Positions 1-64,000 of a stretch of 64,000 nt of DNA are shown here, piece by piece. Numbering within the stretch: position 1 is the stretch's first letter; each line of letters starts with the position of its first letter. The translations under genes were made by a program, and so were the position numbers. This stretch comes from Tridacna crocea (Eukaryota > Mollusca > Bivalvia > Cardiida > Cardiidae), in assembly GCA_943736015.1 (NCBI GenBank), contig OX031062.1, forward strand, positions 26,633,462 to 26,697,461, given 5' to 3'. The notes beneath the pieces were generated by a model. It saw nothing but the letters and a program-made list of their open reading frames with translations, did no database searches and was not told where the DNA came from.

Positions 1-108
1 AAAAGGAGAAAATGCTGGTTACCAGCATTTTCTCCTTTTCCTACAATGTTTTCTAAAGGCTTTTTTCTCAGGGGCGTCAAAAGTAGGGATTGAGTGGTAA
101 TGGGTTAA
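1..108 (+). mobile_element. Hairpin MITE copy 1, right half (cut by window start)
   Basis: It shows the inverted repeat centred on gctggttaccagc, then the subterminal ggggcgtcaaaagtaggg and the end ggtaatgggttaa. The family has TTAA at both ends followed by CCC, as in piggyBac-type elements. Plus is used here for copies whose central unpaired base is T and whose right end carries the gtcaaaagtaggg block. Confidence 0.85.
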
Positions 109-174
109 GGGCCGATTTGAGACATGGTTACAATTGCTCTCTTGATTTATTTGGGACTTTTTTTTCACCACTAG

Positions 175-282
175 CTGCTACTGAGGTTTTGGAAACGCCT
201 GAAGTCACCAAAACAAGCAGAACACCTTTCATGACAACTGGGTCAAGCCCTGCATCAGTTTCAACTGGTCCAACCACACCAG
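175..282 (+). CDS. Exon L1: Thr/Ser/Pro-rich linker
   Basis: The exon follows a T-rich tract ending in CTAG and ends CCA G before gtaagt. It carries 2 bases, 35 codons and 1 base (phase 1 in and out). The peptide is rich in Thr, Ser and Pro, with TTGSSP and GPTTPG near its end, typical of O-glycosylated spacers. The ending TTPG recurs in L3 and L4. Two same-orientation copies of the hairpin MITE flank it (ending at 108 and starting at 381). The upstream exon that donates the first G of codon 1 lies outside the window. Confidence 0.8.
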
Positions 283-380
283 GTAAGTTTCCTTCAAATC
301 AAAAAAGCTTCTTGTCATTTTGATTAACTGAAATTACTTTTGCAAGAATCAAATTTCTTGATCCACAAATTATTCTCCCT

Positions 381-609
381 TTAACCGATTACCATACAAC
401 AATATTTTAGACTGGTCCAAATTGAAAGCATTTGCAGACAACAAAATAAAAGTGACTGAAAATTTGAAATTTATTTTGTGAAAGCTTCAAAACATTGTGG
501 GAAAACGAGAAAATGCTGGTTACCAGCATTTTCTCCTTTTCCCACAATGTTTTCTAAAGGCTTCTTTCTCAGTGGTGTCAAAAGTAGGGATTGTATGGTA
601 ATGGGTTAA
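381..609 (+). mobile_element. Hairpin MITE copy 2, full length
   Basis: A 229-bp element runs from ttaaccgattacca to ggtaatgggttaa, with the central near-perfect hairpin at about 488-553. It starts ~100 bp after exon L1 and has the same orientation as copy 1. Confidence 0.9.
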
Positions 610-931
610 GTTTTGTAATGTGATCAAATATTGAAGAGTGTAACAAGAACCAATTCTATTGAAATTTCTACATAGATTTTAGCTTCAAAATATGGTAAAT
701 TTTCTGAGACTTTAAATACTTGAATTCTTTTCTATTTACATGTACGTTTGATATGTTCCAAAATGACAGGTTATACCCTAAGAAGTCTCCAAATGGGAAT
801 TAGAGGAACATTTTCATAAATGAAAAAGCCAATTTTGTCAATTTTGTAAGACCTTGTTGAGGCTTTAATTGTACATGAGTCTCTGCTGATTGAGTTAGCT
901 CTTTCTGTTTATGCTTAATTCCAACAGGACT
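609..931. other. Intron, nothing recognised
   Basis: AT-rich sequence of the L1-A1 intron between a MITE and the 19-bp repeats. I see no exon or known repeat. Confidence 0.6.
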
Positions 932-1006
932 AGTAATATCTGACGTCTTAAATCATATCTTACGTCTTAAATAATATCTGACATCTTAAATAATATCTGA
1001 TGTCTT
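932..1006 (+). repeat. Four 19-bp tandem repeats
   Basis: The unit taatatctgacgtcttaaa is repeated four times with one or two changes per copy. It lies in the L1-A1 intron. Confidence 0.8.
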
Positions 1007-1216
1007 AATTTTTTGTAGATGTTTAGATGATCAACCATATTTTTTTCAAAATCCTTGCTTAAACTCAGTAGCTGTTTTACTTTGGTCTATGACACTTTGT
1101 ATGAGTATTACTCATGAATCAAGGAGGTGCCTTTTGTTTTTGGGGTAATATGTGTCTAAGGTCAAGGTCACTGGTGATCTTTTTTGAAAATAATTTCATT
1201 TCTCTGATTAGCCTGC

Positions 1217-1444
1217 CTAACTCTTTCCCTAACGACAAATTTTGGACTCTTCCAAATTGAAAGAGTTTTCAGACGACAATTTTAGATTTTCAGAAAATGG
1301 CAGAAAGTTCTCAAAAAGGGTAAAAAACACTGTGGGAAAAGGAGAAATTGCTCGTTACGAGCAATTTCTACTTTTCCCACAGTGTTTTCAAAAGACTTTT
1401 ACTGCAGACACGTAAAAACCAGGGCTTGTTTGGGAAAGGGTTAA
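1217..1444 (+). mobile_element. Hairpin MITE copy 3, variant with CTCG arms
   Basis: Ends are ctaactctttccc and gggaaagggttaa. The centre is attgctcgttacgagcaat rather than the usual aatgctggttaccagcatt, yet both arms still match perfectly. Confidence 0.82.
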
Positions 1445-1611
1445 CAAAATGATAAATGTATGGTAATACATGCAATTAATGTAGATTAAGCTACCTTGTT
1501 TTGTGGGGGTAAAAAATGATGCTAAGACAGTTTAGATTAGATACATATCAAGTTGTTGTAGTATATACATGTAAATCTGAAATATCAATTTCGTGCAATA
1601 TTTGCAAGCAT

Positions 1612-2310
1612 CATGGGTAAGACCGGCCCTCCACTGGGACCCCGAAATGTTCCTGATCCTAAAAATGACAGGAAATGGATGCTTCGGCACATCTTCGCAA
1701 TGATTGGGAACCATTCTTGGTGTTTCTTAAACCCATCTGGAAACATTCTTAGTGTGTCGGGGCCAATTCGGGATCAAAAAAGCTTCTGGATCCAAATTTG
1801 AAAAGTTTTGAACTTTGGACACTGATTGTTGAGTTCGGGCAAGCGTCAGGACTGTCGGCATCCCTTCTGGGAACCTTCAGCGATCATTCCGGATGTTCTG
1901 AAACACATCATGCATGATCCAGCAGCATTCGGCGAGGTTTCTTATTCACTGTGTCACTCCGAGCAGTTCAGGAAAGATAAGTCGCCTATATGTACCTTAG
2001 CACTCACATCACCAACATGTCGGCATTGATTCTTAAACGCTTTTGTATGTTCTGCAAGTGAACTGCAGCCATTCTGTGTGACACTCGGTCAACAATCCTG
2101 GACCGATCAGCATTTTTCTGTACTGGATCCGCATACTTCGGTAAGATTTAAGCAACCTTTCGCATACTGTTCCGCATATCACTGCTGAACAAGCCCCGTT
2201 TGCCAAGCTCCACCCATTTTCATCCCAAAAGCTCCCCGAAATTAGCCATTTTTCATCTGCAACCCTTCAACAAGCAATCGGGGTTGTAGTGGAGGGCAGG
2301 CATAAGTGAC
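1612..2310. mobile_element. Short TIR element, ~700 bp
   Basis: Inverted ends gccctccact...accccga (1625-1644) and the complement (2278-2297) bracket a stretch that is more GC-rich than the surrounding intron. Short reading frames inside show no known protein. Probably a non-autonomous DNA transposon. Confidence 0.55.
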
Positions 2311-2378
2311 ATTAGGACACTCATTTGTTGTCTAGAAACTTACTTTTGTGTGTTAACTATAAAGTATTTGAATTAAAG

Positions 2379-2644
2379 GATATTGTGAGAAACCTGGAGA
2401 ACAGAAACAGCAAATTACAGAGTTTACAGATCCAGCTTTATTGGTCATAGCAGATGGTCAAGTAATACAGGTTGATCGGAATGAGGCTTGGACCACAGTT
2501 ATATCCCAGGAAGGATTCAGTATTCTGTTTAATCTCACAAGTCCTTCAGAAATGATGAAGCTGCATATACAGTTCAAATCTAAGGCTGTTGTATCAAGCA
2601 GAAGGTTTAAGCTTTCAATGAGTGACACTGAAAATATTTTTATG
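2379..2644 (+). CDS. Exon A1: first half of Cys-bracketed domain 1
   Basis: Phase 1 in, phase 0 out; 266 bp. The first residues read G-Y-C-E when joined to L1, placing a Cys third, as in the other A exons. It aligns loosely with A2-A5: an ADG motif corresponds to the IFDG of A2-A4, and an N-L-T sequon lies in the stretch before the second strand-like segment. The donor is gtatgt. The acceptor (aattaaag) has a weak pyrimidine tract, so the exact start is the least certain of the A exons. Function unknown. A beta-sandwich of galactose-binding type is possible from the Cys positions and strand-like alternation, but this is speculative. Confidence 0.78.
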
Positions 2645-2795
2645 GTATGTATTTTATGTTAACCTGATCAGTACAAAGTACTTTTGAATAGTAAGATTTT
2701 GTGATTAGGCTTTGTTTTGAGTCTGATGTTTCAGTCAGTCCAACTACGTCAATAACACTTTCAGGAGGATTTTTAAAAAAAAAAATCACAGTCAA

Positions 2796-2814
2796 GGGGT
2801 GGGGGGTGGGGGGG
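2796..2814 (+). repeat. G-rich run
   Basis: A run of 4, 6 and 7 or more consecutive G with single T interruptions in the A1-B1 intron; a possible G-quadruplex on the non-template strand. Confidence 0.6.
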
Positions 2815-3261
2815 AGATCAACAATGTGCCCAACTCTCTACTTGATAGATGATAAAAATGCAACAGCTGACGGCTGCCCAACATCATTTTCTACACAGTG
2901 AAGAATAAGAAGAACAACTTGTGCCTTTCTTGAGTAGAAAATAGATGTTTAAATAATGGATGTCTTCCTGTTTTTCCCATATTTTCCCATTTTTCCCATA
3001 TTTTGGAAAAAAAATACAGTGTGGCACTTACCTGTATTGGTTAGGGATGGTATAAGGTGAGTATGACTATAGTCTGTATCAATCAGATTAATGTGAAAGG
3101 ATATGGTTTTGCACAGTTTGGAACATAGAACTTTCTTAAAAAAATGTATTTTTATCTCTTTCTTTTTGCCCACCTTTCTAGAGGCCAAAGATTAAAGCAT
3201 TAGCCTTCTTTTAAGGTAGCAAGTTTATGCGAGGAACCATCCATATGTTTGATGGTAGTAA

Positions 3262-3490
3262 TTAATCCTTTCCCAAACAATCCCTGGTTTTTACGGGTCT
3301 GGAATAGAAGCCTTTTGAAAACATTGTGGGAAAAGGAGAAAATGCTGGTAACCAGCATTTTCTTCTTTTCCCACAATGTTTTCTACCTTATCGTATAGAA
3401 AAATCATCTTTTTAGCAACTGTTAATTTGTCATCTGCAAAATTCTTTGAATTTGGTCTGGTCCAAAATTTGCCATTTGGGAAAGGGTTAA
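3262..3490 (-). mobile_element. Hairpin MITE copy 4
   Basis: It runs from ttaatcctttccc to gggaaagggttaa with central gctggtaaccagc (central base A, reverse orientation). It belongs to the subtype with ccctggtttttac next to the end. Confidence 0.88.
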
Positions 3491-4695
3491 AAGTAGTTTG
3501 CAATTAACTGAATCAGTATCTTTTACATAGCTCTATTTGCACCACTCTTTGGTGACTTTTTGAAAAACATGGCAAATGCTCTTTTGAATATAGAATTTAT
3601 TAAAAACACTTGTAGAGGAATGAGCTTGGTATTCTCTATTAGCTTTAGACATTTAACAAAATCAATAACATTTATGTTTTATAAATTAATAAAGAAATCA
3701 TGTTGAAAACTGGATTACTCACAACTAATTTGTCTATTAGTATCAGTACTAATACAGACTACAGTTGAAAATCAACCAGGAGCAAGGGATCAATAACCTT
3801 ACCTGTACCAATCCAGATTTGACCCATATTCTGTATTAATCACAATGTTGGTCAAGTGGGATTAAAATAAATAAAATTTAATGTACTAATTGTAAGCAGT
3901 TTAATCCTCCCGTTTCCTGCCAACCAATATCTATTTTGTGCATTTTTGCAATTCTAGCAGCAAGTCATTTGCATCACAATATCAAAAAGCTTGCCTTATC
4001 ATTGGTGAGCCAACAATCTATATCTGCAATCGCTTAGGACTGCTTCTAAACAGGGCCGAAAGTATGCTTGATTTGAATACGCCGCATTAGGAAAAAAGTA
4101 GTAGCTGTTCTGTTTCAAAAAGTGTGTCCCTTGAGAATTTTATGTCCAGAAGCACAATAAACACTGACTATATAACCATGTTAAAATTCTTCTTCTGACC
4201 CATTCATTTATAAAAACCTTCAAGTGTTTTCACTCTTAATGTTCATTTTCATTTCACATATAACTTAGTTTTTGTCTACAAAAACCAAGGCAGACTAACA
4301 GATATTGATACTTTCAAACACATCTATAGTTCTGTGAATAATTTTAACTAATATCCAGTTATACACAACCTTCCTTCAAGTCTACAGACAGAGATAAGTC
4401 TTTCTCTCCATTCGATCTGCTTTGATATCATTGACTGAGAGAACTAAATTGATAAATTTATAAAAGAAGGCATTTTAGGTAGCATGTACAATGTCTTCTT
4501 AGTAAATAACATCAAAATACAGGATACTTTGAAAATTTGTCCTTGTTATTTAGATGCAGGACTTAAATAGTACATAATGCATCAGTAACTTCAGATATAT
4601 AGAGATAAGTCATCCATCCAGAAAGAGCTAAAATAAATTATCAGAAGTGTTTTAACATTGTCATATGTAGAAATGTGTTTATTTTTTTAATTCAG

Positions 4696-4858
4696 GATGA
4701 ACCGAAGGATACATATGATGTGCCAAAGGTCCAGAATTACACGATATTTGGGTTTAAATCTTTAGATATTGAGTATGTGGAGATTGATTTTAATGCTGAA
4801 CAGGGTTCATCATTTGAGCTACTCGCTGTTGAAATGATAGGCTGTGTGAAACATGCAG
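4696..4858 (+). CDS. Exon B1: second half of Cys-bracketed domain 1
   Basis: It begins after ttcag in phase 0 and ends GCA G before gtaggt (phase 1). There are 54 full codons. The final part reads AVEMIGCVKHAG, which matches the closing pattern of other B exons (hydrophobic alternation, then a single Cys three to five residues before the end). An N-Y-T sequon occurs mid-exon. This is the most diverged B exon and lacks the L-N-x-x-P-P-G motif of B3 and B4. A TIR element starts about 10 bp after the donor. Confidence 0.82.
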
Positions 4859-4867
4859 GTAGGTTAA

Positions 4868-5725
4868 AGGGCTTTCACAATTGGTGCATGAGCAGAAGCG
4901 ATGAAATATTTGTGAGACTGATAAATTCTGGTTTGGATCGTTAACTGTTGCCGAAATAATCACAAATGAAAAAATATTCGTGCGAAATTCGCACAATCTA
5001 TAGCATCCGTTGTGCAATGTAAACATGTTAAATCTTGGGATATATCTTGCTTTTATATACGACTGCTGTACAATGAAAGCATTTATTGAAAGATAATGTG
5101 ATAGGATTGGACAATTGAACATGCATCAATGCTAGTGGACGTGGGGCACTTGTGCCATCATGCGTTCAATGGTATGAATGCTCATGCGAGTCAAAGGGGC
5201 TCTTCAATTGACATAGTTGAATGCGAGAGAAGAAGCAGCAAACCCAGCAGACAGTGAGGAAGTATTGGCACAGCAGCATGCATGTCAATTGTGGTCTGAA
5301 ACAGAAATGCTGATACAGGGTATATATATTAGTAGCAAAGCATGGCAAAATGAAGCTGATAAATCATGCAATGATTGTAAAACATTGCAAGATTACATGA
5401 GACATGTTGAGCAACAGTCTCATGGTTCGCAGAACACACGGATAGACTGCTGCCATTTATCTTACAACCTTTAAAAATCGTACATCACTCTTCCAAGCAC
5501 ACAAAATGCTGCAAGACGTTTGTACTAATGTTTGTGCGTTGCATTGAAATAATTTGGATTGCATTCGGTCACATCTGAATGGTGTGCATGTCCACTTGAT
5601 GCGACTACTAAAACACATGCAACAAATGCAAGACATCGTGCAATGTATATGAAAGGTCATGCAAGGCTAAACAATTTCGATCGCAAATTGTTGTAATGTG
5701 CTCGTGCACCAATTGTGAAAGGGTT
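4868..5725. mobile_element. TIR element directly after the B1 donor
   Basis: ctttcacaattggtgcatga at 4872 is the near-perfect complement of the block ending at 5721. The ~860-bp interior has many short CATG/TGCAA-rich words but no convincing protein. It starts about 10 bp after the 5' splice site of B1. Confidence 0.75.
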
Positions 5726-5883
5726 TTACTAGGATCTGTTGCTCCAATTTTTACTTTTAAAAAAAAAGAAAAGATTCAATGTCCAGTGGGTACTGAACTC
5801 TTACTTGAAATCCAAAGGTAAATGAACAATGCTCTGTGAAAAGGGTCTTAAATGCACTGTAGAGGCCATATTTTTAGTACTGT

Positions 5884-6111
5884 TTAACCCTTTCCCAAAC
5901 AATCCCTGGTTTTTATGGCCCTTAGATAGAAGCCTTTTGAAAACATTGGGGGAAAAGGAGAAAGTGCTGGTAACCAGCATTTTCTCCTTTTCCCACAATG
6001 TTTGCTACCTTGCTCGAAACATATTTCAAGTTTTAAGTTATTTTATTTTGTCCTCTGCAAGTGCTTTCAATTTGGACCAGTCTAAAATTTTGTTGTTTGG
6101 TAAAGAGTTAA
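5884..6111 (-). mobile_element. Hairpin MITE copy 5
   Basis: It runs from ttaaccctttccc to ggtaaagagttaa in reverse orientation, with the same ccctggtttt subtype as copy 4. The hairpin arms are nearly intact. Confidence 0.88.
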
Positions 6112-8021
6112 TACATGGATCCGCACCAATTTGATAAACCAACTTTCTTGGCATTGTTATGACTGTTTCTCTTGATAGAATTTTGGGAAAATTTTGTCAT
6201 ATGTCTCTGTTGATGATGAATTATGAATAAGAAATTTAGAGACACTTGAACTAATTTACACAAGGATATGTACACAAAATGTGATTTCAGTAGCTATGAT
6301 CAATGTAAAAGAAATTTTTGGTTTAGCAAAGTTTTGAACATCAGTAAGAAAGAATGAACAACTTCAAATAGCAAACATCAATTTTGCAACAGAATAATGG
6401 AAAATAAGATACTTGAAGGCCATCTTAACATTATACTGAATAATACATAACACTGAAATACATCTATTTCAAAATTTTAAGGGATTGTCTGATTCAACAG
6501 AGATATTTAATGGGACATTTCAAGATAAGGGGAAAAAAAAACTTGTCATATGATTTTAAAATGTTTTAAGTCTGCTGTCAGTTAACAGGCTTGTTGATGT
6601 TGCTGACCGTAGTTTTTTTTTCTTATGTTTTCCGGAAGACAGCAAGTGGTCAACTTGCTTAAAGGGGCAATTTGGTTTGCAATCAATTAACAGTTTACCA
6701 ACATGCCTTTTGAAATGGTAGACGAGCTAATCCACTTACATATGGCTAAGTCAAAAGTTGATTTAATTACCGTAAGTTGTCTTTGAGCTGAACTTCCACT
6801 AGTACAGAACTCAGAAAGTTCGGCTTCATAACTGCATTACACTGTGAGTGAGGAATACCATGAATAGCAAACGTAAATATGTTGTAAATAAAAGATAGTT
6901 GAAATTTAAGATTGAATTATCTGTTATTTGGAATGTTATCTTTATCTTCACACACCCAGCCTAAACATAGAGATTGAGAAAACACTGCATTAACACTAAA
7001 ACGTGACTTTTTTTCTTTACATTTCAGAAATTACGACAGCTACACCTAGAGAAACTACACCAACTGTGAAAGGTTTGTTTTTTCTATCCTCATTGTTGTA
7101 ATTGAACCTTACATGGTTGAGCTACCAAAATTTATACTCATGAATGAAGCTTTTTACTGAAACTTAAGACAGCTAGTATAAACCATTTTTAGATGTTGAA
7201 GAATCCTTTGCATGTATGCCTGATTGAATTTTTGAGAAAATAGTTTTAGTATATGACATACTAAAAAATGTTAAGTTGGATTTGAGAAACAGTCACGACA
7301 AATTAGAAATGCGTGCTTTATGAAAAAAGAATGGTCATAAGAAAGATTTAATTTTATGAATTAATAAATTTAGCATTGAAGACAAATTTTAACTGATGTT
7401 TGATTAGAGATTAATACTGAAAATAATTTTGGCACTGAATTTAACTTTTGAAAAATAGAACTGTACTGCTTGTGCTAGAGAAATTATGGGTTTTCCTTAT
7501 ACATGGCTAGATCTTGGATCAAATCCTTTCAAAGTATTCAAATGCAAATGGGTCATGTGTGTGAAAAAGCAGCTTAGTATAATATGCAAAGATGAATGAA
7601 CCCATGGCAGCCCAAAAGAACCACACAGGTTCACATAGAACACACTCTTTGTTTCACCAGGTTTATTTTGGTATAGTTTCTGCATGTCAAAGAACCATAG
7701 TACATTTATCTCATGAATTAGTGTAGTGTTTAAACAAATTGACATCTTGGATCCATATGTTGAGATGACTTGCTGAGTATAGTTTTGTTCAGGTCGCTGG
7801 AAAAATGGAAATGCGCAAGAATGAGCAAAGGTTGGGAGTTCCACATCTGAATGTCAAATAGCTAGATTGGAGTCCAATTTTTTAAAAAATTTTCAAAAGT
7901 ACACATGAAACAAAGTATTACAAACTAATGGAAAAGATTTTAGGTACCAACATGAACATACATGTAAGACACTTAATAAAAACTTAGACACAAATTTATC
8001 GCCTATCAGCTAAGATTGTAC
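6112..8021. other. Intron around L2, nothing else recognised
   Basis: Apart from exon L2 (7028-7072) this is AT-rich intron. The minus-strand open stretch at 7497-7844 has no protein-like features and I do not call it. Confidence 0.55.
7028..7072 (+). CDS. Exon L2: short Thr/Pro linker
   Basis: A 45-bp exon lies after tttacatttcag and before gtttgt. It has 2 bases, 14 codons and 1 base, phase 1-1. The peptide is ITTATPRETTPTVK, Thr-rich like the other linkers. Joining to B1 upstream and A2 downstream keeps the frame and makes Glu codons at both joints. It is too short to be found by ORF length, so support comes from phase, composition and place in the L-A-B order. Confidence 0.72.
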
Positions 8022-8762
8022 GACAGAAAGTATCAGGAAGAATAGAATCAGGATAAAGAGTATCAGAAAAAAAGTATCAGGAAAAAAAAGAATCAGTTCC
8101 CAAAAAAGAGACTAAGTTAATATGTTATTTGCTGTAGATATTTGGTTAAATTGATAGGTTATATTAACTTTGTGTAGAAAAATGTGTAAAATATTTGTAC
8201 TTTTGGTTTTTTTTAACTTTTTCTGGCCTAAGATTGGGAAGAAAATGTGCAAACACTCGTGCCTGTTTGTTGATACCTACAAAGGACTGGGGAGCGACAA
8301 TTGTCATTTAAATGTTTTTTACTTGTGCAAATTCATTTGTGTAATTTATTTACTTTTATAATTTGCCACCAGTGTAATCCTAATTAAGGCCCAATTTTCA
8401 CTATGATGAAGTCACTGATTATGCCAAACTGTTAAAAATATTTATGTTGTCTTTAATCTTTGTCTTTAATCACCATTGAATATCATATCTGATTGGTCTT
8501 TATAACTTTTATTTTACTTGCATTATTCAAGAGATATTCAAAAACCTGTCAAAACATTGTAGGTAAAAGAGAAACTGTTTCTAAGTAGCATTTGTAGTTT
8601 GCTAAAATGTCATAAAGTACCAAAATTATAAATATATGATTTGAAATAAATACTGATAAAGTATCACAACTTTGACAGAAACTGATTCTTTTTTTACTTA
8701 TACTTTCTTTCCTAGGAGAAATTGATTCTTTTTTTCAGAAAATTTTTTTCCTGGCACTTTCT
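8022..8762. mobile_element. Element with degenerate ~80-bp inverted ends
   Basis: The purine-rich agaaagtatcaggaa...aagaatcagtt block at 8022-8102 is mirrored by aactgattctttt...cctggcactttct at 8678-8762. The ends contain internal repeats of agtatcagga. Confidence 0.5.
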
Positions 8763-8860
8763 TTACTATTACCATCAGCTATATCATCAATTTTAGAAAG
8801 TAAAGAGTTATACTTACGGTCCGTTGTTTGAATTATATCATGTACATGTTTTCAAGGAGA

Positions 8861-9089
8861 TTAACCCTTTATCCCATAAGGCATTTCTATGGTATCTCTA
8901 ATTGACCCTAAATAACAGCAAGAATGAAACCGTTTCTTATGTGTATATGACACCTTTTGATAGGGTAGAAAACATTGTGGCAAAAGGTGAAATTGCTTGT
9001 CACAAGCAATTTCACCTTTTGCCACAATGTTTTCAAAAGGCTCCTACAAGCAATGCATAGAAATGAGTATCTATGGAGTAAAGGGTTAA
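8861..9089. mobile_element. Hairpin MITE superfamily, variant with CTTG arms
   Basis: The ends are ttaaccctttatccc and ggagtaaagggttaa. The hairpin core is aggtgaaattgcttg with its exact complement caagcaatttcacct. The subterminal sequences differ from the main family but match the left end of the element at 31002, so this is a second subfamily. Confidence 0.82.
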
Positions 9090-9530
9090 CAGTTACTTGT
9101 CAAACTGTCACAGCCTGAACTTAACCATACTACCAGTCATAATATTTACTATACCAAACCAAATAATCAGACCTCTAAAATTTATATTCTACAAAATAAG
9201 ATTTTTCAAGGGCTTCACATGGTACAATGTTTTTTATCTATAATACATTTACATTTTTAATCTTAGTTCTTCATGTATTTCTTGGTACAGATATTTCGTT
9301 TAAATCTCTGTGTGATGGAATTGCAGAAATATGTTTAAGCTAGGTAGATGAAACATCTATTCATTTCTCTTTATAGACAGTTAACATTCAGCTACAAAAT
9401 AATGCTGTTTTTAACACCCATGACATAATATGAGGGTTGTCCATAAAGTTTTGAGACTGCATATATAAAATACGAACTTCTTGTGGGATATTGGAAATTT
9501 TGACAAGAATGTATTTTCGTAGATAAATAG
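9090..9530. other. Intron; possible mariner-type end
   Basis: gagggttgtccataaagttttgag near 9432 resembles the terminal repeat of mariner-type transposons; no transposase or matching second end is visible. Otherwise nothing recognised. Confidence 0.3.
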
Positions 9531-9981
9531 AGGATATTTGTTTTTTTTCGGTGTAAGATAGAAATTTATTTCATCGAGTGGACACCATCGGTAATATTTT
9601 CATGAGTGGCGCAGCCACGAGTGAAAATATTACCGATGGTGTTTACGAGATGAAATAAATTTCTATCTTTCACCGAAAAAAAAAACAAATATTCTATTTA
9701 TTTTATGCTTTTAACCCTTTCTGGGAGGAGCTTTATCAAAATTCAGTACAGTTCTTTTCCCTTATTCCCCGTGGCGTACCCCTCCCGCATAGCAACGTTA
9801 TGTCAAGCGCGTGAAGTGTAAGGTATATGACGTCATATTTCCCATCTAGTTGTTAGGCACGCGTGATTTACCTAGGCGACAAGAACATGAAAATCGGTAT
9901 TTTCACTGGTGGTACCAGTGTAAGATCGAAAAATATTTTCACTGCTATTTCTCGATATCCTACCGGAAAGCATGAAATAAA
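9531..9981 (+). mobile_element. Fold-back element, copy A
   Basis: It opens with taGAGGATATTTG and has ~80-bp complementary arms (9533-9700) around gtggcgcagccac, followed by a ~280-bp tail ending gcatgaaata. The tail holds a TGACGTCA palindrome. Copies at 49031 and 51696 share the same two ends; TA is on both sides of each copy. Confidence 0.85.
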
Positions 9982-10132
9982 ACCTGATATAGGTTTAAGT
10001 AGATACATGAACATGTATAGCCAATTGAACACATACAATTGACAGTGAAACAAGGACATATAACAACTCATGGAGCACTCCTATGTCTCACAACTTCACA
10101 TTATTTTTTTTTTAATATTCTCCACTATAAAG

Positions 10133-10293
10133 TATACCTTTTTCTTAGGGTGGCGTTCATCCCATTGCACAAGAAAATCTGTCCATACCAGTCTCAAACT
10201 TTATCTCCGGCTCATAAAATTGACATGGGTTCATCTGTGCCGAAACCAGGTATCAAACCTGCAACTTCCAGATCATGAGCTACCTGGCCAGGC
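10133..10293 (-). mobile_element. tRNA-derived SINE fragment
   Basis: The minus strand reads an A-box-like ggccaggtagctca and a B-box-like aggtttgatacctgg, then a non-tRNA body. No target duplication found. Confidence 0.5.
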
Positions 10294-10690
10294 AGTCAAG
10301 TTTTCATTTTAAAACTAAGTGCATGTAGGCATAATGAAGATCATACGTCAAACCTGGACAAGTCTCATTTTGTAACCTTCAGCAGTTTCAAGCAGAAAAA
10401 CTTAGCTAAAACTGCCTTTATCTCACAAAACTAGATATGTCATGATTCTCTTGATGCAAAACAAATCTGATAGTGGATTAGCAGCAACAGTGTGAACCAA
10501 TATTTCCAATACATAAGCATATTATGAGACCAATGTAAACTCTTACTTCATGCATATTATTATCTGTATTTAATGAAATTTATGGTCATTTTTTCCCAAA
10601 TATACTATAGACACTGTAATGTAGTCAAGGTTTGTTACTAAACTTTTCTGTAATATGCACCTCTAGAAAACTTTTTTTTTTGTTTTGTAG

Positions 10691-10971
10691 AAACCTGTAT
10701 TCCATTGAGCATAAACTCTTTCATGGCTTTAGGAAAGGGCATTAATGCAAAAGCCATTAAGGGTGATGGTGTGTATGATGCAACGGCCATTTTTGATGGT
10801 GCCGAAGTTCAGTTACCCACAGAAACAGAGAATGGAGAACCAGCTTCTCCAGGCATCAACATTCAATTTAATGAATCAACGGTTATCACAGATTTTAAAA
10901 TCGTCGTTCAGTACATGAAATTTCTCATGGTGACATTTACCACAAACCGGGAAGTGGTTTCCATGCCAGTG
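10691..10971 (+). CDS. Exon A2: first half of Cys-bracketed domain 2
   Basis: The exon starts after tgttttgtag and ends at CCA GTG before gtaaga; phase 1 to 0, 281 bp. With L2 it begins E-T-C-I, again with Cys third. It contains ATAIFDG, matching the IFDG box of A3 and A4, and an N-E-S sequon in the I-x-F-N-E-S-T segment. It ends with a T-F-T-T strand and MPV. Good codon continuity and a strong donor support it. It is the longest A exon (93 codons). Function unknown. Confidence 0.88.
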
Positions 10972-11121
10972 GTAAGAGCTCTATTTAAATGTCATCAGAC
11001 CAATGTACACAAAATAATTTGAGCGGTGCTTTTGGAAAATGAGGTTAAATGTACCCCCCATGATACACGAAACAAGACATCACATAATTTCGGATCCATA
11101 GGAAAACTGCTATGTCTAATG

Positions 11122-11347
11122 TTAACCCTTTACCACACTGCAAAAATTTAGACTTATCTAAATTGAAAGCATTTGCAGATGATAATTTAGATGTGGCCCA
11201 AATGATAGAAATTGTCTAAATAAGGGTAAAAACATTGTGGAAAAGGAGAAAATGCTGGTTACCAGCATTTTCTTCTTTTCCCACAAAGTTTTCAGAAGGC
11301 TTCTTCCTCAGGGCCGTTTAAAGTCATCTTTGTGTGGAAAGGGTTAA
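11122..11347 (+). mobile_element. Hairpin MITE copy 7
   Basis: It runs from ttaaccctttacc to ggaaagggttaa, with the central hairpin at about 11229-11292. The right subterminal block is altered (ggccgtttaaagtcat). Confidence 0.87.
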
Positions 11348-11511
11348 ACTGACTGAATCATGAGGTAGAGTTGTTCTGTAGCATGACAAAAATATATATG
11401 CAAAACACTTCAGTCTGTAAGAACTATGCAGACTGATGTAGGTCAATACTTTTTGCTGGTGCTTTAAACCCGCTTTTCACAGAGCAGCCAGTGATATTGA
11501 TATTTTATCAT

Positions 11512-11740
11512 TTAACCCGTTACCACAGAATCCCTACTTTTGATGAGCCTGAGAGAGAAGCTTTTAGATAACATTGTGGGAAAAGGAGAAAATGCTGGTA
11601 ACCAGCATTTTCTCCTTTTCCCACAGTGTTTTCTACCCTTCACAAGACTAATTTCAAATTTCCAGTCACTTTAATTTTGTCGTCTGCAACTGCTTTCGAT
11701 TTGGACAATCCTAAAATATTGTCGTTTGGTAATGAGTTAA
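11512..11740 (-). mobile_element. Hairpin MITE copy 8
   Basis: It runs from ttaacccgttacca to ggtaatgagttaa with central gctggtaaccagc. It lies in the A2-B2 intron, opposite in orientation to copy 7. Confidence 0.9.
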
Positions 11741-12083
11741 GTACCACTTATTGATCATTGGTTTGCTCCAAACTTAACAGAAAATACTCGAGCTCAAATT
11801 ATATTGAAGTTTTATTTCAAAACATAAAAGATAATAATAGTAATAATAATCTAGTTTTTTTTGTGAAAGTCGTGTTTGATTCTACAAGGAAAAAAACTTT
11901 TTTTCATGTTGAATTATAACATGATCCAATATTCAAGTATGATAATATATAATAATGTATTTCCCAAGGTCAAGTATGCTATTTTTCTGTTTTTTTTTCC
12001 CATTAAGTTCCTCATCAATTTCCACATGATATTGGGGAGAGGAAGGAGTTTCAGTTAATCCATCCAGTGGTGCAGAGTACAGT

Positions 12084-12640
12084 GTTACAGGAGACCACTC
12101 CTCCATGCATAGCTTCGTCCCAATTTAACTACACCTGACAACTGCGCCAGAGAGATATCTCTTTGGCTCGGTTGTGGTATTGGTCTTTAAATCGTTGAGA
12201 AACGAGGATATTTGTCCATTATGGTTCGAATCCTGCAAGATGCTGTTTGTACTTGAGCTATGCATTTATTTGTTTTTCATGTTATGGAGTTTGTTCATAA
12301 GATGGGGGCTTGTTCATGACCCTTTGAACCATTTATCCCATTTGTTGTCCAAAGTTGGACTTTTTGCCAAATAAGGCTTTGAGTCGTCAATAAATGATGA
12401 ATTTAAGAGGGGTCTGTTACGGTAGACCACTCCTCCATGCACAGTTTTGTCCTGATTTAGATAAAACACCTGACAACTGCATCAGAGGGATATCTTTGGC
12501 TCAGTGGTTATGGTATTGGTCTTTTAATCCACAAAAAACAAGGATACTTGTCCTTCATGGTTTCAAATTCCACCAGATGCCGATTGTACTTTAGCTATGC
12601 ATTTATTTGTTTCTTTGTTACGGACTTTGCATAAGAACAG
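12084..12640 (+). mobile_element. Dimeric tRNA-derived SINE, copy 1
   Basis: Two similar ~220-bp halves (12084-12303 and 12415-12640) each contain gaccactcctccatgca, a tRNA-like head (tctttggctcagtggttatgg) and tatgcatttatttgttt. A ~111-bp spacer holds cccatttgttgtccaaa and gagtcgtcaataaatgatg. The same half-spacer-half order occurs at 45866-46395 on the other strand. It ends ~25 bp before the B2 acceptor. Confidence 0.83.
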
Positions 12641-12666
12641 TTAAGATATACATGTTGTTTTTGCAG

Positions 12667-12826
12667 ACAATAACGAATGCAATGGTGAAGACAACAGCGG
12701 ACCTGTACAGTGCCGTGTTTGAAGATAATCCAGTACAAATGGTCACTATTTCTGAAATTGCAAGACCTGCCAGTCTACCAGATGGCTTTGTGCCAACGAT
12801 TACATCTGTGCAATTGGGAATATGTG
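12667..12826 (+). CDS. Exon B2: second half of Cys-bracketed domain 2
   Basis: The exon follows tgtttttgcag in phase 0 and ends TGT G before gtaaga, phase 1; 53 codons. It carries the B-exon ending: a Pro-x-Leu-Pro-x-x-F-V-P-T-I-T stretch, then SVQLGICG with the single Cys. B5 has the equivalent GLPDDVIPTVT and FTLC. A dimeric SINE ends only ~25 bp upstream of the acceptor, so the remaining branch point and pyrimidine tract are squeezed into that space. Confidence 0.88.
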
Positions 12827-12940
12827 GTAAGAAATTGTGCACTAGAATAAAAAATATAACATTAGGGTAAACAGTTATTTAGTCCCTAGAGATTCTATCC
12901 TTTACACATGACCAATGATATAGTGATAAGGAAGGTGTAA

Positions 12941-13143
12941 TTAATTCTTTACCAAAGATAAAATTCTAAGCTGGCCCAAATTGAAAGCGCGTGCCGATGA
13001 CAAAATAAATGTGACTCAAAAATTGAAATTTGTTTCCAGCAAGGTAGAAAATATTGTAGGAAAAGCAGAAAATGCTGGTTACCGGCATTTTCTCCTTTTT
13101 CCACAATGTTTTCTAAAAGCTTCAGGGTGTGGTAATGGGTTAA
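12941..13143 (+). mobile_element. Hairpin MITE copy 9, abutting copy 10
   Basis: It runs from ttaattctttacc to ggtaatgggttaa, with a ~25-bp deletion in the right subterminal block. Its right TTAA is also the left TTAA of copy 10. Confidence 0.88.
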
Positions 13144-13368
13144 CCCATTACCACACAATCCCTACTTTTGACGCCCCTGAGAAAGAAGCCTTTAGAAAAC
13201 ATTGTGGAAAAAGGAGAAAATGCTGGTAACCAGCATTTTCTCCTTTTCCCACAATGTTTTCTACCCTTCACTAAACAAATTCCAAATTTTCAGTCACTTT
13301 AATTTTGTCGTCTGCAAATGCTTTGAATTTGTACCAGTCTAAAATATTGTCGTTTGGTAATGGGTTAA
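13140..13368 (-). mobile_element. Hairpin MITE copy 10, abutting copy 9
   Basis: A full-length element runs from ttaacccattacca to ggtaatgggttaa in reverse orientation. It is inserted exactly at, or formed beside, the terminal TTAA of copy 9. Confidence 0.9.
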
Positions 13369-13507
13369 GAGAAAATTAAGCTGTGCTGAGACACGCTCAA
13401 CCAAGGTCAGCCAGCACAGATTGCGCAGACTCGCAGCATTTAAGATAGGGTGTAATGGCTTACCAGATGTATTTGACCCCTTTTTTCACAAAGCATTGTC
13501 TGTATCC

Positions 13508-13736
13508 TTAACCCATTACCACACAATCCCTACTTTTGACGCCCATGAGAAAGAAACTTTTAGAAAACATTGTGGGAAAAGGAGAAAATGCTGGTAACTA
13601 GCATTTTCTCCTTTTCCCACAATGATTTCTACCCTTCACAAAACAAATTTCAAATTTTCAGTCACTTTTATTTTGTCGTCTGCAAATGCTTTCAAGTTGG
13701 ACAAGTCTATAATATTGTCATTTGGTAATGAGTTAA
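13508..13736 (-). mobile_element. Hairpin MITE copy 11
   Basis: It runs from ttaacccattacca to ggtaatgagttaa; central gctggtaactagc has one arm mismatch. Confidence 0.9.
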
Positions 13737-13770
13737 TTGTCTTAAAAGCAAAACGTCAGATCTATAGACT

Positions 13771-14000
13771 TTAACTCATTACCAGATGACGAAATTTTAG
13801 GTTTGTCCAAATCAAAAGCATTTGCAGATGACAAAATAAATATAATTGAAAATTTGAAATTTGTTTTGTGGGGGGTAGAAAACATTGTGGGAAAAGGAGA
13901 AAATGCTGGTTACCAGCATTTTCTCCTTTTTCCCACAATATTTTCTGAAGGCATCTTTCTCAGGGGCGTCAAAAGTAGGGATTGTGTGGTAATGGATTAA
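13771..14000 (+). mobile_element. Hairpin MITE copy 12
   Basis: It runs from ttaactcattacc to ggtaatggattaa with a full hairpin. It is the fourth copy within 1.1 kb (12941-14000). Confidence 0.9.
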
Positions 14001-14231
14001 TAGCTCTTATTATGATGAATTGCTTCGTGTAATGCATCACAGAGATCATGTTCTCTGGCTAGATGGCATTCTACAAGCACTCATCTATCTAATATGGGAA
14101 TTCTGGCTACAGAACCAAACTACTTTTCAATGCAAAACCATTACTTTGAATTTCAAACCAAAATGCATGTTTACTAAATAAAACTCAACCTGATGCGATT
14201 CATTCAGCTATGATAAGCTAGCATGAACTTG

Positions 14232-14450
14232 TGCACCAGCCATTTATTAAAACAGACCTTACAGGGGGCTTTGGTAATAGCTTCAGTGTAAGCTCTACTT
14301 TTCCCTGGCATTTTGGGTCATAGCGGCATGTAACTTATCCACCTGTCATTTACTAAAAAAGCCCTTCAGGCGGCATGGTTAATGGCTTCAGTATAAGCCC
14401 TACTTTTCCCTAATATTTTGGGTTGATGATGGGTCATAGCAGACAGGTTG
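14232..14450 (+). repeat. Two-copy ~110-bp tandem repeat
   Basis: catttattaaaacagacct...ctacttttccc-like blocks occur twice in a row with ~15-20% divergence; both contain tagcttcagtgtaagc-like and ttttgggt words. Confidence 0.6.
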
Positions 14451-15008
14451 AATCTTGGGGCATGCTTTTGCAATTGTGCTGCTCATTTGATACCTATTTA
14501 TAAATCTGATTCAACAAATGGAAAAGAACTCTACATACGATAACATGAATTGTCTGCCCTTGTCTGTATCAAAATAGCCTATATTTTCATTCTTGATGTA
14601 CTGTATATGTGGACATATACATGTGTTGGACAATTTGCGAATTTTCTACGTTTTGCATATGGAATTGTTTGCTAATTGAAGATACTTACTATTTGTTGGT
14701 ATGATTGTGAAAAAAGTATGAACAGAAATGTTTGGGAATTTTTCACATTTTCGACACTGCAAAAATTTCCATGTTGCAAAAATTTCCATGTAAACATAAC
14801 AAATTCTGGGTGGAAAAATTATCTTGTACTGACTCTATAGGTAAAGTAGGCTTTAGATAATAAATATATACTTATTTACACATTAGCTACAAGCTGATGT
14901 GTAATTGTGGGAAATCAACGAAACATGCTGCACACACATTACATTCTACACTTATGATTGCTTTTTTTAATTTGAAAAAGAAAGCATTTGATTTCTTTTC
15001 TGTTTTAG
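14451..15008. other. Intron upstream of L3, nothing but a tiny repeat
   Basis: A 17-bp tandem pair (tgcaaaaatttccatgt) lies near 14758-14792. No exon seen. Confidence 0.5.
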
Positions 15009-15071
15009 GGGTTTCCACCACAACGATTGGCCCATTTTCAACTCCTATTTCAGTTGAAGGTACAACACCAG
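15009..15071 (+). CDS. Exon L3: Thr/Ser/Pro linker
   Basis: A 63-bp exon lies after ttctgttttag and ends CCA G before gtaaat; phase 1-1, 20 full codons. The peptide starts GVSTTTIGPF and ends EGTTPG. The start GVSTT is shared with L4 and the end TTPG with L1 and L4, so L1, L3 and L4 are likely paralogues. It joins B2 to A3 in frame. Confidence 0.82.
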
Positions 15072-15358
15072 GTAAATGTCCACATTTTGATAACATTTTC
15101 ATCTTGTACTTATAGCTGAGGTATTACAGTTCCTCACTTTATTTTTACAATTACATTTATGTTTATGGCAATGCATTTTATAATTTGATATGTCATCTTT
15201 TCATCAATATTCTTACAGTACAGGACTATATGTAAGTACCAGCAGCCCACACAAGTTTAAATCCTAAGTTGCATGATTAAGTTTGAACAGACTGGTACAG
15301 TGTAGTTAGAACTTAGTTACTTGTTTTACCTTTGTTGTCTCAGTTTTCCGTACACATT

Positions 15359-16880
15359 TGAGCTCACCTGAGCACAGAGTTCTCTAGGTGAGCTTTAGTA
15401 ATAGCTTTAGTGATAGCGCTGTGTTTGTTTTCCTTCATGCTCTGTTAGTCATGCATCGTCCAGACATCAATAATTACCTTATTTGCACTCTAGAAGCCAC
15501 CTGTACAATACTCAAAAACTTGGACGGAATATTTGTCTTGATATCTCGAATGTAATATTGGTCAAAATGGAGGAAAACACTAGTAACAAGGTCAAATCAA
15601 AGAAAACTTTTCATGCACTCTAGAGACTAGATATTCAGTCTGACACTCATGAAACATAGAAAGTTTGTCTTGATTTTATCTCGGACAAGATTGATATTCA
15701 GTCATATTGGCGTGAAAGAAGGTCCAATCTTTGAAAAACCTCGTGCTCTCTGTTTTCAGTCTGATACTCATTATAATGTTCAGAATGTTTGTCTTGTAAT
15801 TATCTCAGACAAATGCAATATTAATGCTGTTAGGCAAAAAGGTAGGACATCAGGTCAAATCTTAGAAAAATATTGTGTGCACTCTAGAGGCCACATTTTC
15901 AGTCTGATTCTCATTAATATTGCCAGAATGTTTGTCTTAATGTTATAACCGACATTTATAATATTAGGTCATGATAGGTAAAAGGTACATGTCAGGCACC
16001 AAGTCAAATCTAAGAAAAACCTTGGTTACACTCCAGAGGCCACATTTTCTGTCTGATTCTTATGAAACATGGTCAGAATGTTTGTCTTGATGATGTCTTG
16101 GACAAGTTTGAAATTGGGTAAAAAGCTCAGTCACTGAGCTAAATCATAGAAAATCTTGTGTGCCCTCCTTTTCAGCATAATTGTAATGAAAATTGTCAAC
16201 ATCTTGTCTTGGCGATATCACAGATAAGTTTGAACCTTGATCTATTTGAATTGTAAAGAGGGTCATAGGGTAATATTCAGAAAATCCTTTTGTCCAATGT
16301 AGAGGTCACATTTTTAGTCTGGTACTCACGAACCTTTGTCACTTCTGAACAAAAGGTAAGCCACTGGGAAAAATCCTTCCAGAAGCCACATTTTGAATCT
16401 GATACTCTTGAAACTTTGAATATTTGTCTTGAAGATATCTTGGACATGTTCAAATCTGGTTACTTGTAGTTAAAAAAGAGGTCTCCATGTCAAAAATATA
16501 ACAATCTTCTTTGCACTCTGGAGGTGAAATAAAATGTCTGATACTGCTGTAACTTGGTCAAAATGTTTGTGTTGCTGGTATCTGGGGCATGTTTAGATGG
16601 AAAGTAAGGTCACAAGGTCAGATCTTAGCAAAAATTTGTGTACACTTTACAGGCATTATTTTCAGTCGATTGTTCATACAACCTCGTATATATGTTTGTC
16701 CTTATGATATTTGGAACAACTTCTAATCAAATCAGTTTCAGTGAAAATGTAGGTCTCTCGGGTAAATCTTAAGAAAAATGTGTACACTGTAGAGGGAGAA
16801 ATTTAGGTACGATATTCCATGAAAAGTGGTCAGGATGTTTGTTTTGACGGTATCTTGGAAAGATCTGAAATCTGAATTGT
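15359..16880 (+). mobile_element. Helentron-like element with ~160-bp tandem monomers (1)
   Basis: The start is agctcacctgagcac...aggtgagct. About nine diverged monomers follow, each with gaggccacattttcagtctga, tcagaatgtttgtctt, aagtttgaa and ggtcaaatct words. No clean 3' hairpin is found, so the 3' end is uncertain. Family assignment is from structure (tandem core plus inverted subterminal pair) and is an inference. Confidence 0.7.
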
Positions 16881-17505
16881 GAGCAGTTGGCTTTTTTAAT
16901 TGGAATATATTGATAAGCTACCAGTATAAGTACCTCAATCCCTTATCGACAAAAACAATAATAATGATTGAAGATGAGATCGAACAAAATTCCCAGACAC
17001 ATGAAATAATTCAGGTTCAAATACATCTGACATGCTGAGGAAAATTACACTCGGTAATCAGATTATTAGAGATATGGATTGAAGCATATAATTGGTAGTT
17101 AACATGGACCTTAAATGCATTTTGAAGTACAAGATAAATACAGGATGCATGGCATCATAGAAGCTGCAGTGTTTTGGTGGACACTTTCAGAAATATGGAC
17201 TCTCTTGCTAAAATGCAGAAAAAAATAGATAATTCTAGAACAAAGGGAGGAGCTTGCATAAGAATCTTTCATTATCATTTTTATAAACTGATAATGCATA
17301 TGTGAAAAAAAAATGTGAGGACATTGGAAATTTAAAATTTCTCTTCAAAATTTGAAAATATAGAAATTGCGCAATCAAGTACAGCATTATCCATGTATTG
17401 AAATTACTATTTAAACTTCTGTAGGGGTATTGAAAGCGATACTGTGGAATTATGTAAATATTATTAAAGGTGATATTAAGATCATTGTTATTCATGTACA
17501 ATTTT

Positions 17506-18644
17506 TACCTCCACTGGCCAAAGGCAGCGGGTTTATGTCATGGCCAGGTGTCTGTCGTGCGTCAGCCCATGCATGTGTCCGTCCATCTGTGGGTGCATTA
17601 CCTTTTATTTAAAAAATTTGTTCTCTGAAACTAGCTATTCAGTTTTGATGAAACCTCAAAGAAATGATCTTTGCATGGTCCTCTTCAAAATTCTTTGACC
17701 AAATTTGATACCTTCAAAAACTCTGGTTGCCATGGCAACAAAATTGAAAAATATTGAAAAATTTTTGAAAGTCTTCTTGTCTGAAACCATAAGGCCTAGT
17801 TCTACCAAATTTGGTATATAGCTGTATCTAGTGGACCTCTACCAAGTTCCTTCAAATAAAAGCCATGGGGTCAAAGTTGGCCTCACCCTGTAGGTCACAG
17901 ATTTTATATAGGCTTATATAGGGAAAACTTTAAAATCCTTCTAGTACCTATCCATAGGGCATTGGGTTACCAAATTTGGCATATTTCTTCATCAAGTGAT
18001 TGTCTACCTAGAGGGCCCCAAATTATAGCCCGGTGGTCAAATTTGGCCCAGCCCTGTGGGTCACAACTTTTATATGGGTTTATAAAGGGAAAACTTTTAA
18101 AATCTTCTCATATTACCAAGTCGAAAGGGCTACTCAGTTTGGCATCTAGCTTTTTAGTTATCTACCAAGGGTGCCTGAATTACAGCTCTGGGATTTCATT
18201 CAGCCCCATTTTGGAGGTCACAAAGTTTTTTCATGTGCTCATATAGGGAAAACTTTAAATATCTACTTGTAGCTAGCCAAATTTTAAACTTTATAAGTCA
18301 TCTTGTTAATAACCTAATAAAGACTAGGGCTACTAAATTTAGCCCTGTCTTATGGGTCTCGTGCTTTACAGGGCCTTTCATAGAGAAAACTTTGAAAATC
18401 TTCTTGTTTATAACCACATATTGGTATGGGGCTCTATATTGTGGACCTCCACCAGGATTCAAGTAATTATAGCGTTGCGGTCAAAATTGGCTTCGGCCAG
18501 GGGTCATAATTTTCGCATAAGATTTTATAGATAAAATTTTTATGTCTTCAAGTTTGAAACCAATTGGCAAAATATTGTAATGTTTGGCTTGTGTTTTTAC
18601 TTATTAGGCAGTGGAGCAATACAGGGCCATCATGGCCCTATTGT
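17506..18644 (+). mobile_element. Helentron-like element with ~170-bp monomers (2)
   Basis: It starts cctccactggcc and ends ggcagtggagcaatac followed by the palindrome gggccatcatggccct and attgtt. The 5' ctccactg pairs with 3' cagtggag. The interior has degenerate tandem units with ccaaatttggyat, ggtcacagattttata and gggaaaactttaaa. Confidence 0.75.
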
Positions 18645-19232
18645 TATCAATTATCTTTTTTTAGTGTTTCATTTAAAAAAAAATGATTTATATAATATTC
18701 AGCAACTTTATTCTTAAACATGATCTTCCTGTATCTTAGCCTGCTTGTAACAAGGTGAATCTTCACATTTCTGCTCCAGAACCAGCATGTTTTACCAAAG
18801 TCTCCATGACGTCATTTCCCAGCGACGTTAGTTTTTATTGAATTTTGGTAATCAGAAGGTAGATTGTTTTTTGTCAGTGTACTTAATTTTTGTACAATAA
18901 AACAGGGAAATTTTGAGTACCACGCACTGGAATGGTAAAACTTTGCATTATCATAAGTTTGTTGTACGGTCACCTAGCAGGGGACTTGAAAACTTGTTAT
19001 GTCTGTTACAAATAATGTTGCCACCTCGCCTTTGGCTGCGGACGACATGATTCTCCACAGCTGTGAACAAGTTTCCAAGTCTCCTGCCATCTGACCGTGC
19101 AACTGATAATGTAAATTAGTATTTTAGTAGTGCATATTCCTTGTCATTTTAAGTTGATGAAACATGTAATTAGTATCCTTTTTATTTGTTCATTTGTTTT
19201 GTAAAAGGCAGGTCACTTTGGATATTTTTCAG
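18645..19232. other. Intron upstream of A3, nothing recognised
   Basis: AT-rich intron; no repeat or exon recognised apart from the A3 acceptor region. Confidence 0.5.
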
Positions 19233-19504
19233 GAGTCTGCCAAAAGATACGAATTCGCTCATCCAATGCATTAGAGATAGGTGTCCTTGCAGAAGTACAT
19301 CCATCTGATGAGAATAGTCTAGGGATTTTTGATGGGAGTCCACTGGAACTGCAAGCACAGAATGAGACCGGAAATACAGAGCAATCAATTTACTTCTCCT
19401 TTATCGAACCAGTCAGACTTCTAACGTTTCTTTTCAAGACACAAAACATCGAATCCTTTAACATGACATATTTGACTCAAAATGGTGATACTACAGTACA
19501 TGTT
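19233..19504 (+). CDS. Exon A3: first half of Cys-bracketed domain 3
   Basis: The exon starts after atatttttcag and ends CAT GTT before gtaagt; phase 1 to 0, 272 bp. It begins GVCQKI and contains SSNA, then GIFDG, then an N-E-T sequon, an aromatic strand, and NIESF. It is the closest relative of A4 (shared GVCQKI, SSNA, GIFDG, N-I-x-S). The pair A3/A4 with B3/B4 is the most similar outside the terminal tandem, which implies an earlier whole-cassette duplication. Function unknown. Confidence 0.9.
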
Positions 19505-19596
19505 GTAAGTTTTTCAGAATTGCCTGGTAACATTTCTGCTAAAACACTTCAAAAACAAGATTAATATATGGCTGGCAATACACGAAAAGGGGCATT

Positions 19597-19821
19597 CAGA
19601 CATTCGAGTAAAGTGACGCCTCGGATCAGCCTGCGCAGTTCTCACACACGAATTCGAAACGGTACTTTATGACATTAGGTTTTGTCCTTCAGGAGACTAG
19701 CACAATACAGAAAATTACATGAAAATGGAAAGTGTCGGCTCAGATTGGCCTGCATGGACTACGCAGGCCTGCATGGACTACGCAAGCTGATCTCGGATGA
19801 CACTTAATGCAAATGTCCGAT
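19597..19821. mobile_element. MITE with ~35-bp TIRs
   Basis: gacattcgagtaaagtg and gatcagcctgcg at the left are mirrored by cgcaagctgatc and cacttaatgcaaatgtc at the right. It carries an internal duplication of the gcatggactacgca block. Confidence 0.72.
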
Positions 19822-19939
19822 TGTTCCTTTTCCTATGGTGCAGGCTGTTTATTGTGTAAACCTGCAAAAGATTCAAGAATTATTCTCTGATTTATTGAAT
19901 CTAAATCTCTTATGTTTTTTTTTTCACTCATCAGAGACT

Positions 19940-20692
19940 GCATGTGTTCACACTATATATCACATTTTAAGTCCGATATTCTAAAGATATTGAAAAATAT
20001 TTTTGTCTAGGTAATATCTAGGACAAGTAAGAAAATTAGTCACATGAGGTCAGTAAGTTAGTCAATTGGCCAAATCTTTGAAAAACTTTGTATGGATGCT
20101 AGAACAATTCAGTGCTATTGAAAATTTGTGAGAATGTTTGTTGTGGTGACATTTCGGACAGGTTTGAAAAAGAGTAAAATTGTGCGAAAGTCTAAGTCAC
20201 TGGAACAAATCCTGCAGAAAACTGTGTTTGCACACAGGATGCCACAGTTTCTGTCAAATACTCATGGAAATAGGTCAGAATGTATGGCATGATATTCTGG
20301 ATAGGTTTCAAAAGGGATCACAAGGGATCATGTGGAAAAAGAACTCCTTTGTTCAATTCAAAGAAAAACCTCATGTGCCGTCGGTACTCATTAAAGATGA
20401 GAAGAATATTTTTCTTGATGATGTCTCGGATGAGCCAGAAATGGTTCTTTCAGATCTAAAAGCATCTTAGAAAAATTCTTTGTGTACACCATAGAGGCTA
20501 TATATTAAGTTCAATACTTCGGACAAGTCTTGGAGAGTTACTTTGTACATTGTAGAAGCCAGATTCTATAGACAACGCTAGTGAAAGTTGGTAAAAATTG
20601 TTTTTTGATAGTACTTGGAAGGGTTTGAAAATGAGTCATGTTTGGTCAAAAAGGCTCATGTGAGCGACCCAGTGCCCTTGTGGTCCCCCTGT
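19940..20692 (+). mobile_element. Helentron-like array remnant (3)
   Basis: Diverged ~150-160-bp monomers lead to gtgagcgacccagtgccct and a degraded terminal palindrome at ~20692. The 5' end is not recognisable. Confidence 0.6.
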
Positions 20693-20981
20693 TTATATTA
20701 TCAACTGGTGAGATTGTCTATTGGAACTTAGACAGGCTTGAAGCAAACAATTTCTATTACAGGTTTCAAAAGCTTGAGTGATCTTGTCAATATTAATACA
20801 ACCATTCCTTAATGTTTTTTTTTAAAAAGACCATATTGTGGTTTGCTTATAGTTTATATATCCTGTCAGAGAATGAAACGTTTGATAGTCTAGTCTGTGG
20901 TAATTGAAATACATTAATCTTCAAAATATTCAATTCAATTGTATTGATTTCAAATTGTCAAAGTTTACTCATCTTTTTCAG

Positions 20982-21153
20982 CCTGTGAAGAATCCTGAAC
21001 ACTTAACCACTCTGAATGGTTGGCCTCCAGGCAATGATGAAATACTGTTAACCGGTATTTTAATTGACAATATAAAGCGTTTAACAGGTCTTGAAGACAG
21101 TGAGATTAGCACCATTTCGGGTGTGATTATGGAAGTTTGCACCAACTTTCCAG
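20982..21153 (+). CDS. Exon B3: second half of Cys-bracketed domain 3
   Basis: The exon starts after catctttttcag in phase 0 and ends CCA G before gtaaat; 57 codons plus 1 base. Key motifs are TTLNGWPPGN, LLTGI, an N-I-K-R segment, and LEDSEISTIS leading to MEVC. These are shared nearly word for word with B4, and the skeleton (I-x-x-I then a single Cys) is shared with B2 and B5. The single Cys probably pairs with the Cys at the start of A3; that is inference. Confidence 0.9.
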
Positions 21154-21539
21154 GTAAATTTTCAACTCCACCTTGAGTGATGGTCCAGGAACCTTAGTTA
21201 TGCTTAATAAAATAATTGTAGAATCAGATAGTGAGTCATGCACAACAGTCAGAATGCTAAAGATCCAGGCCACAACGGGATCAAATGTGCGTTTGCCATG
21301 GTGTTAATGTCCAACCTATGACTTTTTACTTACGAATGAATTATAGTATTAAGTAGCAGAATTTATCAACCAAATAAAAGCAACACAACCCCCAAAAAAC
21401 ATTTCATTATGAAAATCATATGCCATACACAGGAACCATATCAGTAGATTTAAGGTCAAGGTCACAACAAAGTCATGCATCAACTAGAAGAATGGAAAAG
21501 AATAGAATAATCATAATTGAATATTGATAGGATTTCTTT

Positions 21540-22255
21540 AATATTTCTGTGCCAGTTTTTATACTCTGCCATCTTCTCCGTTTGTATGTCCCTTCGTTCG
21601 TACACCTGTTTCTTTTGAATGCAACTCGTCCCACATTTCTTGACTGATTGGATAAAATTTTCACAGAATGTTATCCATAATGTGACCCAGCGCATATTGT
21701 CAAGGTTTTGCGATTTACAGCTGCATCATGGAAAAAGGGTGTTTCATGTCATATTCACTTCATTTCTTGTGAAAGAAACTGCTCCCACATTTCTTGATGG
21801 ATTTGGATAAGATTTTTTCACAGAATGTTTCCCATCATGTGACCTAGCGAATATTATCAAGGTTTTGCAATTTATATCTGGGCCATGAAAAAGGGGGCTT
21901 CATGTTGTTATATTTCATTCCATTTCTTTTGAACGCAAATCCATCCATATGTCTTGATTCTTTTTTAATTTTCACAGAAATTTCTCTTCATGTGACCTAG
22001 TACGTATTGTCAATATTATTTTGTGATTCATAGCTGCATCATAGAAAAAGGGGAATTCATGTTATATTTCACTTTTCACTTATATCTCTTTAATTACTGG
22101 ACATATCTCAACAGATTTGGATTAAATTTTCACGGATCATGTGACCTAGCTCATATTGTCAGGGTTTGGGCTTCAGTCTTTATTATAGCTAGCTCCTTGA
22201 ATAGCAGCCATGAGGCAGGGTATATTGTAGCGACGGCACTCATGTTTATTTACAA
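21540..22255 (+). repeat. Diverged ~147-bp tandem array
   Basis: Four to five units carry ttcttgattgatt-like, ttttcacagaatgtt, atgtgacctagc and atattgtcaaggttt words at about 147-bp spacing. It lies in the B3-L4 intron. Confidence 0.65.
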
Positions 22256-23084
22256 ATGAATTTCAATAAAACTTTTGCAGAATGGGCAATGTGTTTTCGT
22301 GCAGACTATGTTTTCTCGTGCAGTTAATATGTGCATAGGCTAAAAGTTAAGATTAAGGCGAGGACATGCATGTTTGTAAGAGTTTTGTCCATACTCAGTA
22401 TTCAGATTACAGAAAATGATAATAGTATTTTTGGGGGCATCAGTTAGTACTTCTTAGTAACACGTTTTTTTAAGGTAAAGTTGCCTATGGCAAAATGATT
22501 TTTTGTTGTCATGTAATTTATAATAACATTTCAGCAGTTTCCTTGCTTTAGATATGCTAGTCTTGACCTGCAAGAAGGGGGATTTTAGACCCCCATTAGC
22601 CGCTTATAGCTGTATTTTTGTAACTTTTTTTTTATTTATTTGCCCTTTTTTATAAGAAAAAAAATTGTAGATATTTTTTGTCTGTCAGCCACTGAATCGA
22701 CTGTTTCAGTAATAGATTCATAGTGTTTGTGCAGCTGTAAATGTCAAATGCAACGCATATCTGCCAGAATATGATACATTTTCTTTTTGTTTTTGGTCAA
22801 CGGAATTTAACCAATATTTCTTGTACAAAAAAAAAAAAACATTTCAGAAAACCACACCTTCATCAAATCTGTATTTAAAAGGTTTCTTTGCAAATTCTGA
22901 AATATATTGTAGACTAAAATAAAATTTCAATGGTTTTCATTAAACCACAAAACAGCCATAGTGATGGTGTTTCTTGAGTGTGAATTACCTGAGAAGTTTG
23001 ATAAACAGGAAAGCTTCTTGTTCGCAATTGTAAAGGTTTTCGAAAATGTAAACAAAAAATTGTAACACCCCACAAACAGAGTTA
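22256..23084. other. B3-L4 intron, nothing recognised
   Basis: AT-rich with several A and T homopolymers; no clear element or exon. Confidence 0.5.
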
Positions 23085-23815
23085 CGAGAATGCTTTTGGG
23101 GGTATACTAGAGTATTGTCGTCTCTCTGTCCGTCCTTCCAGAGGTCTACTAAAATCTTGTCCTGAGCAAAAGTACCAAAGTATAAAAGGTATTGACTTCA
23201 GACCTTTGATGTACATAGATTACATGGCAGACAATTGCAGAGGGAATGGTTCCTATCTCTTTCTTCAGTATTCAAGAAGTTGTTGCCTTTCTGTTCAGGT
23301 TTTTGGCTTTTTATAACAGCTTTTGACTTGATACCTCATAGATAGAGATTGACTACATTGAGGACAGGTGCAGTGCACAGTATTGGCAACTTTGTATACA
23401 TTATTTCCAGTCTAGTCCCTCTTTTGTTCTTTGTCTTTTGCATTAAACATATAAAAAGTTATTGACTCCAAACTTGAAACACATATTGATATAAATTGAA
23501 AGTAAGTACAGTGCAAAAGATCTGAAACTCTTTCTGTAGTATTTTTGCCCAATATATGCAGAGAATAACTTCTAAAACATAAAAGTTACTTACTTCACAT
23601 TTCATATACAGATAATTCGTGTCGAAGATAAGTGCAGTGCGCAATGTAGTGCACAAGATCCATAACTTTGTCTTCGTCCATTTTTGAGTTATTGCCTTTA
23701 CTGATTTGTTTGGTCCTGAGCATAACTTTAAAAGAATATGATTTATTGTCTTCAACCATGAAATAAAAAAATGACAGTGAGGACAAATGCATTGTACAAA
23801 ATCTGTTATCCTTTT
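23085..23815 (+). repeat. Diverged tandem array starting at a gggggtata word
   Basis: It begins with gggggtatactagag and tctgtccgtcc, like the array at 52961, and continues with attgacttcaaac and gtgcagtgcacaa-like units of ~150 bp. Confidence 0.55.
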
Positions 23816-23818
23816 CTA

Positions 23819-24800
23819 GCTCACCTTAAGCACAAGGTGCTCAAGGTGAGCTTTTCTGATAATGCCTTGTCCGTCGTGAATAAACTGTCATATGTCATTT
23901 GTCTCCCACCATCCAGGCATCAATTTTTACCTTGTGTGCACTCCAGAAAACATATTTTAAGTTGGTTATTCAGGAAACTTGATCAGAGTATTTGTTCTGA
24001 CCATATGTACACTGGACTAAAGCTATAAATAGCCTTGTGTGCTCTCTAGTGGGCACAATTTTAGCATGGTACTCTTTATGTATGGCCAGAATGTTTGTCT
24101 TGATATATCAGCTTGGCCGGGTAGCTCAGTGGTTACCTGGAAGTTTCGGGTGTGATATCTGGTTGTGGCGAACTTTCTTACTATCGGTATTTTGCCTCTC
24201 ATCTCTGATACATGTGAAAATGTAGTCAGCAATCAGTCAAGTCCTGTCAGTACTGGTGTAAAAAAGCCAGGAAACCGTTGAGTGCATCACTGACTGCCAT
24301 GATACGATCTAAGCTGTTGAATTTGTATTAAACTCCAATACAAAAAACAAGTTTTATATTTGGTGATATTGGGACAAAAACATGGTAAAATGTGAGAAAA
24401 ATCTTATTATGCAGTCATCTTTAGTCTTTAACTCATGAAACTTGGTCAGATTGTTTGTTTTGATGATGGCTGTGTGGACTGATTTGAAAATGGCACAAAT
24501 GTGTCACTTAGCCAAATCTGAGAAAAACGTTGTTTGCATTTTCTGTATGTCATTCATTGGGCTTGGTCAGAATTTTTGTCTTGATGATTTCCTGGACAAG
24601 TCTGAAATTGGATCACGCTAGGGCAAAAGTTGGTCACCTGGCCATACCTTAGAAAAAACTTTGTGTGCAGTCTAGATGCCACATTAATTTTCAGCCTTAT
24701 ACTCATGACACATGTTCAGAAAATGTCTATTTGTCAAAAAGGCTGTCTTTCTTTGGTAATTAACAAGCTTGAAATTGGGTCACAGTAGATAAAAAGGTGG
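23819..24800 (+). mobile_element. Helentron-like element (5), interrupted by a SINE
   Basis: The start agctcacctt...aaggtgagct is intact. Monomers continue on both sides of the SINE at 24111-24350. The 3' end is lost near a MITE fragment. Confidence 0.65.
24111..24350 (+). mobile_element. tRNA-derived SINE, family 2, copy 1
   Basis: The head is ggccgggtagctcagtggtt. The body has cgaactttctt, ttttgcctctcatctctg, agtactggtgt, aaagccaggaaac and the tail attaaactccaatac. The same body occurs at 30153-30403. Confidence 0.8.
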
Positions 24801-24818
24801 AGTTACGTTTGTTCTTTC

Positions 24819-24878
24819 TTGTCTGCATTTGCTATCAATTTGGACCAGTCTAAAATTTTATTGTTGGTACAGGGTTAA
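24819..24878 (-). mobile_element. Hairpin MITE fragment (one end only)
   Basis: It keeps the gtctgcatttgc, tttggaccagtctaaaat and acagggttaa end block only; the hairpin and the other end are missing. Confidence 0.65.
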
Positions 24879-24939
24879 ATGAATCATAGGAAGTAGGATT
24901 TTTATCCACAATGCAATGTTGTTTTCTTTTTGTTTCCAG

Positions 24940-24975
24940 GAGTCTCGACGACAGCACAAGAAATAACAACACCAG
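24940..24975 (+). CDS. Exon L4: 12-residue Thr linker
   Basis: A 36-bp exon lies after ttttgtttccag and ends CCA G before gtacat; phase 1-1. The peptide GVSTTAQEITTPG shares its start with L3 and its end with L1 and L3. It is the shortest linker. Support is its splice sites, phase and homology to L3. A hairpin MITE begins ~65 bp downstream. Confidence 0.75.
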
Positions 24976-25041
24976 GTACATGCCATAGTTCATTCACCTT
25001 TCACATTATGAAGCTATCTGAACGGTCTATAAAGTCTGAAC

Positions 25042-25264
25042 TTATTACCAAAGGACACAATTTTAGGTTTGTCCAAATTGAAAGCATTTGCAGAGGACAA
25101 AATAAAAGTGACTGAACATTTGAAATTTGTTTTGTAAAGGGTAGAAAACATTGTGGGAAAAGGACAAATACTGGTTACCAGCATTTTCTCCATTCCCAAC
25201 AATGTTTTCTAAAGGCTTATTTCTCAGGATCGTCAAAAGTACGGATTGTGTGGTAAAGGGTTAA
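25042..25264 (+). mobile_element. Hairpin MITE copy 14
   Basis: It runs from a degenerate ttattacca start to ggtaaagggttaa. The hairpin arms have several mismatches (ggacaaata versus ttttctcc). It starts ~65 bp after exon L4. Confidence 0.85.
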
Positions 25265-25429
25265 ACCATGTCTGCATTTTGTCTCGAAAAGGATTTTTTT
25301 ACAATTTCTCTTGTTCAATGAGTATTTTGGTTTCTGATTTAATGTACGTTTTTGCCTCTCCCTTGATGGAGGATATGTTGGGGAAAAAGAGATAAAGGAA
25401 AGCAGCACACTTTTTTTTTTAGTGTGACA

Positions 25430-26395
25430 GTGGGGCTCACATATTGAAATAATAAAGTGTAAAACCTAATGACCATTTACCGGGTCAGGTCTTTGAAAAA
25501 TGGTTGTGAGCTCTAGACCCTGCATTGTCAGTCTAATACTAATTTAGCTTGGTCAGATTGTTTTGCCTTGTTAATAAATCTCGGGTGAATTTGAAAAAAA
25601 AAGTTACATAGGGTCAAAAATTTGATCTATGGGTGAAATCCTAGAGAAAACACACACCTAGAGGTTGTAATTTTGAACCCATTATCACGAAATTTGGTTA
25701 GGATGTTTGTCTTTGTGATATCTTGGCCAAATGAATCACAGCGGGTTGAAATTTAAGTTATAAGGTCATATTTTTGAAAAAAAAAAATGTATACACACTA
25801 TAGGCTACAATTTTCGTATCCATTCTCGTGATATTTGGTCAGTTTGCTTGTCTTGATGAAATCTCGTACAAAACAAAAAAAGTCTCATTGTATCAGGAAA
25901 TCATTCTAAAGACTACATTTTTATGCTGATACCTATGAAACTAAATATGTTTCTCTGATATCTAGAATGATTATGAAATAGGCCAGATCGGTTAAAAAAG
26001 TCACTGGATCAGATCTTGTAAAACTATTGAAATCTAGAGGCTACATTTTTACTCTAATTCTCATGAAACCTTGTTAGAGTGTTTGCACCAAAGATTTCTC
26101 AGATCTACATGTAGTTGAAGGTGGGTTATATCGGGTATAAGCTTAGGACACAAGTTCAATTTGAAATCGCTTGTGTACATTCTGGGGCTCACATTTTAAG
26201 TTGAAAACCCATGGAAGTTGGTCAGAATGTTTGTCTTGGATATCAAGTTCAACAGTTCAAGTCTCTTTAAAGGTTGCTTAAACTCCTGAGGCCATAATTA
26301 TTTTCCGTCCAATACTTCTGAAAATTGGTGAGAGTATTTGTCTTGGTGATTTTTAGATTGTTTTTGAAATGACAGGCTTAAAATAGTACTACTTT
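25430..26395 (+). repeat. Diverged ~150-160-bp monomer array
   Basis: Units carry gtcagtctaatac, ttggtcagattgtttg, gatatcttgg and ggtcatattttga-like words. No termini recognised. Confidence 0.6.
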
Positions 26396-26984
26396 TTCTT
26401 ACCTTTTCTACTGTTTTGCATGCTACTTTCTTTTTCAAAAATACCGCCACCACTATTTTTTACTTTATGTATTAAAACTGAAAAACGAATATAGAAAGTA
26501 TTTTAGCTTGCAACAAAATGTTTTATACCCAAGCAATGTCTATGAACTTAAGTTCAGTTTAGGAGTTGGTGTTAGGTCTTCTACCCTTAGCTGGGACCCT
26601 GTTACTATTCGTTTTAAACCCATGCAAATTGCTTGTCATAGTTTCAAATATTAATTGTTATTGAGTGTGGTTTCTATAACACGGATAGATTTTTCTTCTT
26701 TCAAACAAAAAAGGCATGTATCAGCGGATCTTCACTAAATTTTATGCATTGTTCTGCTTTACAACTTGAAAATATATGTGAAATATGATAGATTTACTCT
26801 TTGAATTGTGGAAAATTAGGAAGTTTTAAGTTCACATAACTATTTATTGGCAGATTAATAACAGCCAAATTTTGTGTGTGGCTTATTATCATTAAGACAT
26901 CTTATGAGATAGCCATTGCTTAGAATCTTTTGATATTTATCAAACTCATTATCCCCCGCCGAATTTCGGGAAGTGATGGGCATG

Positions 26985-27035
26985 TTGGATTTAAAATGCA
27001 CAGTTTGGCGACCTTAGGGGCATCATGGGCCCTTG
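26985..27035 (+). mobile_element. Solo 3' end of a Helentron-like element
   Basis: gcgaccttaggggcatcatgggcccttgtttta matches the terminal hairpin pattern; little of the body precedes it. Confidence 0.5.
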
Positions 27036-28153
27036 TTTTACAAAGAGTTAATGAAATATGGTGGCAAATGACCACAATTCCAAAAAGCCTTGTGTAACAG
27101 TTTGTTTAAAAAGCAATGGTAAGGCCGGGTCAAAATCTAAGTCACTTGGTCAAATCTTAGATAAACCTTGTGTAGAGGCCACATTTAAAGTCCGGTAATC
27201 TTGAAGATTGGTTGGAATAATAGTCTTGATGATGTTTCGGACGAGGTTGAAATGGATCATGTCAGTTCAAAAATTAGGTCACTTGGTCAAACTTGAGAAA
27301 AAAAAAACCCTTGTATATGCTCTAGAGGTCACATTTCAGGTCCAGTTCTCTTTAAAGTAGTCGAAATGTTTGATTTTTTCTCTCTTGGTAAGCTTCAAAC
27401 TGTATAATGTCAGGTCAACAGCTGGGTTACATGGACAATTCTTAGAAAAAAAACTTGTGTTTGCTCTAGAGGCCATATTTTTAGCCCAATACTCTTGAAA
27501 ATAGGTCAGAATGCTTGTATTTATAACATCATGGACACAATCGAAATGGATCAGGTCGGGTCAAAAACTAGGCCTCTTGGTGTAATTTTTAAAACACTTG
27601 TGTACGCTCTAGAGGCTGCATTTTAATCCAGTACACTTGAAAGTTGGTCAGAATGTTTGTCTTATTTTTTATCTTTGACAAGTTTGAAAATGGGTTTAGT
27701 CGGGTCAGAAAACTTCGTCAAATCTTAGAAAAACTTTGTTTTCGCCATTTTAGGCACATTTTTAGTCAAATACTTTAGTAAATTGGTCAGAATGTGTCTT
27801 GATATCTTGGACAATACTGAAAATGGGTCATGCGGGGTCTAAAACTAGATCACAAGATCAAATTTTAGAAAAAACAAAACCTGGTGTACGCTGTAGATGC
27901 CACAATTTATCCAATGATCTTTACAGCTGTTCAGAATGTATGTGTTGATGATATCTGTGACAAGTTCGAAACGGCTCATTTCGAGTAAAAAAGTAGGTCA
28001 CCTGGTCAAATCTAAGATAAACCTTGTGTACGCCGTACATGCCACATTTTAAGTCCAGTAATTTTGAAAGTTTGTCAGAACGCTTGTCTTGATGATATTT
28101 CGAACAAGTTCGAAATGGGCTATGTCAGTTCAAAAAGTAGATCACTTGATCAC

Positions 28154-28333
28154 TTAAGCCATTACCACACGATCCCATCTTTTGACGCCCCTGAGAAAAA
28201 AGCCTTTAGAAAACATTATGGGAAAAGGAGAAAATGCTGGTAACCAGCATTTTCTCCTTTTCCCACAATGTTTTCTACCCTTCACAAAACAAATATCAAA
28301 TTTTCAGTCACTTTTATTTTGTTGTCTGCAAAA
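28154..28333 (-). mobile_element. Hairpin MITE copy 15, truncated right end
   Basis: It starts ttaagccattacca and has a full hairpin, but stops at the gttgtctgcaaa block. It is inserted in a tandem-monomer array, whose sequence resumes straight afterwards. Confidence 0.85.
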
Positions 28334-28963
28334 AGTGAAAAGTGTACGCCCTAGAAGCCAGATTTTAAATCCGATACTTTCTGAAGTTGGTCAGAATATT
28401 TGTTTTGATTTTATCTCAGACAAGTTTTATAAAATATCAGGTAAAAGAAATGGTTACACTGCCAAATCTTGGAAAGACCTTGTATGCACTGAAGGCCACA
28501 TTTTATTCAATCGTCTTGAAAGTTGGTCAGAATATATGTCTAGATAATATCTTGGACAAGACTGTAAATGGATCAGGTCGCGTCAAAATCTGGGTCACTA
28601 AGTCGAATCTTAGAAGAGCATTGTGATCGCTCTACATTTGCCGTGCAATACATATAAAACTTGGGCTGAATGTTTGTCATGATGATACTTAGTACGGGTT
28701 CGAAAATTGGTCATGTCCAGTCAAAAAACTAGGTCACCCAGCATGTTTGTCTTGATGATATCTCGAAGTTTGAAAATGGATCGTGTTGGGTCGAAAAGTA
28801 AGTTAATGCTAAAAAAAAACACATGGTATACCCACATATTTAGTCATATTACTCATGGAAGATGGTCAGAATGCTTGTCTTAAAGGATTTTGAAAACGGG
28901 TAATGTTAGGTCAAAGACTATGTCCATGGGACCATCTTTGAAAAAAAAAAATCTGCTATTCGC

Positions 28964-29192
28964 TTAACTCTTTACCACACAAGAATATTTTAGATTAGTC
29001 CAAATTGAAAGCATTTGCAGACAACAAAATAAAGGTGACTCAAAAATAGAAATTTGTTCTGGTAAGGGTAGAAAACATTGTGGGAAAAGGAGAAAATGCT
29101 GGTTACCAGCATTTTCTCCTTTTCCCACAGTGTTTTCAAAAGGCTTCTTTCTCAAGGGCGTCAAAAGTAGGGATTGTGTGGTAATGGGTTAA
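28964..29192 (+). mobile_element. Hairpin MITE copy 16
   Basis: Full length from ttaactctttacc to ggtaatgggttaa, also inserted in the 27090-29572 array. Confidence 0.9.
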
Positions 29193-29836
29193 GAGGCTAA
29201 ACTATTGGCGCAGTACTGATGGACCTTTGTCAGATATTTGATTTTGAAGATATCTTAGGTGAGTTTCAAGATGTGTTAGTTAAAAAACGAACTAGGTTCC
29301 TAGGTCAAATCATAGAAAAAAACATTTGTACAATATTGAGGCCAAAATTTTAGTTCATTATTCATGAAACGTTGTCAAAAGGTTTGTATTGATGAGATCT
29401 TGGATGAGTCTAGAAAAAGCTAATATACAAGTTTAGGCAAAATTTTCAGTCCAATAATTATGAAACCTTATTAGAATGTTTTTCATGATATTTCGAAAGA
29501 GATTTAAAATGGACCATGTTTAGTCAAAAGACTCAGATTAGCGACTTCAGGGCTCATATGGCCCTCTTGTAAAGAAACTTCTGGGGATTTTGAATGTATA
29601 ATTTAGATTGAATCGTATGCTTTTACGATGTCCTTGTCCATTTTCTGAAAATATTGGTCAATTGGTCAACATGTAAACACAGTGTGTGCCATATATAAGT
29701 TACAAGTTTTATGTACAATGTTCATGAAATTTAGTCGGAATATTTGTCTTGATGATTTATTGTTTTGAAATGAAACAGTATTTTATAATTCAAATCTGTA
29801 AATCTTTATATTGTCTGTTTCAGGTGAATACTATGA

Positions 29837-30066
29837 GTTATCTCTTTATCACATGACAGTATTTTAGATTTGCCTGAAACGAAAGCATTTACAGACGACA
29901 AAATAAAAGTGACTGAAAATTTGAAATTTGTTTTGCGAAGGGTAGAAAACATTGTTGAAAAAGGAGAAAATGCTGGTTACCAGAATTTTCTCATTTCCCC
30001 ACAATGTTTTCTAAAGGCTTCTTTCTCAGGGGCATCAAAAACATGGATTGTGTGGTAATGGGTTAA
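29837..30066 (+). mobile_element. Hairpin MITE copy 17
   Basis: It runs from a degenerate gttatctctttatc start to ggtaatgggttaa. One hairpin arm has changes (ccagaattttctcatttcc). Confidence 0.86.
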
Positions 30067-30152
30067 ATCGATAGGGTCGTCTTTGTATTTGTCGTCTGTG
30101 TCATAGTCCACGTTTACATAGTTGTCGTCTTCCTACAACAACCTGGCATTCT

Positions 30153-30403
30153 GCCCGCCCGGTAGGCTCAGTGTTGAGCGTGTAGGACTCATGACTTGGT
30201 GGTTGTGAGTTCGATACCCGGTTGAGGCAAACTTTCTTTCCGATGTATTTTCGCCTCTCACCTCTGTTGAAGCATGTGAGAATAGTAGTTGCTGGCTTTG
30301 GAAAGAAAGTACTGTTAGTACTGTTATGAGAAAGCCAGGAAACACATGTGCGTCACCGATCGCCATGATATGACCTTAGCTGTTAAACCCCAATACAACC
30401 AAC
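30153..30403 (+). mobile_element. tRNA-derived SINE, family 2, copy 2, with target duplication
   Basis: The head gcccggtaggctcagtgttg is followed by gagttcgatacccgg. A perfect 14-bp duplication (caacctggcattct) lies at 30139-30152 and 30404-30417. The clean duplication suggests a recent insertion. Confidence 0.9.
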
Positions 30404-30660
30404 CAACCTGGCATTCTATAGGGGAGGAGGCCAACAAAATTTTACAAGCAAGAAACAGAAGTGTTATTCAGGGAAATTTGATTTTAGTCCGGAAATGTCA
30501 GAGAAATTTCCCTTACTTAAATGGTGAACAACCTGCTCTGGCAAAAAGGGGCCTATTGCATCTCCTTGATCCATTATACCAAGGAAGCCATGACATAATT
30601 ATGGATCCATAAAATCTATTTAGTATAACAACAAATTGAAACTAGTCGAACACTGTTCCT

Positions 30661-30892
30661 TTAACTCTTTACCAAACGACAAAATTTGAGACTGGTCCAA
30701 ATTGAAACCACTTGCAGCCGAAAAAATAAAAGTAACTCAAAAACTGAAATTTGTTTCCAGCAGAGTAGAAAACATTGTGGGGGGAAAAGGAGAAATGGAT
30801 GGTTATCAGCATTTTCTCCTTTTCCAGCAACGTTTTCAAAAGGCTTCTATTGAAGAATTGTAAAAACCAGGGATTGTTTGGTAAAGGGTTAA
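30661..30892 (+). mobile_element. Hairpin MITE copy 18
   Basis: It runs from ttaactctttacc to ggtaaagggttaa and belongs to the subtype with aaaaccagggattg at the right. The hairpin arms have some mismatches. Confidence 0.87.
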
Positions 30893-31001
30893 GGTATATA
30901 AAATCTACCAACAGAAAAATATATCGACCCAGGTCAGCCTGCGTGGACTGTGCAAGCTTACTATGGTAGAGTATATTTTACAGAAGTATTAAGTTCCCCC
31001 T

Positions 31002-31129
31002 TTAACCCTTTACTCTATAGATACTCGTTTTGACGTATCAACAACAGACAGCTTTTGAAAACATTGTGGAAAAAAGAGAAATTGCTCGTAACGAGCAATT
31101 TCTCCTTTTTCCACAATGTTTTCCACTTA
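31002..31129. mobile_element. Hairpin MITE second subfamily, truncated
   Basis: The left end ttaaccctttact and atagatactcg match the complement of the right end at 9089. The hairpin attgctcgtaacgagcaat is perfect, and the sequence stops just after it. Confidence 0.78.
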
Positions 31130-31262
31130 ATCAGATATTTGTGTCCTCATTTACCCATTTTTTTGACATCATATATTTATTTGCTGCTGAAATGGAAGAG
31201 CCTCGATTTGGCATATCATGTACAGGGTTATCAGAGTCTGACTCTTATACACATTTTTTCAG

Positions 31263-31537
31263 GAGTTTGTCAAAAGATACTTATTAGCTCATCCAATGCG
31301 GAAGAAAATGGAGTTTTTGTACAAGCGATGCCATATGATGAGGATATTTTAGGGATTTTCGATGGAAATTCTTTGAAAGTGCAAGCAGCGAATGAAAATG
31401 AAACTGTCACACCGTCATCACTCCAGTTCTTTTTTGCTGAACCAACCAGAATGGAAAAATTCTTTTTTAATGTACACAACATCGACTCCTTAACCATGGT
31501 GTTTTTCACTCAACTTGGCGAAGCGCCAGTGAATGTT
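31263..31537 (+). CDS. Exon A4: first half of Cys-bracketed domain 4
   Basis: The exon starts after acattttttcag and ends AAT GTT before gtaagt; phase 1 to 0, 91 full codons. It begins GVCQKI and contains ISSSNA, GIFDG, an N-E-T sequon, an F-F-F aromatic strand and NIDSL. It aligns along its whole length with A3. No stops or frameshifts are seen. A truncated MITE of the hairpin superfamily lies just upstream (31002 to ~31129). An upstream ATG-led reading frame through it is fortuitous. Confidence 0.9.
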
Positions 31538-32000
31538 GTAAGTTTTGTAAATATCATTACATAATAGAACTAAGATTTACCAGAAACTCTGCATTAACTT
31601 TGATGTTTACTGCAAAATATAAAATAATAACGTTTTAATAGCGAGACGATCATTTTTGCATTGTGGAACCAAACTCTGGTGACCAGAAATGATGGCTTTT
31701 TACTTCCTTTAATACAATCCTATATAAAAGTTGTGTTATTTTTGTGACATTACTCAAGACTGTCACTAAATTCAAAATTAATTTTAAAAAAAGATTACCT
31801 TTCACGGTAAAGAAATACTACTAAAATTCTTTCTCTTATTCATAGATGGTTGATAAACTATTGCCTTACAGAACTCAGTTCAATATTTATAGTAATTTTT
31901 GTAATTAGAACTATCACATTTCCCTTTTCAACGCGAAAAAAGCAGTAGTTAATAACTTACTAATGAATTGAATTAACCTATTTATGGAATGAAGAGAATT

Positions 32001-32132
32001 ATTTTTGTTTTCATGGAGGTACAGTATTAAAAAAAACTAATCACACTCTTGTATGAAACCGCTTCGCGGTTTCATATAAAAGCGTGATTAGGTTTTGTTT
32101 TTTACCATACCTCCATGAAAACAAAAAAAAAA
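32001..32132. repeat. Perfect-looking hairpin with ~55-bp arms
   Basis: The arms ttttgttttcatggaggta...actaatcacac and their complement surround tatgaaaccgcttcgcggtttcata. This is probably the inverted core of another fold-back element. Sequence near 32985-33050 (cgtgaaag-attaccgatg, agatgaaatgaat) resembles one arm of the fold-back family at 9531. Confidence 0.75.
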
Positions 32133-34140
32133 TCTCTTTATTCCTTATAATTCAATATCACAGACAAAAAAATATGCACTTGAAAAATACTACCTACTTT
32201 TTTCATTGAAAATCCAATATTGCATATTTCTTTAATGTCCATTTCATTCTTAATTCATAGCGCGGTAAAACTGAGAATAAAGATGTTAGAACCCAGCAAA
32301 GTGACAATGAGTTTTCAGCTCTTTATTTGAATTTACCGTTGGATTTTTTTTTCAATATTTATAGAAAATAAATTAGCTAGCAAGTTGAATTTCAGACTTG
32401 ATAAAGATCAGAAATCAGAGAAACCATTTTGAAATTTCATATACATGTTTGTTTACATTAATTTGACTGCAAAAGTAGTCCCGGCACTGCTGAAAAATTT
32501 TCAGCCAATCAGAACTTGCCATTGTTCGTGAAAAAAAAAAAACTAATATTGAATATTACCTCATAAATCTCAAATCCTGCAGCTGTGCTTTGTTTACCCG
32601 TATTCATACCAGTTAAGTGTACTTTTTTTTCAGTTTATCGAGAAATAATCGTGGATTACGGTCTGCTTTTTCGATTTCACATTTTTTTTAACTCCTCAAT
32701 TGAAGATGGAAACGGTAATTTCAGTACACTATTTACCTATGTAAAAAGGGAAAGATGATGTAATTTACAAGCATTTACCTTATATTTCTTGTGCTTTACA
32801 TAATATTGTAATAAGTGAAGAGGTTACGTCACAGGGAATTACCGAAACCGACTGTACTGTATTTTGTCGAATGTCCCAGCAAAAAAGAGATTAGAAGCAT
32901 GAAAAAATGAATATACACAGGTGATTTTGTTTTTTGGTGAAATATCCAAATTAAGGTTTCCGCGTTTTCCCATGGCTGTACTACTCGTGAAAGCATTACC
33001 GATGATATTCCCTAGATGAAATGAATATCGATTTATATAAAAGAAAATATCCTATATTTATCTTCACCCCGCTTCCATTGAAAGATAAAGAGATATTGTT
33101 TTGTACGTCGTCCGTTTCTTCGACCGTTAGTCGGTGCTAAGCTTGTGATTCTTTCGCCCAATATATGGAAATTTCTCTTGCTAGTTTTTGAGGATTTAGG
33201 GATAATTTCATGGGTTCGTGGGTTGGCTATCTGAATATATTGATATTTCTGAGATCAATTTACCCGCGAAAAAGGAGGGATGCCAGTCCTTACAAAAATG
33301 ACTGACAATCTCCCCATCTAATCAAAAAGTAATGCAAGTGATTTTTCCTGGGACAACTATCTTGTAAAACTGTCTTTTTTTTTAATTCCAGCTGTACCAA
33401 ACATGACAGTTATCAGAGTAAACAGTCAGAAAAAGTTTTTAAACAAGTTCCAAAGCGTTGAAAAAGTTGTACATAAACATGTTCATGTTCATAGGAATAG
33501 TCCTTTTTACCCCCGCTCCCCCGGCACAGCCCACCCCCTCTTCTCTGAATTACTTAAGCCTTTCTTTCAGCTGATTTACTAAGAAATACCTTTTGTCAAA
33601 CAATTGGGTCGTCCAAGCTATGGACAGAAAAAAAAACTATATATGTGGATAGATCTCCCTGCAATAAATTTTCTGTGAAGTTCCTTCAGATGTTAGCTTG
33701 AATTACTTATAATAAAAAGATTTATTCTACCTACATGTAAATGGTTTGGCAAATTTCAGTGAACATGAACCTAGGGCAATGGGAAAAAAAAAAGGAACAA
33801 GACACATCTTCGTATCTTATGTTTAACTATTGGGAACAGTATTATCAAATTTCTGATTCCCTAAGAATATTCTTGTGTTTGCTTTGTTCAAATGTTAATG
33901 AAACAGATACATGTATTATTCAATATAGTTACAGAACAATATGCATTTGGCAACCCTTATTAAGAATAGTTAAACCTACTTTGCTCAGCATAACAAGATA
34001 GCTGATAGTATACCATTATCCATAACTAACAACGACACTGAAGTAAGCGAAAAGGGATTAAGAAAGTAAAAAGTGATTCTCATTTCTGAAATCCAATTAC
34101 ATTTCGTATTCATTTTCAAACCTATAGGCGCCATAGCGAA

Positions 34141-34212
34141 AACAGGCATAGATTAAGATCAGATTACTCAGAATTTTCATTCTAATCTTAATCTGTACTC
34201 CATGCTTGTTTA
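34141..34212. repeat. Imperfect hairpin
   Basis: gcatagattaagatcaga and tctaatcttaatctg with catgcttgtt form an inverted repeat of ~25 bp arms about 180 bp before exon B4. It resembles the core of the MITE family at 19597 only weakly. Confidence 0.5.
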
Positions 34213-34389
34213 GTTAAGCCAGTAAGTAGTACAAAATATTCCCCTACTTTCAAGTGAGTGTAATTTCAGTTGTCGAAAGATGTCGAGCACATGTAATTGA
34301 TGCAGAATTAAGTAATTATTCTGTTTAGTTAAACAACAAACATTGTAATATCGTAATTCCTATATTTTAAGTATATGAATCTGTTACAG

Positions 34390-34561
34390 CCTATCAACGA
34401 TTCTGATCTGGTTACCACTCTCAATGGCTGGCCTCCAGGCAATGAAGACTTTCTGTTGACCGGTATAACTATAGCCAATATAAAACGTCCAACAGATCTT
34501 GAAGACAGTGAGATTAGCACCATTTCCAAATTGATTATGGAAGTTTGCACCAGTCGTCAAG
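34390..34561 (+). CDS. Exon B4: second half of Cys-bracketed domain 4
   Basis: The exon follows gaatctgttacag in phase 0 and ends CAA G before gtaaac; 172 bp, the same length as B3 and B5. It shares TTLNGWPPGN, LLTGI, RPTDLEDSEISTIS and MEVC with B3. An N-D-S sequon sits near its start. No linker exon is found directly downstream; the next recognisable exon is the six-Cys exon ~13 kb away. Either the intron is very long or intervening exons were missed or lost. Confidence 0.9.
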
Positions 34562-35221
34562 GTAAACTTTTGACACTATTATGATAATATGATGGGGGGG
34601 GCATGCTCTGGCAAAGGAGCTTAACACTTAAAGCGCTGAATATGTTTGTAAAACCTTTCTGAGTAGCCCTAATGTTGTTGTTTCAAGATTATTTCAGCCA
34701 TAACATGTAATAAGGTAGCGGACAGTGTAGTTCTGTGCAGTCTGATCTTAATCTGCACTGCTCGCAAAACCAAGTTAACTTCCAGCACTTTAAAGGTTAA
34801 GTATATCCCCGTGCTGCATTTTACAGAGAAAGAAATATTTACAAATGTGACCCATCACACAAAGAGGGACTGTCTAGGAATTTTGTACATCAATTAGATG
34901 AAAATAGATTAACGATGGCGCAGTTCAGTTTTAGTTGATAATTAAAAAAATATTGTATAACAAGGAACAAATACCAGTTTTTATACAGGAAATGTCATTA
35001 AAGCGATAAATGTCAACCCTGGTCAGCCTGACCTGAGTTGACTCTTTTCGCAGTTCCCTTTTTGCATGACAGGTCAAGTATATTTATGGACCAATTAAAT
35101 CCATTCTGTCTGATAACCTGCGGCATTCTTAGGTAGAATGGTTTCCAACCGATGACAATTCGATGATGGGTATGTGAGAAAGCAGCCTGTGCCTTTGTGC
35201 TGTGCCCATCGTCAACAGTTA

Positions 35222-36215
35222 ACATGTGGATGCTTTAGAGGCCACATTTTCAGTCTGATACTCGTGAAACTTTGTCAGAATGTTGTCTTGATGATATCTC
35301 GAACGAGTGCGAAAACGTCACGATGGGACCTAAGCTAAGTCACCAGTTAAAATCTTTGAAAATTAGACTGTTTTGGTATATTTCCAGTCCAAAGCTCAGA
35401 AAGGCTGGTCAGAATGTTTGCCCTGGTAATATCTCGGACATGTGTGAAAATTGGTCCCTTCCAGTCAAAATAAAGGGTACAGCATTTAATCTTTGTAAAA
35501 CCTAGTGAATGCTTTAGGGGCCACGTTTTATGTTTAATACTCCTGGCAGCTGGTCAGAAGGTGTTTGATAGTATCGAATTTGAAAATGGTATATACCAGA
35601 TCAAAAACTGGGTCACCGTATCAATCATAGAAAAAACCTTGTGTAGGCTCTTATCGCTACGCATTGAGTAAAAAAGTTATGAAAGTTATTAGTCAGAATA
35701 TTTGTCTTTATGATTTTTCGATTGGGTTTGAAAACGTTCTTATTTGGTAAAAAACTATGTGACTACGTCAAATCAGTGAAAAAAAAGCCCGTGATCGTGC
35801 TTAATACCATATTTTCTGTCTAATTCGTATAAGAATTAGTCAAAATGTTTGTCTTGATCATATTTGGATGAGTTTGAAAAAGGTTCACGTTGGGTCAAAA
35901 GCTAGGAGTCTTGGTCAGATCTTAGACATACCTTTTTGTTCACCCTATATGCCACATTTTCTTTTCAGTATGTATGAAAGTTAGAATGTATCTCTTTTGA
36001 TAGTATCTGCAAGTTTGAAAATTCTTTATGTTTGGCTTAAAAAAAAGGATCTGAAATAATTTCGAGAAAAGGCTTGTGCACAATCTAGAGGCCTCATTTC
36101 TCAGTTCAATACTTATGAAAGTTTGTCAGAATGTTTGTCATAATATCTTAGAAGAGGTTGAAATTAGGCCATCTTTGGTCAAAAGGCTCATGTTAGGCTA
36201 CCATGGCGCTCTGGT
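35222..36215 (+). mobile_element. Helentron-like monomer array (8)
   Basis: Six diverged ~155-bp units with gaggccacattttcagtctga, tcagaatgttgtcttgatga and cacgttgggtcaaaa. The 3' end aggctcatgttaggctacc-atggcgctctgg is a degraded form of the terminal palindrome. Confidence 0.68.
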
Positions 36216-38344
36216 TTTGCATGAGTTGTATGGGCATTTTATCTCATTGTCTCATTATTCATACTTTTGGTTGTTGTTTTGTCTCAAAAGTTTTTCGGTC
36301 GACTATAATTATGTACTTGATTGTGTCTGTTAACATTTTTTCCAAGAAACATTTCGTCCCTTAAAGACATAGAAAACGATTTAGGCAAATTACCTTTTCC
36401 AATTTTTGATAGAATATTATCTATTTAACAAAGTAACCCTTAGGTCTTATATTTATTGAAGGTTTTCTGCAAATCATAATGCTGCCATATGTAAAACTCG
36501 GGGTGCAGTAGTGTTACCTAAATCCAGAAAATAGTTGTATATGCGCCCCTTTTTGTTCAAATATGGGTGTTGTTCATCCGATCTTCTTGAGAACCAAAGA
36601 CATGTGTAACAGATGTTTTACAATAAAATTGTGCTAATTAGAAGAACGTAATAAGAAATTAGAAAATTGTAAAAAGTAACTATAGTGTCGTAATTGCTTC
36701 TAATGGTGACCAAACACAAGTGATATCAATAGAACTTTCAAGTTCCTGATTTGTATACTGTCAAAATTTTGTGCTAAATTTCTGCTCCGTAACCAGTTTT
36801 TCTGGAGGTCTTGAAACACTCTTGTTATCACAAGGTATTTGTAATTTTCATCTAGGTACGTTCAAGAAAATGCACTGGTCAGAATGATTTTTAAAATATC
36901 ATCTGGTTTGAGCAAAAAGAAAAAAAAAAACGCTTTTCGTTTTCAAAGTTGATAAAATTTGAGACTAGGTGTTATGTCAAATTATAAGACTTTGAATGAA
37001 AATGAATTCCTCTAAGTTTTAGTACCCTACTAGTTTGCAACACCGGGATATATCCCGCAGAGTTATTTTTCAATAAATTGAAACCATAGAAACGCGATAA
37101 GTCGTTATTTGTGCGAAGTATTTGTAAAGATCGGCAGTTAGTATACCAAAATGGTATGTGATCGATTGTAAGACTCAAAGAGATCCTACGCTTAAAATGT
37201 AGTAGGCTTATATAGCGGTCGAGTAACAGATCACGTGTTGATTTGCATATAATGTTAGCCGTGTTCTTTTAGCTTGACATCATCATTTAGCCATCATTTA
37301 GTTTTGGCTGGCTAAAAGGTAATTTTTCAATTAACAGATCACATGTTGATTTGCATATAATGTTAGCCATGTTCGTTTTGCTTGACATCATCATTTGGCC
37401 ATCATTTAGTTTTGGCTGGCTAAAAGGTAATTTTTCAATTCAAAGCCGCTTAAAAGTGACATAAAGTAGGAATGCGCATAAAATATTTCCAATGTAGATG
37501 ATCTATAATTAACTATGTATAAAAAAAACCTTTTCTTAGAGATAGATTTTTTTTATAAAAATTTGCACATACAAGGCTCACCATGTGTCTCTAGGAAATT
37601 ACATTGAGAAAAATTGGGTTCCCGTGCTCGTTTATGAGACATTTTCCTTTGAAAATGCTATATTTACAGTTCCAAATCTAACTTATATTAGATTTGATGG
37701 ACAATTGAATAGGAAATTATAGGAAAAAATACATATATACATAATTTTGATGAAGACTTTATGCTGACACAAAATATATTTAAGCAGTTTTAAACTGGTT
37801 TGAGCATGATTAATGTACAAAAGTACAAGCATGTTATATATTAAGTTAAGAGAAGATGTTTTGACCGATATATTGGTTAATCTGATTTAAATACACACTT
37901 TCTGACGGACAGATATTTCTTTAAATTTCCACACTTATAGTATTTGTAATTCTAAATAATAAGGGGAAAAAAAGAATGTCATCTATCTATTCGTTGTCCG
38001 CCAGAAAACAAATTTAAAGGTAAGTATAGAAGTTTTTTTTTTTCAAGGCAGATAAATAAGATAAAAGCTCAGCATATTTTGTGGGAAGAGGAAAATACAT
38101 GCTCCATAGGAGGGAATTCTCCTTACATGCGCAATACAATGCGCACGAACATTTGTCAATTAGTTAATCAAGTTTATTGTTCAAATCATACATTCATGAT
38201 ACACGAACAAAGAGTAAAAATTACATACATATAAAATTATAGAAAGTGACGGGGAAAATAGGTTAGAAAAGTTGGGGGTCATAACCTTGGTCAAAATGAG
38301 AAAGACACTATAGGGCTTGAAAAGATAATGTAGAAGGGCCTTTT
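36216..38344. other. Intron, mostly unique
   Basis: Except for the 108-bp tandem (37224-37439) I see no element or exon in this part of the ~13-kb intron after B4. Confidence 0.5.
37224..37439 (+). repeat. Two 108-bp tandem copies with octamer and E-box words
   Basis: Units 37224-37331 and 37332-37439 differ at only a handful of positions. Each has atttgcat; the first has cacgtg and the second cacatg at the matching site. Nothing else around it suggests a promoter. Confidence 0.88.
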
Positions 38345-39875
38345 TAGCTCACCCGAGCACGAAGTACTCAGAGTGAGCTATTGTGATCACCATCTGTCGG
38401 CATCCGTTCACATTTCCTTGTTTACACTCTAGCATCTACAAATATTAACTAATCAGCACCAAACTTGTTCAAAGTGTAAATGATCATAAGATCTCGGATG
38501 AGTTTGATTATGGGTTTAATTGGACCAGATCATCTGGAGTTATTTGCCCTTGAAATAAAAAAAAATGCTATATTTCACAATGTTTACACTCTAGCATCTA
38601 CAAATATCTACCAATCAGCACCAAACTTAGTCAAAATATATATAACCATAAGATCTCAGATGAGTTTGATTATGGGTCAAATGGGACCAGAACGACCAGA
38701 ATTATTTGCCCTTGAATTAGAAAAATTGCTATATTTGACTATTTTTTCACTCTAGCGTCTACAATTATTAACCAATCAACACCCACCTTGGACAAAATAT
38801 ACATGACCATAAGATCTCCGATGAGTTTGATTATGGGTGTAATCAGACCAGAACGACTGGAGTTATTTGCCCTTGAATTAGAAAAATTGCTATATTTGAC
38901 TATTTTTTCACTCTAGCGTCTACAATTATTAACCAATCAACACCCACCTTGGACAAAATATACATGACCATAAGATCTCACATGCGTTCGATTATGGGTG
39001 TAATCAGACCAGAATAACTGGAGTTATTTGCCCTTGAATTAGAAAGTTCTTTAGAGTAGTTGTTAGTCCGGAGCATAACTTTTTCATCTCCAGTTCAATT
39101 GACTTGAAACTTGGCATTTGTGTTTGTTGCAATAATCTAGAGTGCATAGTGAAAGAACCATAACTCTACTTCATACTGTCTATGAGCTATTTCCCTTTGA
39201 TTGAAATTTTTACAGCATTTTCTGCTTGTCTGGAATATAACTTTGTCATCTACAGCCTGAACATCTTCAAATTTGATATTATGTGATTGTTGAAAAATTA
39301 TGGAGTGCATTGCACAAGAACCATAACTGCCTAGCACAAATTTTGAGTTATTCCATTTGACCTTCATTTTTATAGCATTTCTTGCTTGTCCGTAGCAAAA
39401 TTTTGTCATCTTAAGGAGGAATGACTTGAAATTTGGTATGCTTATTTGTTGCAATATTTGGAAGTGCAGTGCCTAAGAATTGTAACTCTACTTGTGCTGT
39501 CTTAAAGTTATTTCCCTTTGAATTTCATTTTTACAGCATTTAGTGCCTACCCTGAATATAACCATCATCTTAAGTCAGAATGACTTCAAACGTGATATGC
39601 ATGTTTGTTGTAATATTACAGAGTACAGCGAGCAAGAACAGTAACTCTACCTAGTGTTAATTTTGAGTAATTCCACTTTGATCTTCATTTTTACAGTATT
39701 TCTTGCTTGTATGGAATGGAACTCCAAAGTCTCAAGTGAAATTGCAACAATTTGCTGCTCTTGTTTCATTATCATTTGGCCTTGAACCTTGTTATTTGGT
39801 ATATATCTTTATTTTAGACCTGTGCTGCTTGGTACTCAGGTGAGCTATATAGGACCATCATGATCCTCTTGTTTA
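38345..39875 (+). mobile_element. Helentron-like element (9) with four 161-bp units
   Basis: The 5' end is agctcacccgagcac...gagtgagct. Four units of 161-162 bp start at 38421, 38583, 38744 and 38905; units 3 and 4 are nearly identical. A second block of diverged ~165-bp units (39060-39780) follows. The 3' end is caggtgagctatataggaccatcatgatcctcttg. This is the most complete element in the window. Confidence 0.82.
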
Positions 39876-40118
39876 TTTGATTGGTCAATTCATTTTACAC
39901 ACAGTGATGTAGTTTCATTGATGTGCACGTGATAAACAGTTTTTCTATGGTGGGGTACCAGAATTTATAAAATCCTTATTAGAGAGGTATCGGATGTTTC
40001 AATGATAATTTAATGGATTTTATGCTTATCGTATAAGTACATATTTGTCGCTTAAGTTCTATGGCATTTTGAGAATCATTTAAAAGACTAGATCTAGATG
40101 GATTTATTTACACCATTC

Positions 40119-40120
<2 letters not shown>

Positions 40121-40157
<37 letters not shown>
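40121..40157. repeat. (TC)n microsatellite
   Basis: An uninterrupted TC dinucleotide run of ~37 bp. Confidence 0.95.
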
Positions 40158-40159
<2 letters not shown>

Positions 40160-40479
40160 GCTCCTCCTCACTTGCACCCCCTCACACACTCATACACAAC
40201 ACATACACGGATAACTTAAGTCATACGCAATTAACTGGGCTGTGAAAATGTAGGTCATGATCAGTCAGCAAAAATGTGTAGACCGATCATTAACCATATC
40301 ATCCACAAAGTTTTGGTATGATGTTAGCTAGCGCGGTCAGCATCTCATGACTGTAAAATAAGAATTGACGCCACAAGATGTTAAACTTGAGAACTGATGT
40401 ATACAAAGAATATGAACCAAAAAGGTTGAATGTAACAAAAAAAAGATGAAGAGGAAATGACAATGTTGGAGTCTTTATA

Positions 40480-41150
40480 TAGCTCAAGAGCATAACAAAT
40501 CATTTAGAGTATGGGTTAGGACCAGTGCACACTTAAGTACTGACTGATCCCAGTTCACACTCTACAATGGCTAAAATTCTCCTTCTGCATCAGCAGCCTC
40601 GTAAGTTGAAAATAAGAAGATAATTCATGATCTAAATTTGAACAGGACATTGCAATGTTAAAGACATAATTTGTTCAAAAACATGACAAACCTTGTAGAG
40701 TGTTGGGCAAGATCAGTACACACTTAATAACTGACAGATCCTAGTCCACACTTTACAATGCTTAAAGGTCTCATTGTGCATCAGCAGCCTCATAGGTTGA
40801 ACATAGCAAGTTAATTCATGATCTAAAGATAAACAGGGAATTGAAATGTTTAAGACAATGTGCTCAAAAACATAGCAAATGTTGTAGAGTGTGGGTTAAG
40901 ATCAGTGTGCATTTAAGTACTGACTGATCCTAGTCTTCACTTCACAATGCTTAAAGGTCTCATTCTGCATCAGCAGCCTCATGGGTTGAACATAGCAAGA
41001 TAATTATGATCTTATAAACAGGACATTACAATAATGAAGGCTTTATGTGAGCAGAAATATAAAAACTCATGCAGAGTTTGGGATATCATCAGTGTGTACT
41101 TAAGTACTATCTGACCCCCAGACCACACTCCATAATGGTTGAATGTAGTC
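40480..41150 (+). repeat. ~188-bp tandem array
   Basis: Units at about 40507, 40697, 40886 and 41077 share gagtgtgggttaagatcag, acttaagtactgactgatcc, tctgcatcagcagcctc and agataattcatgatct. Distinct from the 160-bp families. Confidence 0.75.
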
Positions 41151-41159
41151 ATGGCAATA

Positions 41160-41817
41160 AGTGCTTACTAAAAATAAAAAAATAGATCTATTTATCATGT
41201 TTTTGCAATAGCAATAATAACCTGTGTACATAAAAAAGTTCGCGGACTACCTCGTTATTTTGAAAACTACTTTTCAAAAACTATTCGCGAAATTTTGATC
41301 CGTCAAGAAACATTGCTCAGGTGACTGGGGGCTACTTACACTATATGGACATGTAGAAATTCTTAGAAATTGTTCTTCTCTGAAGTCACTGGCCAGATTT
41401 TGAAATAATTTTACAGAAATATTCCTGTGGTGACCATTTTCAAAATGTATTCGTTAAATGCTGATTAGTCAAGAAACATGGCTCTGATGGATGGAGGGGT
41501 TGGCACCTGCACGTGTTGCTCGTGTTGAAGAGGACTTACGTTTTTAGTCACTATCGAGCATGTGCTCTTTTCAAGAAACTGTCTTTGGGTGATCTGTCGA
41601 AAAATTTATTTGCAGAAAACTGATTCATCAACATCATTACTGTGATGATTGTAGGGGTGGTGACAGATTTTGAAATGACTTTTACACGTGACCTTTTCTA
41701 AATTGCATCGCAAAATAATGATTTTGTTTCCAAAGTTTCAATACCTCAAAAAAAGTGGCTATGGTCCTCTCATATATTCAGGTGAGCGATCCAGGACCAT
41801 TTTGGCCCTCTTGTTAG
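41160..41817 (+). mobile_element. Helentron-like remnant with an intact 3' end
   Basis: It ends caggtgagcgatccaggacc-attttggccctcttg. The body units (gaccattttc, aaaatgctgattagtcaagaaac) are diverged; the 5' end is not clear. Confidence 0.6.
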
Positions 41818-41854
41818 AATAGAGTGCTACCATTTGAGCCACGGTATAACTGTC

Positions 41855-43209
41855 ATCTGCAAATGCTCAAGGTGGGCTTTTGCAATCGTGCTGTGTCTGT
41901 TGAGCGTCGTACATGGTCAACTTTTACCTTGTGTACGCTCTTGAGGCCATATTTTCAGTCCCGTACTCAAAAACCTTTGTCAAACTTTTGTTCGTGGTAA
42001 TATCTCTAATAAGTTAAAAAATAAGTCATGTCGGGTCAGGAACTAGGCCACTAGGTCAAATCTCAGATAAGATCTTATGTACAGGCTGAGGGCCATATTT
42101 TCAGTCAGATACTCTTGAAAGTTTTTCGAATGATTTTCATGATAATAGCTTAAATGATTTTGAAAATGGGTCAGGTCAGGTCAGAAACTATGCCACTGGC
42201 CAAAAATCTTAGAAAAAACCTTGTGTACACTCTAGAAGCCACATTTTTAGTCTAAAACTATTGAAAGTTGGTCAGAGTGTCCATCGTGAGAATGTCTGGG
42301 ACCACTTTGATAATGAGTCATGTCGGTTTAAAAGTAGATCACTAGGTGAAATCTTAGAAAAACTTTGTGCTCGATTTAGAGGCCAAATTCTTTAAAAGTC
42401 TAAAACTCCTGAGAGTTGGTCAGAATAAATAACTTATATCTGGGACAAGTTTGCAAATGGGTCATATTAGGTCAAAATACAGGTCACAGAGTCAAATCTT
42501 TGAAAAATCTTGTGTCCACTCGAGAGGCTAAATTTTCAGTCTAGATAAATACTCTGAAAGTTGGTCAGAGTGTTTGTCTTGATGATGTCTCGTATGACTT
42601 TGAAAGTGGGTCAATAACTTGGTCAAATTTTTCAGGGAAAAAAAAAACTTACTAACGCTCTAGAGGCCACAATATCATTTTGGTACTCATGAAACTTGCT
42701 CAATGTTTGTCTTGGTCACACTAAGGTGAAAATTGGTCCAGTCAGTTAAAAACAAACTGGGTTACAAAGTGTAATCTTACATAAGTCCTCTATACCTTAT
42801 AGATGCCGCATTTTAGTCCAGTTCTCATGAAGATTTCAAAATGCTTATCTAAATGTTATCTGAAAGTTTTTGAAAATGGGTCTTGTCGGTTCAAAAACTA
42901 GGTCACTAAAACCAATCTGTGAACAAGCTTGTGTTCGCTTTAGTGGCCACATTTTCAGGCAAACACTTATGAAACTTGGTCAGCATGTTTGTCTTGACAA
43001 TTTAAGTTCAATACTCATCTTACCTGGTCAGAATCTTCATCTTGAAAAAAAAAAAATGTTGTGTACAAGCTAGATGCCAAATAGTTGGTCCATTAATTAT
43101 AAGGGCTTGTCAGAATTTGTCATCTTATCTCCAAGGAGATTGAAAATTGGGCATGATTGGTCAAGAGGCTGAGGTGAGTGACTTCAGGGCCATGAAGACC
43201 TTCTTGTTA
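41855..43209 (+). mobile_element. Helentron-like monomer array (11)
   Basis: It starts with a degraded aaatgctcaaggtgggcttt and holds about eight ~155-bp units (cttgaggccatattttcagtc, gttggtcagagtgtttgtctt, aaactaggccac). It ends aggtgagtgacttcagggcc-atgaagaccttcttg. Confidence 0.72.
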
Positions 43210-43720
43210 TGAGTATTGTAATTGTGGTCACTAGAGCATTCTAAATGGTTTTCCAAGATTTGACCTGGTGACTTACATTTATACAAAATGTGACCCGTTT
43301 TCAAAATTGTCAAAGATATTATCAAGAAAAAACTTTCTGATTAAATTTCACCAGTAATGGACAGTAAATGTTACCCCTAGAGCATACACTTGTATGGTTT
43401 TTCAGCGATTGTACTTTGTGACATACTTTTTGTCCAGGTGTGAGTTACTTTCATACTATTCCAAGATATTATTATGAAAAACATTCTGACCACTTTCATG
43501 AGTATTGTACAGAAAACATAGTGGTTATGGCGAGAGTTCATAATATTTTCTTTTTTAATTGATGTGGTGACCTACGTGTTAATCAGATGTGACCCATTTT
43601 CAAAGTCATTTTCAAACTCATCCAAGATATTATCATGACAGATATTTTGATGAACTTGCAAGGTTACTGAAAAAAGTGGCCTCTAGCGCGTACATAATTT
43701 AAAAGTTGACGACATACACA
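43210..43720 (-). repeat. Inverted array of the same monomers
   Basis: Words here are the complements of array 11: gacctggtgacttac, atgtgacccattttcaaa, tccaagatattatcatgaca, aaagtggcctctagcg. Two arrays therefore meet tail to tail at ~43210. Confidence 0.7.
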
Positions 43721-43978
43721 ACACGACAAGAAAAACTGACTGTGAGCTATGTGTGATTGGATGAGCTTTACAAACCGCTATAAAACAGGTGCAATCAACT
43801 TACAAATGGGAAACAGTTAACTGTTAAACTTATAACACTCTATAGCAGGCCTACAATATAATTATCAGATCACTAAATAACGAGATCTCCAGAGTACGAG
43901 TAAGAGCTGCGTATGGACTTAAAACACTTTTCTTTCCGTTTAAAATCGTGTCAAATTTGTAACAAGGTCACTTATGCC

Positions 43979-45195
43979 CCCTTCACACTTACGGATTTTT
44001 CTGATGAGTCCTTAGGGATATCACAATCATATCCATAAAAGTACATGGATTGACATCCAGCGTGTCAGTGGTCTTGGCAGAAGATGCACTATCGTCCGAA
44101 GCCTCACTTCTGGAGCTATAGGAGTCACGATTAACATCATGTTTCGTGTCTTCTGTATCAGAAGGATGCAGCTACAGTGGTTCAGTGGAAGGTAGGCTCT
44201 AGCTGTGGCGGTGATGGTTGTAAGGAGGATGCACATGTCTGATTTTTTTTCTGATGGCTGCTTTTTTTGCTGTCTTTAGAGACTTGCTTGTAGATAGTGT
44301 ATATCAATATGGAAGGGATTAGGCCTGTTTAGAACAACTGAAAGGAACCCTTCAATTTTTGACGCTTTTATAGCATTTCAAAATCATAAAGTGTACGCAT
44401 GTATTCATACATATCCATATATTGCTCGTAATTAAGTCATGTCAATCCGTAAAGCAGTTGTTAGTGAACGAATTTAAAATTGGTAACGTCGTTTAAGCAC
44501 TCGTTAACCAGCCGATATAGCTCAGTAGGTAGAGCGTAGGACTCGTGAACACAATGTTTCTGGTCACTACAGGTTGTGGGTTCGAATTCCCGGCTGGCCA
44601 ACTAAATTTACTAATTGCCTTTCGGATGAGACATTAAACCGAGATCCCGTATGACGGTGCTATACACCGAGCACTTTTAAGAACCAGGGGAACCTCTCAG
44701 TAGTTTCGACCTGTATCCTTGCACTATCCCCCGTAACAACTGAACGTCTTCTGGGGGCATCGCTCAGATTGGCAACCGGTAGCGACGGTAAATAAGCGCA
44801 AATTCATTCAATCAAGCACTCGTAATATTCCCTAAGCAGAATGGTAAACTAACCCTAACAGATCGTAAAACAAATAGTTTACGAGACATTTACGGACTCT
44901 TGCAAGTAGTTGGCGGAGGGTTACAACCGCTTTACAATACTTATAAATGGACTGTTACAAGTTTTTTTTATGTGTAAATTACAGAAACTTTTATCCATGG
45001 ACACACGTAAGATTTTTTTTTTTTAACATTTCAAAAAAATTTGTGGCCACATTTATGGATTATCACAAGTGTCTTCGAGCTGTGATGAGTTATTTACGGA
45101 TGCGAACAAGTTATGTATGGATGCTTACGATTGACTACGAGTTGGCATTCCATAAGGACTTGTTAGAAAAATCCCTATGTGTGAAGGTGGTATAA
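43979..45195. mobile_element. GTAA-rich TIR transposon E1, with a SINE inserted
   Basis: Ends ccttcacacttacggat and its complement (atccctatgtgtgaagg) bracket it; agtcctta-gggat is the next conserved inner block. The interior is dense in gtaa/ttac. A SINE occupies ~44505-44813. Confidence 0.78.
44505..44813 (+). mobile_element. tRNA-derived SINE, family 3, with target duplication
   Basis: The head gccgatatagctcagtaggt and gggttcgaattcccggc look like a tRNA with an interrupted anticodon arm. The body has ttcggatgagacattaaacc and gagatcccgt. A direct repeat aagcactcgt lies at 44495-44504 and 44814-44823. Confidence 0.85.
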
Positions 45196-45253
45196 GGCAA
45201 TACCGTATTACACCTTCAAGTAGTAGAATTGGATTGCTTTGTCAAGAAATGGT

Positions 45254-46817
45254 GGTTATACACCTTCACTCTTACAGATGTTTCCTATGAATCCTTAGGG
45301 ATTGACAACTCGGGGTCAATCACAAGCATCCGTAGATACTCTGGAGTGAAAGTAGAGACAAAAGGTTTTACATATTAATAAATATTCTTACGAGTGCCAA
45401 TGGATAAAATTTTTCGTGATTAACATGTAAATAACTTGTAAATATCCGTTAATATCATAAAGCAGTTGTAACCCTCCGTAAACTACTGGCAAGAAACTGT
45501 CAATATCTGGTAAACAATTTGTTGCTCGATTTATAACGGTAAGTTTCAGATTTTTTTGCCAAATTTTCAAGAGCTTAAAGGACGTTACCGATTTTAATCT
45601 GTGAACTACTCGCAAGAATCTGTAAATGTCTCGTAAACAATTTGTTTTACGATTTGTTACAGATAGTTTACAATTCTTTAACGGAAAATTATGATTGGCT
45701 AGGTGACGTTACCGATTTTAATTGCCCTCTGTTACAATTGCAAATACGGATTGATAAAACTTAAGTATGAGCATTTTATGGATTTTTACGAGTTCTTAAA
45801 GAATATATATGTAACGTTATATTTTACAATTGAGAAATAGTATAAAAGCATGCAAAATTGAAAAGTCTTACGAACAAAGTCCGTAACAAAGAAACAAATG
45901 AATAAATGCATGGCAGAAATAAGGGTCCGAGCGGGATTCGAACCCCAGAACTCCCGGACGCAAGACCAATACCTTAACCACTGAGCCAAAGAGATATCTC
46001 CCTGACGCAGTAGCCAGGTATTGTATTTAAATCGGGAGTATGCCATGCAGGAAGGAGTGGTCTCCCGTAACACACCCCCTCTTAAAGTCATCATTTATTG
46101 ATGACTCAAAGCCTTATTAGGCAGGAAGTCCAATTTTGGACAACAAATGGGATTAATGGCTCAATGGCCAATCCCGGACGAGCCCCCATCTTACGAACAA
46201 AGTCCGTAACAAAGAAACAAATGAATAAATGCATGGCAGAAATAAGGGTCCGAGCGGGATTCGAACCCCAGAACTCCCGGACGCAAGACCAATACCTTAA
46301 CCACTGAGCCAAAGAGATATCTCCCTGACGCAGTAGCCAGGTATTGTATTTAAATCGGGAGTATGCCATGCAGGAAGGAGTGGTCTCCCGTAACAAAAGT
46401 TCCTTTCAGTTGTTGTCAAGATGTCACAGAGACCTGATCTTTTTGATATGTACCAATGATATACAATGTTACTATAATTGTAGTCTGTTTCCCACGTATA
46501 CCATGCTGTCTTGGTGGATGTCAGCTTTTGAATGATGAGACATGCTTTTTTGGATTCTTTTTTGCATTAGAAAAACAGGATTCGTAAATCCTCCTAACTT
46601 ACTCGCAACCATTAATAACAACACGTTAACTTGTCGTAATATACATGTAATTGACTAAATTAATCGTAACCATCGGTAATATACTGGTAATATTCCGTAA
46701 ACAGCTCTTAAAATGTAATATGCTCGTACTTATCCGTAATCACTTGGAAAAAATTACAGATATTTGCCGTAAATACAACTTAACAACCCATGATCAATCA
46801 TAAATGGACATTTATGT
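45254..46817. mobile_element. GTAA-rich TIR transposon E2, with the dimeric SINE inserted
   Basis: The left end tatacaccttcactctta matches E1 and E3. Sequence after the SINE (gtcgtaatatacatgtaa, aatcgtaaccatcggtaa, gatatttgccgtaaata) matches 54715-54870 of E3. The right end is missing near cacacacacagacaca. Confidence 0.7.
45866..46395 (-). mobile_element. Dimeric tRNA-derived SINE, copy 2
   Basis: Halves 45866-46073 and 46189-46395 look identical to each other. The minus strand has an intact-looking tRNA head (ctttggctcagtggttaagg, then gggttcgaatcccgc). The spacer matches that of copy 1. It lies within a GTAA-rich TIR transposon. Confidence 0.88.
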
Positions 46818-47490
46818 CACACACACAGACACACCCTAGTGAAGCCGATACTGTAGTATCCCTCATTGACTAAAAATCTTCCCTGAAAATTAAAGTATTT
46901 CTGACCCAAACTACAGCGGAGCGTTTGCATTCGCATGAGGTGCTCACTTATAAGAGCCATGCTTTGGCATTATGGGCTTAATGTCTCTCCATTATGCATG
47001 ATAATAGCCCAAGTCGTCACATAATTATGCGTGCATATGGGCCATTTTTTTTTTTTTTTTTCAATAACAAACTTAATAATGAGGTAGTTTGCTCCGTTGA
47101 CAAACAGAAATTCGACAATTTGCGAAAATTTTGGCCCAGATGGACTTCGAAGGCTGACCTGGGACGATACTCTTCGCAGATGCATTACAGAAGCACGGCT
47201 CATGACTTTTGGACGTTGACAGAACTGTTTGAATGAAAAAAAAAAGAAGTGCTACTAAGTCACTGCAGCTGAGGACAACAGTATTTTGTGGTAAACACTT
47301 AAAAAAAATCAGCATTTGGTAATTCAGCAGAATTTGGTAATTAATTGGAATTAGATTTGTAGTTGACGCTTTTAAAAGTAAACACCGGACGCCAAGTAAA
47401 ATTTTGTGGCTCGCCAAAACGACTCTCTTTTCAAGACCTAAGATAAGGAGAAAATCGGATGGCCTTCTTTCCTGTCAAAGTTATGGGACA
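46818..47490. other. Intron before the LDLa-like exon
   Basis: A poly(T) tract at 47047-47062 and a short ggcccagatggac...ctgacctgggacgat block (47131-47165), like the core of the MITE at 19597, are the only recognisable items. Confidence 0.5.
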
Positions 47491-47716
47491 TTAACTCATT
47501 ACCAAACGACAAGATTTTAGGTTTGTCCGAATCGAAAGCGTTTGCAGACGACAAAATGAAAGTGACTGAAAATTTGAAATGTTTTGTGAAGGGTAGAAAA
47601 CATTATGGGAAAAGAAGAAAATGGTGGTTACCAGCATTTTCTCCTTTTCCCATAATGTTTTCTAAAGGTTTCTTTCTCAGGGGTGTCAAAATAGGGATTG
47701 TGTGGTAATGGGTTAA
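47491..47716 (+). mobile_element. Hairpin MITE copy 20, 20 bp from the LDLa-like exon
   Basis: It runs from ttaactcattacca to ggtaatgggttaa. Only 20 bp separate its end from the acceptor of the exon at 47737, so it may supply the branch-point region of that intron. Confidence 0.9.
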
Positions 47717-47736
47717 ACTCATGTCGTATGTTTTAG

Positions 47737-47853
47737 AGGAAAACGTGTGTGACAGGCCGGGTACATTCAAATGTCGTGCGGGTAACTGTATTGATACCGG
47801 AATGATAAATGATAGCAAATGTGACTGTTACATACACTGCGATGATGAACAAG
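47737..47853 (+). CDS. LDL-receptor class A-like six-cysteine exon
   Basis: The exon follows gtatgttttag and ends CAA G before gtaagg; 2 bases, 38 codons and 1 base, phase 1-1 like the linkers. The Cys spacing is C-x7-C-x4-C-x10-C-x-C-x3-C, with TFKC, GNCI, KCDC and CDDE. F-x-C-x-x-G-x-C-I followed by C-D and an acidic D-D-E is the LDLa signature. The spacing around Cys4 and Cys5 is non-standard and the usual S-D-E-x-x-C6 is missing, so LDLa-like is the safe name. LDLa domains normally bind Ca2+ through acidic residues near the end. A hairpin MITE ends only 20 bp upstream of the exon. Confidence 0.72.
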
Positions 47854-47984
47854 GTAAGGCATCAGTATTACCAAATATTTCTTTTCAACTCATATAAATC
47901 TGATTGTTACATTTCTTGGTTTGCACCACACAAGTTTGGCTTGAAATATCGAAGACAGAATATTGTTATGTATTTAGGGGAAAG

Positions 47985-47987
<3 letters not shown>

Positions 47988-48015
<28 letters not shown>
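47988..48015. repeat. (GT)n microsatellite
   Basis: An uninterrupted TG dinucleotide run about 135 bp after the LDLa-like exon. Confidence 0.95.
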
Positions 48016-48155
48016 AGGAATGCACATATTTAGTGTAAAACGGAAAGAAAAGGTTGTCAAAAAATACAAAATACAAGATAGACCGCAGATGCAACACCCG
48101 TACACACACATACACTTGCATTTTGACTTTTTTGTTTAAATCACTCTTTCTCGTG

Positions 48156-48160
<5 letters not shown>

Positions 48161-48211
<51 letters not shown>

Positions 48212-48212
48212 A
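48161..48212. repeat. (CT)n microsatellite
   Basis: A ~52-bp CT run with one TTT interruption. Confidence 0.95.
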
Positions 48213-48440
48213 ATAGGACCACATTTAAATTACTGTCTTTGTTATTCATACTTGACTTATATTTCTGTATATGAGTGTTAAAACATTATCTGGAATTCAG
48301 CATTACAATTAATACATCAATAGATCTATTTAACAAACACTTGATTTTCTTAGTCTATACCGCTCACAGTCTTACATGTTTATATTTCTACTCCAAAAAT
48401 CTTTGGTAAACAATAGCACAGTGAACAGATTTTCGCAACA

Positions 48441-48646
48441 GTCTTTCCAAACAACCCCGAGTTAGAAACTTCATGGGAGAAATCTTTTTAGTATTTCGAG
48501 AAATAGAAAATAGCGTTTGTGGGAGAGAGCTCGTTGAAACCATTGTGGAAAAGGAGAAAATACTAGAGCTCTACTAGCGTTTTCAACTGGAGATTTTTTA
48601 TTAATTTGGAAAAGTCTTAAAAAATCGTCATGCGGAAAAGGGTTAA
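48441..48646 (+). mobile_element. Degenerate hairpin MITE copy
   Basis: It retains ccattgtggaaaaggagaaaat, a damaged right hairpin arm, aatttggaaaagtctta and the end aaaagggttaa. This is an old copy. Confidence 0.6.
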
Positions 48647-49030
48647 CTGTTTCATCTTCTAATTTCGTGCAGATCTAGCTGGTTAAAAAACTATAAAGAT
48701 GCAAAATAATGCATGACTTCAAATGGAGAGATATATGACATAACCATGATGTCCTCGAGCGTTACGTCATCTGTTGTGTCAGCTGCTTCAGCCAAAAATA
48801 GATCATGTGTTTGTACAGAAAAGTACATGTATGATACATGTATGTATAAACACAGGTCTACTGTTCTTGAAAATCATTTGAAAACAAAAGGAGAATTAGG
48901 CCTAATAAATAGAATAGTCAACTGGGGGTGTGTGATATAAAAATTCTGTCACTCGAATGGGTTTTGACATGCTTACAATACTCGTCCCTAGGACTCGTTT
49001 TTCAACCGCATCACACCCCATTCTAGTGAC
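48647..49030. other. Intron, unexplained open stretch
   Basis: A 75-codon open stretch at 48713-48940 has a Ser-rich part and CVC, but no suitable splice sites or similarity to L, A or B exons. I leave it uncalled. Confidence 0.4.
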
Positions 49031-49482
49031 ATAGAGGATATTTGTTTTTTCGGTGAAAGATCGGAATTTATTTCATCGAGTGGACACCATCGGTAATATT
49101 TTCACGAGTGGTGCTGCCACGAGTGAAAATATTACCGATGGTGTTCACGAGATGAATTAAATTTCTATCTTTCACCGAAAAAAAAAAAAAATTCTATTTA
49201 TTTTATGCTTTTAACCCTTTCTGGGAGGAGCTTTATCAAAATTCAGTACAGTTCTTTTCCCTTATTCCCCGTGGCGTACCCCTCCCGCATAGCAAGGTTA
49301 CGTCAAGCGCAAGAAGTGTAACTTGGTATATGATATCATATTTCCCATCTGGTTGCTAGGCACGCGCAATTTACCTTGGCAACAAGAACGTGAAAGTCGG
49401 TATTTTCACTGGTGGTGCCAGTGTAAGATCGAAAAATATTTTCACTGCTATTTCTCGATATCCCACAGGAAAGCATGAAATA
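49031..49482 (+). mobile_element. Fold-back element, copy B
   Basis: Same ends and arms as copy A (taGAGGATATTTG to gcatgaaata). The TGACGTCA palindrome is altered to tgatatca. It abuts the start of the Penelope-like remnant. Confidence 0.87.
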
Positions 49483-51350
49483 AAGATTTTTATTATCACA
49501 CACCACCACTTAATTATCCTGTATTTATAAAACGAAAGTTTTTGAACTGCTTAGATATGAAAATTACTATCAAAAAAATCCCAGAGAGTAATCAATTACA
49601 AGTTTTCAACAACATCAAAAATCTTATAGCAGAAAACAAAAGATTTTTTTTATCGAAATTGCAATGTAAAACCAGTCCTTTTTATGGCTCAGGTAAAATA
49701 CATAAGAACTAAATTATTCAAAACTCTTGTTCTAATAACCATGTAGACTGTATTGAAATTTCTGTTTCTGTAGGCTTAACACTAAACCTATGACAGTAGG
49801 CCCTGTTTGCAAAACGAGTCGTCTGAGCTCTGTTTTGGATAAGTAACTTAAACCTTATAATTATGAAAAAGGCACAAAGCTACCTACTGGTTAACATTGT
49901 ACTTTATTCCTGAAAATGTTTCAGTGCAGAGTACACACGTTTGATTTGACATTGTCAGTCTATATACTGAATTCCACACAGTCTAGGACTAAAGTCTATA
50001 TATATATACATGTATTTCCTTTTGGATGGATAAGCATCAAGAATTGCTGTCAGAACGTTTTAGTAATATGGTTAATTTGCGGGTTCTTCAAATTATTCTC
50101 AAAAACAACATTTTTTCATTTGATAAATCGTTCTATAACCAAATCAAACGTACAGCAATGGGAACTAAAGTGGACCCTACATATGCTACTCTTGTCCTTG
50201 GGTTTCTAGAGGAAATACCCTACCAAACGGTAGAATACGAAAAGGGTAACGTATTTGCTAAATTCGTACGTGATCAATGTAGAAGATATATAGATGACTG
50301 TTTTATATTCTGGCAAATATTATTGGGAGAGCTGGCTTATTTTTGTACGGCCGTTAATTCTTTCCATAAGGATATTTTGTTTAAGATACAAACGATTGAT
50401 AATCAGTCACCCTCTCTTGATGTTATGGTCATCAAAATAGATACAAGTTTCAGTTTCCACCGGCATTGAAGTCTACAGATTCTAAGCAGTATTTAAATTT
50501 CAAGTCATGTTATCCAAAACATACTCAAATCAACATCCAAGTTTCCTTGGCTCGTAGAATATGAACCGTTGTTTCTGATATAAGTCTTCGTAATTCTCGT
50601 TTACAAGAATTAACTTCTTCATTGATTGGCTGGAATATCTGGACGGTGCAGATGAAAAAAAAAAAGATTCATAAAAGCATTACGCATTCCAAGAAACAGT
50701 ATTTTAACAGTTAAAGAAAAGACTTGTGGAGTCCGGGGTCGTCGGGATTTTTCATTGGCCCACACGTTCGGCGCGAGTACTGGTGTAGTTCCTAGGAAGC
50801 AGAATCGAGAGAGATAAGCTCTATAAGTTGTTAGAACTTGTTTCTCAATCGATGTAAAATACATGTATATATGTTTAAACTTAAAGAAAAGACTGAAAAA
50901 TCTATTTTACCATTCGTATCCACCCTCAATCCTCAAAACAATTAAATACCGGTATTCGGATTGCTAAGATGTAACTTGACAATTCTAAGCGGGGATGAAA
51001 AAATGAGTAGTCACAGACACTAAATTCATAAAATGTAAAAGGCAGCTCCCTAATCTTACACACCTTATTACGCGGTCGTAGTTCCACAAGCAAGACACAG
51101 CCACTTGCATAAAAAGGTGGAGAACCACGTTAAGGACTGTGTGATTATATTATTGAAGGTAATAACATTAAATTAAATGATGAAACGTTTTTTTGTTAAA
51201 AAAATATGAAATGTACAGTTAAAAATGTTATTTATGTTTTAATTTGTACTCTAGGGATTTTTACATCGGATATACTGATGACAAATAAAGGAACAGAAAA
51301 ACAGTATATTATCAACAAGTCAGAGATGTATAAACAAGACAAATGCCTTT
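49483..51350 (+). pseudogene. Broken Penelope-like retroelement (reverse transcriptase)
   Basis: An open stretch at 50026-50469 encodes RT motifs: an F-x-x-x-F-Y-N-Q-I-K-x-T-A-M-G-T block, then RRYIDDCF with the YIDD core. Upstream, in another frame, lies SPFYGSGKIHKN, the usual L-P-K-I-H-K region. Downstream are TDSKQYLNF with YPKHTQ and SLARR, the block after the RT thumb in Penelope-like elements, and further on KRQLPNLTHLITRS. Stops, frame changes and a SINE insertion at 50725 show it is dead. No GIY-YIG endonuclease was recognised. It lies in the intron before L5. Confidence 0.82.
50725..50880 (+). mobile_element. 5'-truncated SINE inserted in the Penelope-like element
   Basis: The 156-bp insert is bordered by a perfect 14-bp duplication (ttaaagaaaagact at 50711-50724 and 50881-50894). 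The body tcattggcccacac, gtactggtgtag, ggaagcagaatcg and acttgtttctcaatcgatg matches the SINE inside the tandem units. Confidence 0.9.
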
Positions 51351-51517
51351 AAGTGCGCAACTAGACAAATGTTCCCGAACCTCTAAAAAAATTATCGACC
51401 TTTCCTTTCTTTAACATGCATAACGACAATGTTTCAGCCAGGTTACATAAAGAACAATCATTCATTAATAGCGATTTACACCTAGATTTAACTTTGAACA
51501 GTTTTCAAATATCAATG

Positions 51518-52279
51518 GCTACCCAATTTGCCTGTAATTGATTAGCATTCGATCATTCTGTAGCTTTACCAAATGTTGCTCTTTCCTGTAGAGTTGTTGC
51601 GTTTACAACAATTGACAGAAAGCTTAATCATCTTAACTACGTGGTATTGTCATAGTCAAATAGACGTTTAACCTTTTGCCGGTAAATGTATGACATAGGG
51701 GATATTTGTTTTTTTCGGTGTAAGATCGAAATTTATTTCATCGAGTGGACACCATCGGTAATATTTTCACGAGTGGCGCAGCCACGAGTAAAAATATTAC
51801 CTATGGTGTTCACGAGATGAAATAAATTTCGATCTTTCACCGAAGAAAACAAATATTCTATTTTTTTTTATGCTTTAAACCCTTTCTGGAAGGTGTTTTA
51901 TCAAAATTCAGTATAGTTCTTTTCCCTTATTCCCCGTGGCGTACCCCTCCCGCATAGCAACGTTACGTCAAGCGCGTGAAATGTAAGGTATATGACGTCA
52001 TATTTCCCATCTGGTTGTTAGGCACGCGCAATTTACCTAGGCAACAAGAACGTGAAAATCGGTATTTTCACTGGTGGTACCAGTGTAAGATCGAAAAATA
52101 TTTTCACTGCCATATCTCGATATCCTACCGGAAAGCATGAAATAATTGTTGATATCTGTCCTTTTCGTTGGTCTTTCATACAGCCTGGATGTAAGTGATG
52201 GACGTTAAGAAATCATACTTCCCACGCTGTTTATTCTGAAGTGCATTGGCATCATTTATAAAACTGAACTATGTCACTA
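51518..52279 (+). repeat. Diverged relic of the cassette tail (unit 0), split by a fold-back element
   Basis: The stretches 51518-51696 and 52145-52279 match the last ~310 bp of units 1 and 2: cattctgtagctt, tgacagaaagcttaatc, tagacgttta, ttgttggtc-like and gaact-atgtcact words occur in the same order. It ends at the same tgtcact where units join. A ~447-bp fold-back element sits inside it. No A or B exon of this older unit is seen upstream, where a Penelope-like element lies. It could instead be an independent dispersed repeat that forms the unit's tail. Confidence 0.7.
51696..52145 (+). mobile_element. Fold-back element, copy C, inside the relic cassette tail
   Basis: Same structure as copy A. 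Comparison with the tandem units, which lack it, gives an empty site and supports a short TA-type target duplication. TGACGTCA is present. Confidence 0.87.
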
Positions 52280-52960
52280 TTTTCTCCTCGACACCTATGG
52301 AGTTTTCTTACAAGTCCTTCGGAATGACACATATCTGTTAAAGAAGACGGATTGTTCATCTTCGCAAGCTAAGGATACTAAGGTAGTACCCTTGGCCGCT
52401 CTCCTCTTTAAAAATCGAAGGTCCTACTGCGCCATTTCATTGAATGCGATCAAAACACATCGCTTCTAATCAAACCATCCGTAACAAGAAATCTTTCGCA
52501 AAACAGAAAAGAATAATGGCGGTGCCCGTCAAAAACGAAAGTTGTGTATGTGACGAAAATTTGCCAAAAAAGAGTAGATGATCGATATTCGATGAGTTTT
52601 CTTTTTATAGTTTACGATCAATTATGTGAAATATTAGAGCGGATTCCACAGCCAAATGATTGCAAATCATCGTATGTCTGTTCGTCCTGTTTTTGATGTG
52701 ATGAATCCGAAAGCACAGTCTAACACATTTTATAACGAGCATTTTGATTGGTCAGAAATAACATCAGCAAAGGTTACGCAACTCGTGATATTCGATAGGT
52801 GGCGCAGCGGGAGTTTCGATTTTTAAAGAGGCGAGCCAAGGGTATATAACGAACAAAGTGGAGTTGGTATCCTTGGCTTGCAAAGATGCGGATTGTTATG
52901 ATCTGGTTGCTTTTACGCGTGGTTTATGTGTAATTATTGTACATTTACAATTTATTATGC
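52280..52960. other. Intron segment between relic tail and tandem array
   Basis: Moderately GC-richer sequence with two inverted blocks: cctcgacacc...ccttggccgctctcctctttaaaaatcga near 52392-52428 and tcgatttttaaagaggcgag near 52816-52835. These could be the two ends of another element (~430 bp). Confidence 0.5.
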
Positions 52961-54004
52961 CCCCCTTCGAAGAAGCGGGGGTATATTGCTTTGCACTTGT
53001 CGGTCGGTCCGTCGGTCGGTCCGTCGGTCCATAGATCACAATTTTGTCCGCAGCATAACTCAAAAAGTATTTCAAGTATTATCTTGAAACTACATAGGTG
53101 ATAGATCTCATTAAGGAAGAAGTGCAGTGCACAAGAATCATAACTCTGACCATCATATTTATGGAGTTATTGCCCTTTGTTGATTTTCATACTTAATTTT
53201 TGTCCGGAGCATAACTCAAAAGGTTTTTCAGGTATCATCTTGAAACTTTATATGTGGTTAGATCTTATTCAGGAAAAGTGTAATGCACAAGAACCATAGC
53301 TCTGTCCATCATATTTTGCAGTTATTTCCCTTTGTTGATTTTCATACTTAATTTTTGTCCGGAGCATAACTCAAAAAGTATTTCAGATAACACCTTGAAA
53401 CCTCATAGATGAATTAATCTTATTAAGGAGACGTGCAGTGCACAAGAACTATAACTCTGCCCATCATATTTTTGGAGTTAATGCCCTTTGTTGATTTTCA
53501 TACTTAATTTTTGTCCGGAGCATAACTCAGAAAGTACATGTATTTCAGGCATCATCTTGAAACTACATAGGTGGATAGATCTCATTAAGGAAAAATGCAG
53601 TGCACAAGAACTATAACTCTGCCCATCATATTTATGGAGTTATTGCCCTTTGTTGATTTTCATGCTTAATTTTTGTCTGGAGCATAACTCAAAAGGTTTT
53701 TCAGGTATCATCTTGAAACTTTATATGTGGATAAATCTTATTCAGGAAAAGTGTATTGCACAAGAACCATAACTCTGTCCATTTAATTTTTGCAGTTATT
53801 TTCCTTTGTTGATTTTCATACTTAATTATTGTCCGGAGCAAAACAAAAAAAAGTATTTCAGGTATCACCTTGAAACCTCATAGGTGGATTAATCTTATTA
53901 AGGAGACGTGCAGTGCACAAGAACTATAACTCTCTCCATCATATATTTGGAGTTATTGCCCTTTGTTGATTTTCATACTTAATTTTTGTCCGGAGCATAA
54001 CTCA
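52961..54004 (+). repeat. Seven ~157-bp tandem units after a gggggtata head
   Basis: The head is ccccccttcgaagaagcggg and gtatattgc, then a 12-bp ggtcggtccgtc run (52998-53031). Units start at about 53046, 53199, 53356, 53512, 53676, 53828 and 53986 with tttttgtccggagcataac, cttgaaac-t, gtgcagtgcacaagaac and gttattgccctttgttga. Units are well conserved, so this is a younger array. Confidence 0.88.
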
Positions 54005-54071
54005 GAAGCAGAATACAGAGAGATTGGTATAAGTTGTACGAACTTGTTTCTCAATCGATGTGAAATAAATA
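54005..54071 (+). mobile_element. SINE tail fragment
   Basis: agaagcagaatacagagag and gaacttgtttctcaatcgat match the tail of the SINE at 50725-50880. It is fused directly to the last 157-bp unit. Confidence 0.7.
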
Positions 54072-55636
54072 TTTTTAAACTAAACTTTGAAATTGACTAG
54101 AAATTGGCAATCCCTAAGGACTCGTAAGAAAAATCCGTAAGTGTTATACCACCTTCACATTTACAGATTTAGATGCACGTCACATATCCGTTAATTGTCC
54201 ATTTACGATTTATTACGAGTTGTTACAATGTACTTACGGCCTTCGATATACACTAACGTTATCTACAAGTATGGCTCTACAGAAAGCTAGAAAGGCAGAC
54301 ATCAGCAAACAGTGGACGTGTTCACCCACCTTCGAATCACCACCACCACAGCTAGAGCCCGCTGTGATAGAAGACCGCCTGCCTTCCACTGAATCACAGC
54401 AGCTGCATCCAAAGAGGGTCCTGCGTGGCAGCCATGTCCTGCATCAAAATCTCCTGCGTGCTGAACGTCTCTTCTGCCTGGGAGTCTCTACTTGCTGCTA
54501 GGGATCTTCCTGTTCTGCTAGTTGAAGGAGCAATTGAAGAGTTTTGATACAATTGCAATCTGTGTCTTTTCGTATGCTATATTGTCTCACTGGATGTCAG
54601 CTATTGAATGATGATACACAGAGAACTGAACGCTTTTTGCAAAAAAAAAAAAAAAATCCAGGGCTCGTAAAAACTCCTAACGTACTCTCATCTATTCGTG
54701 ACAATACGTTAACATGTCGTAATTTACACGTAAACGACTAGATTAATCGTAACCATCCGTGATATACTTGTAACAGTTCGTAAACGGTTCTTAAAATGTA
54801 GCATGGTTGTATTTCTCTGTAATAATTCGGAACAAATCATAGATATTTGCCATACATACCTTGTAACAACTCGTAATAAATCGTAAATGGACATTAATTA
54901 CTCATAAACCGCTGGTAAAAGCGGCCAGATCGTAACAGTCTGTGTACTTTTACGGATATGTCACATCCGTAAAGACTCTTCAGGAAAATCCGTAGGTGTG
55001 AAGGTGGTATTACAGTACTTACGGATTGTTACAAGTTATTTACGAGTTATTTACGGAAATTTTTATCCGTGGACACTAGTAAGAAAATTTTTGATGTCAA
55101 AAATTTTGTCTCTTCTTAAACGGATGCTCACGTGTGTCTGCGAGTTGTGACGAGTAATTAATGGATGCGAACGAGTTATTTACGGATGCTTGCAATTGAC
55201 TATGAGTTGGCAATCAATAAGGACTTGTAAGAAAAATCCTTAAGTGTGAAGGTGGTACTAAGGTGGTATTAAGCATTCGTAATATTTGGTAAAACAATCT
55301 GAAACCGTCACAAATATTAAAACAAATTGTTCAAGAGACATTTACAGACTTTTGCGAGTAGTTTACGGCGGGGTTACAAGCGGTTTACTATACTTTTGGA
55401 TTGTTACAGGTTATTTACGAGTAGGTTATGGAAATTTTATCCGAGGACACTCGTTAGAAAACTTTGGACATGTTTTAAATTTTGTTCTCTACTTTCACGG
55501 ATCCTCACAAGTGTCTGCGAATTATTTACGGGTTATTTACGGAAGCTGACAAGTTATGTACGGATGCTTGCTACTGACTATGATTTGGCAATCAATAAAG
55601 ACTTGTAGGAAAAGTCTTTAAGTGTGAAGGCGGTAA
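54072..55636. mobile_element. Cluster of GTAA-rich TIR transposons (E3 complete, plus partial ends)
   Basis: A right end at 54100-54145 abuts E3 (54146-55010), whose two ends are tataccaccttcac and gtgtgaaggtggtat. Two more right ends lie at ~55225-55256 and ~55600-55636. The final one stops at the first base of tandem unit 1. Inside E3 a GC-rich stretch (54280-54440) matches the complement of 44050-44240 in E1. Confidence 0.72.
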
Positions 55637-55854
55637 AATGGTGGATAAAGTGTAACAATGTAAGCGTTAACTGTTATAAGAGACCGTTATCAGTGTTCTT
55701 TTTCTGATAGCAGTAAGCTCAGCTAACACGGATATAAAGATATTGTAGTCATAATTTCGAGTAATGGCATTTATTGCTATAAATACATTTGGACTACCTT
55801 CTACTGAGTGCTCATCAGCTGAGTGTGATTGGACATTCATTTTCTCACTTACAG

Positions 55855-56133
55855 AAACTGAAGTGTCAAGCAGTGGTAAACCATCACTATCTGAAGGAAG
55901 TACCCTAGGAAAGTCTTCTTCGCCTGAAGGACGTACAACTAAATTGACAGCATCATCAGGATCACAAACCGAGCCAAGTTCAAAAAGTGAAGGGACATCT
56001 GGACCATCGACCTCTGGTCCAGCAGCACCTCCAGGTGCAACCACTGTAGGCCCCCCTGCCACATCTGCAATACTTACCCCTGGCAAATCTCCCTCTCTCA
56101 GTGGAAGAACTTCAGCACCAACAACACAACCCA
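55855..56133 (+). CDS. Exon L5: long Ser/Thr/Pro/Gly mucin-like linker, tandem unit 1
   Basis: The exon follows ttctcacttacag and ends CCC A before gtaaga; 92 full codons, phase 1-1. It is far longer than L1-L4 and dominated by Ser, Thr, Pro and Gly. GKPSLSEG near the start and GKSPSLSG near the end suggest internal expansion of a short motif. No Cys is present. It is probably heavily O-glycosylated if secreted. It differs from L6 and L7 by one visible codon (Glu versus Gln in SQT-E/Q-PSS). The minus strand here is also open, which reflects composition and is not a gene. Confidence 0.87.
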
Positions 56134-57115
56134 GTAAGAAGCATTTTTGATAGTTGTATCATAATCATACTGCTATCGCGAAAAACTGAAGTTTATTCAA
56201 AGTGACCAAGTACCCAGTAAAGGGGTTCGGATATAGATTGATGAACAGAAAAAGATTTCCTGTTGAAAGAAATCGACATTTGATGCATTTCGTCGTAATC
56301 ATGCACAGTTAAAGATATGGTTAAGGTTTAGACGGAGATCCAAAGTGATAGAGTCAAGTCCTGACCTCGATTTCAGTCTTTCTCTGTAATAATTCACAAC
56401 GGACGTCCATGTAAGTTATAATTGAGAGATTTCTTAGTAACGATCTTGCAAGATTACTTGGTAATGTTTATCTGTTTACTTGGGTGTCTTGTTAAGGTGT
56501 TTTTGGGATAAGACCTCTACGACTATTCATACAAAGTCGGAAGAATAAGAAATGTGTTGTATAAAACTGGCTTGCTTACGGTTAATCAGGTAGATTATGC
56601 CACGATTTTGTGAAGTCAAAATCGATGTCATGATATTGCCGAGGTTGCATCAGATTTTACAGGAATAATCAAGAAAATTGCTAAATGAGGGTTGCATGTA
56701 GTAATGCATAACTGTAGGAAATAAAGAGATTGTCGTCTCCTAGCTGAAAGCTACGTTGATGCTAGTAAGAATTGCCTTAGGCAACTTAGACAAAATAGAG
56801 CTGTTCCCATCTTTATTTCCCGTTTGCAGTTGATAAACACTTATAGTGTTAGTCCAAGAACGGATACATGGGATGAAGCAAACACATTTGATGGATATGA
56901 AAGCATAGTCCTGAGAGGTTGTGAAGAAAGGTACTTTATTCCGATGTGCACATTGGATGGTAGGGCAGAAGCGATATAGTTACTGTATGTGGAAAGAATT
57001 GGGTATTTCACCATGCAGTTTTTCACTTATGTTTCTAAGTATTGCTTCCCTTTTGAAGATAAATGACGACAAGCAGGCGTCCACTGTTAAGGATACTACT
57101 TTTTATATTCTTCAG

Positions 57116-57369
57116 AGCAATGTGAACGTCGTTATATTAGCTCACCTGACGCGGATGGTGTAAGTGTCAGTATTAAAGACTTTGAGGATGATGTTGAAAG
57201 CCTATTGAGCGGAGAAGAGGTGCCAATTCCTAAAGTGAACAACGAGTCGGTTTATACGATCACATTGAACCCAGCTGAAGTTGTCATGGATTTTGTTATC
57301 ACTTTAAGCAACATTGAGTCAGCAACTGTGGACTTCACACGAGAAGGAGAAGAGGAACCAATTTCGAGG
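57116..57369 (+). CDS. Exon A5: first half of Cys-bracketed domain, tandem unit 1
   Basis: The exon follows tatattcttcag and ends TCG AGG before gtaact; phase 1 to 0, 84 codons. Joined to L5 it starts K-Q-C-E, with Cys third. It has ISSPDADGVSVSI, matching the SSNA-x-x-x-GV start of A3 and A4, an N-E-S sequon, and the NIESA segment matching NIESF/NIDSL. It lacks the IFDG box and is acidic. Identical in unit 2 as far as I can read. Confidence 0.88.
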
Positions 57370-57584
57370 GTAACTTAGTAAAACTTTTTTTTGCCACAGT
57401 GACAAAAAATAGTGATTTATTTCATTATTTAATCTTTTATTAACAATTATAGTGAATTTTCTGTAAACAAAGGGGAATAGCAACAATTCTGATATTCTAT
57501 TTCATGTTTTACTTTTAGATGTGGTACCTTTAATAATATGACAAATTGTAACAATTTTGATTTAAAGATATTCATGTAATATCG

Positions 57585-57790
57585 ATTGAGAAATAAGTTC
57601 TTACAACCTACACTAATCTGTCACGATTCTGCTTCCTGGGAAGTACACCAGTACTTGTGCCGAGTGTGTAGGCCAATGAAAATCTCAAGTTGACACCCGC
57701 TTCTGGGTTTCGAACTTGAGGTGTTATGGTTACAAGGCCGACGTTCTACCTCACAACGACGGACACCACACAAAGGTTTGCTAGTAACAA
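57585..57790 (-). mobile_element. tRNA-Thr-like SINE inside tandem unit 1
   Basis: On the minus strand a tRNA-like head contains an anticodon-loop-like CTTGTAACC and a B-box-like AAGTTCGAAACCC. The tail contains ggaagcagaatcg and aacttatttctcaatcgat. The tail is shared with 50725-50880 and 54005-54070. It lies in the A5-B5 intron and is copied with the unit, so it predates the tandem duplication. Confidence 0.7.
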
Positions 57791-58041
57791 GTTTACTCGT
57801 ATGCGTTAGAAAACTCTAAAGAAAATGGCCACCAACCCAATTCTATGCAGCACTTATACATTCTTTTTATTTCCAATGCAATAAAACAATGGTACGGATT
57901 TGCATCTACCAACAGAATCTACAGCTTCTTCTCTGTATCTCAATTATTTGCCATTTCGAGAATAGTGAAAGTTTTGGAGAGGGTATCCGAAGTTGAACTA
58001 TAATTATTAGATATGTTATCGTCAGTTTTGTTGTATTCCAG

Positions 58042-58213
58042 GATATTAATGTCCGTGAAGAGCCTTCACCGATAAACGCATTGTCGCCCGAAATTTCTGG
58101 TGAACCAGTCCAATTAATTGAAATACGTAATATTGTGCCAACAGAAGGTCTTCCGGACGATGTAATTCCCACAGTAACTGTCGTATCTTTCACATTGTGT
58201 AAGAAGCCCAAAG
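58042..58213 (+). CDS. Exon B5: second half of Cys-bracketed domain, tandem unit 1
   Basis: The exon follows gttgtattccag in phase 0 and ends AAA G before gtaatg; 172 bp, identical in length to B3 and B4. It contains IEIRNIVP, GLPDDVIPTVT and FTLCKKPKG. The single Cys near the end is the partner expected for A5. It joins L6 in frame, forming a Glu codon. Confidence 0.88.
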
Positions 58214-59189
58214 GTAATGTTATATTCTACTGTTTGAGGGTAGTGTTTAGTCGCATGTAATTGGAAACTTTGTGGCATATTTCAAATTTCCGACTGAAAA
58301 GTGGAACATTTATATCAGACTGAGTGTCTCTGTGTAACACTTAAAATACTTTTTGGTTGGTTCCAGATAGAATTTTTTTCACTAAATGAGTGCAGTGATA
58401 TTAAATTGGGCTTGCCTTTGGCGAGCTTAACGACACATTTTGGTAGATGAGTTTAAAAAGGGGTTACCTTTGTACTGTCTCAAACCTTTGAAAGATAAGA
58501 AAATTTGAAATTGCTGAATTACTTTGAAAGCAATGGAGGTTATATGATAAGCTACCTTTTTCTGTGTGTTTGATTGTGTGTGTTTTCGACAGTTTTATGA
58601 TTTGGGCAAATACCAATTTTCAAAAAGCAGTGGTCCCCCAATTTGGGTGTAATTTATTAGCATTTGTTCATTCTGTAGCTTCTTACCAAATAGGGCTCTT
58701 TCCTGTAGCGTTGTTCCGTTGACAACAGTTGACAGAAAGCTTAATCGTCCGACTATGTGGTAATGTCGTAGTAAATTAGACGTTTACCCTTTTGCCAATA
58801 AATATATCACTTGTTGGTCGTTGTCCTTTTTGTTGGTCTTGCATACAATACAGCCTTGATGCAATTGTTTGATTTTAAGAAATCAGGTAGGATGTGTATC
58901 AGAGATCAGACTGCACGTACTGTTAATTCTGAACTGCATCTGCATCATTCACAAAACTGAATTATGTCACTAATGGTGGATAAAGTGTAACAATGTAAGC
59001 GTTACTTGTTATAAGAGGCCGTTATCAGTGTTCTTGTTCTGATAGCAGTAAGCTCAGCTAACACGGATATAAAGATATTGTAGTCATAATTTCGAGTAAT
59101 GGCATTTATTGCTATAACTGCAATTGGACTACCTTCCACTGAATGCTCATCAGCTGAGTGTGATTGGACATTCATTTTCTCACTTACAG

Positions 59190-59468
59190 AAACTGAAGTG
59201 TCAAGCAGTGGTAAACCATCACTATCTGAAGGAAGTACCCTAGGAAAGTCTTCTTCGCCTGAAGGACGTACAACTAAATTGACAGCATCATCAGGATCAC
59301 AAACCCAGCCAAGTTCAAAAAGTGAAGGGACATCTGGACCATCGACCTCTGGTCCAGCAGCACCTCCAGGTGCAACCACTGTAGGCCCCCCTGCCACATC
59401 TGCAATACTTACCCCTGGCAAATCTCCCTCTCTCAGTGGAAGAACTTCAGCACCAACAACACAACCCA
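59190..59468 (+). CDS. Exon L6: mucin-like linker, tandem unit 2
   Basis: Copy of L5 shifted by 3335 bp, with identical splice borders and phase. The only coding difference I see from L5 is the Gln in SQTQPSS. The sequence just upstream, in the intron, has a few more changes than the exon itself. Confidence 0.87.
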
Positions 59469-60450
59469 GTAAGAAGCATTTTTGATAGTTGTATCATAAT
59501 CATACTGCTATCGCGAAAAACTGAAGTTTATTCAAAGTGACCAAGTACCCAGTAAAGGGGTTTGGATATAGATTGATGCACAGAAAAAGATTTCCTGTTG
59601 AAAGAAATCGACATTTGATGCATTTCGTCGTAATCATGCACAGTTAAAGATATGGTTAAGGTTTAGACGGAGATCCAAAGTGATAGAGTCAAGTCCTGAC
59701 CTCGATTTCAGTCTTTCTTTGTAATAATTCACAACGGACGTCCATGTAAGTTATAATTGAGAGATTTCTTAGTAACGATCTTGCAAGATTACTTGGTAAT
59801 GTTTATCTGTTTACTTGGGTGTCTTGTTAAGGTGTTTTTGGGATAAGACCTCTACGACTATTCATACAAAGTCGGAAGAATAAGAAATGTGTTGTATAAA
59901 ACTGGCTTGCTTACGGTTAATCAGGTAGATTATGCCACGATTTTGTGAAGTCAAAATCGATGTCATGATATTGCCGAGGTTGCATCAGATTTTACAGGAA
60001 TAATCAAGAAAATTGCTAAATGAGGGTTGCATGTAGTAATGCATAACTGTAGGAAATAAAGAGATTGTCGTCTCCTAGCTGAAAGCTACGTTGATGCTAG
60101 TAAGAATTGCCTTAGGCAACTTAGACAAAATAGAGCTGTTCCCATCTTTATTTCCCGTTTGCAGTTGATAAACACTTATAGTGTTAGTCCAAGAACGGAT
60201 ACATGGGATGAAGCAAACACATTTGATGGATATGAAAGCATAGTCCTGAGAGTTTGTGAAGAAAGGTACTTTATTCCGATGTGCACATTGGATGGTAGGG
60301 CAGAAGCGATATAGTTACTGTATGTGGAAAGAATTGGGTATTTCACCATGCAGTTTTTCACTTATGTTTCTAACTATTGCCTCCCTTTTGAAGATAAATG
60401 ACGACAAGCAGGCGTCCACTGTTAAGGATACTACTTTTTATATTCTTCAG

Positions 60451-60704
60451 AGCAATGTGAACGTCGTTATATTAGCTCACCTGACGCGGATGGTGTAAGT
60501 GTCAGTATTAAAGACTTTGAGGATGATGTTGAAAGCCTATTGAGCGGAGAAGAGGTGCCAATTCCTAAAGTGAACAACGAGTCGGTTTATACGATCACAT
60601 TGAACCCAGCTGAAGTTGTCATGGATTTTGTTATCACTTTAAGCAACATTGAGTCAGCAACTGTGGACTTCACACGAGAAGGAGAAGAGGAACCAATTTC
60701 GAGG
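60451..60704 (+). CDS. Exon A6: first half of Cys-bracketed domain, tandem unit 2
   Basis: Copy of A5 (offset 3335 bp). I see no differences in the exon, including the N-E-S sequon, the starting Cys and both splice sites. Confidence 0.87.
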
Positions 60705-60919
60705 GTAACTTAGTAAAACTTTTTTTTGCCACAGTGACAAAAAATAGTGATTTATTTCATTATTTAATCTTTTATTAACAATTATAGTGAATTTTCTGTA
60801 AACAAAGGGGAGTAGCAACAATTCTGATATTCTATTTCATGTTTTACTTTTAGATGTGGTACCTTTAATAATATGACAAATTGTAACAATTTTGATTTAA
60901 AGATATTCATGTAATATCG

Positions 60920-61125
60920 ATTGAGAAATAAGTTCTTACAACCTACACTAATCTGTCACGATTCTGCTTCCTGGGAAGTACACCAGTACTTGTGCCGAGT
61001 GTGTAGGCCAATGAAAATCTCAAGTTGACACCCGCTTCTGGGTTTCGAACTTGAGGTGTTATGGTTACAAGGCCGACGTTCTACCTCACAACGACGGACA
61101 CCACACAAAGGTTTGCTAGTAACAA
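60920..61125 (-). mobile_element. tRNA-Thr-like SINE inside tandem unit 2
   Basis: Copy of the unit 1 SINE carried along by the 3.3-kb duplication, at the same place between A6 and B6. It is not an independent insertion. Confidence 0.7.
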
Positions 61126-61372
61126 GTTTACTCGTATGCGTTAGAAAACTCTAAAGAAAATGGCCAGCAACTCAATTCTATGCAGCACTTATACATTCTT
61201 TTTATTTCCAATGCAATAAAACAATGGTACGGATTTGCATCTACCAACAGAATCTACAGCTTCTTCTCTGTATCTCAATTATTTGCCATTTCGAGAATAG
61301 TGAAAGTTTTGGAGAGGGTATCCGAAGTTGAACTATATTAGATATGTTATCGTCAGTTTTGTTGTATTCCAG

Positions 61373-61544
61373 GATATTAATGTCCGTGAAGAGCCTTCAC
61401 CGATAAACGCATTGTCGCCCGAAATTTCTGGTGAACCAGTCCAATTAATTGAAATACGTAATATTGTGCCAACAGAAGGTCTTCCGGACGATGTAATTCC
61501 CACAGTAACTGTCGTATCTTTCACATTGTGTAAGAAGCCCAAAG
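61373..61544 (+). CDS. Exon B6: second half of Cys-bracketed domain, tandem unit 2
   Basis: Copy of B5 (offset 3331 bp, after a 4-bp deletion in the preceding intron near 61336). The exon is identical to B5 as read, ending in the single Cys and a phase 1 donor. Confidence 0.87.
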
Positions 61545-62520
61545 GTAATGTTATATTCTACTGTTTGAGGGTAGTGTTTAGTCGCATGTAATTGGAAACT
61601 TTGTGGCATATTTCAAATTTCCGACTGAAAAGTGGAACATTTATATCAGACTGAGTGTCTCTGTGTAACACTTAAAATACTTTTTGGTTGGTTCCAGATA
61701 GAATTTTTTTCACTAAATGAGTGCAGTGATATTAAATTGGGCTTGCCTTTGGCGAGCTTAACGACACATTTTGGTAGATGAGTTTAAAAAGGGGTTACCT
61801 TTGTACTGTCTCAAACCTTTGAAAGATAAGAAAATTTGAAATTGCTGAATTACTTTGAAAGCAATGGAGGTTATATGATAAGTTACCTTTTTCTGTGTGT
61901 TTGATTGTGTGTGTTTTCGACAGTTTTATGATTTGGGCAAATACCAATTTTCAAAAAGCAGTGGTCCCCCAATTTGGGTGTAATTTATTAGCATTTGTTC
62001 ATTCTGTAGCTTCTTACCAAATAGGGCTCTTTCCTGTAGCGTTGTTCCGTTGACAACAGTTGACAGAAAGCTTAATCGTCCGACTATGTGGTAATGTCGT
62101 AGTAAATTAGACGTTTACCCTTTTGCCAATAAATATATCACTTGTTGGTCGTTGTCCTTTTTGTTGGTCTTGCATACAATACAGCCTTGATGCAATTGTT
62201 TGATTTTAAGAAATCAGGTAGGATGTGTATCAGAGATCAGACTGCACGTACTGTTAATTCTGAACTGCATCTGCATCATTCACAAAACTGAATTATGTCA
62301 CTAATGGTGGATAAAGTGTAACAATGTAAGCGTTACTTGTTATAAGAGGCCGTTATCAGTGTTCTTGTTCTGATAGCAGTAAGCTCAGCTAACACGGATA
62401 TAAAGATATTGTAGTCATAATTTCGAGTAATGGCATTTATTGCTATAACTGCAATTGGACTACCTTCCACTGAATGCTCATCAGCTGAGTGTGATTGGAC
62501 ATTCATTTTCTCACTTACAG

Positions 62521-62799
62521 AAACTGAAGTGTCAAGCAGTGGTAAACCATCACTATCTGAAGGAAGTACCCTAGGAAAGTCTTCTTCGCCTGAAGGACGT
62601 ACAACTAAATTGACAGCATCATCAGGATCACAAACCCAGCCAAGTTCAAAAAGTGAAGGGACATCTGGACCATCGACCTCTGGTCCAGCAGCACCTCCAG
62701 GTGCAACCACTGTAGGCCCCCCTGCCACATCTGCAATACTTACCCCTGGCAAATCTCCCTCTCTCAGTGGAAGAACTTCAGCACCAACAACACAACCCA
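62521..62799 (+). CDS. Exon L7: mucin-like linker, tandem unit 3
   Basis: Copy of L6 (offset 3331 bp), identical as read, including the Gln that separates L6/L7 from L5. Units 2 and 3 are therefore closer to each other than to unit 1. Confidence 0.86.
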
Positions 62800-63781
62800 G
62801 TAAGAAGCATTTTTGATAGTTGTATCATAATCATACTGCTATCGCGAAAAACTGAAGTTTATTCAAAGTGACCAAGTACCCAGTAAAGGGGTTTGGATAT
62901 AGATTGATGCACAGAAAAAGATTTCCTGTTGAAAGAAATCGACATTTGATGCATTTCGTCGTAATCATGCACAGTTAAAGATATGGTTAAGGTTTAGACG
63001 GAGATCCAAAGTGATAGAGTCAAGTCCTGACCTCGATTTCAGTCTTTCTTTGTAATAATTCACAACGGACGTCCATGTAAGTTATAATTGAGAGATTTCT
63101 TGGTAACGATCTTGCAAGATTACTTGGTAATGTTTATCTGTTTACTTGGGTGTCTTGTTAAGGTGTTTTTGGGATAAGACCTCTACGACTATTCATACAA
63201 AGTCGGAAGAATAAGAAATGTGTTGTATAAAACTGGCTTGCTTACGGTTAATCAGGTAGATTATGCCACGATTTTGTGAAGTCAAAATCGATGTCATGAT
63301 ATTGCCGAGGTTGCATCAGATTTTACAGGAATAATCAAGAAAATTGCTAAATGAGGGTTGCATGTAGTAATGCATAACTGTAGGAAATAAAGAGATTGTC
63401 GTCTACTAGCTGAAAGCTACGTTGATGCTAGTAAGAATTGCCTTAGGCAACTTAGACAAAATAGAGCTGTTCCCATCTTTATTTCCCGTTTGCAGTTGAT
63501 AAACACTTATAGTGTTAGTCCAAGAACGGATACATGGGATGAAGCAAACACATTTGATGGATATGAAAGCATAGTCCTGAGAGGTTGTGAAGAAAGGTAC
63601 TTTATTCCGATGTGCACATTGGATGGTAGGGCAGAAGCGATATAGTTACTGTATGTGGAAAGAATTGGGTATTTCACCATGCAGTTTTTCACTTATGTTT
63701 CTAAGTATTGCCTCCCTTTTGAAGATAAATGACGACAAGCAGGCGTCCACTGTTAAGGATACTACTTTTTATATTCTTCAG

Positions 63782-64000
63782 AGCAATGTGAACGTCGTTA
63801 TATTAGCTCACCTGACGCGGATGGTGTAAGTGTCAGTATTAAAGACTTTGAGGATGATGTTGAAAGCCTATTGAGCGGAGAAGAGGTGCCAATTCCTAAA
63901 GTGAACAACGAGTCGGTTTATACGATCACATTGAACCCAGCTGAAGTTGTCATGGATTTTGTTATCACTTTAAGCAACATTGAGTCAGCAACTGTGGACT
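63782..64000 (+). CDS. Exon A7: first half of Cys-bracketed domain, tandem unit 3, cut by window end
   Basis: Copy of A5/A6. The window ends 35 bp before the expected donor (~64035). Everything visible is open and matches A6. More units may follow outside the window. Confidence 0.85.

Follow-up and report, generated by a model that had tools for sequence, protein, structure and literature searches.

Duplicated spacer and two-exon domain units bordered by phase 1 introns in a probable animal extracellular protein gene

Results

The 64-kb stretch of DNA analyzed here (the window) probably represents the interior of one large plus-strand animal gene that codes for a modular extracellular protein built from duplicated linker and domain units. 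The window is AT-rich, with a G+C content of 33-39% in 4-kb steps, and contains abundant dispersed and tandem repeats and no N bases. A few short open islands occur on the plus strand which, when read together with splice sites, give 20 exons that comprise six Ser/Thr/Pro-rich linkers, seven A exons, six B exons and one six-Cys exon. The join of these exons, which are presumably transcribed and spliced, is a single frame of 1,330 residues without a stop codon, and reading this join in its other two frames gives 76 and 125 stops. No signal peptide, membrane anchor, gene start or gene end was seen within the 64-kb window.

Intron phases in this array are regular. Linkers and the six-Cys exon are of phase 1-1, complete A exons are of phase 1-0 and B exons are of phase 0-1, so that the original prediction of these three phase classes is right for the complete exons. 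AG/GT splice sites border the A and B exons. An A exon followed by a B exon encodes a domain of about 145 residues, and this A+B pair has the properties of a symmetrical class 1-1 module in that phase 1 introns lie on both sides and the length is a multiple of three; linkers share this 1-1 symmetry, as does the six-Cys exon. The imbalance between seven A exons and six B exons is due only to the window end, which cuts the seventh A exon. The same seven A and six B exons had been predicted originally, and no further A or B exon was found above threshold in six-frame segments. Seven linkers had also been counted where we find six, and the 1-1 exon at 47737-47853, which resembles an LDL-receptor class A module, may be the extra one. 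A splice-site filter applied without a content filter gave three phase 1-1 candidates on the plus strand and five on the minus strand, and the splice-site score alone would therefore not single these exons out.

Sequence profiles were searched against a background of 2,241 six-frame open segments of at least 20 residues each. The three most downstream copies (5, 6 and 7) arose from a single copy by triplication, and the seven A exons thus amount to five distinct sequences; the original prediction had treated the triplicated copies as independent. The A and B DNA of copies 5 and 6 is identical. A five-copy A profile found the seven A exons and no other segment above threshold, and the B profile found the six B exons. 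Since these full profiles include the exons that they find, each copy was left out in turn. The leave-one-out profiles recovered both A and B of copies 2 to 5, which is four of the five distinct copies, against best background E values of 0.49-2. For example, copy 2 (A at 10691..10971, B at 12667..12826) was recovered with E values of 9.8e-5 and 2.8e-6, and copy 5 (A at 57116..57369, B at 58042..58213) with 7.7e-4 and 1.8e-4. E values for the pair of copies 3 and 4, given from lower to higher, were 1.5e-21 and 2e-15 (A) and 1.2e-21 and 9.1e-19 (B), and these very low values owe much to the likeness of the two copies, which are 57% identical. The older copies are 13-27% identical.

Copy 1 (A at 2379..2644, phase 1-0; B at 4696..4858, phase 0-1, with the terminal Cys) owes its place in the array to its position, its phases and its two Cys and not to its sequence. 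The profile of the other copies missed it, with the A exon at E 3.2, where the best background segment reached 1.8, and the B exon unlisted. When the copy 1 domain was aligned locally to the four-copy profile its score was reached by 125 of 200 shuffles. Only 8 of 200 shuffles reached the global score, from an alignment of 8 columns that is meaningless because it pairs the start of copy 1 with the end of the other copies. The acceptor of this A exon is also the weakest of 15 by a simple score (-2.2, with the remainder at 1.9 to 6.7).

Copies 3 and 4 provide the strongest evidence that the predicted exons are real. Their A exons lie at 19233..19504 and 31263..31537 and their B exons at 20982..21153 and 34390..34561. 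When DNA from 14500-24900 was compared with that from 24900-36000, the best two of 22 matches were the A exons (19225-19513 with 31255-31546; 69.9% identity over 292 columns) and the B exons (20971-21162 with 34379-34570; 79.2% over 192 columns), with the remaining 20 taken for dispersed repeats. The likeness ends no more than 11 bases from the predicted splice sites, and the introns between A and B of the two copies gave no blastn match at E 1e-3. The two copies have diverged under constraint, with dN of 0.30 and dS of 0.54 over A+B, and the resulting dN/dS of about 0.55 points to a constraint that is moderate only.

The region from 55637 to 64000 is a head-to-tail triplication of a 3.33-kb unit, with units starting at 55637, 58972 and 62303 that each carry a linker, an A exon and a B exon in this order, the third being cut by the window end. 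Sequence identity is 99.44% over 5,033 bases and 99.06% over 1,698 bases. The left edge of the triplication is located in the intron before linker L5 and the right edge lies beyond the window. In addition to copy 5, the triplication contains copy 6 (A at 60451..60704, B at 61373..61544) and the truncated A exon of copy 7 (63782..64000). When units 1 and 2 are compared over their aligned parts, the A and B exons show no differences over 426 bases (0/254 and 0/172), the linkers differ at one base that changes Glu to Gln, and the introns differ at 18 of 2,088 positions compared. Between triplication units, 0.33-1.25% of compared intron positions differ. Allelic copies can differ to this extent, and the triplication could be in part an assembly error. 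We nevertheless regard it as unlikely that these near-identical units are an assembly artefact as opposed to real cassettes, given that there are three head-to-tail units rather than two, that the window has no N bases, and that of the 18 variable sites common to the three units, 14 group units 2 and 3 together against unit 1, a pattern expected of stepwise duplication.

The linkers are all of phase 1-1 and vary in length. L1 (175..282) is bordered by AG/GT and has a Ser/Thr/Pro content of 56%, L3 is located at 15009..15071, and L4 (24940..24975) encodes 12 residues. L5 (55855..56133) encodes 93 residues, with a possible alternative in-frame acceptor at 56023, and is followed in the triplication by L6 (59190..59468) and L7 (62521..62799). 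The four distinct linkers consist of 50-57% Ser, Thr and Pro, which is the composition of a mucin-like spacer, and they are probably O-glycosylated. No linker was found in scans of the stretch between B of copy 1 and A of copy 2. Since the linkers and the complete A+B pairs are symmetric without exception, any of them could be skipped without loss of frame, which would allow the copies to be alternative or skipped cassettes rather than parts that all enter one protein. We think this unlikely; the exons do have splice sites and open frames, and the sequence evidence points neither way on their joint use.

The 1-1 exon at 47737..47853 also has splice sites and encodes six Cys in 38 residues, which corresponds to the layout of LDL-receptor class A modules, where about 40 residues hold six Cys. 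The terminal Cys spacing departs from the usual class A pattern. Among PDB sequences the best match was the VLDL receptor (E 0.0074), followed by LDLRAD3 (E 0.028-0.043), and the top eight of the 12 matches listed are LDL-receptor-type chains. The match to Pfam Ldl_recept_a was below the cut-off (11.1 bits with a cut-off of 24.1; E 0.5), and the same exon scan gave one five-Cys candidate on the minus strand. Because the introns beside this exon are 13 and 8 kb long, it could belong elsewhere or exons could have been missed. LDL-receptor class A domains are modules of secreted proteins, and this exon may thus add weakly to the extracellular picture.

The A+B domain has exactly two Cys, at residues 2-3 and 138-146, in all five distinct copies. 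This agrees with the earlier expectation of a Cys near both ends of each pair, and the two residues would be joined by a disulphide in each domain. Motifs that had been put forward as recognizable across copies do occur but in only some of the five distinct copies, with SSNA in two, SSPDA in one, IFDG in three and N-I-x-S in three. None of the five distinct copies passed a Pfam cut-off, and neither copy 4 nor a five-copy profile gave a convincing match to PDB sequences. The original description of the domain as unrecognized is therefore supported for these two libraries, and judged from these searches the domain may be new to them.

Fold prediction of the two halves taken apart was of low confidence, with a mean pLDDT of 54 for the A half and 67 for the other half. 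These low-confidence models are mainly beta, with seven strands in A and three in B, and the last Cys is located on the last strand. One possible interpretation, which we hold only tentatively, is that A+B belongs to the factor V/VIII type C (discoidin, galactose-binding-like) domains and has diverged strongly from them. It would then be a beta sandwich that binds glycans or lipids and has a disulphide between first and last Cys. Cys near each end of about 150 residues is a feature of this family beyond the factor VIII domains that we inspected. The resemblance extends to the size of A+B, to the presence of Cys near the two ends only in all five distinct copies, as in the factor VIII C domains, and to the mainly-beta half models. 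Additionally, the end of B in copy 1 (ELLAVEMIGC) resembles LRMEVLGC of factor VIII C2 by eye, and one carbohydrate-binding module 32 is present among the 50 fold matches listed for the A half, at a weak E of 3.0. However, a sequence-profile match is absent in all five copies. PF00754 lists none of the five at E up to 10 (HMMER filters drop most matches above 0.1), whereas four of four true C domains used as a control match it at E 9e-24 or better. An HH comparison with seven C domains aligned 11 columns only, and the four-copy profile gave a best local alignment of 10 columns whose score was reached by 2 of 100 column shuffles, with the global score reached by 20 of 100. The places in the local alignment do not correspond, as the B exon falls opposite the first half of those domains, and the five-copy profile search of PDB sequences listed no C domain. 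A sandwich of the factor V/VIII type C kind is a guess that these sequence comparisons do not support.

Somewhat more probable, and marginally favored overall, is that A+B adopts another mainly-beta extracellular fold, which may be CUB-like, PLAT/C2-like, fibronectin III-like, the sandwich of the rhodopsin transducer family ASRT, or a lineage-restricted fold. The A half fold search gave no match that reached E 0.001, and any matches of this half mean little as the model is of half a domain with a mean pLDDT of 54. ASRT falls below its Pfam cut-off and copies 2-5 have no ASRT match.

Discussion

We propose that in the repeated unit of this gene an optional Ser/Thr/Pro-rich spacer, encoded by one 1-1 exon, precedes a domain of about 145 residues that is encoded by a 1-0 and a 0-1 exon. 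The domain and the spacer would each be bordered by phase 1 introns, and as a result whole units can be duplicated, lost or skipped through introns in frame. The array would then have grown through tandem duplication of whole units, with each event adding one spacer and one domain. The copies can be arranged into a putative age series that runs from the old copies, through the middle-aged pair of copies 3 and 4, to the recent triplication of copy 5, and we infer that the older copies arose by the same mode of duplication. The original proposal of a repeat protein that grows by phase-symmetric cassette duplication is well supported by the triplication, by copies 3 and 4 and by the open 20-exon frame. 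The protein is probably secreted and may have a multivalent adhesive or matrix role.

This mode of growth is a known phenomenon. As described in PMC8001218, class 1-1 symmetry marks exon-shuffled animal modules that are mostly extracellular. Such modules are standard in animal extracellular proteins by that account, and the original view of this array as a notable protein-evolution system was thus overstated. The array shares with the modules covered in that text the phase 1 flanks and lengths in multiples of three bases. It differs from them in having a two-exon domain with a phase 0 intron of its own that is duplicated with a separate spacer exon, and in having a domain that is not among the families that could be matched. 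PMC8001218 also holds that phase 1 proto-splice sites are expected to split a Gly codon. Here a Gly codon is split at five of 13 phase 1 junctions and other codons at eight, which fits the proto-splice account in part. In the survey of domain repeats in PMC1553488, extracellular repeats are said to be able to expand via exon shuffling, and growth of extracellular domains by internal duplication in a repeat region is shared by the present array. Duplication of several domains at a time is the commoner mode in that survey, in contrast to the recent event here, which copies one domain and its spacer.

A further suggestion is that the A+B domains form a family with no described relative whose copy number in the array is still changing between individuals, such that the protein would differ in length and valency from one member of the species to another, in the manner of recognition or adhesion molecules that are selected for diversity. 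We consider this full scenario improbable. The A+B domain itself is a candidate new entry among domain families. Old copies, a middle-aged pair and very recent ones stand together in one array, which makes the locus a clean example of domain gain through phase 1 introns in an animal extracellular gene. Should copy number prove to vary between individuals, it would also be a useful case for watching domain gain under way.

Repeats in the window

The introns of copies 1-4, the first four A+B exon pairs of the putative modular extracellular gene, contain two dispersed repeats, one of about 230 bases that is present seven times (381-610, 1216-1445, 12940-13169, 13771-14000, 25037-25266, 28964-29193 and 29838-30067) and one of 229 bases that is present six times (at 3262, 5884, 11512, 13140, 13508 and 28154). 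A 75-base element occurs in 28 diverged copies, at 16043-16117 and at 27 more sites as far as 43024, with a spacing of about 140 bases between several of them, and presumably resembles a repeat that is common in bivalve genomes. The long introns around the six-Cys LDLa-like exon hold tandem arrays with units of 108 bases (37224-37440), 161 bases (38421-39045), 191 bases (40482-41012) and 156 bases (53042-54004). There are also three copies of a repeat of about 450 bases (9545-9990, 49045-49493 and 51710-52155), the latter two being 91% alike across 277 bases. Translation of 49479-50466 gives open fragments that we take to be a candidate Penelope-type reverse transcriptase, now decayed.

Left edge of the triplication

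Unit 1 of the triplication, the three tandem 3.33-kb units that carry copies 5-7, differs from units 2 and 3 at 14 sites. Nine of these, at 55670-55808, are clustered in the unit's initial 172 bases, as if unit 1 had been partly exchanged or had an older left edge.
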